DNA of 64,000 bases from Bacteroidia bacterium (GTDB lineage Bacteria > Bacteroidota > Bacteroidia > Chitinophagales > JAUHXS01), in the NCBI GenBank assembly GCA_030426955.1, contig JAUHXS010000007.1:124001-188000 (forward strand), given 5' to 3'. The notes below the pieces were generated by a model that was not told the DNA's origin, made no database searches, and worked only from the letters and a program-made list of their open reading frames with translations. A program made the translations under genes and the position numbers. Numbering within the stretch: the first letter of the stretch is position 1; the number at the start of each line of letters is the position of its first letter. This document shows, piece after piece, positions 1 to 64,000 of this stretch.

Positions 1-239
1 TACTACCTATCATTAATTAAATGATTTTATGTGTCTGTAAATGTAACGTTTTATTCACAGAATAAAGTATGAATTTTTATAAATGCGTTGATTGTCAATG
101 TTATTATATAATTTTTTGTTTCAGTCGAGAGAAGTTTTGTCCACAAAAGTTGCATTTTGTACTTTGCAATATAAAAGTATTGAGCTAATTTAGAGTTAAC
201 AATTTTTAAAAGCAGATTTGTAAACAAACTTTGATGCAT

Positions 240-572
240 ATGAAAAAAATACTTACAACACTAATTTTATCAGCTACAATCATATCTATATCGGTAGCGA
301 ACAATAACTTAGGTAGTGAAATTAAAACAGGAAATATATACCCCAATCCTGCTAATCAGTTCATTAATGTGCCAGTTAATCTCAAGTCTGCAGGAAAATT
401 GGAAGTGTATAATATTTTGGGAGAATTGGTATTGACACAAATGATTCCCGAAAATACAACTATGTTGATTGTTAATACGTCTGATCTTGCATCTGGTAGC
501 TATATAACCTATGTGGTATCAGATGACTTTAAAGGCGGTTCGCACAAATTTACCGTAAACCACAGCAACTGA
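240..572 (+). CDS. Mini secreted protein: signal peptide plus stand-alone T9SS type A sorting domain
   Basis: The product is about 110 residues. A signal peptide (MKKILTTL start, hydrophobic core to about residue 20) is followed almost at once by a type A C-terminal sorting domain: IYPNPANQFINV, then the VYNILGELV strand, then DLASGSYITYVV. There is no cargo domain at all. In this family the domain directs passage through the type IX secretion channel and is usually about 80 residues at the end of a much larger protein. I start at the ATG at 240, because MKKIL gives a clean signal peptide; an in-frame ATG at 234 and TTG at 231 are less likely. The last residues (KFTVNHSN) differ from the usual basic terminus. 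It lies 59 nt upstream of a TonB receptor gene and may share its transcript. Function beyond export is unknown. Confidence 0.8.
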   Translation: MKKILTTLILSATIISISVANNNLGSEIKTGNIYPNPANQFINVPVNLKSAGKLEVYNILGELVLTQMIPENTTMLIVNTSDLASGSYITYVVSDDFKGGSHKFTVNHSN

Positions 573-597
573 TTTATTAGATAACTTATTAAAATAG

Positions 598-620
598 CTT
601 GCCTGAATATACTAGGCAAG
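598..620 (+). promoter_or_regulatory. Hairpin in leader of the TonB receptor gene
   Basis: CTTGCCT (598-604) and AGGCAAG (614-620) form a perfect 7-bp stem with a 9-nt loop, ending 11 nt before the ATG at 632. No U tract follows, so it is not a classical terminator. It could reduce read-through or affect translation of the receptor. It also spans a possible TTG start at 599, which argues for the downstream ATG. Confidence 0.4.
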
Positions 621-631
621 GGTGGATAACT

Positions 632-3600
632 ATGTCAAAAATTAAAAAAAATATTAAATCTTTTTATCTTGTGCGATTGTTTCAAAAAATGTCCACTATG
701 AAGGTACGTTTACTAGGATTTACATTGATTTTGAGTTTGTGCGCTCTTTTAGCAAATGCACAGTCTGGGGAGATTCAAGGTAAAATTATTGATGAGCAAA
801 CAGGAGAAGCCATCCCATTTGCTAATATTGTAGTCCAACAAGATGGGAGCCAAATTATGGGTGGATTAACGGATTTCGACGGATTCTACTCTTTGAAGCC
901 ATTGTCTCCAGGTACTTACTCTGTGATCGTTTCATACCAAGGTAAAAATAAAGAAATCCAAGGTGTGCAGGTAAACTCAGATAAGTCCACTTTTTTAGAT
1001 ATTAATTTAAACTCTGCCGTACAGATAGATGAAGTCTTTGTTTGGGATAAGCCATTAATTGATCCAGATAACACAACTCAAGGGCAAAGTATGAGCAAGG
1101 AGGAAATACAGCGATTGCCCACTAGAACAATAGGGGGCATTGCGTCGTTAGCAGCAGGCGTTGGAGGAGCTTCAGGAGGAGGTCTTAGTATTAGAGGATC
1201 AAGGGGAAATGCTACATTAGTTATGGTAGATGGTGTTCCAGTAAGAGGGTCTTCTAACATACCGCAAAATGCCATAGAGCAAGCAGAAGTAATCACAGGA
1301 GGAATCCCTGCAAAATACGGGGATGTAACTGGTGGGGTAATCAGCATCACAACAAAAGGGCCATCTTCTAAATTTCGTGGAGGATTTCAGGGGCTGACAT
1401 CTCAATTTTTAGATCCTTATAACTACAATCTGGCCAACGTTAGTTTATCTGGTCCGCTCTTATTTAAGGATAAAGATTCTGATGAGAAAAAACCTTTATT
1501 AGGCTTTTCTGTTACAGCAGAATATTTATACCAAAGAGATCCTAATCCCAATCCAATAGGAGCATGGAAGGCAAAAGACGAAGTTGCTGAAGATCTTTTG
1601 GAAAACCCACTCACAGAATCCCCTACAGGAACAGGGGTGGCTTTAAGAGGCGATTTTTTGAGACAAGAAGATGCAGAGCTGATGAAATATAATCCTAATA
1701 CACCTTCCAATAGATTTACATTAGCATCTCGGTTTAATGTTGCGGTATCAGACCAAGTCAATATTGCTTTTGGAGGAAGTTGGGATTATGTAAATAGTCG
1801 TAGGTATATCAAAAGCTATACATTGCTTAACTCTCAAAACAACTTTCAAGATATTGCCAATACGGTAAGGGGTTGGGCTAGGTTTACACAAAACTTTAAA
1901 CAAGAAACTGGAGGTGAGGAAGAGTCATCAGCGTCGTACTTGAAAAATGCTTACTATTCGGTACAAGTAAGTTATGAAAAGTTTAACCAGCTAAGCCAAG
2001 GCGCCAAGCACAAGAATAACTTGTTTGATGTGGGATATGTTGGTCATTTTGACATCCTTAGCGCACCTAACTACGATTATGGTGAAGATACGATAGCAGG
2101 AACCCATGCATATCGCTACAGAGGAGAACAGATTACAGATATCATCTTTACCCCAAGCGATTTAAACCCTGAGTTGGCAGCTTATACCGAATATGCGGAC
2201 CCAACCATTCAAGCTCTGTTTGATGCAGGAGTTCCAGCATCGCTTGATTTTTATGCGAATCCAGCATTTGGAGGTATTCGAAATGGAGATATCCCTTTAG
2301 GGGGAGGTCGAGTATATTCATTATGGGATGTTGGTAACCCTGCCAATGGATATGCGCTAACAAATAACGATCAATTTAGGTTAAGGGTAGATGGTTCGGT
2401 GGATATTCAAAAGCCGGGATCAGAAGATCGTAATAAGCATGCGATCGAGTTTGGATTGCAATATGAGCAAAGAGTAGAGCGTTTTTACACCATAGGTCCA
2501 AGAAATTTATGGAATGTGATGAGACAATCGGTTAATCGGCATTTAGCTGACCTAGATGAATCTAACCCACAACTGGTTTATGACGAAAATGGCGTTTTTC
2601 AAGATACAATCAATTACAATTATTTAATTGATCTTGAGCAGCAGTCTTTATTTGATAAAAACTTAAGAGAGGCTTTAGGTCTGCCAATTGATCAAATTGT
2701 TTACGTAGATGAATATGCTCCTGAAACCTTTTCATTAGATATGTTTGGAGCAGATCAATTGCTAACTAATCTTTACAGTAGTGGTGGCGGAGCTATTAAT
2801 TATTATGGATATGACTTTAAAGGGGAAAGGAACAAGAGCCAACCTACACTAGATGATTATTTCAACGAAGTAGATGAAAATGGCTATAGCCTTAGAGGAG
2901 CTGCCGCTTTTTCCCCTATATATACTGCCGCTTATATCCAAGATCGATTTAACTTTAAAGACATAACAGCTAGAGCAGGTGTAAGGATTGACCGATATGA
3001 TGCCAATCAGCCAGTACCAAACGATTTGTATTCGCTTTATAATATACAAACAGTTGGAGAGGTAGGCGAAGTAAATGGCGTGTCGGTTACACATCCTGGT
3101 AATGTTGGTGATGGTTATAAAGTCTATGTAAATGACTTGTCAAATCCAACAGAAATTGTGGGCTACAGAAATGGCGATGTATGGTATGATGCTGAAGGGA
3201 ATGAACTTTTAAGCTCAGACGTATTAAAAGATCAATCTACTTCGGGACAGGTTACACCTTATCTGGTAGATTATGAAAATGCAGATAACTTAGAACTGGA
3301 TGCCTCATCTTTTAAAGACTATGAGCCAGAAGTTAACATTATGCCTCGATTGGCTTTTTCGTTCCCGATATCTGATGTGGCTTTGTTTTTTGCGCATTAT
3401 GACGTACTGGTACAAAGGCCATTAGCAGGGGCGAGTAGATTCATCCCAATGCAATATGCCTTTTTGGAGCAATCACAAGGTGCATTAATTAATAACCCAG
3501 CTTTAAGACCAGAAAGAACAATTAGTTATGAGCTTGGCTTTACACAGGCTTTAAACTTGTCTTCCGTTTTAACGGTATCTGCTTACTATCGAGAGATAAG

Positions 3601-4411
3601 AGATCAGGTTCAGGTAATACCTGTTAAGAACGCTTATCCAGTAAACTATCTAACATTTGGTAACATTGACTTCGGTACAGTAAAGGGGTTAACCTTTACC
3701 TACGAGTTGAGAAAAACTAAAAACTTAAGTGCTACTGCGAACTATACGATCCAATTTGCAAATGGCACAGGTTTGGGACCGACATCGGGTGCAAATCTTG
3801 CAAGTGCTACGTTTAACTCTACTCAAGATTTACTTAGAACAATATTGCCTACGAATGAAGATAATCGGCATAGAATCAACCTATCAGTAGATTACCGTTA
3901 CGGTGCAGGGAAAGACTATAATGGACCAACATGGAAAATTAAAGATAAATACATATTAGAAAATACGGGTATAAATTTAAGGATGTTAACTTTTTCTGGA
4001 AGTCCTTATACACCAAGATCTAATGCAACCACTATTCAGTCTGGGGTTGCAGATAGGTCATCAATCAGTGGTGGTATTAATAGTGGAAGACTGCCTTGGA
4101 TTTTTAGGCTAGACGGATCTATCAATAAGCAGTTTGCTTTAGTAGTTAATCAAGCTAATAATAAAAGTTTGGCTTGTAATGCTTACTTACAAGTTAGCAA
4201 CATCTTGAATACAATAAACATAGGAGGAGTATACGGGTATACTGGAAGTCCAGAAGATGATGGCTATTTAGCGGCTCAAAGAGTGCAATCCATTATAGCG
4301 GCTCAAAATGATGCTCAATCTTTCAGAGATTTATACAATATGGCGTTGCTAAATCCGGGATTTTACGGAGGGCCTAGAACAATACGTTTAGGACTAAATG
4401 TTTCCTTTTAA
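632..4411 (+). CDS. TonB-dependent receptor with N-terminal carboxypeptidase-regulatory-like domain
   Basis: Outer-membrane active-transport receptor of about 1,260 residues. In order: a leader ending near ANAQ (a hydrophobic stretch starts MKVRLLGF), a carboxypeptidase-regulatory-like Ig domain (EIQGKIIDEQTGEAIPFANI), a plug domain with LSIRGSRGN, MVDGVPV and GGIPAKYGDVTGGVISI, then a long beta-barrel ending in the aromatic residue of RLGLNVSF, as expected for outer-membrane barrels. Substrate is not readable from sequence. The ATG at 632 is chosen over a TTG at 599; an ATG at 698 would begin right at the signal peptide core. The stop lies 4 nt before the preferred start of the next gene, and all genes to 9502 run the same way, so one operon is likely. 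In Bacteroidota, such receptors beside a large T9SS protein and a PorV-like barrel recur, but the joint role is not established to my knowledge. Confidence 0.92.
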   Translation: MSKIKKNIKSFYLVRLFQKMSTMKVRLLGFTLILSLCALLANAQSGEIQGKIIDEQTGEAIPFANIVVQQDGSQIMGGLTDFDGFYSLKPLSPGTYSVIVSYQGKNKEIQGVQVNSDKSTFLDINLNSAVQIDEVFVWDKPLIDPDNTTQGQSMSKEEIQRLPTRTIGGIASLAAGVGGASGGGLSIRGSRGNATLVMVDGVPVRGSSNIPQNAIEQAEVITGGIPAKYGDVTGGVISITTKGPSSKFRGGFQGLTSQFLDPYNYNLANVSLSGPLLFKDKDSDEKKPLLGFSVTAEYLYQRDPNPNPIGAWKAKDEVAEDLLENPLTESPTGTGVALRGDFLRQEDAELMKYNPNTPSNRFTLASRFNVAVSDQVNIAFGGSWDYVNSRRYIKSYTLLNSQNNFQDIANTVRGWARFTQNFKQETGGEEESSASYLKNAYYSVQVSYEKFNQLSQGAKHKNNLFDVGYVGHFDILSAPNYDYGEDTIAGTHAYRYRGEQITDIIFTPSDLNPELAAYTEYADPTIQALFDAGVPASLDFYANPAFGGIRNGDIPLGGGRVYSLWDVGNPANGYALTNNDQFRLRVDGSVDIQKPGSEDRNKHAIEFGLQYEQRVERFYTIGPRNLWNVMRQSVNRHLADLDESNPQLVYDENGVFQDTINYNYLIDLEQQSLFDKNLREALGLPIDQIVYVDEYAPETFSLDMFGADQLLTNLYSSGGGAINYYGYDFKGERNKSQPTLDDYFNEVDENGYSLRGAAAFSPIYTAAYIQDRFNFKDITARAGVRIDRYDANQPVPNDLYSLYNIQTVGEVGEVNGVSVTHPGNVGDGYKVYVNDLSNPTEIVGYRNGDVWYDAEGNELLSSDVLKDQSTSGQVTPYLVDYENADNLELDASSFKDYEPEVNIMPRLAFSFPISDVALFFAHYDVLVQRPLAGASRFIPMQYAFLEQSQGALINNPALRPERTISYELGFTQALNLSSVLTVSAYYREIRDQVQVIPVKNAYPVNYLTFGNIDFGTVKGLTFTYELRKTKNLSATANYTIQFANGTGLGPTSGANLASATFNSTQDLLRTILPTNEDNRHRINLSVDYRYGAGKDYNGPTWKIKDKYILENTGINLRMLTFSGSPYTPRSNATTIQSGVADRSSISGGINSGRLPWIFRLDGSINKQFALVVNQANNKSLACNAYLQVSNILNTINIGGVYGYTGSPEDDGYLAAQRVQSIIAAQNDAQSFRDLYNMALLNPGFYGGPRTIRLGLNVSF

Positions 4412-4415
4412 AGAA

Positions 4416-7400
4416 ATGAATATGCGATATAACAATATGATAGTTCGATCTTTTTTACTTGTACTGTTTAGTGCTGTATGTTTTCAATGGGGCATTGCTA
4501 AGGAAAACTTAGGGCAAACTAAGTTGAAAAAGGAGCAGACTTATAAGGCTTTAACAGATTGTAACGAAGCTACATCTGACATTGATTTAGATATAAATAA
4601 TGTCAGAACAAGGTTGCTAGGCGGTGGCGATTTTTGGTGGGACTTATCAGTTGCCAGATATGAGGTGCCCAGAATACCAGATAATAGCGATCAACCTTCA
4701 GTAAGTTCGCTTTTTGCAGGTGCGGTTTGGATTGGAGGATTTGATGAAAATAATCAGCTAAAAGTAGCAGCTCAAACCTACAGGCAATCTGGAAGCGACT
4801 TTTGGCCAGGACCATTAGATGAAAATGGAAGTATTAATCAAGCGGTTTGCGATGAGTATGATCGTCACTGGAAAGTAGAAGGAAGTGATATTAGTGAATT
4901 TATCCAGGCCTATGAAAATGGTAACATAGCTAGTGAAGATAATGTACCAGCCTCTATCAGAGAGTGGCCAGGAAGGGATAATCCTTGGTTAACGGATATT
5001 ACATTACCTGTTGGAAGAGATTTTGCACCTTTTTTTGACAATAACCAAGATGGGATATACAATCCTGTTGATGGAGATTATCCAACCTTAGATACTTCAT
5101 CCGCAGCAAATGCTGAAGAAGGTGTATATGCTGATCAAATGATTTGGTGGATATATAATGATCGGGGTAATTTACATTCAGAATCTGGAGGGGTAGCAAT
5201 CGGTATAGAAGTTCATGCGCTTGCATTTGCTTTTAAAACAAACGATGAGCGAAATAATATGACTTTCTATCGCTACCGTTTGATCAATAAAGCTACTTCC
5301 GAGTTGGATAGCACTTTTATGGGGATTTGGGTAGATGCTGACCTTGGAGGGGCCTATGATGATTATGTTGGATGTGATACGTCAAGAAATTTAGGTATTT
5401 GCTATAATGGTAGAGCATTTGATGCTGATTTTGGTTCTTCAAGAGGATACGGAGATAATCCTCCAATAATTGGGGTAGACTATTTTCAAGGTCCAATTGT
5501 CAAAGATACTACTTCAACAGGAGCGGATACTTCAATTGAGTTAGGGATGTCCTCATTTTTGTTTTATAATAATGATTTTACGATCACTGGCAACCCTACT
5601 TTAGCGACTAGTTATTATGGGTACATGGCTGGAACATGGCAAGATGGTTCTCCATTTTTATTCAGAGGAAATGGTCACTCAGGAGGTGGGGGAATTACTA
5701 GTCAGCCCTCTAATTTTATGTTTCCGAGTGACCCGACAGATCAAAGTAGTACTGCTTGGTCAGAATGTAACATAGATGGAAGCGGTACCCAGAGTACACC
5801 TGCAGATAGAAGGTTTTTACAATCTTCTGGACCATTTGTTTTAGAGCCAGGAGCAGTTAATGATATAATAGTCGGTGTTGCATGGGTAAGGCCTACTGGC
5901 GTATATCCGTGTCCTCCTTTTAGTAGTATTCAAGCTGCGTCAGACAAGGCACAAGTACTTTTTGACAGTAACTTTGAAATTGTAGATGGCCCAGATGCCC
6001 CTAATATGTCCATCCGTGAGTTAAATAAAGAGCTCATTATTTCGCTCTGGAACGATGAAAACTCTAATAATATGGGAGGGCAGTATAATGAAGTAGATGC
6101 TACTATTACAGCAGGGATTTTAGCTGCAAATGATGTTGAAGACCAGAATTATAACCCTTTAGACACATCATATAAGTTTCAGGGGTACATCGTTTATCAG
6201 CTTAAAAACTCTACCGTAACATCTGTAGACTTTGGTAATCCAGACTTAGCAAGGGTAATTGGACAAGTAGATGTTAAAGATGATATAGCTTCCATGATTA
6301 ACTATAATTTTGATCCTGAAGTCGGTGTTGAAACCCCAACTTTAGAAGTTAGTGGTAATAATGAAGGAATCACGCATACATTTAAAATTACAACAGATGC
6401 TTTTGCCGAAGGGGAGTCACAATTAATTAATTATAAAAAATATTACTTCAGTGTTATTGCTTATGCTTCTAACAATTATTTGCCTTATGACCCTTCGAGA
6501 AGGGATACCAACGATGTTGTTGTCACTGGGCAAACCTTACCATTTCTTGCTGGTAGACAAAATATTAGACAGTATACAGCCATTCCTCATGATGTTTTAT
6601 CTGAAAATGATGGTACCAAACTCAACGCTAGCTATGGAGATGGGCCAGAAATAACCTTAATGGATGGTATTGGTAACGGTGGAAATTTATTAGAATTTAC
6701 GGCAGCAACAGAAAGTCAATTGCTACAGTTTGGAGCAGTAAATACACCTACTTATACAGGTACAAAAGGCCCTGTAAAAGTAACTATTTTTGACCCACTC
6801 AAGCTACCAGCAGACAACTTTAAAATTGTTTTTGATGACACAACAACAGGAAGTAGGTTGGATAGTGGAGCAACATGGCATTTGGAGCGGGAGAGTACTG
6901 GGGAAGTTTATAATGCCGCTAATACGATTGGTGTAGGGGGGGAAGAGATTTTCATAGACTTAGGGTTGAGTGTAGAGATAAAGCAGGTTTTGCCTCCAGG
7001 CTTTTTAGTAAACCCAGTAGATAGGAATACGATAGATGTATCTCCAAACAATGGTTTTATTTCCGATGATGATGCGGTAGAGCCGTTTTGGTTAAATAGT
7101 CTTCCCGACCAAGATGTAGTAGCGCCAAATCCATCACAAGGTTTTCAAAACTGGATTCGGTCTGGAACATTTACACAAGCAGCTGCTACGGGAGAGTATA
7201 ACCCAAGTGATATATCTTATTATAACAGTAGCGACTCGTCTAGAGCATATTTAGATCCTGAAGAAATTTATGAAAATGTTGTTGAGGGTACGTGGGCTCC
7301 TTTTGTATTGGCTTCACAATATGAGCATGGTCCAGGTCTTACAACAATGCTGGGGGTATATGCCCTATCAGGTACAAATGCTAATAGGCTCGACAGTCTA

Positions 7401-8426
7401 CATAGCGTTATGTTAGTCTTTACTCCTGATAAGTCTAAATGGTCTAGATGTCCTGTTGTTGAAACTGGCGATAATCAAAATATTAATGAAGGGCAAGGGG
7501 TAAAGCTGGGTATAAGGCAGCATGCTGGTTTGAACTTAGATGGTACCTACAGTTCGGATGATCCTAGTGATGATAATTATGGAATGGGCTGGTTTCCTGG
7601 TTATGCGATGGATTTGGAAACAGGTAATCGGCTAAATGTAATGTATGGGGAGAGTTCTTGGTTAGTAGGAGATAATGGTCGAGATATGATTTGGAACCCT
7701 ACTAGTAGATTTACAACTAGTCTTGGTGAGATTAAGCTAGGTGGAAAGCATTATATCTACATCATGAGAACACCATATGATAGAGGAGAGGAGATTAGAG
7801 AGTATTTAGAAAGTGGAGGAACACAAGACAAAAATAGGGTTTATAAGCAGGCCATGTGGACGTCTGTTCCAGTAGCGACATCAGAACTTGTAAGCTTTAG
7901 CCACGGTATAGTTCCTGAAGAATCTCGAATAAGAATCGGTGTAAATAAATCATATAAACGTAATGTGATTACTGGAGATAACAATGGTCTTCCCTTGTAT
8001 TCTTTTTCTACACATAGTTTAGCACCAACATTTAATTATTCTGATACCTTTTCAACGATATTAGATGAAATTAATATAGTGCCTAATCCGTACTATAGCT
8101 TTTCTAAATATGAAGAAAGTCAATTGGACAATAGAGTGAAAATAACAAACTTGCCAGGGGAATGTACCATATCTATATTTACGGTTGATGGTTCATTGGT
8201 TAGGAAGTTTAACAGAGATGATGCAACTGTTGATAAAAGCTTAGTGGATGATACGAATGTTGATGTTTTGAGAAACCCTAATGGTCAAGATTGGGATTTA
8301 AAAAACTATGCGGGTGTTCCTGTAGCTAGTGGGGTGTATATTATACATATTGATGCTCCAGGAATTGGAGAACGAACATTAAAATGGATGGGCATTATGA
8401 GGCCAACCGATTTGGATTCATTCTAG
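4416..8426 (+). CDS. Giant secreted protein with T9SS C-terminal domain, partner of receptor and PorV-like barrel
   Basis: About 1,336 residues. A signal peptide (hydrophobic stretch near SFLLVLFSAVCFQWGIA) precedes a long extracellular part with repeated Asp/Asn/Gly-rich turns (DNNQDGIYNPVDGDYP is calcium-loop-like). The C-terminus is of the FlgD/T9SS sorting type: IVPNPYYSFSKYEESQ, then IFTVDGSLVRKF, then YAGVPVASGVYIIHI, then ERTLKWMGIMRP. No catalytic domain was recognised. ATG choices are 4398 (overlapping the receptor stop by 14 nt), 4416, 4422 and 4437; 4416 avoids overlap and has an A-rich upstream stretch, typical of this phylum. It is followed 20 nt later by the PorV-like gene. The set suggests a surface protein exported with the help of its own barrel partner and working with the receptor; this is inference. 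Confidence 0.8.
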   Translation: MNMRYNNMIVRSFLLVLFSAVCFQWGIAKENLGQTKLKKEQTYKALTDCNEATSDIDLDINNVRTRLLGGGDFWWDLSVARYEVPRIPDNSDQPSVSSLFAGAVWIGGFDENNQLKVAAQTYRQSGSDFWPGPLDENGSINQAVCDEYDRHWKVEGSDISEFIQAYENGNIASEDNVPASIREWPGRDNPWLTDITLPVGRDFAPFFDNNQDGIYNPVDGDYPTLDTSSAANAEEGVYADQMIWWIYNDRGNLHSESGGVAIGIEVHALAFAFKTNDERNNMTFYRYRLINKATSELDSTFMGIWVDADLGGAYDDYVGCDTSRNLGICYNGRAFDADFGSSRGYGDNPPIIGVDYFQGPIVKDTTSTGADTSIELGMSSFLFYNNDFTITGNPTLATSYYGYMAGTWQDGSPFLFRGNGHSGGGGITSQPSNFMFPSDPTDQSSTAWSECNIDGSGTQSTPADRRFLQSSGPFVLEPGAVNDIIVGVAWVRPTGVYPCPPFSSIQAASDKAQVLFDSNFEIVDGPDAPNMSIRELNKELIISLWNDENSNNMGGQYNEVDATITAGILAANDVEDQNYNPLDTSYKFQGYIVYQLKNSTVTSVDFGNPDLARVIGQVDVKDDIASMINYNFDPEVGVETPTLEVSGNNEGITHTFKITTDAFAEGESQLINYKKYYFSVIAYASNNYLPYDPSRRDTNDVVVTGQTLPFLAGRQNIRQYTAIPHDVLSENDGTKLNASYGDGPEITLMDGIGNGGNLLEFTAATESQLLQFGAVNTPTYTGTKGPVKVTIFDPLKLPADNFKIVFDDTTTGSRLDSGATWHLERESTGEVYNAANTIGVGGEEIFIDLGLSVEIKQVLPPGFLVNPVDRNTIDVSPNNGFISDDDAVEPFWLNSLPDQDVVAPNPSQGFQNWIRSGTFTQAAATGEYNPSDISYYNSSDSSRAYLDPEEIYENVVEGTWAPFVLASQYEHGPGLTTMLGVYALSGTNANRLDSLHSVMLVFTPDKSKWSRCPVVETGDNQNINEGQGVKLGIRQHAGLNLDGTYSSDDPSDDNYGMGWFPGYAMDLETGNRLNVMYGESSWLVGDNGRDMIWNPTSRFTTSLGEIKLGGKHYIYIMRTPYDRGEEIREYLESGGTQDKNRVYKQAMWTSVPVATSELVSFSHGIVPEESRIRIGVNKSYKRNVITGDNNGLPLYSFSTHSLAPTFNYSDTFSTILDEINIVPNPYYSFSKYEESQLDNRVKITNLPGECTISIFTVDGSLVRKFNRDDATVDKSLVDDTNVDVLRNPNGQDWDLKNYAGVPVASGVYIIHIDAPGIGERTLKWMGIMRPTDLDSF

Positions 8427-8446
8427 AACAAAACGAATAGGGATAG

Positions 8447-9502
8447 ATGAAAAAAATAATACATATAGTGGCAGTATTGACTCTGGTAATAGGAGTATAC
8501 AATGTAAGAGCTGGAAACAAAGATAGGCAAGGTCAAGCAGGTGCAGGACACTTATTGATTAACCCCTGGGCCAGAAGTACTGGGTTGAATGGGTTGAATA
8601 CAGCTAATATTGAGGGAGTTGAGTCTATGAGATTGAATGTTGCTGGCTTGTCTAGTATAGGGAAAACGGAAGCTATTTTTTCTCAGAATATCTACTTTCA
8701 AGGAGCTGGAATTTCAATTAGTACATTTGGTATAGGTCAAAAAGTTGGTGCTGCAGGTGCATTAGGACTTTCTATTATGTCCATGAATATGGGAGATATA
8801 GAGGTAACCACTAATGATAATCCAGATGGAGGCTTAGGTACATTTAGCCCATCTTATACTAATATTGGTATTTCTTATTCTAAATTATTTTCAAATAGTA
8901 TTTCTGGAGGTTTTACGTTTAGAATTGTTTCGGAGTCTATTACAGATGCTAGTGCATTAGGAGTAGCCTTAGATGGTGGATTTCAGTATGTGACAGGTCC
9001 AAAAGAAAATATTCACTTTGGACTATCTATTAGGAATGTCGGTACGCCAATGACTTATAGGGGAGCTGGTCTTACATTCCGAGGAGAACCTGATCTAGAT
9101 CCTGATAAAAGCTATCAACAAACTCTAGTGCAGCCTACAAACTCTTTTGAGTTGCCTTCTTTGTTGAATATTGGCTTAGCATATGATATGATTAAAGACA
9201 GTTCAAATCACCGATTTACATTAGTTGCTAATTTTACTTCTAATGCTTTTGGTCGCGATCACTTAGGATTGGGTGGAGAGTTTGCTTTGAAGGAAAAATT
9301 TATGTTTAGAGTTGGCTATAAATATGAAGAAGGCATCTTCAACAAATCGGAAAGAACAACTATAATGACCGGATTGGCAGGAGGTATTACTTTTCAGCTA
9401 CCCATTGGAGAAAGTAATCTTCTAGCTTTAGACTATTCATATAGGACAACATTCCCATACAATGGGATACATAATATAGGTCTGCGGTTCAATATCCAGT
9501 AA
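8447..9502 (+). CDS. PorV/PorQ-family outer-membrane beta-barrel protein
   Basis: A 351-residue protein with signal peptide (MKKIIHIVAVLTLVIGVYNVRA), then the family's start pattern (GAGHLLINPWARSTGLNGLNTA, VESMRLNVAGLSSIGKTE), then alternating strands to a terminal GLRFNIQ. PorV is the T9SS outer-membrane shuttle that takes cargo from the translocon to the attachment complex; many Bacteroidota carry several paralogues beside particular cargo genes. Being third behind a receptor and a giant CTD-bearing protein, it is more likely a dedicated partner than the core porV; the core T9SS genes are not in this window. A strong terminator follows 21 nt after the stop. Confidence 0.8.
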   Translation: MKKIIHIVAVLTLVIGVYNVRAGNKDRQGQAGAGHLLINPWARSTGLNGLNTANIEGVESMRLNVAGLSSIGKTEAIFSQNIYFQGAGISISTFGIGQKVGAAGALGLSIMSMNMGDIEVTTNDNPDGGLGTFSPSYTNIGISYSKLFSNSISGGFTFRIVSESITDASALGVALDGGFQYVTGPKENIHFGLSIRNVGTPMTYRGAGLTFRGEPDLDPDKSYQQTLVQPTNSFELPSLLNIGLAYDMIKDSSNHRFTLVANFTSNAFGRDHLGLGGEFALKEKFMFRVGYKYEEGIFNKSERTTIMTGLAGGITFQLPIGESNLLALDYSYRTTFPYNGIHNIGLRFNIQ

Positions 9503-9523
9503 GAATTTATTAAATTCGTATTG

Positions 9524-9560
9524 AGAAACGTGCCTCTCTTTTTGAGGCACGTTTCTTTTT
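9524..9560 (+). terminator. Rho-independent terminator of the receptor/PorV operon
   Basis: A perfect 13-bp stem (9524-9536 with 9544-9556), a 7-nt T-rich loop and a run of T at 9556-9560. It lies 21 nt after the PorV-like stop and 20 nt before greA. It separates the secretion module from the housekeeping genes. Confidence 0.9.
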
Positions 9561-9580
9561 CGTTAAAATAAACCATAGAA

Positions 9581-10054
9581 ATGGCAGAGTATACTTATTT
9601 GACAAAAGAAGGATTAGACACACTTAATGAAGAGTTAAAAGAACTAAAAACCAAGGGAAGAGCAGATATGGCAAAACAAATTCAAGAGGCTCGTGAAAAA
9701 GGAGACTTGTCTGAAAATGCGGAATATGATGCAGCTAAAGAGGCTCAAGGACTTTTAGAGAAGAAGATTGCTGAGATGGAAGCCAAAGTTTCTAATGCCA
9801 AGGTAATTGACAAATCTAAGCTAGATGCTTCTAAAGTAATGTTACTTTCTTTTGTTGAAATAAAGAATACCCAAAACGGAAGTACAATAAAGTATCAAAT
9901 TGTGCCAGAACCTGAAGCGGATCTAAAAGCAAAAAAAATATCCGTTGCTTCTCCCATTGGTAAAGGCCTACTTGGTAAAAAGGTTGGGGACGTTGCTGAA
10001 ATAAATGTGCCTAACGGAACATTGAAATTTGAAGTGGTTGAGATTAGCCTCTAG
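9581..10054 (+). CDS. greA: Transcription elongation factor GreA
   Basis: 157 residues, the normal length. The N-terminal coiled coil (1-75) carries the tip motif GDLSENAEYDAAKE (41-54), whose Asp42 and Glu45 match the acidic residues that stimulate transcript cleavage inside RNA polymerase. The C-terminal FKBP-like domain contains SPIGKGLLGKKVGDV. GreA enters the polymerase secondary channel and rescues backtracked complexes. The ATG at 9581 sits just after the strong terminator, so it needs its own promoter. It ends 2 nt before the HIT gene, with which it is almost certainly co-transcribed, a common pair in Bacteroidota. Confidence 0.97.
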   Translation: MAEYTYLTKEGLDTLNEELKELKTKGRADMAKQIQEAREKGDLSENAEYDAAKEAQGLLEKKIAEMEAKVSNAKVIDKSKLDASKVMLLSFVEIKNTQNGSTIKYQIVPEPEADLKAKKISVASPIGKGLLGKKVGDVAEINVPNGTLKFEVVEISL

Positions 10055-10056
10055 TT

Positions 10057-10455
10057 ATGGCTAGTATTTTTACTAAGATCATCAATGGGGAAATTCCTTG
10101 TTACAAGATAGCGGAAAGTGAAAGATGCTTTGCCTTTTTGGACATCAACCCATTAGTTAAAGGTCACACTTTAGTTATTCCTAAGCAAGAAATTGATTAC
10201 ATCTTTGACTTGCCTGACGAATTATTAGCAGAATTGCATCTTTTTTCAAAACAGGTCTCAAAGGCTATAGAGAAAGCCATACCATGTGAAAGGATAGGTG
10301 TTTCCGTAATCGGACTTGAAGTACCGCATGCACATATACATCTCATCCCAATTAATAGTGTAGGAGATATCAATTTTAGTAAATCTAAGTTATCCCTTTC
10401 AGGAGAGGAATTAGAAGAAACGGCCAAGATAATACAGCAAAACTTTATTGCTTAA
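10057..10455 (+). CDS. HIT-family (Hint-like) nucleotide hydrolase
   Basis: 132 residues. The histidine triad HAHIHLIP lies at residues 91-98, with His91, His93 and His95; an upstream DINPLVKGHTLVIPK segment is typical of the nucleotide-binding fold. The family hydrolyses nucleoside phosphoramidates and related aminoacyl-adenylates; the physiological substrate is unknown. It is the second gene after greA (2-nt gap). Its last 11 nt overlap tail-to-tail with the lycopene cyclase gene on the other strand. Confidence 0.95.
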   Translation: MASIFTKIINGEIPCYKIAESERCFAFLDINPLVKGHTLVIPKQEIDYIFDLPDELLAELHLFSKQVSKAIEKAIPCERIGVSVIGLEVPHAHIHLIPINSVGDINFSKSKLSLSGEELEETAKIIQQNFIA

Positions 10456-11155
10456 CCCTGAGTTCAGGGAGATTAAGAGATTTTCTAAAAAACGCTATTA
10501 AAATAAGGTTGATGAACATCAGATTAAACGCATAGCCGATATCTTCAATAGGTATTGTGAATAGCCTTATTCCTAAATTTTCTTCATTGTTGTACCAAAC
10601 CACTTGATCTTCAATAAAGCTCCCCGTTAATACCCCATTAACTAAAAAGAAGGGAATAAGTATCAACACGAAAGAGATGTAAAATCGTCTCAGAGTAGAT
10701 AAATGCTTGAATAAGCCAATGGTTAGAATAGCTATGAGAAGGCTATAGTTGACGCCTGTATATGCTTTATCATAATTGAAAATAACAACGAGAGTTAATG
10801 TTGTGATGAGTGAAATAGTTAAGCCCTTGGTGAACTTCTCATTTAAGAGAAGTTTTGGAAAAAAATAGTTCATTGAATAGTGTATAAATAAACTGGCATA
10901 AGGAATAAGTAGAAAGAATAACCATTCTTCGATGGGTAGACTCAAAATTAGTATAGGAAGGTAATATGCTGGGTTAAACCCCCAAACGCCGATTCTGGTG
11001 AAAATGATATCCCAAACTATAAATATGGCAGCTGTAATACTCAACGACAGCCATACAGCTTTCCATTGTTCAATAAAGCGCATTCTCTTCTCAAAACTAT
11101 ATAGAAATGGAATGATAAAAGAGCCTATATTGAGTAATAGATAAAGGTATTGCAA
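10445..11155 (-). CDS. Lycopene beta-cyclase, fused CrtYc-CrtYd (heterodimer) type
   Basis: 236 residues, nearly all hydrophobic with about six to seven membrane spans and two copies of the lycopene cyclase domain. The first copy has the signature LPIEEWLFFLLIPY with the conserved Pro-Glu-Glu; the second has a degenerate equivalent (FTIPIEDIGYAFNL). It would convert the linear ends of lycopene to beta rings in the cytoplasmic membrane. The start is TTG at 11155, directly after the crtZ stop; the next Met is 24 residues in and would cut the first helix. Last gene of the crt operon. This cyclase type is unrelated to the Rossmann-type CrtY used by most Flavobacteriia and is a useful lineage clue. 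Confidence 0.9.
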   Translation of the reverse strand: MQYLYLLLNIGSFIIPFLYSFEKRMRFIEQWKAVWLSLSITAAIFIVWDIIFTRIGVWGFNPAYYLPILILSLPIEEWLFFLLIPYASLFIHYSMNYFFPKLLLNEKFTKGLTISLITTLTLVVIFNYDKAYTGVNYSLLIAILTIGLFKHLSTLRRFYISFVLILIPFFLVNGVLTGSFIEDQVVWYNNEENLGIRLFTIPIEDIGYAFNLMFINLILIAFFRKSLNLPELRVKQ

Positions 11156-11599
11156 CTATCCTTTCTTAAAATACTTTAGAGGAACCAAAAGCATACCGAA
11201 GCATTCACCATCTTCCTTTCCTAGGTGCTTATGGTGGATTTTATGTGCCCTTCGTATGGCTTTAAAGTAGATGTTATCCGTATTTCTAAAGATCTTGAAC
11301 CTTTGATGTATAAAGATGTCGTGAACCAAAAAATAAGCCATTCCATAGACGGTAATACCTACCCCAATAGGCAAAACCAAAGGTATAGGAAAGAAACTTC
11401 CTAAGAAAATACAAGCCATTCCTGGAACGGCAAAGATTACGAAAAAGTAATCATTTTTTTCAAAAAATGAAGTGGGATTCTTGGTGTGATGATCTTCATG
11501 AAGATTCCATAGAAAGCCGTGCATGATGAATTTGTGGGTAAACCAAGCAATAAACTCCATGAAAAAGAACGTAAAGATGACGATAAGTGCAAAAAACAT
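11156..11599 (-). CDS. crtZ: Beta-carotene 3-hydroxylase CrtZ
   Basis: 147 residues, a membrane-bound di-iron hydroxylase of the fatty acid hydroxylase superfamily. All histidine clusters are present: HKFIMH (22-27), HEDHH (34-38), HDIFIH (93-98) and HKIHH (119-123). It hydroxylates beta-ionone rings, so beta-carotene becomes cryptoxanthin and zeaxanthin. The ATG overlaps the crtB stop by one base and the stop abuts the cyclase start, so the genes are translationally linked. With the neighbours it predicts zeaxanthin as the product; no ketolase (crtW) or 2-hydroxylase is present here. Confidence 0.95.
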   Translation of the reverse strand: MFFALIVIFTFFFMEFIAWFTHKFIMHGFLWNLHEDHHTKNPTSFFEKNDYFFVIFAVPGMACIFLGSFFPIPLVLPIGVGITVYGMAYFLVHDIFIHQRFKIFRNTDNIYFKAIRRAHKIHHKHLGKEDGECFGMLLVPLKYFKKG

Positions 11600-12438
11600 T
11601 ATACAAAGTTAAGTTTTAAACTTAAAAAAGATTTAGCTAAGAGGCCTAATTTAACGGGATTGGAAACTCTTATTCTTCGGTTAATAATTTCGCTTGCGGG
11701 TGTGTCCTTCAACTTTATGAGTAATTGCCTGTAATAAATATACGCTGTGTAGACACCGAATTTTGCTTCTTTGGGTAGTCGAATAACCCCTCCATAAGCA
11801 GCTTTGAAGTCTTCCTCTATTTCTTGTACAATCTTTTCTTTACTGTCTAAGTCCAAAGATTTTAAATTAACCCCTGGGAAATACATCCGATCTAAATTGT
11901 CTACATCATTTTTTAGGTCTCTCAGAAAATTAACCTTTTGAAAGGCAGAGCCCAATCTCATGGCGGGTTCTTTTAACGCCTCATAACGTTCGTTATCACC
12001 ATTAACAAAAACTTTAAGACACATCAGCCCTACCACATCAGCTGAACCATAAATGTACTCATGATAGTCTACCTGAGTATTATACTCCGATTTGTGCAAA
12101 TCCATTTTCATGCTTTTCAAGAATGCATCTACTAGCTCCTGTTCTATGTCATATTGCTTGACTACATGTTGAAATGAGTTAAGTATTGGATTCAAGCTAA
12201 TGCCTTGTTCAATTGCTTTGTAGTAATCCTTTTCAAAATCTTCAATGAGTGACTTCTTAGGAAACTCGTGAAAAGTATCTACAATTTCATCGGCAAATCG
12301 CACAAATCCATAGATGGCATGGATGGCATTTCTTATGGAGGGTGCTAGCATGTTAACAGCCATAGAAAACGAAGTGCTATACTTTTTAGTAACAGCTTTG
12401 CTAGCCTCAAACGAAACTTCATCAAATAACTGTTTCAT
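11599..12438 (-). CDS. crtB: Phytoene synthase CrtB
   Basis: 279 residues of the squalene/phytoene synthase family. The first Asp-rich motif is DEIVD (50-54) and the second lies in NFLRDLKNDVD (170-180, Asp174 and Asp178). These bind magnesium-diphosphate of the two geranylgeranyl diphosphates that are joined head to head to phytoene. The ATG at 12438 lies inside the end of crtI (17-nt overlap), pointing to translational coupling. No geranylgeranyl diphosphate synthase is in this window, so the substrate must be supplied from elsewhere in the genome. Confidence 0.95.
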   Translation of the reverse strand: MKQLFDEVSFEASKAVTKKYSTSFSMAVNMLAPSIRNAIHAIYGFVRFADEIVDTFHEFPKKSLIEDFEKDYYKAIEQGISLNPILNSFQHVVKQYDIEQELVDAFLKSMKMDLHKSEYNTQVDYHEYIYGSADVVGLMCLKVFVNGDNERYEALKEPAMRLGSAFQKVNFLRDLKNDVDNLDRMYFPGVNLKSLDLDSKEKIVQEIEEDFKAAYGGVIRLPKEAKFGVYTAYIYYRQLLIKLKDTPASEIINRRIRVSNPVKLGLLAKSFLSLKLNFV

Positions 12439-13909
12439 ATCTTTTGCTCTTTTTAAGTTCTTTTAAAATAAGTTCTGAAGCGATTTTTCCTGAAATCAAG
12501 GAGGGGGGTACCCCTGGGCCAGGAACGGTTAACTGTCCTGTAAAGAATAATCCCTCTACTTTTTTGCTTTTGATTTTAGGTCTTAGAAATGCAGTTTGCA
12601 GAAGGGTATTAGCCATTCCATAAGCATTGCCTTTGTAAGAATTATAATCTTTTATGAAATCGTTCACGCAATAAGATTCATGAAAAAGTATGTGATCTTT
12701 TACCTTTTGATTAGTGAGTCGTTCAAGCCTTTCAATAATTATATTGAAGTATTTTTCTCTCAATTCCTGTGTGTCTTTGATGCCCGGTGCAATTGGAATC
12801 AAAAAAGTAGCTGCTTCTTTGTTCTTTGGTGCCATTTGTTTATCCGTAATGCTTGGGAAACTGGCGTAAAATAGTGGATTGCTAGGCCATTTAGGCTGAT
12901 CATATATTTCTTTTGCATGATCATCAAAATCACTATCAAAGAATAGGGTGTGGTGAGCAACGTTTTCAAGTTTCTTGTCAAAACCTACATAGAACAAAAG
13001 TGCAGATGGCGCAAAGGTTTTTTTGTTCCAGTAGCTGTCTGAATATTGCCTATGCTTATTTTCTACTAGCGTTTCGGTATGGTGGTAATCTGCACCGCTT
13101 AGGACAATATCTGACTCGTAAAAGACTCCATTGCTTATTACTCCTGTCGCAATACCATTATTAGTGGAAATCTGTTCTACGTTTTGATCAGTGAGGAGTT
13201 TTACGCCTAATTCCTTGGCCATTGATGCCATTCCTTCAACAACTCTGTACATTCCACCTTTCGGATGCCATGTGCCTAGACCAAAGTCTGCATAATTCAT
13301 AAAATTGTAAAAAGCTGGAGTGTCAGATGGTTTAGCTCCTAGAAATAGTACGGGGAATTCTAGAATCTGAATGAGTTTTTTGCTTTTGATCTTTGATCGA
13401 ACTTGTTTGCTTACCGTCTCCCAAAACTGATTTAGCTTGCTAATAGTTGCTGGAGTGATGAGCTCCATGAATGAGACTCCAGGACGATATACTAGATCTT
13501 TTATTGCAATATCATAATTAGATTTGGCGCTATCAAGAAAAGCTTTTAAATGTGTTGAGCTCCCGGGTTCTTCTTGCTCAAAAACGGAATAAATTCCTTC
13601 TAGGTTATCAGCAATGGTAATAGAATCTAGTTTGTTGAAGTAGACTTGGTATGAGGGGCTAAGTTTTTCAAGTTGAAAATAGTCAGATGGTTTTTTATCG
13701 AAGTCACTGAAAAAACGTTCAAAAACGTCAGGCATCCAGTACCAAGTTGGTCCCATATCAAAAGTGAATCCATCTTTTTTATATTGTCTAGCTCTTCCTC
13801 CTATGGTGGTATTTTTTTCAAAAATAGAAACATCATGACCCGCTTTTGCCAAATAGCAGGAAGCTGCAAGAGATGAGAAGCCAGATCCTATGATGTTTAT
13901 TTTTCTCAA
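12422..13909 (-). CDS. crtI: Phytoene desaturase CrtI
   Basis: 495 residues, FAD-dependent. The N-terminal dinucleotide-binding fold reads INIIGSGFSSLAASCYLAKAG followed by FEKN and the GGRARQ loop. The C-terminal carotenoid desaturase signature is GLFFTGQLTVPGPGVPPSL. It introduces the double bonds that turn phytoene into lycopene. The only possible start is TTG at 13909: a stop codon lies four codons upstream and the FAD fold begins at residue 3. Second gene of the operon, 35 nt after the regulator and overlapping crtB. Confidence 0.95.
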   Translation of the reverse strand: MRKINIIGSGFSSLAASCYLAKAGHDVSIFEKNTTIGGRARQYKKDGFTFDMGPTWYWMPDVFERFFSDFDKKPSDYFQLEKLSPSYQVYFNKLDSITIADNLEGIYSVFEQEEPGSSTHLKAFLDSAKSNYDIAIKDLVYRPGVSFMELITPATISKLNQFWETVSKQVRSKIKSKKLIQILEFPVLFLGAKPSDTPAFYNFMNYADFGLGTWHPKGGMYRVVEGMASMAKELGVKLLTDQNVEQISTNNGIATGVISNGVFYESDIVLSGADYHHTETLVENKHRQYSDSYWNKKTFAPSALLFYVGFDKKLENVAHHTLFFDSDFDDHAKEIYDQPKWPSNPLFYASFPSITDKQMAPKNKEAATFLIPIAPGIKDTQELREKYFNIIIERLERLTNQKVKDHILFHESYCVNDFIKDYNSYKGNAYGMANTLLQTAFLRPKIKSKKVEGLFFTGQLTVPGPGVPPSLISGKIASELILKELKKSKRYETVI

Positions 13910-13944
13910 TTTGTCTAATTAATAATTGTTTTAATTGAACAAAC

Positions 13945-14850
13945 CTATAGTATGTTAACTAAATCGGTTAAGGAGTTATAAAATTTAATTTTTTTGAATA
14001 CTGTGTTTTTGTTTTGGTCTTGCGTTTTTCTCCCTGCTAGCCAAAGCTTGTCGCTTCCTGCTCTTAGTATATCCTTGTCAAATTGATACAAGAAGTTTTC
14101 CGTTTGATCGTTACTTGGTAGAACAGTTATATAAGATACGAATGTTATCTTCTTATGGATTTTTTGAAGATGCTTTAAGTTTTCGGTGGGAGTGTCTGGT
14201 CCTAGATATATCGCCTTTTTGTCGCAGGCTAAGAGCTCTTGGTATATAAAGAGCAGGCCTATTTCATGGATTTCCCCTTGAGGTAAAAAAAGCACATAGG
14301 TTTCTTCTTTATTGGAGAAAATATCTTGAGATAGCTTTTCAATATTAAAAAGAAGCTTTTGTCTTATCTGATTTGACATGAAATGTTCATGTGCAGGAGA
14401 TATTGTGCCTGTTTGCCATAGCAATCCTATTTCTTTCAAGAGCGGCATAAAATAGTCTAAAAAAATTTCTTTAGTGGAGAATTGCTTCATTAGCTTGAAG
14501 TAGATTGAGTTGAATAGTTGGCTATCAAAGCTCATCATTGATACTTTGAATCTTGATAGATAGAAATCTGTATTGTTGTTGGATAAAAGGGCGACCTCCT
14601 TGACTTTGGATGTAAGCTTGCTTGTTTTAAGCTCTGCAATTTCTGATATTTTGACCCCCTTGCTGTTTAGAAGGGAAACGTTTAATAGTTTCTGTAAATC
14701 CTCAATGTTGTATATTCTATCGTTAGAGTTTGCTCTTTGAGGTGTGAGTAATTGATATCTCTTTTCCCATGCTCTGATGGTATGGGCTTTGATATTGGAG
14801 AGATTTTCTAAATCTCTGATATTGAAAGTGGTATTTATTTTGTTTAACAA
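13945..14850 (-). CDS. MerR-family regulator with B12-binding domain (CarH/LitR-like)
   Basis: 301 residues. Residues 8-75 form a MerR winged helix (FNIRDLENLS, KAHTIRAWEKRYQLL). Residues 100-170 match the helical cap of B12-binding regulators with the W-x9-EH signature (Trp145, Glu155, His156). Residues 184-300 form the cobalamin-binding Rossmann domain with E-x-H-x-x-G (Glu193, His195, Gly198), His195 being the expected lower axial ligand. In CarH, adenosylcobalamin drives tetramer binding to DNA in the dark and light breaks it. Here it heads and presumably controls the crt operon and itself. The start must be TTG at 14850: an in-frame stop lies two codons upstream and the next Met is beyond residue 100. 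Actual B12 or light response is inferred from motifs only. Confidence 0.88.
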   Translation of the reverse strand: MLNKINTTFNIRDLENLSNIKAHTIRAWEKRYQLLTPQRANSNDRIYNIEDLQKLLNVSLLNSKGVKISEIAELKTSKLTSKVKEVALLSNNNTDFYLSRFKVSMMSFDSQLFNSIYFKLMKQFSTKEIFLDYFMPLLKEIGLLWQTGTISPAHEHFMSNQIRQKLLFNIEKLSQDIFSNKEETYVLFLPQGEIHEIGLLFIYQELLACDKKAIYLGPDTPTENLKHLQKIHKKITFVSYITVLPSNDQTENFLYQFDKDILRAGSDKLWLAGRKTQDQNKNTVFKKIKFYNSLTDLVNIL

Positions 14851-14872
14851 AAATTAAATTTTATTAAACAAA
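14839..14872. promoter_or_regulatory. Operator-like palindrome over the crt operon promoter
   Basis: TTTGTTTAA (14839-14847) and TTAAACAAA (14864-14872) are perfect inverted 9-mers separated by 16 nt. The right arm overlaps the predicted -7 box and the left arm covers the first codons of the regulator gene. This position suits a repressor that blocks initiation, such as the MerR/B12 protein encoded just downstream. The assignment is inferred from position and symmetry. Confidence 0.5.
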
Positions 14873-14900
14873 CTTATAAAATAAATTAATGTTTTCCAAA
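14869..14900 (-). promoter_or_regulatory. Predicted promoter of the merR-crt operon
   Basis: On the minus strand TTTG (14900-14897) is followed after 21 nt by TAAGTTTG (14876-14869). This is an exact match to the Bacteroidota primary-sigma consensus TTTG / TAnnTTTG. It predicts a transcript start near 14863 and a very short leader before the TTG start at 14850. Confidence 0.6.
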
Positions 14901-14907
14901 TTCGTTT

Positions 14908-14936
14908 TTGCTTTAATGCCTTTATATTTATCTTTC
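14908..14936 (+). promoter_or_regulatory. Possible ligA promoter
   Basis: TTG (14908-14910), 18 nt, then TATCTTTC (14929-14936), seven of eight positions in the TAnnTTTG pattern with the final base off. It is divergent from the crt promoter and places the start of transcription a few bases before the ligA ATG at 14951, so a downstream start or a longer leader from another promoter is also possible. Confidence 0.3.
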
Positions 14937-14941
14937 ATTAA

Positions 14942-17691
<2,750 letters not shown>

Positions 17692-17703
17692 TAGAGTATG
17701 AAC
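17692..17703 (+). promoter_or_regulatory. Recurrent cargo-upstream motif, copy A (TAGAGTATGAAC)
   Basis: Exact 12-mer directly after the methyltransferase stop and 75 bp before the ATG of a T9SS cargo gene. One of six copies in the 17.7-36.7 kb island; possible activator site. Confidence 0.5.
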
Positions 17704-17766
17704 TTTTTTTAATATTCGGATTGAATATCTTGTGTAGTAGAACTAATTTAATATAAATTACTTTTT

Positions 17767-19821
17767 ATGAAACAGGTATACATCACGGCAATCATCTTTT
17801 TATTAGGGTGCAGTAGCAGTTTTTCTCAATGGGATACGCTATCAACAGGAGTTGAAAGCAACTTCTTTGCAACACATTTTATTAATGAGGATATGGGGTT
17901 GGCCGTCGGGCAGAATGCTACTATATTAAGAACGAATAATGGTGGTGAAACGTGGCTGTCTGCAGATATCCCTCTTGAATACGATGGTAATTTGAGAGAT
18001 GTCTTTTATTCATCAGATAATACGGTTTATGCTGTAGGGAAAGCCTTAAGCAATGACTCCGCTCAGCTGTTAAAAAGCACTGATGGCGGAGGAAATTGGT
18101 TTTTGCATGGACCTCAGATTCCGTTTGACTATGAAGCGGTTTATTTTACTAGTGACTTGCAAGGTTATGTTACAGGAATGCCTTCTGTAGGAGGCACTTG
18201 CAGCGGTTTTAATTGTAGTATGTACCACATTAAAACTTCTGACGGAGGAGCTTCGGGAAATATTGGAATGGAGGTTTTTTCAGGTCGGTCAATCGACATT
18301 ATAGGTAATGCTATTCATTTTCCTACGGATAGTGTAGGCTATATGGTAGGGGCCGCCGCCGCTGTTATTAAAACAACAGACAAAGGTACCTCTTGGAATG
18401 GTATTAGTTGGATTACAGGGCCATCTGCCGATGACTTGCAATTGAATGATGTTTTTTTCATCAATGAAGACACAGGGTTTATTGTTGGAGAGAAAGTTTC
18501 GAATGGTAATGGATTTATAAGACAAACGTTAGACGGCGGGGATTCATGGAGTACAATATATAATAGTTCAAAAAAATTGAGGGGAATTGACTTTTTAAAT
18601 GATGAAACAGGTGTTGTTGTGGGAAAGTCAGGATTAGTTTTAGTTACTTATGATATGGGAGGGTTTTGGTATGAAGAAGAAACTAATGCTACCACCACAT
18701 TAAATGATATTTTCATTGCTTCAGATACGGTTGCTTATGCAGTAGGAAATCAAGGTGTGATTATTAAAAGAGAAGGTGCTTTTGTTGCACCTCCTTTTGA
18801 GGTCAGTTTTGAAATTAATAGGGATGATACGCTTTGTCTAGATACTACAAATCCTGAAATAATACTAGTCAACTTTAATAATACCTCTATTCTGGCAGAT
18901 AGTTTTGTCTGGAAAGATGCCCTTGGAGCTGTTTTGTCAACAAATACCAACTATATGAAAAACTTTGATGAAATAGGAGAATACCAGTATAACTTGGTGG
19001 GTTGCGAGACAGGAGCTGTTTTTAGATGTGACTCTGCAAGTATAACGATAGTAGTTTTGGATAATCAAATCGCAGACTTCGAGTTAGATAATGACACCAT
19101 ATATTTAGGGGACACTGTTTTTACTAATAATACATCAAATTCCTCTGCTAATGTTAGATGGCTGTTAAATGATTTGGTTTACTCATCAGTTTTTGATACA
19201 TTTTTTGTTCCAAGCGCATTAGGGGCAAATGAAGTGAAACTAGTAACCCTTTCAGGGACATGTACAGATACAAGCATTATGCAATCTTTTGTTGTACTCG
19301 GCAATGTATCAGCAGCATTTAGTGATAATTCAGAAGATACTATTGAAGTTGGGACAACAGTTGCTTTCGTTAATGAATCTGAAAATGCGACCACTTATGA
19401 ATGGTATATCAATAATAACTTGATTAGCGCTTTTGAGAATCTCAACTATCAGTTTATTGAAGAAGGTAGTTTTGATGTAAAGCTTCTGTCTTGCCAAGGA
19501 AGTTGCAATGTATCTGATTCTGCAAAAAAAACCTTTGTTGTTGTAAGTGATATTGTTAATGGGTTTTCAGCTTTGGATAAGCGTAATTTGCAATTTAGTC
19601 TTTATCCAAATCCTTCTGAAGGGACTTTTATTGTGGATGTTGCGAACTCAAATAATGTAAATCTTGAGGTGTATAATAGCTTCGGGCAGATGATGTTATT
19701 TCGGAATATTTCTGACAGAAAAAGCACAGTTGATATGAGAGGTATGGCTTCTGGTATTTACAGTGTTAAAGTAAGCACTGATAATGGCAGTACTTTATCG
19801 AAGACTTTGATTATAAAGTAG
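17767..19821 (+). CDS. Secreted YCF48/BNR-type beta-propeller protein with T9SS type A sorting domain
   Basis: 684 residues. Signal peptide 1-21 (ends SSFSQ; an LLGC at 12-15 resembles a lipobox, but the sorting domain favours export across the outer membrane). Residues 25-335 contain Asp-box/YCF48-like repeats (NNGGETW, TDGGGNW, DKGTSWN, DGGDSWS). Residues 340-595 are Ig/PKD-like. The sorting domain (605-684) reads SLYPNPSEGTFIVDV, VYNSFGQMM, MASGIYSVKV and ends KTLIIK. Role is unknown, probably a surface or released binding protein. It carries motif copy A upstream and converges on the next gene with only 2 nt between stops. Confidence 0.85.
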   Translation: MKQVYITAIIFLLGCSSSFSQWDTLSTGVESNFFATHFINEDMGLAVGQNATILRTNNGGETWLSADIPLEYDGNLRDVFYSSDNTVYAVGKALSNDSAQLLKSTDGGGNWFLHGPQIPFDYEAVYFTSDLQGYVTGMPSVGGTCSGFNCSMYHIKTSDGGASGNIGMEVFSGRSIDIIGNAIHFPTDSVGYMVGAAAAVIKTTDKGTSWNGISWITGPSADDLQLNDVFFINEDTGFIVGEKVSNGNGFIRQTLDGGDSWSTIYNSSKKLRGIDFLNDETGVVVGKSGLVLVTYDMGGFWYEEETNATTTLNDIFIASDTVAYAVGNQGVIIKREGAFVAPPFEVSFEINRDDTLCLDTTNPEIILVNFNNTSILADSFVWKDALGAVLSTNTNYMKNFDEIGEYQYNLVGCETGAVFRCDSASITIVVLDNQIADFELDNDTIYLGDTVFTNNTSNSSANVRWLLNDLVYSSVFDTFFVPSALGANEVKLVTLSGTCTDTSIMQSFVVLGNVSAAFSDNSEDTIEVGTTVAFVNESENATTYEWYINNNLISAFENLNYQFIEEGSFDVKLLSCQGSCNVSDSAKKTFVVVSDIVNGFSALDKRNLQFSLYPNPSEGTFIVDVANSNNVNLEVYNSFGQMMLFRNISDRKSTVDMRGMASGIYSVKVSTDNGSTLSKTLIIK

Positions 19822-19823
19822 TC

Positions 19824-21314
19824 TTAGTTGACTTTACTCTTGACCCACCTAAGGATATCAAAGTATTCAGGTAGTTCGTCTTTTTTTAATTGAGTCAGCT
19901 CTTTGTAAAGTTTTTGAAAAAGTTGTTTATGCTCTAAATTTGGCAGGTTAATTACCTTGCTTAGGTATTTTATGATGAGCCCTTCAGCCTTATAAAGTTG
20001 ATCTTTTTTAGTAAGCGTTCTCTTAATGTTTTGAGAAAAATATTCTAAATATTGATAATTGCCTAGCTCGAAATGTGCCAGGAGGCTGACAATATTGCAA
20101 TAAAACCTTGCAAGCTTAGTATTGTCTGTAAATTGTGTTTCAAGGACTTTATTGGTGAAAGAAATACAACGATCATATTGATTTGTTGAAAAATATACTA
20201 GTGCAATGTTTGTGTAACTGTAAGTAAGCATTAGTGTGCTAATACTGTGTTTGTTGTTTTGTAGAAAGGCTATAAATTCATTAATAAAACTAGGCGTTTC
20301 ATTGAAAATACCTTTTCTTAAATAGACATTGGCTACAACTGTAAAGTAGAGATCACTGGCAAATACTTTGAGGCTAGGGAAATTAAATCGTTTGTCAGTA
20401 GTAGTGCTCCTAAGCATTAGGAGATATTTATCAAGTCTCTCATATTCTTGGGTTAAGTTTAAGATCTGAACAATATGAGCAATTGTGTATAAATACCTTT
20501 CAGGCCAATAGCCAATGAAATGTTCCTGCTGCTCAAAAAAAACAAGCCTTTCTTCCATCGATTTCAAGGCAATTTTGTATTTACCTGCTAGCATACTTGT
20601 TGAGTATACAGTTCCAAGTTTGAAATATTTCAATTTAAAAGAAGCTGCAATCTCATCTTTAAATTCTAGAAGCGTTTTTTGAAATGTTTGATTTAACTTG
20701 TCAAATTCCTGCTTGGCCTGTGTACTTCGCAATCCACCATATGTCAAGTATATAATGTTAAACTTGGTTGAAATACTTTCCAAGGTTACAATTGCTTTAC
20801 TACATTGAATAAAAAATAAAATCTCTTGAGATCTATTTACCGATTGGCTTAATGACTTGAGATCTGATGAAACAGAAGAAAGTTTTAATTTAGTTTGATA
20901 TAGGCTTGATAATAGGTCATAAGATTCATACTTATTAGCAATAATTTCTGCCCTCTCAAGTTGTTTCAGAGCTTGTTTGTGAAGCCCCTTTCGATAGAGG
21001 AAATCAATGTTTTCTGATAGGTTTTTTAGTTGAGAATCAACGTTTTTTCCTTGATGAAAAGCCCTTAAGCTTTTTAAAATTAAATCATAAAGATTATGTC
21101 TAGTGACCCGGATATTTCCTTTAAAACGTTCCTTCGAAATAGCACTTTCAACTCTTTCTTTGTCGTAAGGAGTAACACCTGTTAAAATGTCAAAAAGCTT
21201 TAAGTAATTGTTTTTTCCTTGAAGTGAGTTTTGGCTAGAAAATATTCTAAAATAACGCTTTTCAGACTTCGTAAGCGTATGGATCAACTCATATAAGTCG
21301 GTAGGTCTTTGCAT
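19824..21314 (-). CDS. Cytosolic helical repeat (TPR-like) protein of unknown function, paralogue A
   Basis: 496 residues, no signal peptide or membrane span, almost entirely helical, with TPR-like helix pairs (for example GLHKQALKQLERAEIIANKY at about 115-134). The N-terminus reads LIHTLTKSEKRYFRIFSS and resembles STLTKQQIRNFRYFLTA of the protein at 35164, which has the same length and layout. The two bracket most of the T9SS cargo island. ATG at 21314. I do not recognise a named function; the TPR-like fold suggests a scaffold or regulator. It is divergent from the cargo gene at 21379. Confidence 0.7.
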   Translation of the reverse strand: MQRPTDLYELIHTLTKSEKRYFRIFSSQNSLQGKNNYLKLFDILTGVTPYDKERVESAISKERFKGNIRVTRHNLYDLILKSLRAFHQGKNVDSQLKNLSENIDFLYRKGLHKQALKQLERAEIIANKYESYDLLSSLYQTKLKLSSVSSDLKSLSQSVNRSQEILFFIQCSKAIVTLESISTKFNIIYLTYGGLRSTQAKQEFDKLNQTFQKTLLEFKDEIAASFKLKYFKLGTVYSTSMLAGKYKIALKSMEERLVFFEQQEHFIGYWPERYLYTIAHIVQILNLTQEYERLDKYLLMLRSTTTDKRFNFPSLKVFASDLYFTVVANVYLRKGIFNETPSFINEFIAFLQNNKHSISTLMLTYSYTNIALVYFSTNQYDRCISFTNKVLETQFTDNTKLARFYCNIVSLLAHFELGNYQYLEYFSQNIKRTLTKKDQLYKAEGLIIKYLSKVINLPNLEHKQLFQKLYKELTQLKKDELPEYFDILRWVKSKVN

Positions 21315-21325
21315 AGACTATAAAC
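21314..21325 (+). promoter_or_regulatory. Recurrent cargo-upstream motif, copy B (TAGACTATAAAC)
   Basis: A two-mismatch variant, 65 bp before the ATG at 21379. It touches the start codon of the divergent helical protein gene, so it could also affect that gene. The only copy not preceded by a same-strand stop codon. Confidence 0.45.
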
Positions 21326-21378
21326 AAACATAGATAATAAGATGAATTTAAGATTTTTTTTAGAGCATTTTAGAAAGT

Positions 21379-23220
21379 ATGAAAAAGTATTTTTTTTCTA
21401 CAGCTATAGCATTTTTGATCTTTTTTAGCATTTGTGCTGCTTCTGATGTCCAGAGAGCAAACAACTGGTATTTTGGTATAAATGCGGGAGTCTCCTTTTC
21501 AGATATGACTCCAGCTGCATTATCAAATGGAATGATGAATCAATTGGAGGGCTGTGCTGCTATTTCAGACAAAGCAGGCAATTTGCTTTTTTATACAGAT
21601 GGAGTAACCATTTGGAATCGTTTTCATGATACTTTGAGTAATGGCTCAAATTTATTAGGTCACCATTCTTCGTCCCAGTCTGCATTGATTATTCCTAAGC
21701 CTTGTCACGAAGAGTTATATTATGTTTTTACAACGGATGCATCTAGTGGGTTGAACAATGATGCCAGTTATTCGCTAGTAGATATGTCATTAGACGGAGG
21801 GAAGGGAGCAGTAGTAAGTAAAAATAAAATATTGATGAAAAATGCATCAGAGAAAATGACTGCTGTCCATCATGTCAATAAGCAAGATATTTGGTTGCTT
21901 TTGCATAGCCTTGATTCAGATACATTCTATGCTTTTCTCGTATCAAAAGATACTATTGCCTCTCCAGTTTTAAGTAAATCTGGTAGTGTGCAAATCGCAG
22001 AGGCGGGCTGTATGAAATTTGCACCCGATGGAAAAAAAGTGGCACTTGCTCATAAAGATTACTTTGAGATTTTTGACTTTGATAATGATACTGGAATCGT
22101 ATCGAATTCAATAAAGACAGAATCTAAATACCCTTGGACTTATGGAGTTGAATTTTCTCCCGATGGGAGCAAACTTTACGGTACGATGTATCAGGGAGTG
22201 GGCGATAGCATTATACAATTTGATCTTGAGGCTGGTTCAGACTCGGGTATTATTAATTCAGCGATGACAATTGGGGCCTCACCATTCGGTATTAGTCCTA
22301 GGTCATTACAACTTGGCCCCGATGGGAAGATCTATATTGCTATGGCGACAGGAACCCATCTAGGTGTGATAAATAATCCAAACTTAAAAAGCTCATTATG
22401 TGAGTATGAGCCCGAAGGACTATACCTTGGTGGTCGTCGCTCAAGAATGGGATTGCCAGGATTTGTCCAAAGTTTCTTTTGGGGAGATAGCATCCAAATA
22501 CCAGCAATTGTATATGATAATAGTTGCTTAGGCGATACAACAAGGTTTTATTTAAAAGGGGTTGCAGAAGATCAGGTAGACTTCTTATGGAGCTTTGGTG
22601 ATACGACAAGCGAGGTAAATCACGTCTTTGAAGAAGTTGGATCTTTTGATATAAATCTTTTCATATTCAATCATGATTCTATTTGTAATGGTATTCAGGT
22701 AGATACTCTTTTCGCAGATATAAATGTTTTCCCATCTCCCAACATCTATTTACCAGACTCCTTATTCTTTTGTTCAGACTCATCAATTACGATAATCGTA
22801 AACAGTGAAATGAAAAGTTATGCATGGTCTACAGGAAGCACTACAAATGAAGTTATAATAGATGCTGAACAAACAATATCATTAGAAGTGCTAGATAGTA
22901 ATGGCTGTGATAATAAAGTCACGAGTGTTGTTAGTCAACTAGATTGTACAGCAGAAAATCCGATAGACTATTTACCGTTTATTCCAAACGCTGTCTCGAT
23001 AAATAATTTTAAGGAGCTTATTTTTATAAACCAATTGCAGGATTTTTCTGAATCCTATTCCTTCAAGATGTTTGATCGATTTGGCAAAGTAATTTGGGGG
23101 ATCAATAATACATCACATGATAATATTATGCTTGTTGAAGGAGCACTTTCATCAGGAGTCTATCTGTACACATTTAAGGTACAACAGTATTCAAAATCAG
23201 GCACTATTACAGTACTCTGA
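21379..23220 (+). CDS. Secreted beta-propeller protein with degenerate T9SS type B (gliding-motility-type) C-terminus
   Basis: 613 residues. Signal peptide 1-22. Residues 28-375 form a WD40/YVTN-like propeller that begins NNWYFGINAGVSF and contains GCAAISDKAGNLLFYTDG, FAPDGKKVALA and FSPDGSKLYGTMY. A PKD-like domain follows (FLWSFGDTTSEVNHVFEEVG, about 395-420) and an Ig-like domain (YAWSTGSTTNEV). The last 80 residues have the type B layout (FKMFDRFGKVIW, SGVYLYTFKV, GTITVL) but lack the usual PNGDG loop. The N-terminal module is clearly related to that of the next gene. It is probably surface-displayed; the ligand is unknown. Confidence 0.82.
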   Translation: MKKYFFSTAIAFLIFFSICAASDVQRANNWYFGINAGVSFSDMTPAALSNGMMNQLEGCAAISDKAGNLLFYTDGVTIWNRFHDTLSNGSNLLGHHSSSQSALIIPKPCHEELYYVFTTDASSGLNNDASYSLVDMSLDGGKGAVVSKNKILMKNASEKMTAVHHVNKQDIWLLLHSLDSDTFYAFLVSKDTIASPVLSKSGSVQIAEAGCMKFAPDGKKVALAHKDYFEIFDFDNDTGIVSNSIKTESKYPWTYGVEFSPDGSKLYGTMYQGVGDSIIQFDLEAGSDSGIINSAMTIGASPFGISPRSLQLGPDGKIYIAMATGTHLGVINNPNLKSSLCEYEPEGLYLGGRRSRMGLPGFVQSFFWGDSIQIPAIVYDNSCLGDTTRFYLKGVAEDQVDFLWSFGDTTSEVNHVFEEVGSFDINLFIFNHDSICNGIQVDTLFADINVFPSPNIYLPDSLFFCSDSSITIIVNSEMKSYAWSTGSTTNEVIIDAEQTISLEVLDSNGCDNKVTSVVSQLDCTAENPIDYLPFIPNAVSINNFKELIFINQLQDFSESYSFKMFDRFGKVIWGINNTSHDNIMLVEGALSSGVYLYTFKVQQYSKSGTITVL

Positions 23221-23225
23221 GAGCA

Positions 23226-23237
23226 TAGAGTATGAAC
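23226..23237 (+). promoter_or_regulatory. Recurrent cargo-upstream motif, copy C (TAGAGTATGAAC)
   Basis: Exact 12-mer, continued by AAAA, five nt after the previous stop and 65 bp before the ATG at 23291, the same distance as copies B and D. Confidence 0.5.
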
Positions 23238-23290
23238 AAAATGGGTGTAAATGCCCAGCGGCCTTTGTATCTATTATGCATATTTAGAAT

Positions 23291-25504
23291 ATGGTAAACA
23301 GACTAATATTTATATACATTGCTTATTTATATACGATAGTAAGCTTAAATGCGCAGAAAGAATTTTCAACTTGGTATTTTGGTGAAGGTGCAGGGTTAAG
23401 ATTCACAGAAGGAGAAGCGCCTCAAGCTATTTCAGGCAGTCAGATCAATACAAATGAAGGCTGTGCAACTATTTCAGATGTTAATGGGGACATATTATTT
23501 TACACAGACGGAAGAAGTGTTTGGGATAAAACCCATAATAAAATGCCCAATGCGCAAGGCGATATTTGGGAAAAAGCAATGAGTGGAGATTTTAGTGCTT
23601 CACAATCTGCAATTGTCACTCCAGTAATAGGCTTGCCTGACAGATACTACTTATTTACGGTAGATGGGGTGACAAGTCAGATTTTCGGCCCCAAAGGAGA
23701 GTGGGATGGTTTATATTATTCCGTAATAGATATGAATTTAAATAATGGATTGGGAGATGTAGACACTGCCTTTATACACAATCTTGGGTATATCCATAAT
23801 AAGGTTCCATTGCAAGATACGACTGCAGAAAAAGTGATAGCAGTAAAGCACGCTAATAATAGAGACTACTGGGTTGTTACTAGAGGAAATAACAATGACT
23901 CAATCTATGCCTTTTTAGTTACCTGCAACGGCGTCAATAATATTCCAGTGGCGAGTAAAGTTGATTTCACTTGGCAAAAAACTACTATGGGGTTCGACCT
24001 AAAGGGAGCAGGATTTTTGAGGGCAACAAGGGATGGAAAATCAATTATAGAAGTAGATCAAGCTGGAGCAGTGTTGTATGATTTTGATAATAATGTTGGA
24101 AAAATATTAGATCACGATACAATTATATGGGGGGCGCATAGGGATACTATTATTGGAGGTGGATTTATGGGTGATCCGAAAGATACTACTGTGCGTGTTA
24201 AAGATTGGCATTATGGGGTAGAGGTTTCGCCTAATGACAGTTTGATTTATACAACTACCTATTTTGTGGGCTCAGGTCAGGGATCGGTTTGGGTGTTTAA
24301 GCGATTTGCATCTAATATTCAGGAGAGTGGTAGAAAACTTCATGATCACAATAGTTTTGCAATAAGCACTTCGGCCTTACAAATAGGTCTTGATGATAAT
24401 ATCTATATGGCGCACTTTAAAGAAAAGCATCTTTCTTATATCACAGACGTAAATGATTACGACAATGCAAATTTTGTTTACAAAGGGATAGATTTGAATG
24501 AAAATTCTAGAATTGGATTGCCTAATTTTTTTACAACAAATGACAAGTGGAATGTAAGTATAGACTATAATGATATAATAGCCTGTAGTAGCGATGATTC
24601 AGTGAAGATTGACGTGCAGGGTTCTCCACTATATGAGCACGCTTGGACGCCAAACTATAATATATCAGATACTTCTATTGCAGACCCCGTAATTTTATTA
24701 GACTCATCGCTGACCTATTATGTCGAGGTTACCACAGAGTGTACTACTTTGTTTGATACCGTGAATGTTTTGATCAGCCCATTAGTGGAATTTAGTTTAG
24801 AAGGTGATCTGGAGATATGTGAAGGAGAACAGACTAGGATAAAGTCAAGCATTATTGATGATAGCGTTTTGTATAATTGGAATAACGGAATACAAGATAC
24901 TAGTATTGAAGTAGATGAAGAAGGTTGGTATGTCTTAGAAGTCATATGGGATGAGTGTTCTAGCAAAGACTCGTTGTATGTAGAAGTCAACCCATTACCT
25001 AAATTTTCACTAGGAAATGATACAACATTATGTGCAGATGAACTTGAGTTAACGCTCAGTCCTCAGTGGTCTGAACTAACAGATGCAACTGGCATAAGAT
25101 ATGCCTGGTCCACAGGAGACACCGCTAGTCACATAATAGTTGTTAAAGAGGCAGAGTATTGGCTTGAGGTAGAAGATACAAATGGCTGTGATTTTGAGAA
25201 TGCGATGCATCTTGCTACGATAAACTGTGATGAATTAGTTGACGTTCCAACAGCTTTTACACCTAATGGAGACAATGTAAATGACTTCTTTGAACCCATA
25301 TTAAATAATGTAACAATCAAGGAGTTTTATGTATATAATAGATGGGGGGAGCTAGTTTTTCAAGGAGCAGGTAATAGTTATGTGTGGGATGGTAAGAAAG
25401 AAGGTGTATTGCAAGAAGTAGGGGCGTATAATTATCGAATTACAACAAGCTCCAGTAAGGATATTTATAGTCAGCTAGAAGGTACTATCCTCTTAGTTAA
25501 ATAG
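23291..25504 (+). CDS. Secreted beta-propeller/Ig-repeat protein with T9SS type B sorting domain
   Basis: 737 residues. Signal peptide 1-21 (ends SLNAQ). The propeller module (26-420) opens FSTWYFGEGAGLRF and contains GCATISDVNGDILFYTDGRS, matching the upstream neighbour closely enough to suggest tandem duplication. Residues 430-650 hold about three Ig-like repeats (YVEVTTEC, YNWNNGIQDTSIEV, YAWSTGDTASH). The sorting domain is canonical type B: TAFTPNGDNVNDFFEPIL, FYVYNRWGELVFQ, VGAYNYRITT, ending EGTILLVK. Likely co-transcribed with the lipoprotein gene 28 nt downstream. Confidence 0.87.
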   Translation: MVNRLIFIYIAYLYTIVSLNAQKEFSTWYFGEGAGLRFTEGEAPQAISGSQINTNEGCATISDVNGDILFYTDGRSVWDKTHNKMPNAQGDIWEKAMSGDFSASQSAIVTPVIGLPDRYYLFTVDGVTSQIFGPKGEWDGLYYSVIDMNLNNGLGDVDTAFIHNLGYIHNKVPLQDTTAEKVIAVKHANNRDYWVVTRGNNNDSIYAFLVTCNGVNNIPVASKVDFTWQKTTMGFDLKGAGFLRATRDGKSIIEVDQAGAVLYDFDNNVGKILDHDTIIWGAHRDTIIGGGFMGDPKDTTVRVKDWHYGVEVSPNDSLIYTTTYFVGSGQGSVWVFKRFASNIQESGRKLHDHNSFAISTSALQIGLDDNIYMAHFKEKHLSYITDVNDYDNANFVYKGIDLNENSRIGLPNFFTTNDKWNVSIDYNDIIACSSDDSVKIDVQGSPLYEHAWTPNYNISDTSIADPVILLDSSLTYYVEVTTECTTLFDTVNVLISPLVEFSLEGDLEICEGEQTRIKSSIIDDSVLYNWNNGIQDTSIEVDEEGWYVLEVIWDECSSKDSLYVEVNPLPKFSLGNDTTLCADELELTLSPQWSELTDATGIRYAWSTGDTASHIIVVKEAEYWLEVEDTNGCDFENAMHLATINCDELVDVPTAFTPNGDNVNDFFEPILNNVTIKEFYVYNRWGELVFQGAGNSYVWDGKKEGVLQEVGAYNYRITTSSSKDIYSQLEGTILLVK

Positions 25505-25532
25505 ATTACCTTCTTTAAAAATGTAAATAGTT

Positions 25533-26519
25533 ATGTCGCGATTACCCTTGAAAATCCTTTTAATTATTACCATATTTCATTTTTCCTGCAAAAAAGAGGA
25601 TAAACAAGAACTTTGTGTTCAAGATTGTGACACAATAGAAGAGTTAATATTTCAAACTGGTTTTGATGGCTCAAGCATTGTTGATGCTTCTAGTTCAAAT
25701 GCGGATATAGTTGGCATAGATAATAACTATACAAAGCTAAATGACTGGGAAAGTGACTTGGATAATCATCCACAAATTGGCAAATTCAATTTTCAGTTTG
25801 AAGACGGAAATTCAACTCAAAGAAATGTTGACATTGTATCTGATCCTGAAAATTATCAGAACGACGTTTTAAGATTTTGGATCAAAGAACCTCATATCAA
25901 CAACGGGATTAATAAGAAAAAAGGAAGAGTTCAAGCCAATATTTATGGAAACAGTTGCCTGAAAGAAGTTTGCTATGCTGTAAAGATGTACATACCAGAA
26001 GACTTTAATCATTTAAAGACCATGTCAGAAAAGATAAATTGGCTGACAATAGCTGAATTTTGGAATAATGGACACTTTAGAAAAGATGAAGATTATCCTT
26101 TTAGAGTAACACTAAATATAAGGAAAATAGAAACCGGAACAGTTGATCATTTATACTTTGGTGCTCATGGGCAAACAAAAGAAGGTTCCAAGTGGGAGGA
26201 GGTTTGGGAACATATTAATGAATCGGTAGCTGTTCCAATTGGCGAGTGGATTGATTTAACGATATACTTAAAAGAGGGAGATGCATCTAATGGAAGAACA
26301 TATATGTCTATGACAACTCAAGATAGTGTCTCTACAACAATATTTGATATACAAAACTATACGCACCATCCTGATGATGTTTGTCCCAAGGGTATTAGGG
26401 ATTTTAATCCATTAAAAATATATACCTCAGATAATGTAATCAACCATGTCGCTAATAATGGAGGACTGTTTCATGTATATTGGGACGACTTTGTTTTTTT
26501 GAGAAACAAAAGACCCTAG
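25533..26519 (+). CDS. Lipoprotein with polysaccharide-lyase-like (jelly-roll) domain
   Basis: 328 residues. The signal peptide ends in a lipobox-like FHFSC with lipidated Cys19, followed by KKEDK. The body (about 40-325) looks like the beta jelly roll of heparin-lyase-type proteins (Polysacc_lyase family): YAVKMYIPEDF near residue 150, a central IAEFWNNGHF segment, and the closing GGLFHVYWDDFVF. The family cleaves or binds acidic polysaccharides; activity cannot be confirmed from motifs alone. It lacks a sorting domain, unlike all its neighbours, and lacks its own copy of the upstream motif, consistent with an operon with the preceding gene. Confidence 0.6.
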   Translation: MSRLPLKILLIITIFHFSCKKEDKQELCVQDCDTIEELIFQTGFDGSSIVDASSSNADIVGIDNNYTKLNDWESDLDNHPQIGKFNFQFEDGNSTQRNVDIVSDPENYQNDVLRFWIKEPHINNGINKKKGRVQANIYGNSCLKEVCYAVKMYIPEDFNHLKTMSEKINWLTIAEFWNNGHFRKDEDYPFRVTLNIRKIETGTVDHLYFGAHGQTKEGSKWEEVWEHINESVAVPIGEWIDLTIYLKEGDASNGRTYMSMTTQDSVSTTIFDIQNYTHHPDDVCPKGIRDFNPLKIYTSDNVINHVANNGGLFHVYWDDFVFLRNKRP

Positions 26520-26520
26520 T

Positions 26521-26573
26521 TAGAGTATGAACAAAAAGATATAACTTGCCTTCGGTATTTTACCTTAAGTTTG
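26521..26573 (+). promoter_or_regulatory. Recurrent motif copy D followed by a predicted promoter
   Basis: TAGAGTATGAAC at 26521-26532 (then AAAAA), 65 bp before the ATG at 26586. Downstream lie TTG (26546-26548), 17 nt, and TAAGTTTG (26566-26573), a full match to the Bacteroidota -7 element. The motif is therefore centred roughly 55 bp upstream of the expected transcript start, a usual place for an activator site. Confidence 0.5.
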
Positions 26574-26585
26574 TAATTTCTAATT

Positions 26586-28334
26586 ATGAAAGGAGACAAT
26601 TTAAAAATAGTAGTTGGGTGTTGGTTTATATTATCTGTTTTAGCATTACAACAAATGAGTGCTCAGGAAACATTTCCTTGTGATGCAAAATTGTATTTCT
26701 TTCGACATGCCAGCAACGATACTACTTACTTATCCTATATCGACGATTATATTGCAGCACCTAGCCCCAACGTTGTAGATGTTTGCCCATTTGATGATAA
26801 TACTTACAACGCATTAGCTGCTAATGGTAATGATGGCTTTTTGTATGCAATGCAAAAAGATGGTACTGATGGCATCTTAATGAGGATTGATCAAAACTGT
26901 AACAGGACTATTATAGATACACTGCCCTTTAGCTCGTATGGTACTTTTGATTTCTCAGGAAATTATTGGTTTGTTGATGCGACAGATAGATTATATAAAT
27001 ATATTGTTGCTACAAAAACTTTAGTATCAAAGTCAGTACTCTCTGGAATACCTACGGATGCATTTGATATGGCATTTAATATTAGCGATTGTAATTTATA
27101 TATGGCAGGACACAATACCACAAAAGTCTATGATACTACTGGAAGTACTGCTTTGACTAAGTTTAATGGTTTTGGCTCGCCAGGACAATATTATGGGGCT
27201 ATGACCATTGGGGCAGATGGGAATCTTTATGGAATAAAAAATCAAGATAATGTTTTAAAAAGACTCAACCTTACAACATATACCTCGGAGGATGTGATTA
27301 CATTTGATGCAAATCCAGGTGCAGAAGGTTCAGACATGGCCACTTTTTTATGTATAGAGACCGATGCTTTCTTTAGCTTGGATGTTGATTCATTTTGTGT
27401 TGGAGATAGTATCACATTTATTGATTCAAGTGAAGGCTATATCCAAGAGTGGGAGTGGTATTTTGGAGATGGGAACACTTCTAATGAAAGGAACCCTCAA
27501 TATGTCTATTTTGCTCCAGGCACTTATACCGTTAAACTTTTAGTCAAACCTCCTTCTAATACTTGTATAAACATACCTCAAGATTCGATTAAAAAGATCA
27601 TTGTCGTTTCCTCGCAAGTAAAAGGAGCAACTATTGATACTAGTATGTGTTTAGGAGAAAGCTTGCTCTTGTCATTAAACTTAGGAAGTCAATATCGCTG
27701 GATACCAGATATTGGGTTGGATGATCCTACGCAAAGAACTAATAATATAACAGTTTTATCAGATCAAAATTATGAAGTTATTGTGTCGAATAGCAGTAGC
27801 TGCTTTGATACTAGTTATATATCTATTCAAGTGGATACACTTTTAGTTGAAAATGATGCTGCGACTATATGTGAGGGAGAACAGCTTGACTTAAGTGTAA
27901 TTGCTGAAAATGAAATTGTATGGACAACTACTGCTATTGGGTTGGCTTGTGATACCTGTAAGCAAAACAGCTTTGTTCCCGAAGAATCTGATATATATAC
28001 TGCTTCAATGAGTGGCAGTTCTGGGAATCTCTGTGAACAGTCAGTTTCGATAGATGTAATTCCATGCTCTATTTCGTATGTCCCAAATGGGGTAAGCTTT
28101 GAAGGCGGGAGAACATTAAGATTGAGAAATGAATCTGTTGCTTCAGATTATGTATTTACCGTTTATGACAGATTTGGAAATGAAGTTTTTCTTACCACCG
28201 ATGTACTGGAAGAGTGGAATGGGAAAGCACCAGAAGGAGATATGGTTGAACGAGGGGTATACACTTATGTCTTAAGGGCTCTCAGCTTTAATGGAGAGCA
28301 AATAGCACAGTCTGGGAATATAACAGTGCTATAG
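26586..28334 (+). CDS. Secreted propeller/PKD protein with T9SS type B sorting domain
   Basis: 582 residues. Signal peptide 1-26 (ends QQMSAQ). Residues 30-260 form a propeller-like region (YDTTGSTALTKFNGFGSPGQ, MTIGADGNLYGI). A PKD domain follows at about 265-345 (WEWYFGDGNTSNERNPQYVY, PGTYTVKLLV), then Ig-like modules (350-500) with paired Cys (IGLACDTCKQNSF). The type B C-terminus has YVPNGVSFEGGRT, FTVYDRFGNEVF, RGVYTYVLRA and ends SGNITVL. Role is unknown; the architecture is that of adhesin-like surface proteins. Confidence 0.85.
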   Translation: MKGDNLKIVVGCWFILSVLALQQMSAQETFPCDAKLYFFRHASNDTTYLSYIDDYIAAPSPNVVDVCPFDDNTYNALAANGNDGFLYAMQKDGTDGILMRIDQNCNRTIIDTLPFSSYGTFDFSGNYWFVDATDRLYKYIVATKTLVSKSVLSGIPTDAFDMAFNISDCNLYMAGHNTTKVYDTTGSTALTKFNGFGSPGQYYGAMTIGADGNLYGIKNQDNVLKRLNLTTYTSEDVITFDANPGAEGSDMATFLCIETDAFFSLDVDSFCVGDSITFIDSSEGYIQEWEWYFGDGNTSNERNPQYVYFAPGTYTVKLLVKPPSNTCINIPQDSIKKIIVVSSQVKGATIDTSMCLGESLLLSLNLGSQYRWIPDIGLDDPTQRTNNITVLSDQNYEVIVSNSSSCFDTSYISIQVDTLLVENDAATICEGEQLDLSVIAENEIVWTTTAIGLACDTCKQNSFVPEESDIYTASMSGSSGNLCEQSVSIDVIPCSISYVPNGVSFEGGRTLRLRNESVASDYVFTVYDRFGNEVFLTTDVLEEWNGKAPEGDMVERGVYTYVLRALSFNGEQIAQSGNITVL

Positions 28335-28343
28335 ACTATAAAC
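28332..28343 (+). promoter_or_regulatory. Recurrent cargo-upstream motif, copy E (TAGACTATAAAC)
   Basis: Identical to copy B. Its TAG is the stop codon of the preceding cargo gene, and it lies 80 bp before the ATG at 28412. Confidence 0.45.
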
Positions 28344-28411
28344 AAAATTATATTTTTGTAATAGGAGCTTGTGTACAATGAACCTATATTGCTTTTATAA
28401 ACTGTTCACTT

Positions 28412-30319
28412 ATGAGAGCATATCAGACTTTATTCGTACTTCTTTTATTTTTTCATTTAGCTAAAGGCTGGCAAGAAGTTCAAAAAGTAGTAGCATCAGA
28501 CAGAGGTTTTAGGGATAATTTTGGGTTATCGGTAGCCATTGATAACAATTTTGCTATTGTTGGAGCACCTTATGAAGGTACTATTGATAATACCTTAAAT
28601 GATGGCAAAGGAGCTGCTTACATATATGAAAAGAGTGCTAGTGGAGTATGGGAGCAGACGAAAAAACTTGAGGCATCTGATGGGAGCTCACATGATCTTT
28701 TTGGTTGGTCTGTCGCTATTAGTGGTGACTATGCGGTAGTTGGTGCCTACCATGATGATAGGTTTATGCTAATGCCTGATGCCTATTATGTTGGTATAGG
28801 GTCTGCCTATGTTTTTGAGAGAGATACAAATGGAAATTGGAACGAAGTGCAAAAGCTAACAGCTTCTGATCGATCATCAAGCAATGGTATGGAATTTGGC
28901 AAAAGTGTTGATATTAGTGATAATATCATTATAGTTGGAGCTCCTTTAGATAGTATTGAGAATAAAAAGCATGCTGGCTCTGTATATTACTATCAAAGAG
29001 ATAACATGGGTGTTTGGAACGAAACCAATAAAGTTACAGCCTCTGATATTCAGGAAAAAGATTTTTTTGGAAAGGATGTAGCTATAAGTAAGTTTGCCTC
29101 TATTATAAGTTCCTCTAGCGACTTTATTGATACAAATGGTAATGGCTATTTAGAAAATGCTGGAGCGGCATATGTTTTCAAGAGAAACGTTGATGAGAGT
29201 TGGCGAGAACAGCAAAAATTAGTCGCTTTGGATAGGACACAAGATGACTTCTTTGGTCATGCTGTTTCTATTTCAGATAGTTTTGTGGTAATAGGTGCGC
29301 CTTATGTAGCAAGTAATGAAAGTGGCTTGAATCCAATAAACTGGGCTGGAGCGGCGTATGTTTTTAAAGAGCATGAATTGGGGTGGCAACAAGCTCAAAA
29401 AATAGTAGCTAGTGATCGTGAGGCGGATGAATGGTTTGGCGCAGATGTTGCAATTGATGACAATAACATCGTTGTTGGGGCATTTCATGAAGATAGCGAT
29501 ACAGTTGGAGGTAGTACGATGTGGTCAGGGGCTGCATATGCGTTCACGAGAGCAATTGATGGTAATTGGAAAGAGGTCAGCAAGCTAGAAGCTTCGGATA
29601 AAAATGGGTACGATCTTTTTGGATGCGCAGTAGCAATAAGTAATGATGATATTATAACTGGAGCATATTATGAAGACGAGGATGCAGAGGGAAATAATAC
29701 CATAATGCAATCGGGATCAGCTTATCTATTCTCATGTCAACCTAGCTATGATACCTTAGTAGTAAAAGTTTGTAGTAGCTATGAATCTCCGAGTAAAAAA
29801 TATATTTGGTCAAGTTCGGGAGTTTATAATGATACACTTATAAATAATAGTGGATGTGATTCTGTAATTACAATTGATCTTGAAATTCAAACAGCTATTT
29901 TAAAAGAGGTGTATCTTGATCAAGACGAATTTTATATTGATCGACATGGCAATGTTATCAATAGTGAGGTTGAAGAATATATTGATACGATAATAAGTGG
30001 CTCAGGTTGTGACAGTATTTTAAAAATTACATTTAAAGAAGAGAATGATGACTGTATGAGCAATGTTTTTTTGCCCAACGCTTTTAGTTTAAGTGGTAAT
30101 GGCTTAAATAATACTTGGGAAGTTATGTCAAATTGTGATGATGTAGAGGAAGTTAATATATACGAAAGATGGGGGCAGTTAGCATATTCTAGTAAAAGCG
30201 AATTTTCATGGAATGGGATGAGTGATGATGGCACCCTATTTAGTCCAGGAGTCTATATGTACTCGGTTAATCTTAGGTCAGGAAAAAGGTTTGTAGGTTT
30301 TATCACCTTAATAAGGTAA
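28412..30319 (+). CDS. Secreted FG-GAP (integrin-alpha-like) repeat protein with T9SS type B sorting domain
   Basis: 635 residues. Signal peptide 1-19. Residues 22-445 contain about seven FG-GAP-type blades, each with a core like ASDR...DNFG.SVAI...AIVGAPY (for example DLFGWSVAISGDYAVVGAY and DFFGHAVSISDSFVVIGAP). This predicts a seven-bladed propeller, often calcium-binding and adhesive. A linker with Cys-containing Ig-like segments leads to the type B domain (FLPNAFSLSGNGLNNTWEV, VNIYERWGQLAYS, SPGVYMYSVNL, ending GFITLIR). The stop is 3 nt from the convergent purF stop. Confidence 0.88.
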   Translation: MRAYQTLFVLLLFFHLAKGWQEVQKVVASDRGFRDNFGLSVAIDNNFAIVGAPYEGTIDNTLNDGKGAAYIYEKSASGVWEQTKKLEASDGSSHDLFGWSVAISGDYAVVGAYHDDRFMLMPDAYYVGIGSAYVFERDTNGNWNEVQKLTASDRSSSNGMEFGKSVDISDNIIIVGAPLDSIENKKHAGSVYYYQRDNMGVWNETNKVTASDIQEKDFFGKDVAISKFASIISSSSDFIDTNGNGYLENAGAAYVFKRNVDESWREQQKLVALDRTQDDFFGHAVSISDSFVVIGAPYVASNESGLNPINWAGAAYVFKEHELGWQQAQKIVASDREADEWFGADVAIDDNNIVVGAFHEDSDTVGGSTMWSGAAYAFTRAIDGNWKEVSKLEASDKNGYDLFGCAVAISNDDIITGAYYEDEDAEGNNTIMQSGSAYLFSCQPSYDTLVVKVCSSYESPSKKYIWSSSGVYNDTLINNSGCDSVITIDLEIQTAILKEVYLDQDEFYIDRHGNVINSEVEEYIDTIISGSGCDSILKITFKEENDDCMSNVFLPNAFSLSGNGLNNTWEVMSNCDDVEEVNIYERWGQLAYSSKSEFSWNGMSDDGTLFSPGVYMYSVNLRSGKRFVGFITLIR

Positions 30320-30322
30320 TTC

Positions 30323-32224
30323 TTAATATGCTCTGGCATTGCTGCCTTCCATATAATTGATAAAAGCTTTGTTTACTACGCGATTTCCACCGGGGGTAGG
30401 ATAGTTCCCTGAAAAATACCAATCGCCACTATGATCTGGACAGGCTTCGTGAAGGCTTTCGATAGATTGATATACAATTCTGACTTCAGCATTAGTGTCA
30501 TTAGGTGTCAACAATTCCGCTATCTTATCAGAAATTTGATCTGCACTAAAAGGCTCATACACTTTGGAAACAAAGTTTTGAATATCAGTGCCCTTCTTTA
30601 AAATTTCAGCTTTGCTTTTTTGATAAACTTCTTCCAGCAACTCATCCTTATTGCTATCCTCTAGGAGAGCAACGGCAGCTCTAAAAGCAATGAAATCTTT
30701 CATCTTGGACATATCTATGCCGTAGCAATCGGGGTATCTGATTTGAGGAGCAGAAGATACAACAATGATTCTTTTAGGTTCAAGTCGGTCTAGTATTCTA
30801 ATAATACTTTGTTTTAGAGTTGTCCCTCTTACGATAGAGTCATCAATGACAACCAAATTGTCAACTTTAGATTTAACAACACCATAAGTAATGTCATAAG
30901 CGTGGGTAACCAAGTCATCACGACCACTATCCTCTGATATGAAGGTTCTAAATTTGGCATCTTTTATCGCAATCTTTTCAGAACGTATCTTAGTATTTAA
31001 GATCTTTTCAATTTCCTCGACATTGTTTTTGTCTTCAAGTTGGCTAATCTTCTTTGCCTTTAGTTCATCTAAGTGTTCTTCTAAACCTTGTATTAGGCCA
31101 TAGAAAGAAACTTCAGCCGTGTTTGGAATAAAGGAAAATACCGTATTGTCAATATCATGCTCCACAGCTTCAAGCACTTTAGGTACAAGTGCCTTTCCAA
31201 GATTTATCCTTTCCTTATAAATATCTTGGTCGTTTCCTCGAGAGAAGTATATACGCTCAAAGCTGCAAGACTTTTTCTCTAATGGTTCTTTGCATAAAAC
31301 TTCAGAAATAGAACCATTTTTCTTAACAATTAAAGCATGACCTGGCTCGATCTCTTCAATTTGTCCCGAGCTAACATCAAATACAGTCTGTATTGCAGGA
31401 CGCTCAGAGGCTACTACCACTACTTCATCATCAATATATTTAAAAGCGGGCCTAATCCCAGAAGGATCTCTTAAAACAAAAGCATCGCCATGACCTACTA
31501 AACCGACCATTGCATAACCTCCATCGAAGTTTTTGGCAGAATTAACCAAAACAGAATGAAGATCTAAATTATCTGCAATAAGCTGTGTAATAGTATTGTT
31601 ATCATGCCCTTCCTTTTTGTATTTGTTAAAAAGCTTTTGGTTCTCCTCATCTAGGAAATGACCGAACTTTTCTAAAACCGTAACATTGTCTGACTTTTCT
31701 TTAGGATGTTGACCAAGATCAACTAATTGATTAAATAGTTCATCTACATTGGTTAAATTGAAGTTGCCAGCCGTTATTAGGTTCCTTGTCATCCAGTTGT
31801 TTTGTCTTAAAAAAGGATGACAGGCTTCTATACTATTTTTACCATGTGTTCCATACCTAAGGTGACCAAGTAGTAGTTCACCTGTAAAGGATGCATTACC
31901 TTTTAGCCATTCTGCATCATTGTATAATGTATGATCTCCTTTAGAGCGTTCTTCAAAACCTTTATAGATTTTATTAAAGATGTCGCGAATGGGTTCTTTC
32001 GAGATGCTCCTGTGTCTACTGATATATCGACTACCTGGTGGCATATCCAACTTTATTGTAGCAACACCAGCACCATCTTGCCCTCTGTTACGCTGCTTTT
32101 CCATAAGCAGATACAGCTTGTTAAGCCCATAAAACGCCGAACCGTATTTTTCTTGATAAAAGCTTAACGGTTTTAAAAGCCTTATTAGGGCAATACCACA
32201 TTCATGTTTGATAAAGTCACTCAT
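30323..32224 (-). CDS. purF: Amidophosphoribosyltransferase (PurF), long Bacteroidota form
   Basis: 633 residues, longer than the 470-510 residues of well-studied PurF. The N-terminal Ntn glutaminase domain begins HECGIALI, so Cys9 would be the nucleophile after removal of a short propeptide. Further glutaminase features are NRGQDGAGV and LGHLRYGTHG. The C-terminal phosphoribosyltransferase domain has the PRPP loop VVIDDSIVRGTT (about 454-465). It makes phosphoribosylamine, the first committed step of purine synthesis. Extra length sits around residues 180-235 and 370-440, the latter Lys/Glu-rich and probably helical. ATG at 32224. Confidence 0.88.
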   Translation of the reverse strand: MSDFIKHECGIALIRLLKPLSFYQEKYGSAFYGLNKLYLLMEKQRNRGQDGAGVATIKLDMPPGSRYISRHRSISKEPIRDIFNKIYKGFEERSKGDHTLYNDAEWLKGNASFTGELLLGHLRYGTHGKNSIEACHPFLRQNNWMTRNLITAGNFNLTNVDELFNQLVDLGQHPKEKSDNVTVLEKFGHFLDEENQKLFNKYKKEGHDNNTITQLIADNLDLHSVLVNSAKNFDGGYAMVGLVGHGDAFVLRDPSGIRPAFKYIDDEVVVVASERPAIQTVFDVSSGQIEEIEPGHALIVKKNGSISEVLCKEPLEKKSCSFERIYFSRGNDQDIYKERINLGKALVPKVLEAVEHDIDNTVFSFIPNTAEVSFYGLIQGLEEHLDELKAKKISQLEDKNNVEEIEKILNTKIRSEKIAIKDAKFRTFISEDSGRDDLVTHAYDITYGVVKSKVDNLVVIDDSIVRGTTLKQSIIRILDRLEPKRIIVVSSAPQIRYPDCYGIDMSKMKDFIAFRAAVALLEDSNKDELLEEVYQKSKAEILKKGTDIQNFVSKVYEPFSADQISDKIAELLTPNDTNAEVRIVYQSIESLHEACPDHSGDWYFSGNYPTPGGNRVVNKAFINYMEGSNARAY

Positions 32225-32319
32225 CTGAACCTTTAAACAATAGTTTGAAATAGATAGTTCTAGTAAAATTAAATAAATGAATTGATATTGGCTTACCTTT
32301 ATACCTACAATATATGTTT

Positions 32320-32793
32320 ATGAGAGTATTGATGGTCTGCTTAGGAAACATTTGTAGGTCACCCTTAGCAGAGGGAATTTTAAAGCACAAGATTAAAGAG
32401 ATGGACTTAGACTGGAAAGTCGATTCGGCTGGGACTGGTTCTTGGCATATTGGAGAGCAGCCAGATCCAAGATCAATTGCAGTTGCTAGAAATCATGGAT
32501 TGGACATAGCAGACCAAAGGGGTAGGCAGTTTTCAAAAAAGGACTTTGAAGATTTTGATTTGATTTTCACCATGGATAGCGAAAATTATAAAAATGTGCT
32601 GGCAATGGCTGAAAGTGTGGATCAAAAAAATAAAGTAAAAATGATTCTCAATATGCTAGAGCCCAATAGCGACAAATCTGTGCCGGACCCCTATTGGAAT
32701 CCTACCTCGCCGGCAGGCGGGGGTGATGGTTTTGAGCAGGTGTACCGCATGCTTAATAGTGCTATAGATGCCATCATTGAGAAATATCAATAG
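32320..32793 (+). CDS. Low-molecular-weight protein tyrosine phosphatase
   Basis: 157 residues from the ATG at 32320 (an ATG two codons earlier at 32314 is possible). The P-loop CLGNICRS has catalytic Cys7 and Arg13. The general acid Asp is in VPDPYW. It removes phosphate from phosphotyrosine, and similar enzymes often act on tyrosine kinases of polysaccharide export. The segment after PDPYW is odd: NPTSPAGGGDGFEQVY where relatives usually have GG.DGFEQVY, an insertion of about seven residues encoded by a GC-rich palindrome. The insertion lies in a surface loop next to the acid loop, so activity is probably retained. Confidence 0.93.
   Translation: MRVLMVCLGNICRSPLAEGILKHKIKEMDLDWKVDSAGTGSWHIGEQPDPRSIAVARNHGLDIADQRGRQFSKKDFEDFDLIFTMDSENYKNVLAMAESVDQKNKVKMILNMLEPNSDKSVPDPYWNPTSPAGGGDGFEQVYRMLNSAIDAIIEKYQ
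32705..32722 (+). repeat. In-frame GC-rich palindromic element inside the phosphatase gene
   Basis: CCTCGCC (32705-32711), loop GGCA and GGCGGGG (32716-32722) form a 7-bp hairpin with one G-T pair. It is strikingly GC-rich for this AT-rich window and falls exactly where the protein has extra residues compared with its family. It resembles CCCGCC/GGCGGG hairpins in the gap near 52.5 kb. Confidence 0.5.
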
Positions 32794-32803
32794 TAGTAGT
32801 TCC

Positions 32804-35032
32804 TTATCGAAGTAAAGAAACATTTCCTACAAACTGTTTTAAGGTATCATTCTCATCTCTGATATTTACTTGATAAGTATAAACGTCTTCATTGTAGTTG
32901 GCTCCATTCCATTCGTGACCATTGCTAGCAGTTGAATGGTAAATTAATTGACCTTGACGGTCAAAAATAGACATACTTTCTATAATGCCTATGCTAACAA
33001 TAGGGCTAAAAGTGTTATTATAACTGTTACCATTTGGTGAGAATACGTTTGGAATAAAGACGTCACCATTATTAATCTCAGATTTAATGGCTACAAAAAT
33101 GGTGTCTTGGGTATAGCAGCCAACTGAATCTGTTAATATGGCAATATAGTATGCCGGATCTATAGGGTTTACTTCAATTTCAGAACAATTATTACAAATT
33201 GAAGAACCGTCAAGATGGTTCCAGTTTAATATGCCATTTCCTGTAGCTTGCAAAGTAATGGTCGTATTCTTATTAATAATAGTGTCATTTCCTATCTCTA
33301 GTATTGGTTTTGGCAAAATAGATATGGTAACAGAGTCTTTAATTGACGTGTAGCAAGGCTTACTGGCTTTTACATGATAGATAGTAGTTTTGCTTACAGT
33401 AGCCTGTGGATTCCCAACAGATGGGTTATTTAAGCTCTCTTTAGGTGTCCATTCATAATCATATTCTGAGAGAGAGGTGTTGCCGATGTTTAAAGTTATT
33501 GGTAATTCATTGTGACAGAAAAATGTATCAGCAACAGCAAGCTCTAAGAAGTCATCAGAAAATGGCTTTAGCTTACCAATATATCTGTTGCCATTTTTAG
33601 GAGTATAGAGAGAGTTATTGATTAAAAGAGTGTCTGTAATTTTACCTTCATAATGGAAATCTCCATATTGATCTATATGCATATCATTTGCATAGTTTCG
33701 AGGTAAATACGTTGGATAGTTCGCACTAATAAATTTCCCACTTAGATCAAAAGTTCCTTGAAAGTCAAACTGTTCTCCTTTATTTCTTTGAAAAATGCTA
33801 TCTCCAATGATGATATTCGACGAATCCTTCATGGTAGCCGTATGAAAAGCATTTAAGTAAATCTGATTATTGCAGTTGCTAATACCTAGTGCATTGGGAA
33901 ACATTTGACTTACAAAACCATAGTTATTGATTCTAATGGTTCGACTCCATCTTAGACTTCCATGCTTATCAAGCGATAAAAGGACATTATCAAAGTGTCC
34001 ATTGCTTGAAATGACACTAGAGAATGTGCTGTCCCCCCAGGTATCTCCATCTCCATAGCTTGTATATAGGTAGCAGTTTTCTTCGTCGTCTATTTCCATT
34101 TGAGTAACATCCGTGGCAAAGCTAACTAAGTTTGCAATGCCTCCTTTGACCCAAATGATATTACCATCTTTATCATACTTGGCCAAGAATCTGCCAATAT
34201 TGAAAACGCTTGGGATACCCGTAGAGGAAATAATTTGTCCATCAAAATTAGCATTTCCGTAAAATGTTCCTGCGATAAAAACATTTCCTGAATCAGAAAC
34301 TCGTATCCTATATCCCCTGTCATAGGTGGAAACTCCATCGCCAGCTCTTCGGATCCACTGTATGTTGCCACTTTGTGCATTTATTTTAGTTAAATAAATG
34401 TCATTGCCTCCTATTGGGCTTAAAGTGCTATCTCCTAAGGCCAAACTGCCGCCATACATCCCTGTTATGTAGATATTGTTATCTTTTTCAAAAAGATCTT
34501 CTATAAAAACGCCTCCGCTGTTAGAGCTTCCAGAGAGTGTCCATTTTACGTTTAAAGCTGTATCGTAGCAAAGAATAAAGATATTAAAGCCTCCAGTTCC
34601 AGAGTGTATTATAGAACTTCCATTTGGTAGGTTGAGGGTGTCATTAATAGGAAGTTGTCCTGCAAAAAATATATTTCCACTTTGATCAACATGAGCAGTT
34701 ATGGCATGATCTTGTGATATGTTTAGTAAATCTTTAGAAAAAACCAATTCCCCATTCTCATCAAACTTTGATAGTATATAGGTCATTCGATTATTTACCA
34801 ATGCCTTTCCAATGATCGTATCTGTATCAAAAATCAGACTGTCCTCCATTCCAGTATAATTAGACAGAAGATATGTGTTTTTATCCTCGCTTCTTAACAG
34901 TTTTGTTATAGACCCAGCAGTAGTTGTTCTTTTATATTGCTTGACCCATTCCCACTCCTGAGCTAATGTTGTATTACTATTGCCTAGTATTAATAGGCTT
35001 ACTACAAATAATATACTAAAGGTATTTTTCAC
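32804..35032 (-). CDS. Secreted SBBP-like propeller/Ig protein with T9SS type B sorting domain
   Basis: 742 residues. Signal peptide 1-24 (ends TTLAQ). Residues 28-490 contain propeller-like repeats in which GN.F.AG phrases recur (SGNIFFAGQL, SGNVFIAGTFYGNANF, NNIYITGMYGGSLALG). Residues 500-650 are Ig/PKD-like (YEWTPKESLNNPSVG, WNHLDGSSICNNC). The type B domain is canonical: IPNVFSPNGNSYNNTFSPIV, MSIFDRQGQLIYHS, EDVYTYQVNI, ending VGNVSLLR. Start is GTG at 35032. It faces away from the helical protein gene across a 131-bp AT-rich gap. No clear copy of the 12-bp motif lies upstream. Confidence 0.85.
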   Translation of the reverse strand: MKNTFSILFVVSLLILGNSNTTLAQEWEWVKQYKRTTTAGSITKLLRSEDKNTYLLSNYTGMEDSLIFDTDTIIGKALVNNRMTYILSKFDENGELVFSKDLLNISQDHAITAHVDQSGNIFFAGQLPINDTLNLPNGSSIIHSGTGGFNIFILCYDTALNVKWTLSGSSNSGGVFIEDLFEKDNNIYITGMYGGSLALGDSTLSPIGGNDIYLTKINAQSGNIQWIRRAGDGVSTYDRGYRIRVSDSGNVFIAGTFYGNANFDGQIISSTGIPSVFNIGRFLAKYDKDGNIIWVKGGIANLVSFATDVTQMEIDDEENCYLYTSYGDGDTWGDSTFSSVISSNGHFDNVLLSLDKHGSLRWSRTIRINNYGFVSQMFPNALGISNCNNQIYLNAFHTATMKDSSNIIIGDSIFQRNKGEQFDFQGTFDLSGKFISANYPTYLPRNYANDMHIDQYGDFHYEGKITDTLLINNSLYTPKNGNRYIGKLKPFSDDFLELAVADTFFCHNELPITLNIGNTSLSEYDYEWTPKESLNNPSVGNPQATVSKTTIYHVKASKPCYTSIKDSVTISILPKPILEIGNDTIINKNTTITLQATGNGILNWNHLDGSSICNNCSEIEVNPIDPAYYIAILTDSVGCYTQDTIFVAIKSEINNGDVFIPNVFSPNGNSYNNTFSPIVSIGIIESMSIFDRQGQLIYHSTASNGHEWNGANYNEDVYTYQVNIRDENDTLKQFVGNVSLLR

Positions 35033-35163
35033 AACTATTTTTTTGTTTACAGGAATTTATAGCCTTATAGGATAATAACAAATGATTTTTTTTAAAAACG
35101 GCTTTCCATTGAAATAAAAAACTACCTTTATTTCAATTATTTATAATAATAAAAATAGCTTTT

Positions 35164-36678
35164 GTGGAAATATTAGAGCAAGTAATAAGCACATTGACAA
35201 AGCAACAAATAAGAAATTTTAGATATTTTCTTACTGCTTACGGATCTGTGAAAGATAGTAGAAAAGATGTTGAGTTCTTAAATACGTTGGTCAAAAACAA
35301 ACCTTTTGAAGTAGACCATAAAAATTCAAATGCCTATCATCATTTGAGGAAAAGACTGTTGAAGAAGTTAGAAAACTACATTGTTTTATTACAGTTAGAT
35401 CAAAATAACAATTTGAAATGCATCAAATATGATTTCATGGCAAAAAAAATGTTAGATCACGACTTTAGAAAAAGTGCTCACTATTATACAAAAAAGGCTT
35501 TGCAAGTAGCATCGAAAGATGCTAATTATGACCTTTTAAATTATGCTTCAAAAAATGGAATTGATAATATGAAGAACTTCAATTATCAAGAAGGGTTATT
35601 GTTTGTAGAGAGCGTATTAGATAATTTGAAAAGTGTTAGTGAGCTTGCGAAAGCTAGAATAGCTTGTAGCTTAATTAGGGTTGAATTAATGGAGGCTGAA
35701 AATAAGCAGGTCAGCTATAACCTAAATGAAATAGAGCAGAAAATATTTAAAAAGTGTGAAATTAAAATAGATGGGGTATCTAATCCTGTTAGACTGAATT
35801 GGGCGTTATTTGTCAGTACGCTATATCCTCAGTACAATCAATCGAAAAGGGCTATAAAAATTGCATTAGAGACATATTATTTGTTAATAGATGATCCAAG
35901 ATTTTCTCAAGCGTCAATTCTATATAGCCAAATGGACTGGTTGGTTAACAATATTGCATATATCAAAATAAAGTTGGGTGATTACGACAAGGCAATAGAG
36001 TTTGCAGAACGCTTAGAAAAGAGACTGCTCAGTCGACCAAAGGCCATCAAAAATAGTTTTCCTTCTCTTACACTAACATATTCACTCTTTGCCCACACAT
36101 ACTTTCTTATGGGTGATATAGACAAGGCCCAAATTTTTCTTCAAAAGATGTATGAGCATACTTCGGTTGAACTAGAAAAAGATACTTGCACCATCTTTGA
36201 TGCACATCTTCAGTTTGCACAAAATCAATATGAAAATACACTTGACCTCCTAGTAAAGATTCAAAGGGTTAGCGCTAACTATGAAACATCTTTGGGGACG
36301 AGAAATATAATATTTAAGGAAATTTTTGAATGTCTTGTTCATTATGATCTGGAAAATTATGATGTTGCTCAATCAATGTCTAGGTCATTGCTAGCTAGGC
36401 ATGAGAAACTACTTAAGAACAGTAAGGACGCTTATTTGATAGAATTCTTATTGCTTGTTAAACAAATAGTAGCTAGTAAAATAAAAGGAAATCAAAAAAA
36501 CTATGATAAACTAAACCAGAAAGCCAATCTGCTTTTAGAAGAGAACAAAAAATATACCATCGTTTATATAGACAGTATCTTTCCCTTGATTTGGCTGAAA
36601 TCTAAAATTAACGATACTCCTTATTATCAGGAATTAATATCTAACCTGAAAGAGTCTAGAGGAGAATCATTAAGTTAA
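35164..36678 (+). CDS. Cytosolic helical repeat (TPR-like) protein of unknown function, paralogue B
   Basis: 504 residues, helical throughout, no signal peptide. The N-terminus (VISTLTKQQIRNFRYFLTAYGS) parallels LIHTLTKSEKRYFRIFSS of the protein at 19824-21314, and both continue with a basic helical segment (RLLKKLENYIVLLQLDQ here) and TPR-like pairs (IKIKLGDYDKAIEFAERLEKR, FLMGDIDKAQIFLQKMYEH). GTG start at 35164 is the first possible one. The two paralogues sit near the two ends of the cargo island and each lies next to a cargo gene. A regulatory or assembly role for the secreted products is conceivable but unproven. Confidence 0.7.
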   Translation: MEILEQVISTLTKQQIRNFRYFLTAYGSVKDSRKDVEFLNTLVKNKPFEVDHKNSNAYHHLRKRLLKKLENYIVLLQLDQNNNLKCIKYDFMAKKMLDHDFRKSAHYYTKKALQVASKDANYDLLNYASKNGIDNMKNFNYQEGLLFVESVLDNLKSVSELAKARIACSLIRVELMEAENKQVSYNLNEIEQKIFKKCEIKIDGVSNPVRLNWALFVSTLYPQYNQSKRAIKIALETYYLLIDDPRFSQASILYSQMDWLVNNIAYIKIKLGDYDKAIEFAERLEKRLLSRPKAIKNSFPSLTLTYSLFAHTYFLMGDIDKAQIFLQKMYEHTSVELEKDTCTIFDAHLQFAQNQYENTLDLLVKIQRVSANYETSLGTRNIIFKEIFECLVHYDLENYDVAQSMSRSLLARHEKLLKNSKDAYLIEFLLLVKQIVASKIKGNQKNYDKLNQKANLLLEENKKYTIVYIDSIFPLIWLKSKINDTPYYQELISNLKESRGESLS

Positions 36679-36690
36679 TAGAGTATGAGT
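36679..36690 (+). promoter_or_regulatory. Recurrent motif, copy F (TAGAGTATGAGT)
   Basis: Two mismatches to the exact form, directly after the stop of the helical protein gene and 96 bp before the 29-codon ORF at 36775. The only copy not followed by a large secreted gene. Confidence 0.35.
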
Positions 36691-36774
36691 TGAGGCATAT
36701 TCTTAACATTTCCTTAAGAAAAAACAAATACTGTGTTAATATTTGAGTGTTTACTTTGTATCAAGTGAAAAACA

Positions 36775-36864
36775 ATGAGTAAAAAACACTTACATCTTTA
36801 TTCTGTTCTTTTGCTCGGCATAGTAACAATAATTGTTGCGATCAATATTACAATTGGGTTTTAG
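36775..36864 (+). CDS. Possible 29-residue single-pass membrane peptide
   Basis: ATG at 36775, stop TAG at 36862-36864. After a basic start (MSKKHLH) about 19 hydrophobic residues follow (SVLLLGIVTIIVAINITIG), giving one predicted membrane span. It lies alone between two convergent genes and 96 bp after motif copy F, which gives some support for its own promoter. No homologue is known to me. It could also be a chance ORF. Confidence 0.35.
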   Translation: MSKKHLHLYSVLLLGIVTIIVAINITIGF

Positions 36865-36897
36865 TCTTCGGCTGTGAGGAATCATAAGATGAAGCAG

Positions 36898-38556
36898 TTA
36901 TGACTGATCCAACTTTTTCAATTCGATAAATTTATCTAATAATTTCCCATTAATAGCAATAACGGATGGTTTGGGAATGCCATCTTTATCATGAGGCCAT
37001 TTACTAGTTAATTTTTCTAAACTTTCAGATTGTTCTCCAGGATGTTGAACACTTAAAAATAAAGTTTTATAATCGGGCGAAAACCACGGACCTGTAAATT
37101 CAGCATCGATAGGAGCACTAGCAACCTGAATGATTTCCCCTTTTTGCTCTCCATATCTGGGAACGACATAAAGACCATTGTTTTTTAAGCTACCTTCATA
37201 TATACCGCCTTCCTTATTCATTTCGCTTCCAGGCATATCTGAGGTAAACCAAAGGTTGCCCGATAAGTCAAAAGCAAGATTGTCAGGACAAGCAAACCCG
37301 GTTTCAGGTCCACCAGTAAGGAGTGCTTCCGAGGAAAATGTCAAAGCGTCATGGTGGTTATCATTTTCAACTATCTTCAGTATGGATCCGTGATAGTTTT
37401 CCTTTTTGTAGTTATTAGTGAGTGTAATTAAAACACTTCCGTCAATCGGATCAATTTCTATGTCTTCCGGTCTGTCTTGAGGTGTTGCCCCAATCAATCG
37501 TGCTGCTTTTCTAGCATTTACTAAGACTTCGGTTTGGTCTTTGAAGTTTTCTTGAAGAAGAGGTTGATCCTTAATATTAAGTGACAACCATTTTCCGTTT
37601 ATAGTATCGGCAACATACAAAGTACCTTCTGTCAAAGAATTGGCTTTCGAAGAAACAAATTTGTAAATAAACTCATTGGCTTTATCATCTCCAGTATAGG
37701 CAACAATACGTTTGTCTTCTAATTGTATCAGGGTGCAACACTCATGGGCAAACCTGCCCAAAGCGACATGCTTCTGAGATTTTCCTGTTATTGGATCAAT
37801 TTCAACTATCCATCCGTAATGCTCTGCAGGATAATCGTAAAACTGTTCCCACCCAAAAATACTTTTGGTACGGTTCCCATTATCATCAGTTTCACTATAG
37901 AAAATATCTGAATTTTCTTCACAAGTTAAGACTGTCCCCCAAGGGGTAATCCCTCCTGAGCAATTGCTGTGTGTGCCTATCGCCTCCGAGCTTCCTGCAA
38001 TGGGAGATTTCCAGTTAAAAGGTATGGGTGTTTGGGCTGTAATACGTCTATTCAGTGGATCATTTTCAATTAATTGCCATTTATCGCCGTTTTTCTTAAT
38101 TCTTATAATACTAGCACCGAGGCTGTACATTTCTTGATCGACTTGCCCTTTAGTTCTGACGGAATTTATATCTAAATAGTTATAGCCTGAAACAAATAGT
38201 GAATGAGGATATTCATGGTTTACAAAAAGTAAACCATCATTGGGGTTGCCTTTATCTAAGGGAATAAAGCAAGTGAAATCATTGTTAAATCCGAAAGTAT
38301 CAGACTCGGATATTGCATCTCCCCATTTGATGATAATTTCCTGATTTAGTCCTTCTGCTAAAATCACTTCATCTGATGCAGATGGAGAAATTCCTTTGAT
38401 CGGCATCTTTTTTAGACTGTCCAAATACTCAGTAGTTTCAATGCTTAAGTGAATGCTATTATTTGAATTGCCACAGTTTGTTAGGAATGGTGGAACTAAA
38501 GCAGAGCCAACCAATCCTTTGCCAAATAACTTTATAAATGTTCTTCTTTTTTGCAT
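36898..38556 (-). CDS. PhoX-family (DUF839) putative phosphatase, Tat-exported lipoprotein
   Basis: About 552 residues. The N-terminus KRRTFIK matches the twin-arginine motif, and the hydrophobic stretch ends LTNC with a possible lipidated Cys28. The body shows PhoX/DUF839 features: FVNHEYPHS, GSSEAIGTHSNCSGGITPWGTVLTCEEN, GRFAHECC, YTGDD, and the SVQHPGEQ segment near the end. PhoX enzymes are Ca/Fe phosphomonoesterases; the exact substrate here is unknown. I use the ATG at 38556; a TTG at 38568 would overlap the kinase stop. Last gene of a minus-strand block after the sugar kinase. Confidence 0.82.
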   Translation of the reverse strand: MQKRRTFIKLFGKGLVGSALVPPFLTNCGNSNNSIHLSIETTEYLDSLKKMPIKGISPSASDEVILAEGLNQEIIIKWGDAISESDTFGFNNDFTCFIPLDKGNPNDGLLFVNHEYPHSLFVSGYNYLDINSVRTKGQVDQEMYSLGASIIRIKKNGDKWQLIENDPLNRRITAQTPIPFNWKSPIAGSSEAIGTHSNCSGGITPWGTVLTCEENSDIFYSETDDNGNRTKSIFGWEQFYDYPAEHYGWIVEIDPITGKSQKHVALGRFAHECCTLIQLEDKRIVAYTGDDKANEFIYKFVSSKANSLTEGTLYVADTINGKWLSLNIKDQPLLQENFKDQTEVLVNARKAARLIGATPQDRPEDIEIDPIDGSVLITLTNNYKKENYHGSILKIVENDNHHDALTFSSEALLTGGPETGFACPDNLAFDLSGNLWFTSDMPGSEMNKEGGIYEGSLKNNGLYVVPRYGEQKGEIIQVASAPIDAEFTGPWFSPDYKTLFLSVQHPGEQSESLEKLTSKWPHDKDGIPKPSVIAINGKLLDKFIELKKLDQS

Positions 38557-38564
38557 TTTGAATC

Positions 38565-39803
38565 TCAAATATCGGCAAAAAAATCTTGAGTAATCACATT
38601 GGCTCCATCAACCAAATCATACAAAAAAAAATCAGGTGTCAACTCGAAATGGTCTTCATATGCTTGACTTGTTGCTTGAATGATGGCATTTATTTGTTCA
38701 ACCTTAACTATGCTTATACAACAGCCTCCAAATCCTCCTCCCATTATTCTGCTGCCCAAGCATCCATCATGATCTCGTAGTTTTTGTGTTAAAAAATCGA
38801 TCTCATTACAACTTACTTCATAGTCATTTTTTAGTGAATCATGGGACTCATTTAAAAGCTCTCCTAGGAATTTATAATCTCCTTTTGTAATTGCTCCCAC
38901 TCCCTTAATTACCCTCTCGTTTTCTGAAATATAATGCCTTAGTCTTTTCCTTGGAGTTAATTCACTGATCAATCCTAAATGTTTTTCTTCAATATCTCGA
39001 AAGTTTGCAATAGATATAAACTCTTCTTTTAGCATTTCTAGAGCTAAAGATGTCTCCTGAACTCTATCGGTATAAGCTGTATTTGCAAGTGCTCTTTTTA
39101 CTTTGGAATCTGTAATTAAGAAGGCATATTGGTCTGACTTGAAAGAAATAGGTGAGCAAGTCTGGTATTTGAAGTCAAGTGATAATAGATGGCCTTTTTG
39201 TCCCCAGACAGAAGAATATTGATCTAATAGGCCACTTTTTACATTGACATCTTGATGCTCCACCTTACTGGCTAAAGTAGCTAGATTTTTATCACTCAAT
39301 TGTATTTGGTTAATATGTGCTATCCCTCTTAATAGAGCAATACATAGCGCAGCAGAAGAAGAAACACCGCCTCCGATAGGAACGTTACCGATGATATATA
39401 AATTATAACCGCTTGAAATATTATATACCGAATCCATAATTCGACATCCACCTTCTATAAAGTGTCTCCATGCCTTATTATCTTGAATTTTTGAGTTAGG
39501 ATCATAAGTAATCAATTGATTAAAGTTGCTACTGAATGCTTTCACTAGCCGGTCTCTTCTTTTAGAGATACCAACTACAACCCATCTATTGATTGCACCT
39601 GAAAGTGAAAGACCATTGTTATAATCTGTATGCTCTCCAAGAACATTTATTCTTCCTGGAGCATAGCTTATAAGTGAGCAATTCTCTTCAAATTGATTGG
39701 AAAAGCCTGTTTGGCAGTTTTCAATCAATTTGTCTAAACTTTCAGTTTCTTTTATCCTCGAACTATGTTGTAAGTTGTGCTTTGCTTCTAATTTGTAATT
39801 CAT
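38565..39803 (-). CDS. GHMP-family sugar 1-kinase (galactokinase-like)
   Basis: 412 residues. Motif 1 is APGRINVLGEHTDYNNG (48-64), the galactokinase signature; motif 2 is PIGGGVSSSAALC (about 141-153, ATP loop); motif 3 is SRIMGGGFGGCC (about 358-369). It phosphorylates the anomeric position of a hexose, most likely galactose, though N-acetylhexosamine or uronic acid kinases share these motifs. The ATG lies 41 nt inside the end of the nucleotidyltransferase gene, so translation is coupled. Kinase followed by nucleotidyltransferase would take a free sugar directly to its UDP form. Confidence 0.87.
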   Translation of the reverse strand: MNYKLEAKHNLQHSSRIKETESLDKLIENCQTGFSNQFEENCSLISYAPGRINVLGEHTDYNNGLSLSGAINRWVVVGISKRRDRLVKAFSSNFNQLITYDPNSKIQDNKAWRHFIEGGCRIMDSVYNISSGYNLYIIGNVPIGGGVSSSAALCIALLRGIAHINQIQLSDKNLATLASKVEHQDVNVKSGLLDQYSSVWGQKGHLLSLDFKYQTCSPISFKSDQYAFLITDSKVKRALANTAYTDRVQETSLALEMLKEEFISIANFRDIEEKHLGLISELTPRKRLRHYISENERVIKGVGAITKGDYKFLGELLNESHDSLKNDYEVSCNEIDFLTQKLRDHDGCLGSRIMGGGFGGCCISIVKVEQINAIIQATSQAYEDHFELTPDFFLYDLVDGANVITQDFFADI

Positions 39804-40524
39804 TACTTGCCCATGTTAAATCCTCAGGTGTATTCAGTCCTACTAGTTCTTGATAGTCATTGATCTTGAGCGGTATAATTTTAAGTCTCTTTTTTAATAA
39901 AATGTCAATAATGTCTGTAAGATATAGTTCACCATTATCTAAGTCAGGTTTAATGTCTGGTAAATATTTAAAAAGAATTGCTGCATTGAAGATGAAGTGA
40001 GAGGTCAAAAGTTCTTTGATTGCTAGTTCCTTGGGGGTAGCATCCTTTTCTTCAACACATTTGACTAAAATTCCTGATCTATCTCTTACAACTCTAGCAT
40101 AAGGTAGTTTTAGGGGGAAGTCACTAGTTAAAAAAGTACAAGCCGCTCCTTGTTTGTTATGTTCACAAATTAATTTTTCAATGGTATTTGAAGTTATTAG
40201 CGGAGCGTCTCCTACAAACACAATAATATTCTTACTATTCCAATTGGTATAATTTGTGGCTTGCATAACAGCGTGCGCTGTTCCAAGTTGCTGTAATTGG
40301 AATATGTAGTCTACCGTACTCCCTATCGTTGATCGAACCTCATTAGCACCATGGCCTACTATTAGCGCTACCTTGTCAACTGCTGATGCATAAAGTGCGT
40401 CTATAATGTGTTGGACAATAGGTTTTCCATCAAAGTTGACCAATGGCTTAGGAAGTGTAGATTGCATCCGGGTCCCTTTTCCAGCTGCAAGTATAACTCC
40501 AATAGTTTGTTTGCTCTCAGACAT
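39763..40524 (-). CDS. GlmU-like sugar nucleotidyltransferase, single domain
   Basis: 253 residues, Rossmann-like NTP transferase. GVILAAGKGTRMQSTLPKPL (9-28) is the nucleotide-binding signature; QLGTAHAV (about 80-87) and VFVGDAPLI (about 103-111) match the GlmU uridylyltransferase half. The left-handed helix acetyltransferase half of GlmU is absent, so it is probably not the cell's main UDP-GlcNAc enzyme. Sugar specificity is unknown. It starts 2 nt after the GH1 stop and overlaps the kinase gene by 41 nt. Confidence 0.85.
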   Translation of the reverse strand: MSESKQTIGVILAAGKGTRMQSTLPKPLVNFDGKPIVQHIIDALYASAVDKVALIVGHGANEVRSTIGSTVDYIFQLQQLGTAHAVMQATNYTNWNSKNIIVFVGDAPLITSNTIEKLICEHNKQGAACTFLTSDFPLKLPYARVVRDRSGILVKCVEEKDATPKELAIKELLTSHFIFNAAILFKYLPDIKPDLDNGELYLTDIIDILLKKRLKIIPLKINDYQELVGLNTPEDLTWASNELQIRSKAQLTT

Positions 40525-40526
40525 AT

Positions 40527-41864
40527 TCAGTTCTCTAAAAATGATTTATACCAGTATCCCGAAGATTTAATGATCCGCTCTTGAGTTTTAAAGTCAGTAT
40601 AAATGATGCCAAACCTTGGGTAATAGCCTTCTGCCCATTCGAAGTTGTCCATCAATGTCCATATGAAATACCCCTGAACGTTGACACCTTCCTTCTTAGC
40701 TTTTAATATTTGTTTGATGTGCTCCTTGATGTAGTTTCTTCGGTTGGCATCATGAATGGCATCATTACTTTTAGTATCGTAGAAGGCAGCACCGTTTTCG
40801 GTAACGTATATTTTTTTCACCTTATCATACTTGCTATACTTTTTCAACATTTTGTAGATAGACTTTGGGTATATTTCCCAATTCATCAATGTCGAAGGAA
40901 CTTTACGTTTATTAGCTTTTATAATGCTCGCTTTTAAGTAGGGTGTGAAATAAGAGTGCTTTACAATTTCCCTTGTATAGTTTTGGACGCCGATGAAATC
41001 AAAATCAAACTTCATTTTTTGATCATCATTAGGTCGCATATATTTTTCAAGTCGATTCAAAAGTTTTATATCATCAACAGGGTATCCCAATCCCAGGGCA
41101 GGCTCTATAAATAACCTATTTAGTAAAGCATCTACTTTTTCAGCAGCTTTAATATGCCTTTGCTTGGTATTGTGAGGTTCTATATGTGAGCAGGAAAGTG
41201 TAGTACCTACTTCCGAGTTAGGATATGAAGACTTAATTATTCTTCCACCTTCTGCCTGGCAAAGCACAGCATGATGGATAGATGGTAAAAAGTTAGACAA
41301 GCCCCTTCTTCCAGGTGCATGCACACCAAGAAAATAACCGGCACCTGTAAAAACCATTGGCTCATTTAAAACCATCCAATATTTTACTCTATCTCCAAAT
41401 GCTTTTACACAAGTAGTAGCATATTCGCTAAACCAATGAACAACTTCCCGATTGGTCCAACCTCCTTTTTGCTCCAGAGCATAGGGTAAATCCCAATGAT
41501 ATAACGTAACCCAAGGCTCAATGCCTTTTTCAAGGCAAGAATCAATTAATCTGTTATAAAAATCTAAACCTTTTTGATTGATCTTCCCTATCCCTTCAGG
41601 AAAGATTCTTGACCAAGCAATTGAAAAACGAAAATTAGGAATTGATAAATGATCAATAATATCAATGTCCTCTTGATATTTGTTATAAAAATCACAGGCA
41701 ATATTACCGTGTTGGTTTTTATAAATCTTGCCTTTTTCATTTGTAAATACATCCCAAATGGAGGGAGCTTTACCATCTGCTTCATGAGCACCTTCAATTT
41801 GATAGGCTGCTACAGAAACACCCCATTTAAAATCTTCTCCAAAATCTGATTTGCTAACAGGCAA
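40527..41864 (-). CDS. Family GH1 beta-glycosidase
   Basis: 445 residues, full-length TIM barrel, no signal peptide, so cytoplasmic. The acid/base Glu168 is in LNEPM, the nucleophile Glu in YVTENGAAF (about 350-358), and other family marks are YQIEGA, RFSIAWSRI, YHWDLP and the WTLMDNFEW segment that binds substrate. It removes beta-linked glucose, galactose or related sugars with retention of configuration. The start is TTG at 41864, the only choice that keeps the first strand (FKWGVSVAAYQIEG). First of a four-gene block whose next two members would phosphorylate and activate the freed sugar. Confidence 0.93.
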   Translation of the reverse strand: MPVSKSDFGEDFKWGVSVAAYQIEGAHEADGKAPSIWDVFTNEKGKIYKNQHGNIACDFYNKYQEDIDIIDHLSIPNFRFSIAWSRIFPEGIGKINQKGLDFYNRLIDSCLEKGIEPWVTLYHWDLPYALEQKGGWTNREVVHWFSEYATTCVKAFGDRVKYWMVLNEPMVFTGAGYFLGVHAPGRRGLSNFLPSIHHAVLCQAEGGRIIKSSYPNSEVGTTLSCSHIEPHNTKQRHIKAAEKVDALLNRLFIEPALGLGYPVDDIKLLNRLEKYMRPNDDQKMKFDFDFIGVQNYTREIVKHSYFTPYLKASIIKANKRKVPSTLMNWEIYPKSIYKMLKKYSKYDKVKKIYVTENGAAFYDTKSNDAIHDANRRNYIKEHIKQILKAKKEGVNVQGYFIWTLMDNFEWAEGYYPRFGIIYTDFKTQERIIKSSGYWYKSFLEN

Positions 41865-41903
41865 AGAACTAATAATTTAAAATTGATCTATTGGAATAGT
41901 CCC

Positions 41904-42026
41904 ATTCTTCTAAAACCTTACCTAACGCTACCATTTTGTCATTTCGAGTATGCGAGAAATCCATCTTGGTAAAATAGAAAGGTAGGTTTCTCAATTCTTT
42001 CGAAATGACAAGGGTTTTAGAAGAAT
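41904..42026. repeat. Intergenic nested inverted-repeat element (GTCATTTCGA type)
   Basis: Outer 14-bp arms (41904-41917 with 42013-42026) and inner 12-bp arms TTGTCATTTCGA (41936-41947) with its complement (42000-42011); a further GAGAAA/TTTCTC pair lies inside. The core GTCATTTCGA...GAGAAATC resembles dispersed intergenic hairpin repeats common in Bacteroidota. It fills the gap between the glycosyltransferase stop and the GH1 start and could act as a terminator or mRNA stabiliser. Confidence 0.75.
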
Positions 42027-42066
42027 CTAAGTGTGATATTATTCCCATTTTAAAATATCTGAGAGA

Positions 42067-43113
42067 TCAAGCATATCCAAGCTCCAAAGAACTATTTTGC
42101 TCAAGTCTCAATAGGTGATTGTTAGTAGAAAAGTGATTATCAAATATGGTGTCAATGATTTCAGATGTTTTGTCTGGGTAATTCACTTCGACAATAGAAT
42201 TATCACTTAGCCAGGCTTCAATTTTAGGAAGGTGTTTCTTTTTTAAGCTATTGATTTTATGAACACCTAATTCTTTAAGTGCGGCTGCATTGCACTGCTG
42301 CTCATATTGTCCTTTCATAGGAATGACCATTAGTTTCTTTTTTAGAAATAAAGCTTCTGCAGGAGTCTCAAACCCTGCACCACATAAAACTCCTTTAGCT
42401 GATGCCAGACTTTTTATAAAAGCCTCGTTGTCTATAGGTCGGATATGAATGTTTTTATGCTTAATGGCAACCTTGTTATGTTTAGAAAATACTTGCCACT
42501 TTGTATTTTTAAATATTTTTAGCCGTTTGATAATTTGCTCATCATCATAGGCAGGCAAATAAACGGTATAATGTCCCTCATCAGTCGGTTTTAGTGACCT
42601 GATTTGTGAGCGAATGACGGGTGTGAAGGTGTTTGTATTGTATGATTTAAAGTGAAATCCAAATTTGTAATCACAGGGAGCATAATATTTCATGATGAGC
42701 TTTCCGACTAAATCTGTCTTTTTAGGTTGAGGTGCGTTGAGGCTAAGTACTGCATTTTGATGACTCAAGCCTATACATGCTTTCCCTCTTAGCTGGGCTG
42801 CCCAGGCGGAGACTGGTTCAAAGTCATTGATGATGATGTCATAATCATTCACAGGTAGGTTTTTGATTTCTTTTATTAGCCTTCTCGTATTGTTTTTGAA
42901 AAAAGTTCTGGCAAGATCAACTCCTCCTTTCTTACCAAAAATGAAGCTCAATCCTTTTAGTTGGAATTTAATTGGGATGTCTAATTTGACATCAGACTGG
43001 ATACCACTAATTAAAATGTCCAGCTCACCCTTTTTTTGAAGTTCAGGAATAATATCTCTGGCTCTGCTGATATGACCGTTTCCTGTTCCTTGAATAGCGT
43101 ATAAAATTTTCAT
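42067..43113 (-). CDS. Glycosyltransferase, GT-B fold (MJ1255/MurG-like)
   Basis: 348 residues. The N-terminal loop GTGNGHISRARDI (10-22) is like the Gly-rich acceptor loop of GT28 proteins. The C-terminal donor-binding region has GAGFETPAEALFLKKKLMVI followed by YEQQCNAAAL, typical of the family. Substrate is unknown. It starts 6 nt after the LpxH-like gene, suggesting that the two act on the same glycolipid or surface glycan. ATG at 43113. Confidence 0.85.
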   Translation of the reverse strand: MKILYAIQGTGNGHISRARDIIPELQKKGELDILISGIQSDVKLDIPIKFQLKGLSFIFGKKGGVDLARTFFKNNTRRLIKEIKNLPVNDYDIIINDFEPVSAWAAQLRGKACIGLSHQNAVLSLNAPQPKKTDLVGKLIMKYYAPCDYKFGFHFKSYNTNTFTPVIRSQIRSLKPTDEGHYTVYLPAYDDEQIIKRLKIFKNTKWQVFSKHNKVAIKHKNIHIRPIDNEAFIKSLASAKGVLCGAGFETPAEALFLKKKLMVIPMKGQYEQQCNAAALKELGVHKINSLKKKHLPKIEAWLSDNSIVEVNYPDKTSEIIDTIFDNHFSTNNHLLRLEQNSSLELGYA

Positions 43114-43119
43114 GTTTTA

Positions 43120-43983
43120 TTATTTTACTTGGCTCATTTGCAATACTTTAAATTCTTTTACCAAGTTTTTATAAAGGTCTTTTGACTTTAAGTCTGAGTT
43201 ATCTTCTTTGACAAGTGAAATCTGTTTGGCAAATTCATCTTTACTATAATGGTAGATAGACCATTCGCTTTTGTGGTATTCCAAAGCGGTTAAGTTCTCT
43301 ACCCAGTCACCTGAATTTAAGTAAGTTGTCGAGCCATCATCAGTCGTTACTTTCTTCATTTGCGGTTGATGGATGTGCCCACACACAACATAATCGTACT
43401 CGTTGGATATGGCTATATCCGTAGCCGTTTGTTCGAAGTCATCAATAAACTTGACTGCACTTTTTACACTTTGCTTGATTCTTTTAGAAAAAGAAAGTTT
43501 ACCTTTTCCCAGTCGAACGGAAATAAAATTGACGATGCTATTGATCAGAATTAAAAGATCGTAACCAATGGCTCCTAACTTTGCCAGCCACTTACTGCTC
43601 TTCATGGTTACATCAAATACATCCCCGTGAAAAATCCAGGCTCGTTTACCATTCAGTTTTAAAATAACTTTATTGACAATTTTGAAGTTGCCTAATTTAA
43701 AGCCCACAAATTTTCTCAGTGTTTCATCGTGATTCCCAGTTACATAATACACCTTTACCCCATTAGCCAAAAGGCCCATAATATGCTTTACTACCCTCAT
43801 GTGGGACTTCGGCCAGTAGTTTTTACTAAACTGCCAAATGTCTATTATATCTCCGTTAAGTATTAACTTTTTAGGTTTGATACTTTTGAGGTATTGCAAT
43901 AACTCCTTTGCGTGACAACCGTATGTACCCAGATGTACATCCGAAATCACAACAACATCGACTGACCTTTTCTTATTTGACAT
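43120..43983 (-). CDS. Calcineurin-like metallophosphoesterase, LpxH-like
   Basis: 287 residues. The full metal-binding set is present: SDVHLG (Asp15, His17), NGDIIDIW (43-50), GNHDE (83-87), HGDVFD and GHIHQP (about 217-222). This matches the UDP-2,3-diacylglucosamine pyrophosphatase group of lipid A synthesis. Bacteroidota often hold several such paralogues, so this may act on another nucleotide-lipid or lipid phosphate. Transcribed first, directly upstream of the glycosyltransferase. Confidence 0.85.
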   Translation of the reverse strand: MSNKKRSVDVVVISDVHLGTYGCHAKELLQYLKSIKPKKLILNGDIIDIWQFSKNYWPKSHMRVVKHIMGLLANGVKVYYVTGNHDETLRKFVGFKLGNFKIVNKVILKLNGKRAWIFHGDVFDVTMKSSKWLAKLGAIGYDLLILINSIVNFISVRLGKGKLSFSKRIKQSVKSAVKFIDDFEQTATDIAISNEYDYVVCGHIHQPQMKKVTTDDGSTTYLNSGDWVENLTALEYHKSEWSIYHYSKDEFAKQISLVKEDNSDLKSKDLYKNLVKEFKVLQMSQVK

Positions 43984-44385
43984 ATGGTCTAATTATTTTT
44001 TGAATTGCTTGAACAACCCTGTATTTCCATTGTCGATGCTTTAGCACGGGTTTTGATCTATAATCTGCTTTAATAATAATTCAGCTAGTAAACTATCATA
44101 CAAATAGTGTATATCTCTCATTATTAAAAGTTGTGTCAGGTAAAGTCAGGAGGAGGGAATAACTACTAAAACATTTTGTTTTACCTAAACCGATTGAAAA
44201 CAATGGCTTTTTTATTTTTTGCAAGTAGTTTATTTTCTGAAACAAAGAAAGATGAAGTGTATAAATCTCAGGTTAGTCCTTTGTTAAATAATTATTATAT
44301 ACTTAAATTCATTGTTAACAATAAGTTAATATTCATTGCAAGTATGTTGCAGTGAAACCAATTAGATTTATTTAAACTAATCACC
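43984..44385. other. 402-bp AT-rich divergent intergenic region
   Basis: It separates the minus-strand LpxH-like gene from phoH and must hold both promoters. I see no convincing pair of promoter boxes, no strong hairpin and no RNA gene. A 50-codon ORF (44203-44355) is present but has AT-rich, unremarkable content and is not annotated as a gene. Confidence 0.6.
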
Positions 44386-45723
44386 ATGCCTGAATCAAAG
44401 CAAAAGAAGAGAAAAATATATGTTTTAGATACATCGGTTATTCTCTTTGATCATAATGCCATTAATACATTTGATGAACATGATATTGTTATTCCGATAA
44501 CGGTTCTAGAAGAGTTGGATAATTTTAAGAAAGGCAATGATACTAAAAATTTTGAGGCAAGACAGTTTATACGTTTTATAGATAAAAAGTCTAATAATAA
44601 TAGTTTGCAAGACTGGCAAAGTTTAGGGAAAGGCTTAGGAAATTTTAAGGTGGTCATGAATACAACGCCTCAGGGGCTGAATGCTGAACAGGTTTTTGGT
44701 AAGGGTAAAGAAGATCACAAGATTTTAAATACGGCACTTTTTTTAGCAGAGCAAGAAGATGGAAGACAGGCTATTTTGGTATCAAAAGATATTAATCTAC
44801 GCCTAAAAGCGAGAGCACTTGACATTAAAGCAGAGGACTATGAAACGGGTAAAATCAAAGACTTAGAAAATCTATACTCTGGGAAAACGTTAATAGAGGA
44901 CGTGGATTATAATGCGTTAACTCAATTTATACAAGATGGTACTTTAGAGGCTAAAAAGATACTCAAGCAACAGCCTTTATCAAATCATTATTTCATATTG
45001 CGAAATAACAAAAGTTCCATTCTGGCTTACTATAATATTGAGGAAAAGATCATTGAGAAAGTGGAGAAGCAAAAAACATTTGGAATCATTCCTAGGAATG
45101 CAGAACAAACCTTTGCTATGCATGCAATATTAAATCCGGAGATAAAACTAGTAACTATTCAAGGCGTAGCGGGAACGGGGAAAACATTGTTGGCATTAGC
45201 GGGCTCATTGGCACAGAAAAGAAACTATAAGCAAATATTCTTAGCGCGCCCTATAGTGCCTTTAAGTAATAAAGACATAGGATATCTTCCTGGAGAAATC
45301 AACTCTAAGATTGGTCCCTACATGGAGCCATTATGGGACAATTTGAAATTTATAAAAAATCAGTTTGGTGAAAAGAGTAAGGAATTTAAGAATATTGATG
45401 AAATGGTGAAGGACGAAAAGTTAGTAGTCTCCGCTCTAGCTTACATTAGGGGAAGAAGCCTTTCTGATATTATTTTCATTGTGGATGAGGCACAGAATCT
45501 TACGCCTCATGAGGTGAAGACTATCATTACTAGGGCGGGCGAAAATACAAAAATCATCTTTACTGGAGATGTATTTCAGATTGATACCCCTTATTTGGAT
45601 GCGCAGAGTAATGGACTGTCTTACCTGATCGACAAATTAAAGGGACATAAGCTCTTTGCTCATGTCACACTAGAGAAAGGGGAGCGATCAGAATTAGCGA
45701 ACTTGGCTAATGAGCTATTATAA
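44386..45723 (+). CDS. PIN-PhoH family ATPase
   Basis: 445 residues. The N-terminal PIN nuclease domain (8-140) has KIYVLDTSVILFD and the acidic residues of VLEELDNFKKG. The C-terminal PhoH domain has Walker A GVAGTGKT (about 262-269), Walker B IIFIVDEAQN (about 361-370) and IIFTGDVFQID. PIN-PhoH proteins are linked to RNA unwinding and cleavage, in some actinobacteria as toxin-like modules. No antitoxin-like partner is adjacent here, so a general RNA metabolism role is more likely. ATG at 44386. Confidence 0.93.
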   Translation: MPESKQKKRKIYVLDTSVILFDHNAINTFDEHDIVIPITVLEELDNFKKGNDTKNFEARQFIRFIDKKSNNNSLQDWQSLGKGLGNFKVVMNTTPQGLNAEQVFGKGKEDHKILNTALFLAEQEDGRQAILVSKDINLRLKARALDIKAEDYETGKIKDLENLYSGKTLIEDVDYNALTQFIQDGTLEAKKILKQQPLSNHYFILRNNKSSILAYYNIEEKIIEKVEKQKTFGIIPRNAEQTFAMHAILNPEIKLVTIQGVAGTGKTLLALAGSLAQKRNYKQIFLARPIVPLSNKDIGYLPGEINSKIGPYMEPLWDNLKFIKNQFGEKSKEFKNIDEMVKDEKLVVSALAYIRGRSLSDIIFIVDEAQNLTPHEVKTIITRAGENTKIIFTGDVFQIDTPYLDAQSNGLSYLIDKLKGHKLFAHVTLEKGERSELANLANELL

Positions 45724-45750
45724 CTAAAAATCAAATCTTTTTATGTAAGA

Positions 45751-46974
45751 TTATTGAAGGGGAAGCTTTTTAGAAAACTCTTTCGCAATATTGTTTCTAT
45801 TAAACTTATTTACAACATAATCCCTTCCACTATTACCTAGTTCTTTTATTAAGTTACGATTTTCATAAAGCTCTAGAATTTTGCTTTTTAGATCTTGTTC
45901 ATTTTCTGGCTCGAAGTGTAATCCAGCTTTTCCATCATCAATAAACAATTTTTTAGCTTCTCCATCTACTCCCAATAGAATCGGATTTTGCATAGATAGG
46001 TTTTCAAATATTTTAGAAGGAATGGCACCTTCAAATAGTTTGAGTTTTTTTAATGGAATGATACTAACATCTATAGACTTTAATATAGGCAACATTTTTT
46101 CCTTTGATACCGTATCAAAAAAATAAACATTATCTAAGTTGAGTTGCTCTTTTAAGTTTAATAAATTGTCTTTTTCGGGTCCGCTTCCCATTAGAATAAA
46201 TTTGATATTAGCTTTATCTTTTAATAGCGCGGCAGCTTTTAAGATAACTTCTAATCCTTGAGCATGACCTAAAATACCACCGTAAAATAAAAGAAGATCG
46301 GCAGTTGAAAATCCATTTTCCTCCCGCCATTGGGAAGAGATGGCATCAGGGTTGAACAATTCCGTATCTACTCCGTTAGGAAGCCAATGGGTTTGAACGT
46401 CGGGAAACCTAGATTGTATATCCTTAACAATTCCTTGAGTTTGACCGGTAACCAAGACTGACTTTTTATATAAAAATGCCTCTAGTTTATAAGCTAGTCC
46501 TAGAAATAGTTTGTTTTTTACCAAGCCAAGTTTTTCCGCACTTTCCGGCCATAGGTCAGATACATTAAAAATTAACTTAGCACTTTTTTTTCTACAAAGT
46601 AGATAAGCAGAGATTCCTAAAAATAAAGGGGGCGATTCACAAAGAATAAAGTCATAGCTTTTGTCCAACTTACTTCTTCCCATTTTGTAAGAAAACCAAA
46701 CGAATGAAAAATAATTAAGCAACCGCTTAAAAATACTTTTGCTTTTTGAAACGTAAATAGATGACCTATGTACTTTTAAGTTATTAATTTCTTCATAATG
46801 GTACTTCAGCCCTTTATATGCCTCATGAATTTCCATGGAAGGGTAATTGGGCATAGCAGTAAGTATGGTTGCATCAATACCTGACTTTTGTAATCTTATA
46901 GCAAGCTCAAAAAGCCGATTTTGCGGTGCACCAACTTCAGGAGGAAAGTACTGTGTTAATATTAGGAGTTTCAA
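45751..46974 (-). CDS. Glycosyltransferase family 4 (WbuB-like)
   Basis: 407 residues, GT-B fold. The start LLILTQYFPPEVGAPQNRLFELA is typical of the WbuB-like branch, as is FNVSDLWPESAEKLGL. The C-terminal donor site includes FYGGILGHAQGLEVILKAA and LFEGAIPSKIFENLS, with the conserved Glu before IPSK. These enzymes add sugars to O-antigen or exopolysaccharide units. The start is TTG at 46974. It stands alone, convergent with phoH, with no polysaccharide cluster around it. Confidence 0.9.
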   Translation of the reverse strand: MKLLILTQYFPPEVGAPQNRLFELAIRLQKSGIDATILTAMPNYPSMEIHEAYKGLKYHYEEINNLKVHRSSIYVSKSKSIFKRLLNYFSFVWFSYKMGRSKLDKSYDFILCESPPLFLGISAYLLCRKKSAKLIFNVSDLWPESAEKLGLVKNKLFLGLAYKLEAFLYKKSVLVTGQTQGIVKDIQSRFPDVQTHWLPNGVDTELFNPDAISSQWREENGFSTADLLLFYGGILGHAQGLEVILKAAALLKDKANIKFILMGSGPEKDNLLNLKEQLNLDNVYFFDTVSKEKMLPILKSIDVSIIPLKKLKLFEGAIPSKIFENLSMQNPILLGVDGEAKKLFIDDGKAGLHFEPENEQDLKSKILELYENRNLIKELGNSGRDYVVNKFNRNNIAKEFSKKLPLQ

Positions 46975-47035
46975 AACGAATTACTTGATAAGCAAAGAAA
47001 AGAAAAATGCTTAAATCTTGTGTAGTACTCAAAAG

Positions 47036-48067
47036 CTATTTATTTGCCAATTGACCACAGGCAGCATCAATGTCTTTTCCACGACTTTGACGGACACTCA
47101 CAAAAACACCTTCGTTGATAAGGAATTTGTTGAAGTTGTTTAATGTTTTGAATGATGGCTTCTGAAAGTCAGCATTATCAATAGGGTTGTATTCGATGAT
47201 GTTTACTTTTGAGTTGAATTGTTTGCAGAACTTAGCCAGGTTTTTTGCATCCTCTTGGCTGTCATTGAAATTGTCAAAGAGAATATATTCAAAAGTAACG
47301 CGGCTCTTTGTAAGATCAGTATAATATCTGAGCGATTCTGACAAAGACTGCAAAGAGTTTTGATCGTTTATTGGTATGATACTACTCCGTTTTTTGTCAT
47401 CAGCTGCATGCAAAGAAAGTGCCAGTTTCACTTTGACTTGATCATCAGCCAGTTTTTTAATCATCTTAGCAATGCCAACGGTGGAGAGCGTGATTCTTTT
47501 GGGAGAAGTTTCTAATCCGCCTTTTGAGGTGATGCGCTCAATTCCAGCTAAAACGTTCTTGTAATTGAGCAACGGTTCCCCCATGCCCATAAAAACAATA
47601 TTGGTCAGAGGTTTGCCATAATTTTCCTCCGCTTGTTTTTTGATCAAAACCACTTGATCGTATATTTCATCGGCTTCTAAATTTCGCTTTCGACTGATAT
47701 ATCCAGTCGCACAGAACTTACAAGTTAAGCTACAGCCTACTTGAGAAGAAACACAAGCCGTCATTCTATCTTCAGTCGGTATTAATACGCCTTCTATAAA
47801 ATGATCATCATATAATACAAATCTTGACTTGATGGTACCATCGGAGCTAGTCTGGGTTTGATCAACTTTTATATCATTAATGAGATAAGTATTTTTCAAT
47901 TTATCTCGTAAGTCTAGAGATATATTTGACATTTGATCAAACGAAGTAACACTCTTTTTCCACAACCATTCATAAACTTGATTGGCTCTAAATGCTTTTT
48001 CTCCGATGCCAACAAATTGTTCGCGAAGTTCAGCTAAAGAAAGTTTTCTGATATCAGTCTTATCCAC
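47036..48067 (-). CDS. rlmN: 23S rRNA/tRNA adenine-C2 methyltransferase RlmN
   Basis: 343 residues, radical SAM. The cluster-binding Cys are C112, C116 and C119 (CSLTCKFC). GMGEPLLNY follows. The methyl-carrying Cys is C337 in DAACGQL, and C105 is also conserved. It methylates C2 of A2503 in 23S rRNA and A37 in some tRNAs. GTG start overlaps the uvrB stop by one base, so the two are coupled. Confidence 0.96.
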   Translation of the reverse strand: MDKTDIRKLSLAELREQFVGIGEKAFRANQVYEWLWKKSVTSFDQMSNISLDLRDKLKNTYLINDIKVDQTQTSSDGTIKSRFVLYDDHFIEGVLIPTEDRMTACVSSQVGCSLTCKFCATGYISRKRNLEADEIYDQVVLIKKQAEENYGKPLTNIVFMGMGEPLLNYKNVLAGIERITSKGGLETSPKRITLSTVGIAKMIKKLADDQVKVKLALSLHAADDKKRSSIIPINDQNSLQSLSESLRYYTDLTKSRVTFEYILFDNFNDSQEDAKNLAKFCKQFNSKVNIIEYNPIDNADFQKPSFKTLNNFNKFLINEGVFVSVRQSRGKDIDAACGQLANK

Positions 48068-50085
48068 TATTTCTCTTTTAGGATTTTTTCTAACTCGTAC
48101 ATTTCGTCTCTTAACCTTGCGGCCTCCATGAAATCCATTTGTTTAGCTGCCTTTTCCATGGCTTTCTTAGTTTTTTGGATGGACTTTTGAAGTTGTTCTT
48201 TATCCATGTATTGAACAATAGGGTCTGCCACCAAACTGAAAGATTCACTTTCTACGTAAGCTTTGTTGTTGGCTTTGATATCTAGCACGGAGGCTTGCTT
48301 CATAATTTGTTCACGTGTTTTACTGACAGTTTGAGGTGTGATGTTGTGTTCTGCATTATAAGCCAATTGCTTTTCTCGTCTTCGATTGGTCTCATCTATG
48401 GTTCTTTGCATTGACTTTGTGACTTTATCTGCATACATGATGACCATTCCTCCAGCATTTCTTGCAGCTCTTCCTGCAGTTTGAGTCAGCGATTGTTCAT
48501 TTCTTAAAAAGCCCTCTTTGTCTGCATCCAAAATGGCAACAAGTGATACTTCAGGTAAGTCTAAGCCTTCTCGCAACAGGTTGATACCTACCAAAACATC
48601 AAACTTGCCTAATCTCAAATCTCTTAGAATTTCGACTCGATCTAGCGTGTCTACTTCTGAATGAATATATCGACAGCGGATGTTTAGGTTTAGCAAATAT
48701 TCAGCCAATTCTTCTGACATCCTTTTGGTCAGAGTTGTAACTAAGACACGTTCTTTCAGTTTGATACGCTCATCAATCTCCTCCAGCAAATCATCAATTT
48801 GGTTTAGACATGGTCTCACCTCGATAACTGGATCTAGCAAACCAGTTGGACGAATGATTTGTTCTACCACCACACCTTCTGATTTTTCTAGTTCGTATTT
48901 ACTAGGTGTTGCACTAACAAAGATTTTTTGATTAATGACACTTTCAAACTCAACAAAATTGAGGGGTCTATTATCTAATGCAGAAGGTAACCTAAATCCG
49001 TACTCTACCAGATTCATTTTTCTGGAACGATCTCCTCCATACATACCAGTCACTTGAGGTATAGTAACATGGCTTTCATCCACTACCAATAGAAAATCAT
49101 CTGGAAAATAATCAATAAGGCAGAACGGTCTATCACCTGGTTTTCTTCTATCCAAAAAACGTGAATAATTTTCTATTCCAGAGCAATAGCCAAGTTCTTT
49201 GATCATCTCAATATCATAGTTGACTTTGTCTTTTAGCCTTTTCCCTTCCAGTCCTTTCCCAATGGAGTTGTAGTATTCTACCTGTTCGTGCAGTTCGTTT
49301 TGTATCTCTTCGATAATTTGCTGAAAGTAACTTTTGTCTGAAACATAAAGGTTAGCAGGGAAAATAGCAGCATCCTCCAGCACTTCTATTTTTAAGCCTG
49401 TTTCAGGGTCAAAACTTTCGATAGACTCTACTTCATCACCAAAGAATATGATCTTAAGGGCATGATCAGCATACGGTAAAAATACATCAACGGTATCTCC
49501 TTGAACCCTAAACTGACCTCTCTTAAACTCTTCAGTGGTTCGTGTGTATAAGCCATCGATCAAACGATAAAGGAAATTGTTCAATCCTATTTTGTCGTTT
49601 ACTTTTAAACGAATAATGCCATTTTTATAATCAGCAGGATTTCCCATGCCATAAATACAAGAAACAGAGGCCACAACTATTACATCTCTTCTCCCAGATA
49701 ATAATGACGAGGTAGTTTTGAGCCTCAGCTTTTCTACTTCCTCGTTAATGGAAAGATCTTTTTCTATGTACGTATTGGTTACTGGAATGTAGGCTTCGGG
49801 TTGATAATAATCATAATAGGAAACAAAATACTCTACTGCATTATCAGGAAAAAACTGTTTGAACTCTCCGTATAATTGGGCAACTAAAGTCTTATTATGA
49901 CTGAGTATAAGTGTTGGTCTTTGTACCTCATTGATTACATTTGCAATGGTAAATGTTTTCCCTGAACCAGTGACTCCTAAAAGTGTTTGTGACTCATCCC
50001 CACGGTTTAAGCCTTCGACTAACTGCTTAATTGCAATAGGCTGATCGCCCATTGGGCTAAAATCAGATGTTAATTCAAAAGGCAT
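48067..50085 (-). CDS. uvrB: UvrABC system protein B
   Basis: 672 residues, full length. Walker A GVTGSGKT (37-44), the beta-hairpin that probes DNA (YYDYYQPEAYIP, about 91-102), helicase motifs such as DESHVTIPQ and LLREGLDLPEVSL, and the C-terminal UVR motif (AAKQMDFMEAARLRDEM) that contacts UvrC. It verifies damage and loads UvrC in nucleotide excision repair. ATG at 50085; followed by rlmN. Confidence 0.97.
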   Translation of the reverse strand: MPFELTSDFSPMGDQPIAIKQLVEGLNRGDESQTLLGVTGSGKTFTIANVINEVQRPTLILSHNKTLVAQLYGEFKQFFPDNAVEYFVSYYDYYQPEAYIPVTNTYIEKDLSINEEVEKLRLKTTSSLLSGRRDVIVVASVSCIYGMGNPADYKNGIIRLKVNDKIGLNNFLYRLIDGLYTRTTEEFKRGQFRVQGDTVDVFLPYADHALKIIFFGDEVESIESFDPETGLKIEVLEDAAIFPANLYVSDKSYFQQIIEEIQNELHEQVEYYNSIGKGLEGKRLKDKVNYDIEMIKELGYCSGIENYSRFLDRRKPGDRPFCLIDYFPDDFLLVVDESHVTIPQVTGMYGGDRSRKMNLVEYGFRLPSALDNRPLNFVEFESVINQKIFVSATPSKYELEKSEGVVVEQIIRPTGLLDPVIEVRPCLNQIDDLLEEIDERIKLKERVLVTTLTKRMSEELAEYLLNLNIRCRYIHSEVDTLDRVEILRDLRLGKFDVLVGINLLREGLDLPEVSLVAILDADKEGFLRNEQSLTQTAGRAARNAGGMVIMYADKVTKSMQRTIDETNRRREKQLAYNAEHNITPQTVSKTREQIMKQASVLDIKANNKAYVESESFSLVADPIVQYMDKEQLQKSIQKTKKAMEKAAKQMDFMEAARLRDEMYELEKILKEK

Positions 50086-50179
50086 ATTTTTTAAGTATTA
50101 GTAATACTTTTTAAATAAATTACTAATTTTGTGAGGCTTATCTAATGAAGAAAAGCACAAATATAGTTTACACAAAGTT

Positions 50180-50722
50180 ATGGATTTTAGTCAAATAGTT
50201 TCTATTAGTGGATTAGGAGGTCTTTTTGAATCAATTGCTCAAAGACCTGATGGCATGATTGTAAGTCAGTTAGGAGAAAAAACATCTAGATTTATCTCTA
50301 GTCGAGTACATACTTTTACGACTTTGGACAACATTTCTATTTACACCTCAGAAGATAATGTGGCACTTGACGTTATTTTTAAAGAAATACAAAAACAAGA
50401 CAAGACTTCTCAGGCGGTAAAACATAATGCAAAAGATGCTGAGATAAAGCAATTCTTTGAAAAAGTTGTTCCCAAATATGATAAGGAAAGGGTGTATATC
50501 AGTGATATGAAAAAGATCGTAAAATGGTATCACATTTTAAAAGATCAAAAAGTACTGGATCAGCTTTTAGCAAAGAAAGAAGATACAGATAAGAAAGAGA
50601 AAGAAACAAAGGCATCAGCTAAAAAGACAACAGCAAAGAAATCTCCTGCAAAAGCAGCTACTAAGAAACCCGCTGCTAAAAAGCCCGCTGCAACAAAAGG
50701 GAAAATAGCCGTTAAAAAATAA
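50180..50722 (+). CDS. DUF5606 protein with Lys/Ala-rich histone H1-like tail
   Basis: 180 residues. Residues 1-130 match the Bacteroidota-specific DUF5606 family (VSISGLGGLFESIAQ, TTLDNISIYTSEDNVAL, WYHILKDQKVLDQLL). Residues 135-180 are a low-complexity tail of Lys, Ala, Pro and Thr (for example SAKKTTAKKSPAKAATKK). Such tails bind DNA in H1-like proteins (compare Hc1/AlgP-type proteins). The function of the family is unknown to me. It precedes the M3 peptidase by 15 nt and is probably co-transcribed. Confidence 0.85.
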   Translation: MDFSQIVSISGLGGLFESIAQRPDGMIVSQLGEKTSRFISSRVHTFTTLDNISIYTSEDNVALDVIFKEIQKQDKTSQAVKHNAKDAEIKQFFEKVVPKYDKERVYISDMKKIVKWYHILKDQKVLDQLLAKKEDTDKKEKETKASAKKTTAKKSPAKAATKKPAAKKPAATKGKIAVKK

Positions 50723-50737
50723 ACTCAACTTTACTTT

Positions 50738-52456
50738 ATGAATCACGTCGCTACCAAACCGGTAATCGATCAGCATTTTATTTCAGATAATATAGACTTA
50801 AGCTCCTGGAACGAAGTTTTACCTTTCTATGAGAAGTTGTTGAACAGATCAATCCATTCTCTTGAGGAGTTAAAACAATGGATGAAAGATAGAGATGAGT
50901 TAGAATCTGCTATTTCAGAGCATAAAGCATGGTTGTATATCAAAATGACTTGTGACTCTTCCAATGAAGAAATTATAAAAAATTACAACGATTTTGTTTC
51001 TAACATACAACCCAATGTTGCTCCTTATGAGCACAAGCTCAATGCGGTTTTGCTAGGTAATAATTTTATAAAGGAATTGGATCATGACAAATATGGCACA
51101 ACGCTAAAGAAGGTTCAAAACAAATATGAGTTATATAATGAGCAAAATATTCCGCTTTTTACTCAGCTAGATATTGATGAGAAAAAGTATGCTCAGCTTA
51201 TAGGAGGACTATTGATTAAGCATAAGGGGCAAGAGTTGACTTTTCAGGAGGCAGGTAAGCTATTAAGGTCAGAAGATAGGAACATTAGAGAAGAAGTGTA
51301 TAAAAAAGTACAAGATGTCAGGTTGGAGTACTATGATGAAATTAACAACTTATTTGACGGATTAGTAAAGGTGAGATATCAAATTGCACAAAACGCAGGA
51401 TTCTCTAATTACAGGGATTATAAGCACAAAGCATTGAATCGGTTTGATTACACACCAGAGGACTGTTTTGACTTTCATGATACAATAAGGGAAGAGGTAG
51501 TTCCAGTAATGAACCAATTAGCATTAGATAAAAAAGCTAAGTTGGAGCTTGATATATTGAGACCTTGGGACTCAGATATAGATTCATCAGGAGAGCCTCC
51601 TTTAGTGGCATTTAAGGACAGAAAAGAATTGCTCACTAAAACAATCAATTGTTTTAACCAACTAGATCCTTTTTTTGGAGATTGTCTGAGAATTATGGAT
51701 GAGATGAATCACTTTGATCTATTCTCTAGAAGGGGCAAGTCTCCTGGAGGATATAACTACCCATTGATGAAGACAGGCATCCCATTTGTTTTTATGAATG
51801 CAGTTGGCACTGCGAGAGATGTCAAAGTAATGGTGCACGAAGGTGGACATGCCATACATTCGTTTTTGACGAATAGCATGGAACTAAATACCTTTAGTAA
51901 CATAACCTCTGAAGTTGCTGAACTCGCTTCCATGACAATGGAACTTTTCTCTATGGAGCATTGGGATGCTTTTTTTAGTAATGAAAAGGATTTAAAAAGA
52001 GCTAAAAGAATACAGTTAGAAGAGATTATAGCTACGCTACCGTGGGTGGCGACAATCGATCGATTTCAACAATGGCTATACCTGAATCCCAATCATACGA
52101 TTGAGGAGAGAGAGTCCAGTTGGATTGAGATTTATTCAGAATTCTCTTCCAAGTATGTCGATTGGACTGGTCAGGAAAAAGCTTTTGCCTCGACATGGCA
52201 AAAACAATTGCACATATTTGGTTCACCGTTTTATTACATCGAATATGGGTTAGCCCAATTAGGAGCGGTTGCTATGTGGCGTCAATTTAAACAAAATAGA
52301 GAGCAGGCGATCAAAAATTACAAGGCGGCATTATCTTTAGGTGCTACAAAGTCAATCCCAGAAATATACCAAGCAGCTGGCATTAGCTTTGATTTTTCTA
52401 AATCATACGTGAGAGAACTAATCGATTTTATTCAAGAAGAGTTGGAGAAATTATAA
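50738..52456 (+). CDS. M3-family oligoendopeptidase (PepF-like)
   Basis: 572 residues, no signal peptide, so cytoplasmic. The zinc site HEGGH is at 367-371, in VMVHEGGHAIHSF, with the third ligand Glu in SEVAELASMTMEL about 25 residues later. The preceding CKNYP-type region is replaced by RGKSPGGYNYPL, usual for this branch. It degrades short peptides released by other proteases. ATG at 50738. Confidence 0.93.
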   Translation: MNHVATKPVIDQHFISDNIDLSSWNEVLPFYEKLLNRSIHSLEELKQWMKDRDELESAISEHKAWLYIKMTCDSSNEEIIKNYNDFVSNIQPNVAPYEHKLNAVLLGNNFIKELDHDKYGTTLKKVQNKYELYNEQNIPLFTQLDIDEKKYAQLIGGLLIKHKGQELTFQEAGKLLRSEDRNIREEVYKKVQDVRLEYYDEINNLFDGLVKVRYQIAQNAGFSNYRDYKHKALNRFDYTPEDCFDFHDTIREEVVPVMNQLALDKKAKLELDILRPWDSDIDSSGEPPLVAFKDRKELLTKTINCFNQLDPFFGDCLRIMDEMNHFDLFSRRGKSPGGYNYPLMKTGIPFVFMNAVGTARDVKVMVHEGGHAIHSFLTNSMELNTFSNITSEVAELASMTMELFSMEHWDAFFSNEKDLKRAKRIQLEEIIATLPWVATIDRFQQWLYLNPNHTIEERESSWIEIYSEFSSKYVDWTGQEKAFASTWQKQLHIFGSPFYYIEYGLAQLGAVAMWRQFKQNREQAIKNYKAALSLGATKSIPEIYQAAGISFDFSKSYVRELIDFIQEELEKL

Positions 52457-52460
52457 TTGT

Positions 52461-52604
52461 CGTCATTCCAGAATCCCGCTTTGAGGCGGGATATCTGGAA
52501 TCTCTATAAATCTATGATAAGATACCTGATAAAATAATTCATTTAAAATTATGAATTATTTTTCTGGCCCGCCTTCATAGTTTAAAGGGCGGACAGGCAT
52601 GACG
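52461..52604. repeat. Intergenic element of three hairpins bounded by CGTCAT/ATGACG
   Basis: Hairpin 1: 15-bp stem with one bulge (52465-52479 with 52486-52501) containing CCCGC/GCGGG. Hairpin 2: perfect 12-bp AT-rich stem (52531-52542 with 52551-52562). Hairpin 3: CCGCC-TT with AA-GGCGG (52569-52575 with 52585-52592, one bulge). The whole is bounded by CGTCAT (52461-52466) and ATGACG (52599-52604). Between convergent genes; it looks like a dispersed REP-type repeat that may also end transcription from both sides. Confidence 0.7.
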
Positions 52605-52657
52605 TACTATAGTCAAATCAATATTAATTGCCATTTTCCATAATTGACTTTAGGAGA

Positions 52658-52704
52658 CAAGTAACCACTATTGCGCGTTTAAAACGCGTAATAGTGGTTA
52701 CTTG
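52658..52704. repeat. 47-bp near-perfect palindrome
   Basis: Two 23-bp arms (52658-52680 and 52682-52704) around a single central A, with one mismatch that would still pair as G-T in RNA. Arms begin CAAGTAACCACTATTGCGCG. No T tract follows. It lies between the convergent M3 peptidase and DUF5777 genes, 53 bp after the hairpin element. It may be a terminator, a protein site or a separate repeat. Confidence 0.8.
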
Positions 52705-52755
52705 AATTATGTCAGATTATTTTGATTTAGCTATATAACCCTAATTATTTATTAT

Positions 52756-53661
52756 TTACCCCAACCTAAAAACCCTTGAAATTGTAAACCCATACCTAAA
52801 CTCTCCATCTTGCCATGAGGACTGTGTGTAGGGAATAAAGTCATTTTCAATAATTCCCGTTGAATTTGTGAATGAAAGTTGAAATACATGACCTCCCGTA
52901 TTGATTTCTAAAGCAAATAACAATGGGTCAAAGAAAATATCCTTATTGATACTTCTATACTCTGAAAATGTATGGTGATACTCTACCAATAATCCTAAAA
53001 TCTTTGTCAATCTGAGTCTTCCACCGACTCCAATAGTAAACAAGTCATTTTCGTCTTCAAAAGCAACAAAATTCCTATGCAACCATGAAGGCATAACTTG
53101 CAACGAAAATTGTTCTCCAAACTTCCTTGCAATGATAAACTGACTGAAGTAAGACACTCTATGAATATCTTTTGTGAAAGCAGAAGCACTTTCTGGATCA
53201 CTTGAGGCAGGCATTCCACTTAAAACGGAATTAGTTAAAACTGCTACAGAAATGGGCATGGAGTTGTTTTTCGTTTGAGATAATAAGCGATATTTAGCAT
53301 GTCCCTCCCATAGCTGAACAATTCTACCTGACCCTTTATTTCTAGCTAGTGCAACAGTTAATTGATCTGTAATGCCATATTCGAAAGCAATTCTGACGTT
53401 TGCGGCATCTTCTAATCCAAAAAAGCTTTGTACACCCCCAGCGCTACCAGCAATATCTCCAAAGCGATGTCCAATTCTAAAATCTAAAGATTTTTTAGGA
53501 ACTGTCTTTGTAGTGCTACTATTGATAATGCGGGTATCATTAAAAGTATTTTGTACGTATTCTTTATCATCTTGTGCATTTAATTGACAAGCAGAAAATA
53601 TCAATAATAAACAATTGATAAATATTCCAACTTTAAAATCTTTTAATTTTCTAATTATCAT
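52756..53661 (-). CDS. DUF5777-family outer-membrane beta-barrel protein
   Basis: 301 residues. Signal peptide 1-29 (ends SACQLNAQ; the SAC is lipobox-like but the barrel suggests outer-membrane insertion). The body matches DUF5777: KKSLDFRIGHRFGD, FGLEDAANVRIAFEYGI, and MPSWLHRN, with regular strands and a terminal FTISRVFRLG. Function is unknown. Its ATG overlaps the diheme cytochrome stop (ATGA), a recurring arrangement that suggests a role with periplasmic electron transfer. Confidence 0.82.
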   Translation of the reverse strand: MIIRKLKDFKVGIFINCLLLIFSACQLNAQDDKEYVQNTFNDTRIINSSTTKTVPKKSLDFRIGHRFGDIAGSAGGVQSFFGLEDAANVRIAFEYGITDQLTVALARNKGSGRIVQLWEGHAKYRLLSQTKNNSMPISVAVLTNSVLSGMPASSDPESASAFTKDIHRVSYFSQFIIARKFGEQFSLQVMPSWLHRNFVAFEDENDLFTIGVGGRLRLTKILGLLVEYHHTFSEYRSINKDIFFDPLLFALEINTGGHVFQLSFTNSTGIIENDFIPYTQSSWQDGEFRYGFTISRVFRLG

Positions 53662-54695
53662 AATTTAGCTTGTTGTTCAATATATGCTCTCAAGTCCTCC
53701 ACTTGTTGATTACTCATGCGTTCCTTGGTGTAATGTGGCATATAAGCTTTGTGTCCAGCGATAGCATAGGTACCATCTCTAACCGCCTTATACAAGGAGT
53801 ATTTGTCATAGGTAGTCATATGTCTTTTCAAAAAATTAAATGTTAAGTCTTCATTATCTAGTAGCAAGTATTTAGATACACGATTTTCGCCATGGCAATA
53901 CATACAACTTCTCTCATATATCTTTCGTCCTGATTCAGGGTTTCCTTCTTCTGAGTAGCCATCGTGCAAAGAAGAGGGTTTTTCTAGAAATGTAGCAGGC
54001 GACTTCTGTAAATAAAATGACTTTAACCATTCAATGGCTTCATCGTTCTTTTCGTTTGCATTCAATGTTCTTAGCTTTTTCCAATCATCCTGAGATAAAT
54101 CTAAATCACCAAGAGTAATTTCTATAGACCAGAAATATGCTAGCACAGCTTCAGTTTCCCAATCCTCCAAAGGTCTCCCTTGTGAACACTCTACAGCACA
54201 AAGGTGAATGGATTCTCGCAAACTTTTGCTAGCTGGAATTACTAGGTCCCCATATTTTTTGATGTAATCATCATTATACCAGCTCTCACGGTTAACAATT
54301 CCCCAAAGTGTTGTGGCTGGCAGGAATGGAATATCTTTTTCAACAGTATAATCCATTCTTGCCTCTGGGTCAGAAACTCTAAGATTAGGATCTTCCTGCT
54401 GAGTATTATGACAGTCTGTACACACGAAGTATCTAGATTGTCTAAAAGTCTGCTTGCCATCGGGTCCAATAGTGCTTCCTTCATGGATTATCTCCCTGCC
54501 TCGCTTTACCTGTTCTGCTGTTATTCGAGCAATGAAGTGTTTAGCAGTATCTTTACCTAGTGTTCTTAAAGCTTCACTAACAGGTGTGGATTTATTCCAC
54601 TTTTCTGAGTCATTTGTCCACGAAAGGTTTACAAATGAGGCTAGTGTAATGATTAGAAAAGAGAAAAGACCAATTTTTAAGGAAACTTTCTTCAC
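53658..54695 (-). CDS. Diheme c-type cytochrome
   Basis: 345 residues. The N-terminal hydrophobic segment (8-24) is a signal peptide or anchor. Two heme sites are visible: CTDCH (92-96) and CMYCH (264-268). A Cys pair at 166 and 170 (CAVEC) may form a disulfide. Candidate distal Met ligands are in the C-terminal part (AYMPHY). It is periplasmic and would pass electrons between membrane donors and an acceptor. The start is GTG at 54695, 3 nt after the upstream lipoprotein stop. Confidence 0.88.
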   Translation of the reverse strand: MKKVSLKIGLFSFLIITLASFVNLSWTNDSEKWNKSTPVSEALRTLGKDTAKHFIARITAEQVKRGREIIHEGSTIGPDGKQTFRQSRYFVCTDCHNTQQEDPNLRVSDPEARMDYTVEKDIPFLPATTLWGIVNRESWYNDDYIKKYGDLVIPASKSLRESIHLCAVECSQGRPLEDWETEAVLAYFWSIEITLGDLDLSQDDWKKLRTLNANEKNDEAIEWLKSFYLQKSPATFLEKPSSLHDGYSEEGNPESGRKIYERSCMYCHGENRVSKYLLLDNEDLTFNFLKRHMTTYDKYSLYKAVRDGTYAIAGHKAYMPHYTKERMSNQQVEDLRAYIEQQAKL

Positions 54696-54698
54696 ACC

Positions 54699-55106
54699 TT
54701 AATTTTCAGGAAAGTCATTTTCAACCCAACATTCAATCTTTTTTATTGATTCTGTTGATAATTTGGGTGCAAGACGCGGCATATTGTCACAACTTGGCTC
54801 GTGTTTGATTGAACATATAAACTTAGGTGTTTGTGCTTCCGCTTTTACCTGATTATAAGTTTCCATTACTCGACCATCTTTTGCAGATACACTATTATGA
54901 CAGTTAGACTTGGCGCAACTAGTATTTATTATTAGGGCGATGTCGTCATTATAATTGGGCATAAGTGAATCGCAAAGTTTAACCATTATGGAATCCATAG
55001 GACTGTCTTTCGTGTTATCGTCTTCTGGTCCATTTGCTTTATCCTTAGTGCAAGCGAGAATTACGAGCAGAATAAAAAGTATTGTTGAACTCCTTAGTTT
55101 TGACAT
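54699..55106 (-). CDS. Small lipoprotein, monoheme cytochrome-like with CX4CH site
   Basis: 135 residues. The lipobox is VILAC with Cys19. The heme-like site is CAKSNCH (64-70), four residues between the Cys rather than two, a spacing seen in a group of Bacteroidota cytochrome-like proteins. MPRLAP near residue 110 could supply the axial Met. It heads the operon with the diheme cytochrome and DUF5777 genes and is divergent from purT. Heme attachment is inferred, not certain. Confidence 0.72.
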
Positions 55107-55151
55107 ATTTTCCTCAAATTAGTGTCAATACTTAAATATATAAAGTTTATC

Positions 55152-56318
55152 ATGCAACAAAAAATATTGCTTTTGGGTTCTGGTGAATTGGGAAAAGAGT
55201 TTGTTATTGCGGCAAAAAGACTAGGGCAAACTGTCATAGCTGTTGATAGTTATGATGATGCACCAGCAATGCAAGTTGCAGATAAAAGAGAAGTAATTAA
55301 TATGCTAGATGGAGCAGAGTTGGATCGTATTGTTACTAAACACCAACCTGATATCATAGTGCCTGAGGTAGAGGCTATAAGAACAGAGCGTTTTTATGAT
55401 TACGAAAAACAAAATATACAAGTTGTCCCAAGTGCTAAGGCAGCTAATTATACTATGGACCGAAAGGCCATTAGAGATCTTGCTGCCAAAGAATTAGGGT
55501 TAAAAACTGCTAAATTTCAATATGCTCAAACAGAAGAAGAGCTGGAGCTAGCCGTACAAACAGTTGGTATCCCTTGTGTTGTCAAACCCTTAATGTCATC
55601 ATCTGGGAAAGGACAATCTACTGTTAAGTCTGAAGAGGATATTAAGAAAGCTTGGGAAATAGCAAACTCCAAAGGCAGGGGGGATAAAAATGAAGTAATC
55701 GTGGAAGAGTTTATTGCATTTGAGTCGGAAATTACTTTATTGACAGTAACGCAAAAAGATGGTCCAACGCTTTTTTGCCCTCCAATTGGTCATAGGCAAG
55801 AGCGAGGTGATTATCAGGAAAGTTGGCAGCCTGCCTTGATTTCAGATGATGATTTGAAAGAAGCAGAAAGAATGGCAGAAAAAGTAACTCAGGCATTGAC
55901 TGGAGCAGGCATTTGGGGCGTAGAGTTTTTTCTTGCAAAAGACGGAGTTTACTTTTCTGAACTATCTCCCAGACCCCATGATACTGGAATGGTTACCCTT
56001 GCTGGATCACAAAATTTTAATGAGTTTGAATTACACTTGAGGGCAATATTAGGATTACCAATCCCTGAAATTACTCAAGAACGGGTAGCAGCAAATGCGG
56101 TGGTTCTATTTAATGAAGAGGAGGTCAAGAAGCCAACCTATAGTGGTTTTAAGGAAGCGGCATCAATACCCCAATCAGACTTTAAAATTTTTGGAAAACC
56201 AGATACCAGAAAATACAGAAGAATGGGTATCGGTATTGCTTATGACAAGTTGGGAGCGAACGTTGATGAGGTTCGGAAAAAGGCTAAGAAAGTAGCGGAT
56301 AAGATAAAAATAAACTAA
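55152..56318 (+). CDS. purT: Formate-dependent GAR transformylase PurT
   Basis: 388 residues, ATP-grasp. The N-terminus [19 protein letters not shown] is the family's fold start. Further marks are the ATP-grasp loop [10 protein letters not shown] (about 150) and the metal-binding [12 protein letters not shown]. It makes formyl-GAR from formate and ATP, the folate-independent third step of purine synthesis. The ATG at 55152 is preferred to the upstream GTG at 55122. It converges with the patatin gene, with 2 nt between the stops. Confidence 0.96.
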
Positions 56319-56320
56319 GC

Positions 56321-58546
56321 TTATTTTTCGAGTAGTTTATACAATCTTTCCATTGCTTCTTGATTCTTTTCCGAGTTAATGGCATTGATGATGTTGTTTT
56401 TCTCCCTAGTAGTTAAGTGCCAGTTTAGAGAGACTTCTTGCGCGGTGGTTTGAGGTATGTATTCGAATCTTACAATATCTACAGGATGATCTGTCCAGGT
56501 GGAAATATAAGTTATTAGATTATCATGGTAATAGTCTTGAAATTCACTCCAATTGGTATAAAAATTTCCAATAGGGTTAAATAGTTTATCTGTGATACTA
56601 GATCGTTTTTTACCTTTTATATCTTTGGTTTTTGGTGTATCTCTTATTTGTAAAATGATGATTCCACTCGTGTTTTCTTCAATCCACTTTCTAAAGACAT
56701 GTATAAATCGTGTGGTTGTTTCTAATCCAAAGTTATCTCTCATGCCTGCATCCATCACTTTCATAACAGGTTCTGAGGGTAAAGATATTGGTGGTGTAAT
56801 ATAGGGAAAGGACGCATTCATTCTTAGTGCTGTAATATAGTTGAGGTTATGAGATTGTTGATCTTTGAAGAATGTCATAAAATCTATAGCATCTGTCTCA
56901 ACAGAGTTGTTTGGATTATCAGAAATTGGATGTGTTAAGTAAGAGATGGGCTGTGCTGCCATATAAAGTCTCTGACCATTGTTTACAATAGTTGCATTTA
57001 AAATAGCCATAGGTATCGTGGCCTTTTGTTCAACAATGCTGTAGTCCAACAAATTTTTGTTCATGACGTGGTTTGTATTTTCATTAATCATTTCTTCAAA
57101 CATATATCCCCGATCTTTTGAATAAGAGGCGCCATTATATTCGAATTTTTGCCAAGGAATAAAAAAGTCATTCACAATAAAAGTGAAACAAATTGGATTT
57201 AAAATGTCTTTAGACATATTTTGAATATACTGTTTGTCGATACAATTAGCAATGTCTCCCTGTTTCTGCCTAAGAAACAATTCTCTGTAGTAAGAGGCGC
57301 CAATCATACCTGCTGAAGCACCACTTATTAAAACAGTCTGTTCAAGTAATTTTTGATCTAGAACTTGATCTGCATTTTGTAATACATTGAGTGTCCAGTT
57401 AGCAGCTCTCAGCCCGCCACCACTGGTATTGATAAAACAGATTTTAGGTTTATTATTACCCATAGCTACCATCTTAGATTTCCATTTTTCTAAGATCGAA
57501 AGAGTATGACTAATGTCTTTGTCAATGATTGTGGGAGGACTTTCTTTGCTCAGTTGCGCTCTCGTATAAGTTTTTACTTCGCTATCATAATTAATGCCTT
57601 TAGCCTGACTAATATAATTGAATAAATTATAATGAATCATAGCATTGATTAGCATGAAAACTGCCACAAACCCTATTGTTTTCCACCCTCTCATCCAGAA
57701 GCTGAAAGCACCTAAGAGCATAATTAAGATAGAGAAAAGCAATAATAGGCTAGCCCCTGCAGGAATTCTAAAAAGTTTATAATCCATTAAGAAACTGAAG
57801 GAAAAAAGCATTAGCATGGCTATTCCCCCAATAAGCACTGCGTTGATATGATGTTGCCTGAAAACGACTCTTAGCATAGAGCTGTCGTAATGAGATACTT
57901 TTCTTACTCGCCTGGTAGACAAAAGCCCCGAAAGAAAAAAGTCTACACGCCAAAGTTTTTCCAAGTTGTCAGGCTCTTCTAATTCTGTAGGTTTATCAGG
58001 CTTTTCAAAGTCTTCCTTATTAAGACCAAAAATCTTGTAGATATCCTTGTTTGTATTAAAAAAATAGATCAAAGAAAAGGTAACCATAATGACAGCCCCC
58101 AGTAAAAATGCACTTAACTCTGAGATGATTTTAATATTGAGTTGGTATTCAACATTAGATTGAAATCCGATGACCATGGCAAAGTAAGTCCCTAAAAAAC
58201 TTAGTGGTAATAAAGAGTTATTTAAGCAGTACTTAGTAAAAGGATATTCTAGCGTAGCTAAAAATGGAAAACGAAAACTGTTTAAGATATAGTGGGTTAC
58301 ATTCCATGTCATAACAAAACCACCGAATGCCAGACCAATAAGAAGAAAGCTCAACATATTAACTTTCCCTAGGTATTCAGGGTCGAGAAATAGGTATGGG
58401 ATTCCAAACTTAAGCCCGAAACTTTTAGTGATAATTAAAAAAAGTATGGCCCAAAAAACGAGTAGTAGCTGATGTTTTTTTAGGTGTACAAGCAACAGCT
58501 GAATTGGAAAAGAAAAGTATATATTTTTTAAAGTTTGCCTCAACAA
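56321..58546 (-). CDS. Patatin-like phospholipase with N-terminal multi-span membrane domain
   Basis: 741 residues. Roughly eight hydrophobic segments in residues 20-330 form a membrane domain. The C-terminal half is a patatin fold: oxyanion loop SGGGLRAA (about 370-377), nucleophile GASAG (about 400-404) and catalytic Asp in MDAGMRDNFG (about 592-601). Such enzymes release fatty acids from membrane lipids. The start is TTG at 58546 with a stop one codon upstream. The fusion of a multi-span domain to the patatin half is unusual compared with soluble patatins. Confidence 0.85.
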   Translation of the reverse strand: MLRQTLKNIYFSFPIQLLLVHLKKHQLLLVFWAILFLIITKSFGLKFGIPYLFLDPEYLGKVNMLSFLLIGLAFGGFVMTWNVTHYILNSFRFPFLATLEYPFTKYCLNNSLLPLSFLGTYFAMVIGFQSNVEYQLNIKIISELSAFLLGAVIMVTFSLIYFFNTNKDIYKIFGLNKEDFEKPDKPTELEEPDNLEKLWRVDFFLSGLLSTRRVRKVSHYDSSMLRVVFRQHHINAVLIGGIAMLMLFSFSFLMDYKLFRIPAGASLLLLFSILIMLLGAFSFWMRGWKTIGFVAVFMLINAMIHYNLFNYISQAKGINYDSEVKTYTRAQLSKESPPTIIDKDISHTLSILEKWKSKMVAMGNNKPKICFINTSGGGLRAANWTLNVLQNADQVLDQKLLEQTVLISGASAGMIGASYYRELFLRQKQGDIANCIDKQYIQNMSKDILNPICFTFIVNDFFIPWQKFEYNGASYSKDRGYMFEEMINENTNHVMNKNLLDYSIVEQKATIPMAILNATIVNNGQRLYMAAQPISYLTHPISDNPNNSVETDAIDFMTFFKDQQSHNLNYITALRMNASFPYITPPISLPSEPVMKVMDAGMRDNFGLETTTRFIHVFRKWIEENTSGIIILQIRDTPKTKDIKGKKRSSITDKLFNPIGNFYTNWSEFQDYYHDNLITYISTWTDHPVDIVRFEYIPQTTAQEVSLNWHLTTREKNNIINAINSEKNQEAMERLYKLLEK

Positions 58547-58645
58547 TTAATGCTTAATTTGGGTTTATAGTATTTGTACGTAAAAGTACTGTATTTGTTG
58601 TGTTTTAAAATCAGAAACTGGAGTAAAAAATATTAAATTTTCTTT

Positions 58646-58676
58646 GGGGGTATTTTAAAAGTTTTTCGTCTATAAT
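58646..58676 (+). promoter_or_regulatory. Predicted ECF-sigma-type promoter
   Basis: GGGGGTATTTT (58646-58656), 10 nt, then CGTCTATAAT starting at 58667. CGTC is the common -10 core of ECF promoters, and the GGGTATTTT block has the look of boxes seen upstream of FecI-type genes in Bacteroidota. It would start a transcript that carries the 55-codon gene, the sigma factor and fecR, giving autoregulation. Confidence 0.45.
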
Positions 58677-58773
58677 ATTAAGGGGTTTACACCTCGTATG
58701 AATAACTCCTTATAAGTAAGATTAAATAAGGATATAATTAATTCATTATCAATAATAATATGTAAAGATATTT

Positions 58774-58941
58774 ATGGAAAAACTTGATTATAAGAAATAC
58801 TGCCACCAGATGATAACATTATTAGAAGAGATCTATGATGGGTTGGAAGATGCTAAGAAATCGAGAAAACTAAGCCTATTTGAAGCATCTATTGCACAGT
58901 CCATAATCAAAACTCTATCTAGCCCACCCAAAATTGATTAG
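58774..58941 (+). CDS. Small 55-residue protein of the sigma-factor operon
   Basis: ATG at 58774, TAG at 58939-58941. MEKLDYKKYCHQMITLLEEI and the following residues predict two amphipathic helices (4-30, 34-48) with a polar tail ending SSPPKID; no signal peptide. Codon use looks like that of neighbouring genes. It lies about 100 nt after the predicted ECF promoter and 20 nt before the sigma gene, so it is likely the first gene of the operon. It may bind the sigma or anti-sigma factor; no family recognised. Confidence 0.6.
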   Translation: MEKLDYKKYCHQMITLLEEIYDGLEDAKKSRKLSLFEASIAQSIIKTLSSPPKID

Positions 58942-58961
58942 CTATCTTCGTTGCATAAGTT

Positions 58962-59519
58962 ATGGGTATAGAAAATCAATTTGAGAATATATACAAAGAT
59001 AATTATAGCGATCTATGCAATACTGCTTTTCAGATTGTATATGATGAAAAGGCTGCAGAGGATATTGTTCAGGAGGTTTTCTTGAAAATATGGAATAGAA
59101 AAAATGAAATACAACTTCATTCTTCTATGAAAGGATATTTGATAAGGTCGGTAATCAACAAATCCATTGACTACTTAAGGACACATAAGAGCTTGTCTGT
59201 GAAAAGAGGTGTTGATTTATCCTTGATCCGTGAAACTGAAAACGCTGATAGAAATATTAATTTTCGTGAGTTGCAAGAAATCATTTATGATGCAATCGGA
59301 AAGCTTCCTCCGAAATGTAAAGCTGTTTTTGTTTTGTGCCGTTTTGAAAAAATGAGGTACAAAGAAATTTCAGAGCATATGGATATTTCAGTAAAGACAG
59401 TAGAAAATCAGATGAATATTGCTTTGAAAAAATTGCAAGGAGAGTTGCCTCAAGATCTAAGACAATATAATATTGAAACGTTGCTCTGGGTATTAACCTT
59501 ATGTGATTTTATTAATTAA
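58962..59519 (+). CDS. ECF (FecI-type) RNA polymerase sigma factor
   Basis: 185 residues. Region 2 has YSDLCNTAFQIVYDEKAAED followed by IVQEVFLKIW, which melts and reads the -10 box. Region 4 has LPPKCKAVFVLCRFEKMRY and KEISEHMDISVKTVENQM, the helix-turn-helix for the -35 box. There is no extra C-terminal domain. It would be held inactive by the FecR protein encoded 28 nt downstream. Its predicted targets include its own operon. Confidence 0.93.
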   Translation: MGIENQFENIYKDNYSDLCNTAFQIVYDEKAAEDIVQEVFLKIWNRKNEIQLHSSMKGYLIRSVINKSIDYLRTHKSLSVKRGVDLSLIRETENADRNINFRELQEIIYDAIGKLPPKCKAVFVLCRFEKMRYKEISEHMDISVKTVENQMNIALKKLQGELPQDLRQYNIETLLWVLTLCDFIN

Positions 59520-59547
59520 TGTTAGATGTTATTTAATACATTAAGAT

Positions 59548-60360
59548 ATGAGTATAAATAGTCAGCAAATTATTAAATATCTATCTGGCAGTTGCTCAGA
59601 AGAGGAGTGCTTGGCAATCGAGCAATTTAAAAAAGAGTCTTCAAACAATAAATTGATTTATGAAAAGGTAGAGAAATTTTGGAATCAAATAGGTCAATAT
59701 AAAAGAGAATTTCGTCCAGATGCTGAAGTAGCTTGGCATCATTTTAGAAAAAAACTAAAGCATAACAAACGTTTTACTGCAATCATATTTAAAATTGCTG
59801 CATCATTGGTGCTACTAATTGCAAGTGTTTACTTTGTAAGGATTTACTTAAGTTCTGAAAATCTAGAAATAGAGAAAGAGATCAAATTTGATAATGTGCT
59901 GACTGCTGAAGGGGAAATTTTGGAGCACCTTTTTTCTGATAGTTCTTTGGTGGCAGTAAATAAAGGAAGTAGTATAAAATACAACGACTTTACATCCGAC
60001 TCTGTAAGAATCATAAAGCTAACAGGAGAAGCCTTCTTTAAAGTAAATGCTTCAAAAAAAGACTTCATAGTTGAAGCAAGTGAGATAAACATAAGGGTGA
60101 AAGGGACTTCTTTTAACGTAAATGCCTATGATGATCAATCTAATTTAGAGGTAAGTGTTTATGAAGGAATCGTAGAAGTAAGTGAAAAGAATAACTTAGG
60201 AAATAAAATAGTGCTTACAAAGGGAGAAAAGTGTAAGTATTCGATTGAAAACCATTCCTTCAAGAAGAAAAAGTTTAGAATTGGAAAAACTTGGTTTGGA
60301 AAACTATTTAAAAAGTTTTCAAATTTCTTTAAGCGATTGAACAAAAGTAACTCTAAATAG
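59548..60360 (+). CDS. FecR-family anti-sigma factor
   Basis: 270 residues. The cytoplasmic part (1-78) starts with the usual MSINSQQIIKYLSGSCSEEE. One membrane span lies at about 80-100 (IIFKIAASLVLLIASVYFV). The periplasmic FecR domain follows (LTGEAFFKVNASKKDFIVEA, VRVKG-like IRVKGTSFNVNAY). The C-terminus has an uncommon basic tail (KKFSNFFKRLNKSNSK). FecR proteins relay signals from outer-membrane receptors, but no SusC-type receptor follows; the next gene encodes a secreted T9SS protein. Confidence 0.9.
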   Translation: MSINSQQIIKYLSGSCSEEECLAIEQFKKESSNNKLIYEKVEKFWNQIGQYKREFRPDAEVAWHHFRKKLKHNKRFTAIIFKIAASLVLLIASVYFVRIYLSSENLEIEKEIKFDNVLTAEGEILEHLFSDSSLVAVNKGSSIKYNDFTSDSVRIIKLTGEAFFKVNASKKDFIVEASEINIRVKGTSFNVNAYDDQSNLEVSVYEGIVEVSEKNNLGNKIVLTKGEKCKYSIENHSFKKKKFRIGKTWFGKLFKKFSNFFKRLNKSNSK

Positions 60361-60446
60361 AGATTGCTGTCTATTGATTGGCAGTCAATTTATTGTACAT
60401 TATATATAGAGAGATTATTTATATATTTACTATTCTAATAAATAAG

Positions 60447-62327
60447 ATGATTAGATTTAGTAATAGATTAATTATTACATTAATAACAGTTATTAAAATT
60501 CTTACAGCTTCTGGGCAAGAGTCTTTATGGAATCACCTTGAATGCCCTTGGACAAGTGAAAGTAAATTATTTGATGTGGAGTTTGTGGATAGCTTGAATG
60601 GCTATGTTGCAGTTGATACAATTTTGTATAAGACCACCAATGGTGGGTGCAGTTGGACAAAGGTACTGAGTCATCATGGCCTTTTGCTGGATATTTGTTT
60701 TATTAATGACTCTGTAGGGTATGTGCTTACCGTAAACAATTTTTATTTTAAAACCAGAAATTATGGATATAGTTGGGAAATAAAGTGTTGTATCGACTCT
60801 GAAAATTCCTCAACGGTGCCATTATCTTTTCATTTTGCAGATGAGAGGGTAGGGTATGTGTTCAGAAACCCTGGTGAGATACAATATACTGCAGATAGCG
60901 GAAATACTTGGGAGACTGTATTTCATGGACTTCATATTTACAAGAAAATGTCATTTCCAAGTAAGAATAAAGGCTATATGGTTGGCAATGGTGGACAAAT
61001 TCTCCTTATAGATTCTAATACAGTACTCTCAGGCCTTATTGGTAATCAATACTTTGATAATAAATCTGTTTCATTTATCAACGACTCGGTGGGCTATATG
61101 GTAACAGAGTATTTAGATACTAACTATATCTTAAAAACTGTAAATGGTGGGTACGAATGGCAAGTAATATATACGAATGATAGTATAATTGATATAATGG
61201 ATATAGAATTTCTGGATAATGAGGCTTATTTTCTAGGTTTTTTAGAAGGAAGCGGTGTCAGTATGTTTCGGTCTACAGATAGCGGTACTTCCTGGCAGGA
61301 GGACTATATCTCTTGGCCATATAGTTTAGAGTTTATAAAAATAAGTAAAGACAAAATAGTACTAACTGGTGGAGATCTCGGGTTGCTTTATGTTCGAGAT
61401 AAAAAACCTGCTATTGACCCTGTTGCATTCCCTAAAAATATTTTAATATGTCCTGACTCATTTATCAATCTTGATGCAGGCTCACATTCAGGCAGTTCCA
61501 TTCTTTGGTCGACAGGAGACACTTCACAAAGTATTTCAGTGAATATGAATGGATCGTATTCGGTAGATATTACCAATGATTATTGCACAAAAAAGTTCAC
61601 TACTGACATTAGTTATTATAATGCATTGGCCAAAATAATTGGTGATAAGTTTATATGTGATGAAGGTGTAACGCTGTCCTTTGATAACAATCATCATAAC
61701 AATTGGTATGTAAACGACATCTATAAAGGTAGTGCTGATACTATTCTGATTTCTGGCTCTGCTATTGTTATTTTAGAATCAATTGAAGGGGAATGTGTGT
61801 TTGACTATGACACGGTTTCTGTAATACATTTGCCAAACGATAGTATTCCAATTATCACATTAGTAGATAGCAATATGCTCAAATCAAGTTATAAAAAAGG
61901 AAATCAATGGTACTATGAAGACTCAATATTAGTCGGGGAAAATGACGAAACCCTTTTCTTGGAGGAGTACGGGGAGTACCACGTTAAGGTATCAAGAAGT
62001 TCTTCATGCGATATTTATTCCAATAAATATGGATATTATGCTTTTTCAATTTCTCAAGGAGTTTTGTTACATGATTTTTCCTCCTTTCCCAATCCCTATG
62101 AAGAGCATACAAATATTGAATATATAATAAATCATAAAGCAGAAATATCATTGGAATTGTTTAGTGTTTTAGGAGAAAAATTGTTGACGTTAGATCAGGG
62201 GGTTAAGTTCCCCAATAACTATTCATACTCTTTTAGCGCAAAGCGAGAAGGCTTTTCATCAGGGGTATATTTTCTAAAACTCACCGTTGATGGCAATGTT
62301 TATACTCAAAAATTATTAGAGCTATAA
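60447..62327 (+). CDS. Secreted YCF48/BNR-like propeller protein with T9SS type A sorting domain
   Basis: 626 residues. Signal peptide 1-23 (ends LTASGQ). Residues 25-330 contain YCF48-like repeats (TTNGGCSWTK, RNYGYSWEI, ADSGNTWETV, VNGGYEWQV, TDSGTSWQE), as in the cargo protein at 17767. An Ig-like part (335-540) includes LWSTGDTSQSI. The sorting domain reads SSFPNPYEEHTNIEYI, LFSVLGEKLL, SSGVYFLKLTV, ending KLLEL. The ATG at 60447 begins a proper signal peptide; an upstream start at 60378 would add a poor 23-residue lead. It lies 86 nt after fecR and may share its control. Confidence 0.84.
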   Translation: MIRFSNRLIITLITVIKILTASGQESLWNHLECPWTSESKLFDVEFVDSLNGYVAVDTILYKTTNGGCSWTKVLSHHGLLLDICFINDSVGYVLTVNNFYFKTRNYGYSWEIKCCIDSENSSTVPLSFHFADERVGYVFRNPGEIQYTADSGNTWETVFHGLHIYKKMSFPSKNKGYMVGNGGQILLIDSNTVLSGLIGNQYFDNKSVSFINDSVGYMVTEYLDTNYILKTVNGGYEWQVIYTNDSIIDIMDIEFLDNEAYFLGFLEGSGVSMFRSTDSGTSWQEDYISWPYSLEFIKISKDKIVLTGGDLGLLYVRDKKPAIDPVAFPKNILICPDSFINLDAGSHSGSSILWSTGDTSQSISVNMNGSYSVDITNDYCTKKFTTDISYYNALAKIIGDKFICDEGVTLSFDNNHHNNWYVNDIYKGSADTILISGSAIVILESIEGECVFDYDTVSVIHLPNDSIPIITLVDSNMLKSSYKKGNQWYYEDSILVGENDETLFLEEYGEYHVKVSRSSSCDIYSNKYGYYAFSISQGVLLHDFSSFPNPYEEHTNIEYIINHKAEISLELFSVLGEKLLTLDQGVKFPNNYSYSFSAKREGFSSGVYFLKLTVDGNVYTQKLLEL

Positions 62328-62332
62328 AAAAC

Positions 62333-64000
62333 CTACCTTTGAAGTATTAATTTTTGATTGATTTGTTTTCCGTCAAGGTTTAGAGATAAGATATAGATGC
62401 CATCATCTAGGTGAGACAAGTTTATCTCCTCTTCGTGTTTCCATTGTGCTTCTCTATTACTTTTGCTATAAACGGTTTGACCTGTTAAAGATTTTACTTC
62501 AACTTCTAGTGAATTTACTTTGGCTGTATGCCCTGCTATATTTAGGCGGTAGATACCACTACTCGGATTGGGAAGAATGCTAACCACAGTAGACAGTTTC
62601 TTGCCTAAGTTATTAGGACTGGTTGAGTCAATGAAAGATACACCATTACTGTCTACTATCACGATGACGTAGATTTGTTGTATTTCTTCTGTTATTTCTA
62701 GATCAAAGCCAGCATCTACAGGTATGCCAGCTACATCAACATAAAGGTTATAGGTAACATCAGAAACTATTTCATCAAAAGAAAAGATGGCACTATCTTG
62801 AAGGATAGGATCATATTCGGTTACATCAAAAGCAATAGGTTTGCTGGTAGATTTATCAATTAGAGATACATCTAGACCATTAAGAGGGTCACCAGGTCCT
62901 GTCACTTTCCCTCCTGAGAAGTTTCCTTCTACTGTTTTACCAAAAATCTTTCCCGTACCCTGTACCGCTGGAGGACTAAGATTAATACAAGTTATGTCCG
63001 CATCTGTTAAGTTGGCTGTAACATCAATTACAGTTGCTGAATCCCAAAAGAAAGCATCAGGATAATACGTTTTTAAAGTATTAGGAAATAATAACGGAGC
63101 AGGGTTTGCGTGTAAGATAATCTTTTCATTTTCAGCTATGGCGGGGATACTATAACTCCCGTTTGAGCTAATGGCAACACTACTCAGAAACTTAAACTGG
63201 CCATTTTGCTTTTTCAATACTCTCACAGCACCTGCCGTTACGACACTATCTTGAACACCATTGTAAACCGTGCCGCTGATACTAAAGCCAAGTATTACCC
63301 TTACCGAGTCGGTATTTTGATTTCCACAACCATCCGTTACGGTACAAAAATATTTCATAGAAGAACTAGGAAGTGCTTTTGTGCTCATGCAGGTGTCACA
63401 TGCAAGTCCAATGCTTGGTGTCCAATTGTATGAAATGGCACTAGGAGCAGAAGCGGTAAGGAAAACGCTATCGGAATGGTTGGTTACAATATTGCTTCCT
63501 AAATCAACTAAAGGAACTCCGCCAAGATCAAACTCATCTGCACCGATGTCTGGATTCGACACGTTTCTAGTGTCTCCATCAATATCTAATAACACTCCTG
63601 ATACTGGAATTCCTTTACTATCTAAAGCTATGTTGCAAAGGTGAAGGTTGTCATCACTTAAAAAGGTTGGATCTATGGAAATAGAATTTGAATCAAATTG
63701 AGTAGAATCTTGCCATTCCGAAAGGTCTGCGATAGCAGAATCATTCCAAACGCCTAATACGCTTCCCGTCGTGTAGAGGTCATTGTAATCCATCGTTGTG
63801 ATATCTGCAGCAGCATCTATTTTTACTGCGATACCCCCCGATTGATTAGAAAATATATTGTTCAATATATTTCCATCTCTAGTAAGTCTAAATGAGATCG
63901 CTTCAGAAAGAGGAGAAGCATCTGTTATATTGATGCTATTAAAGTAAAAATTAAAATGATCACTATGGTCGTCATATAACCCTAGTTCCGAATTAGCCAT
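62333..64000 (-). CDS. Secreted beta-helix protein with T9SS type A sorting domain, 5' end outside window
   Basis: At least 555 residues; the frame is open to the window edge, and the Met at the last codon is probably internal. The visible N-terminal part has right-handed beta-helix features (NILNNIFSNQSGGIAVKID, MDYNDLYTTG) and the closing phrase NPDIGADEF common after such helices. An Ig-like domain with IGLACDTCMSTKALP follows, then carboxypeptidase-regulatory-like modules (ISGTVYNGVQDSV). The type A domain ends the protein: ILPNPSSGIYRLNI, VKSLTGQTVYS, LDDGIYILSL, ending KLILQR. Convergent with the previous gene, 5 nt between stops. Confidence 0.83.
   Translation of the reverse strand: MANSELGLYDDHSDHFNFYFNSINITDASPLSEAISFRLTRDGNILNNIFSNQSGGIAVKIDAAADITTMDYNDLYTTGSVLGVWNDSAIADLSEWQDSTQFDSNSISIDPTFLSDDNLHLCNIALDSKGIPVSGVLLDIDGDTRNVSNPDIGADEFDLGGVPLVDLGSNIVTNHSDSVFLTASAPSAISYNWTPSIGLACDTCMSTKALPSSSMKYFCTVTDGCGNQNTDSVRVILGFSISGTVYNGVQDSVVTAGAVRVLKKQNGQFKFLSSVAISSNGSYSIPAIAENEKIILHANPAPLLFPNTLKTYYPDAFFWDSATVIDVTANLTDADITCINLSPPAVQGTGKIFGKTVEGNFSGGKVTGPGDPLNGLDVSLIDKSTSKPIAFDVTEYDPILQDSAIFSFDEIVSDVTYNLYVDVAGIPVDAGFDLEITEEIQQIYVIVIVDSNGVSFIDSTSPNNLGKKLSTVVSILPNPSSGIYRLNIAGHTAKVNSLEVEVKSLTGQTVYSKSNREAQWKHEEEINLSHLDDGIYILSLNLDGKQINQKLILQR

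Follow-up and report, generated by a model that had tools for sequence, protein, structure and literature searches.

Bacteroidota can encode hundreds of surface proteins secreted through the T9SS, and the literature found on their regulation covers the secretion machinery rather than individual cargo genes. In Porphyromonas gingivalis, SigP of the PorXY-SigP system acts on secretion-machinery genes through a motif that differs from the one described here (PMC4800418, PMC7712824). The locus examined here resembles that system in that transcriptional control appears tied to the T9SS. Here, however, it is cargo genes that have the sites upstream, and the sequence of the sites varies from one cluster to another.

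A second point of comparison is RusR of Bacteroides thetaiotaomicron, which we take to be BT2802 from the name of its family (NF058569). RusR gives its name to the iModulon (regulatory module) of the ribose PUL BT2803-2809 (PMC12596196). A TPR protein encoded at the present locus aligns with this family over its full length of about 500 residues (residues 1-495 on model positions 1-493 of 502, E = 2.6e-47), and its gene likewise adjoins genes for surface proteins, whose control in the case of RusR is presumed. The differences are that it scores 162 bits against a membership cut-off of 550 bits, that it has about 45 paralogues and that its neighbours are T9SS cargo genes with private operator-like sites, not a polysaccharide-utilisation locus. 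The Gram-positive Rap/RRNPP regulators and domain III of MalT also carry a TPR superhelix within a regulator. Rap-type TPR proteins act by protein contacts. The Foldseek resemblance of the present protein to Rap is weak and of low confidence, no helix-turn-helix was recognised in its low-confidence model, and the similarity in sequence is at the level of the TPR only. Regulator-like TPR genes paired with cargo genes and with private sites at a fixed position would amount to a concrete, testable wiring scheme and, if true, would assign a role to a family whose main known representative to date is RusR.

The cargo cluster and its repeated sites

The window (the whole stretch of 64,000 nucleotides that was analysed) belongs to a genome of 3.4 Mb with more than 200 T9SS cargo genes. 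For a genome of this size the repertoire is very large, with more than 120 type B and more than 130 type A sorting-domain matches above cut-off. Five forward-strand genes of the window form the cluster of interest. These encode a type A cargo protein with YCF48-like repeats and a Por_Secre_tail domain (17767-19821, TIGR04183 above the NCBIfam cut-off), a secreted protein with PKD and weak CHU_C T9SS domains (21379-23220), a type B cargo protein (23291-25504), a cargo protein with DUF6923, PKD and CHU_C domains (26586-28334, above the Pfam CHU_C cut-off) and a type B cargo protein with FG-GAP repeats (28412-30319), both type B proteins lying above the curated TIGR04131 cut-off of NCBIfam. The T9SS identity claimed for the downstream genes in the original prediction is thus borne out for four, whereas 21379 falls just below the CHU_C cut-off (24.6 against 27 bits). 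A 328-aa lipoprotein-like protein without a Pfam or NCBIfam match is encoded at 25533-26519 on the forward strand, probably in an operon with 23291; as had been claimed, this second gene has no motif upstream.

Copies of TAGA[GC]TAT[GA]AAC(AAA) were found at 17692, 21314, 23226, 26521 and 28332, all on the forward strand and in the orientation of the genes. Measured from motif start to ATG, the operator-like site TAGAGTATGAAC (17692-17703) lies 75 bp upstream of 17767, TAGACTATAAACAAA (21314-21328) 65 bp upstream of 21379, the two copies of TAGAGTATGAACAAAA (23226-23241 and 26521-26536) each 65 bp upstream of 23291 and 26586, and TAGACTATAAACAAAA (28332-28347) 80 bp upstream of 28412. These strings and distances had been reported before, together with a sixth string at 36679, 96 bp before a 29-codon ORF at 36775, and all six were recovered on the forward strand. 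The copy at 36679 was nevertheless dropped as a member of the motif, being an ordinary two-mismatch match like several others unrelated to cargo genes. All five matches to TAGASTATRAAC in the window fall between genes, share one orientation and stand at matched distances. The site extends as AACAAA in four of the five copies, one pair is identical over 16 bp, and the copy at 28332 overlaps the stop codon of 26586-28334.

Beyond the site, the 25 bp on each side show roughly random identity between copies, and most of the downstream proteins have no paralogy outside the sorting domain. The only full-length paralogues among the five are 21379 and 23291, which are distant, so the sites were not merely copied along with duplicated genes. 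Since the flanks are unrelated and most of the genes are not paralogues, the simplest reading is selection on a binding site. A short conserved site, in fixed orientation and position and between unrelated flanks, is also what an operator would look like in sequence.

We propose, with a probability of roughly 0.6, that the sites are the operator of a small cluster regulon, probably an activator site, and that they are read by the resident TPR protein. That the site is real, private and at a common position is well supported at the level of sequence. The repeats would represent a single transcription-factor operator confined to this cargo cluster, and a factor bound at -65 to -80, upstream of the core promoter, would be placed like an activator. 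The five promoters would be switched together, with 25533 following through its operon with 23291. The most likely reader would be the cluster's own RusR-like TPR protein (19824-21314, reverse strand). Other cargo clusters would follow the same design with different operator sequences. Protein binding at the sites, activation as its effect and the TPR protein as the binder are what we infer from this arrangement.

Private elements of other cargo clusters

Besides genome searches, the comparison of upstream regions drew on sequence surrounding the cargo and TPR loci, about 1.05 Mb in total. A simple rule based on signal peptides served to choose the start codons of cargo genes, and some distances are uncertain, as for the gene at C5 394681, where the distance came out as 88 or as 122 bp. 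In clusters containing a TPR gene, nine pairs of cargo upstream regions from the same cluster exceeded the 99.9th percentile of between-cluster pairs (0.12 expected), five of the nine coming from the window's cluster. Clusters without a TPR gene yielded a single such pair, which is an interspersed repeat.

Further elements of this kind are independent cases. TTTAGACTTGCAAGAAT occurs three times in the genome, each time perfectly, with no additional copy at one or two mismatches; the copies stand at -67, -67 and -79, each before a cargo gene of one cluster, and two of these genes are divergent with one copy each. TCGACTNCTTTTTTTTG, the TCGACT element, has four close copies at -65, -64, -82 and -71, all before cargo genes, and a TPR gene neighbours two of these four genes. 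Both exact copies of GTTTGACTTGTWAT in the genome precede cargo genes of one TPR cluster. The private elements have in common a TNGACT-like start near -65, beyond which the sequence differs entirely between clusters. Taken together, these data suggest many small, separately addressed regulons for surface proteins.

Two candidates were rejected. The cross-cluster match GCCTGGGGTATATACCTAT is not regulatory, since it reads as the part of the preceding gene that encodes a sorting domain (PGVYTY), and the shared 25-mer AGRTTTCTCCTAWCGTCGAAATGAC is an interspersed repeat with copies elsewhere. A REP-like interspersed repeat, TTTCTCCTAWCGTCGAAATGAC, was seen in intergenic positions at C5:135635, C5:142299, C11:470537 and C18:334394. 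At C10:107993-108063, between divergent cargo genes, the C10 element occurs as an inverted pair around a hairpin (AAAAGCACCTCTAAAGTGCT...).

The RusR-like TPR proteins and the proposed reader of the sites

The gene at 19824-21314, which the original prediction had overlooked, is the only regulator candidate within the window's cluster. It is divergent from 21379 and convergent with 17767, and the first base of the site at 21314 is the first base of its start codon; autoregulation or feedback is therefore possible. A second, more divergent member of the group (35164-36678, forward strand), found with an iterated profile and missed by NF058569, forms a divergent pair with the cargo gene at 32804-35032 on the reverse strand. 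The genome holds about 45 RusR-like TPR genes. For 34 of 45 a cargo gene is no more than 300 bp away, whereas 1000 random placements gave 1.8 on average and never more than 8, and many of the pairs are divergent. The arrangement recurs in loci from other families of the order, where the neighbour of the TPR gene is again often a secreted or T9SS gene, recognised by its signal peptide or sorting domain, and the two are frequently divergent. Copies are fewer in these relatives, with 0 to 18 matches per other genome in a search of 60 genomes that scored no more than 20 candidates in each. At many TPR-cargo loci there is just one cargo gene, or there are several among which no common site was detected.

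An AlphaFold model built from four sequences is all-helical, with a pLDDT of 63 overall and 80 for the N-terminal 111 residues alone. No DNA-binding fold was recognised in this conserved N-terminal region, the Foldseek search of the pLDDT 80 model giving no match with E below 0.8. This leaves room for an unlikely alternative, namely that the same cluster-specific operator is read by a protein encoded elsewhere, while the TPR protein serves the cargo in another way, as a sensor, an anti-sigma factor or an assembly partner. Two of the four TCGACTNCTTTTTTTTG sites would fit such a reader, the nearest TPR gene detected being tens of kb away from their cargo genes, as would the way in which Rap-type proteins work, weak though the fold resemblance is. 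However, there is no other candidate in the window's cluster, and the pairing of TPR and cargo genes extends across the genome. Reading of the sites by the TPR protein is argued from linkage and from homology to RusR. A broader and more doubtful extension would make the roughly 45 RusR-like proteins a new class of regulators that bind DNA. Each would read an operator placed near -65, in which a common TNGACT-like start is followed by a private 3′ extension, and small groups of T9SS surface proteins could then be switched separately.

Promoter context

TAnnTTTG promoter elements peak 10-40 bp before the ATGs, which places the sites upstream of the core promoter, in agreement with the activator-like position claimed for a conserved cis element before the five cargo genes. 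The Bacteroidota-type promoter that had been predicted downstream of the 26521 site was also found, as TTG-N17-TAAGTTTG at 26546-26573 on the forward strand (26546-26548 and 26566-26573), between the site and the ATG.

The TNGACT-like start that the private elements share near -65 recalls a -35 hexamer, and the sites could then be promoters of an alternative sigma factor with the TNGACT/GAAC part as the -35 box. We consider this improbable. Elements resembling a -10 box at fixed spacing after the sites numbered 47, compared with 46.8 in shuffles, which argues against a -35 box. Moreover, the sequence beyond the core differs entirely among clusters, and the TNGACT core is not enriched in cargo upstream regions outside the element families described above. 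The motif published for the ECF factor SigP of P. gingivalis is different as well (PMC4800418), and the sites thus show neither that motif nor a fixed -10.

Since the -7 elements lie 10-40 bp before the ATGs, the sites should fall outside the transcript made from each gene's own promoter. This speaks against an RNA-level element in the 5′ leader, whether cis-acting or recognised by the TPR protein, as does the lack of a match in Rfam. The orientation of every copy with its gene would suit such an element, but we regard it as quite improbable.

Very improbable, too, are boundary repeats of recombining gene cassettes (shufflon-like) or short mobile repeats. Several copies in the window's cluster do abut the preceding stop codon, and a hairpin separates two C10 copies that are inverted relative to each other. 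However, the constant distance is to the ATG and not to the preceding gene, each copy in a divergent region tracks its own gene, and no common flank exists on either side.

Distribution of the motif in the genome

Exact matches to TAGASTATRAAC number eight in the genome, of which five fall at this cluster within 11 kb. The three copies outside it (L001, L002 and L003) lie within other genes or at gene ends, are near expectation for the pattern and were set aside. Copies with one mismatch number 77, compared with 144 for a reversed control pattern. When 231 cargo genes were examined for the motif with up to one mismatch, suitably oriented and spaced, it was confined to this cluster except for a single copy at C4:32956. 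This copy has one mismatch, stands about 130 bp ahead of a cargo ATG and is a weak case compatible with chance.

The original prediction had envisaged a general T9SS cargo regulon, detectable as enrichment before cargo genes in a scan of the genome. All five genes at the cluster are cargo, as such a regulon would have it, but no enrichment was seen outside the cluster and near-matches did not exceed the control. Given the survey of 231 genes and the control counts, a genome-wide cargo regulon is unsupported and scarcely credible. Across 99 other genomes of the order, all from other families, the 23291 cargo protein has its best match at 37% identity, a search for related loci with the 26586 product gave no match, and no shared site was found in the loci of relatives, which have few genes each.

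Three exact 12-mers had been held to be very improbable by chance. For the count alone this was too strong, as three exact copies of some 12-mer would in themselves be nothing extraordinary in 64 kb of DNA at 36% GC, whereas for placement it holds, none of 3000 draws of random cargo upstream quintets sharing a 12-mer this well. With up to three mismatches, the window contains 76 matches against 73 expected, so the signal lies in placement and not in raw counts. Chance repeats, for which these chance-level counts and the recurrence of AT-rich 12-mers might speak, are a negligible prospect beside the placement statistics and the parallel element families of other clusters.

Elsewhere among the T9SS cargo genes, an open frame of 7930 codons was observed to end near C5:328299.

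Follow-up and report, generated by a model that had tools for sequence, protein, structure and literature searches.

An ECF sigma factor/FecR gene pair with a truncated FecR and a T9SS-tailed neighbour in a Chitinophagales genome

The window, a 64,000-nt stretch of a Bacteroidia genome (3.41 Mb in 23 contigs, ~97% complete), contains between 58.6 and 62.4 kb a row of features that all lie on the + strand: a promoter-like site (58646–58670), a 55-codon ORF (58774–58941), an ECF sigma factor gene (58962–59519), fecR (59548–60360), and a gene for a T9SS-tailed protein (60447–62327), referred to below as the cargo gene. All four reading frames are intact and have a coding composition typical of the source genome, and the GC content at 58–62 kb is lower (0.31–0.33 vs ~0.36). 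The 3′ end of the cargo gene lies 5 nt from the stop of a convergent gene, whose product is also T9SS-tailed. An Rfam search gave no match. The relatives searched first included no members of the same family. The FecR survey used below comprises 132 ORFs of 250–450 aa that match the FecR HMM (15 HMM matches outside this length range were left out), the number of distinct FecRs being 131 including the window's own. A second sample of 20 loci was fetched after the first survey.

According to TIGR02985 (161 bits vs a cut-off of 126.4), the sigma factor belongs to the Bacteroidota FecI-like subfamily, and it is the sole match above the cut-off in the genome. The predicted promoter before the small gene reads GGGGGTATTTT-N10-CGTC, which corresponds to the pattern GGGGTA-N14-CGTC. 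Searched against the genome, the longer form has 1 exact match, namely the window site, and 1 further match at 2 mismatches. Among the relatives, GGGGTA-N14-YGTY is found upstream of 6 of 127 sigma genes (shuffle mean 0.055, with at least 6 matches in 0 of 200 shuffle sets), and in 5 of these 6 it lies 40–77 nt before the sigma start. In the same 127 upstream regions, gaps of 10–13 and 15–18 nt give 0 or 1 match each. Two additional matches occur among the 20 later-fetched loci. An unguided 8-mer count over 98 of the relatives' upstream regions ranked TAGGGGTA first, and an early dyad count on the same set of regions, which was noisy, indicated GGGT and TGTC at 15 nt, i.e. the same gap. The ECF-type promoter proposed in the preliminary description is thus found at 58646–58670 with a spacing-specific enrichment in relatives, whose sigma upstream regions support it as a candidate promoter. 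The motif is absent before the sigma gene in 121 of the 127 relatives, and the sigma factors of the relatives that have it do not group with that of the window. A weight matrix refined from the relatives' promoters was overfitted and did not distinguish the window site from chance (p 0.65); it was dropped in favour of the plain pattern test and the unguided k-mer count.

Genome-wide, GGGGTA-N14-YGTC has 3 sites vs 6 for the reversed control, and the two sites other than the window's both fall within ORFs, none being intergenic. As far as close matches are concerned, these counts rule out a wider regulon defined by the motif. The search for the pattern at other genes, which had been suggested as a check on a link to other T9SS genes, gave no second intergenic site for the close motif.

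As for the small gene, which ends 20 nt before the sigma ATG, its frame-aware composition score of 0.037 falls on the 48th percentile among 306 real fragments of 55 codons; 2 of 120 spurious ORFs score at least as high, and the five other frames all score negative. A search of 396 genomes of the order, among them the window's own, yielded no convincing relatives; the best matches, with E-values of 0.003 and 0.009, were rejected, both lying within longer open frames (268 and 849 codons, respectively). A phmmer search against the ORFs of the fetched loci returned the window itself only, no Pfam, PADLOC, or PHROGs family was assigned, and NCBIfam gave one sub-threshold match (E 0.16). The single-sequence structure model predicts two helices (mean pLDDT 76), with no significant fold or sequence match in the PDB. 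Judged by its coding composition, the extra gene reported earlier is probably real and lineage-restricted. Its product may be an accessory regulator, a role that is a guess.

The product of fecR matches PF04773 with an E-value of 1.4e-16, has no second PF04773 counterpart in the genome, and is 270 aa long vs ~310–390 aa in the best-matching relatives. In the alignment with 12 relatives it retains the N-terminal anti-sigma region, the membrane helix, and a FecR domain that includes the GT motif; of the STN-like C-terminal module, only the first strand and helix align before the protein stops. PF16344, which represents this module and gave a match in each of the two relatives' FecRs scanned, has no match in the window FecR at E ≤ 1, and the module HMM built here gives none either. 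In the survey, 130 of the 132 ORFs contain the module, the exceptions being the window FecR and L101_12, a weak HMM match that is not the FecR of its locus; all 130 other distinct FecR ORFs keep it. These counts come from an HMM built from many of the surveyed sequences themselves, with the later-fetched loci serving as a further test, and there the module is found in 20 of 20 main FecRs. The FecR of G632 is also short (271 aa), but it has lost its start and kept its end. A frameshift in place of a true truncation is ruled out, because the next gene is only 86 nt away and the rest of the module is longer than that. The predicted fold of the protein has a mean pLDDT of 66, with the FecR domain mostly above 70, and the model matches the Parabacteroides anti-sigma factor BDI_1681 and PupR over ~130 of 213 residues, a length that corresponds to the PupR CJM subdomain. 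Titles and abstract openings, a scope outside which most subscription journals fall, contained no description of a FecR without the C-terminal module. The truncated FecR is the main point of novelty at the locus.

In the characterised systems, FecR-type anti-sigma factors contact their receptors via the CJM and STN-like parts jointly. PupR, for example, is described as binding its transducer only with CJM and STN together (PMC7186176). A Pfam search revealed no STN-bearing receptor gene adjoining the sigma gene and fecR, and PF07660 (STN domain) has no match at E ≤ 0.1 in the ~97% complete genome, while control genomes gave matches. PF07660 is an imperfect probe: among five relatives' third genes, it scored 1 above the cut-off and 3 below, and missed 1 at E ≤ 0.01. 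Both the quality of this probe and the ~97% completeness of the genome count against the point that there is no receptor. In a table of PMC8115612, PF16344 also matches a receptor. The preliminary description had remarked on the missing SusC-type receptor, and none is indeed adjacent; this is, however, only half of the loss, since the receptor-contact part of FecR has gone too.

The same features could belong to a decaying circuit that has lost its receptor gene as well as the end of fecR, its remaining pair now being constitutive or silent, en route to loss. The truncated FecR, the STN partner undetected by PF07660, the small gene without relatives, and the lower GC at 58–62 kb (0.31–0.33 vs ~0.36) agree with such a course. 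The four frames, however, are intact with genome-typical composition, the promoter is well formed, and decay appears unlikely.

The cargo gene encodes a protein of 626 aa with a signal-like N-terminus (judged by eye), BNR/YCF48-like repeats, and a C-terminal sorting domain of T9SS type A. The tail scores 38.1 bits with TIGR04183, above the cut-off of 23, which confirms the earlier identification of a T9SS-tailed gene as the next gene after fecR, and 26.8 bits with PF18962, slightly below the cut-off of 27; the protein also matches PF14870. According to the survey (n = 131), the gene after FecR encodes at least 700 aa in 76 cases and 480–699 aa in 32, lies on the opposite strand in 12, is shorter in 8, falls past the locus end in 1, and is T9SS-tailed in 2. 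The latter two are the window and 1 of the 130 others (L170); L170 has a complete FecR, and its T9SS protein is a subtilase. A conserved sigma–fecR–T9SS layout was not found beyond this single case. The five third-gene products of relatives that were checked (554–686 aa) all contain CarbopepD_reg_2, and four of them contain STN. Of 71 ORFs of 100 aa or more in the window together with L111 and L112 of the source genome, 8 have T9SS tails, one of them weak. Given how seldom a T9SS gene follows FecR and how common T9SS tails are in this genome, the adjacency to the circuit carries little weight and the link is weak.

The 86-nt gap between fecR and the cargo gene contains a hairpin (60361–60393, from RNA folding and the terminator scan) that may act as a weak terminator or attenuator. 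Its energy is −11.4 kcal/mol (z −2.53), with equally stable structures in 3 of 200 shuffles. A terminator-like site at 60366–60385 is 1 found vs 1.5 expected, and the T run after the hairpin is poor. No promoter of either type was recognised in the gap by a scan that detects the −7 element in just 6 of 23 upstream regions. The genes had been described earlier as a single operon, and the small gene, sigma gene, fecR, and cargo gene do form one row; because the gap holds the hairpin, however, an operon that includes the cargo gene is not established. Co-transcription of the cargo gene with fecR is plausible, and both read-through and separate transcription are compatible with the sequence.

The T9SS gene might accordingly be a chance neighbour, the circuit consisting of the small gene, sigma, and fecR, with the hairpin terminating transcription and the cargo gene having its own unseen promoter. 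The hairpin right after the fecR stop (z −2.53) agrees with this, as do the frequency of T9SS tails (8 of 71 ORFs) and the presence of a T9SS gene after only 1 of the 130 other FecRs. The common strand, the short gap of 86 nt with no promoter recognised in it (at a −7 detection of 6 of 23), and the poor T run behind the hairpin point the other way. We regard a chance neighbourhood as a possibility to be taken seriously, short of being the favoured one.

The preliminary description went further and suggested that the circuit may respond to T9SS secretion or control it, similar to SigP in Porphyromonas. Beyond the T9SS cargo gene downstream, this has published parallels. PorXY-SigP of Porphyromonas gingivalis also has an ECF sigma factor linked to T9SS-tailed proteins (PMC4800418, PMC7712824), and PorA, itself T9SS-tailed, is described as feeding PorXY-SigP signalling (PMC7712824). 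In Flavobacterium johnsoniae, the phosphate-responsive cluster PUSIII in PMC8115612 brings together sigma, FecR, a receptor, and T9SS-domain proteins, a clustering that the window shares for sigma, FecR, and T9SS-domain proteins. Both systems, however, differ from the window. In the passages on PorXY-SigP, SigP is under the two-component control of PorXY (PMC4800418), its targets are the promoters of the T9SS machinery, and FecR is not mentioned there (PMC4800418, PMC7712824), whereas the F. johnsoniae cluster, as presented in PMC8115612, retains a TonB-dependent receptor and a FecR with PF16344. In the source genome there is no other intergenic site with a close promoter motif, and the adjacency is compatible with chance (8 of 71; 1 of 130). 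The motif not being at other genes and the adjacency weighing little, the suggestion is not upheld: the present data do not single out secretion control, which we consider highly improbable here.

Another reading would put new parts in place of the receptor, with the CJM domain of the receptor-less FecR sensing the state of the T9SS-secreted, propeller-like protein and the 55-aa helical protein tuning the sigma/anti-sigma pair as a third component. An example of the signal would be the propeller-like protein stuck in the periplasm. Such an arrangement, which we hold to be quite unlikely, would amount to a self-contained secretion-feedback switch.

The reading that we prefer, and consider probable with some reserve, is a cell-surface-signalling circuit of the FecI/FecR kind whose receptor arm has been lost and whose main target is its own operon. 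The features behind it are the single sigma/FecR pair, the FecR ending inside the STN-like module, the lack of a PF07660 detection, and the promoter type seen in relatives. As for membership of the FecI/FecR type, the adjacent anti-sigma factor has the N-terminal region, the membrane helix, and the FecR domain, while both the PF16344 module and an STN-domain partner receptor (according to PF07660, an imperfect probe) are missing. By analogy with FecR and FoxR, which serve as models for sigma release by cleavage of the periplasmic part (PMC8144685, PMC11637429, in the passages on release), FecR would tether sigma to the membrane, and release would follow cleavage of the anti-sigma factor's periplasmic FecR (CJM) domain, which retains the GT self-cleavage motif. 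The released sigma factor would then transcribe its own operon from 58646, giving positive autoregulation, with the small protein possibly acting as an accessory regulator. The T9SS-tailed protein would be the sole evident output besides the regulators, reached through read-through past the hairpin. Since the STN-like end is gone and no STN partner was detected, the signal would have to act on the CJM domain or via proteases; periplasmic proteolysis, or a direct action on this domain, would be the trigger in place of a TonB-dependent receptor. Some observations weigh against the lost-receptor reading, namely the motif missing in 121 of 127 relatives, the motif-bearing sigma factors not grouping with that of the window, and the weight-matrix p of 0.65. 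The cargo protein's role as an output has its position as sole basis, and the hairpin is contrary to it.

In comparison with FecI/FecR/FecA, PupI/PupR/PupB, and FoxI/FoxR/FoxA, the window has the same succession of an ECF sigma factor and a membrane anti-sigma factor with FecR (CJM) domain and GT motif, and the self-contained promoter is likewise shared with the FecI/FecR/FecA type. It differs in its FecR, from which the end of the STN-like module is missing, in having no receptor gene next to it, in that no STN was detected in the genome by PF07660, and in the additional small gene in first place. The Bacteroidota operons of sigma, fecR, and an outer-membrane protein with STN and CarbopepD_reg_2 have the same order of sigma, fecR, and a third secreted or membrane protein, some of them with the same promoter GGGGTA-N14-YGTY. 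The third protein of the window, in contrast, is T9SS-tailed and beta-propeller-like, without STN, and the FecR is truncated.

The locus is a real, unusual reduced form of a well-known signalling kind. If the link to the cargo gene is real, a secreted protein would belong to the regulatory loop. With a naturally occurring FecR that lacks the STN-like part, and no STN partner detected in the genome, sensing by CJM and GT self-cleavage alone becomes directly testable, and the truncated protein shows how a FecI/FecR circuit might persist once its receptor has been lost.

Among the FecR genes of related sigma/fecR loci surveyed for their next gene (131 distinct FecRs, that of the window included), the order sigma-fecR-T9SS gene recurs, besides the window, in L170 alone. 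At 5288-10033 of this fetched locus (G717:C27), a sigma gene, a fecR whose product is complete, and the gene for a T9SS-tailed subtilase of 979 aa follow one another on the same strand. As for other relatives, two related sigma genes of genome G687 (L181 and L193; 117-119 bits) have no adjoining FecR within the fetched stretch. In L198 and L210, long inverted repeats (ACAAGGTAC.../...GTACCTTGT) are seen by eye directly 5' of the sigma gene, ~60 nt from its start, and possibly represent a terminator or an operator.

According to the comparison of T9SS tails within the genome, by far the closest to that of the window cargo belongs to a 1956-aa T9SS protein encoded at G000:C19:136687-142557 (L111 9688-15558), with 56% identity over its last 84 residues, versus 26% for the next best tail. 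Another T9SS-tailed protein, of 1391 aa, is encoded convergently with the cargo at window 62333-64000 and beyond (L110 6334-10509), the end of its gene being separated from the cargo stop by 5 nt.

Regarding base composition, GC at window 58001-62000 is 0.31-0.33, compared with about 0.36 across the remaining window; this lower value could hint at a later arrival of the region.
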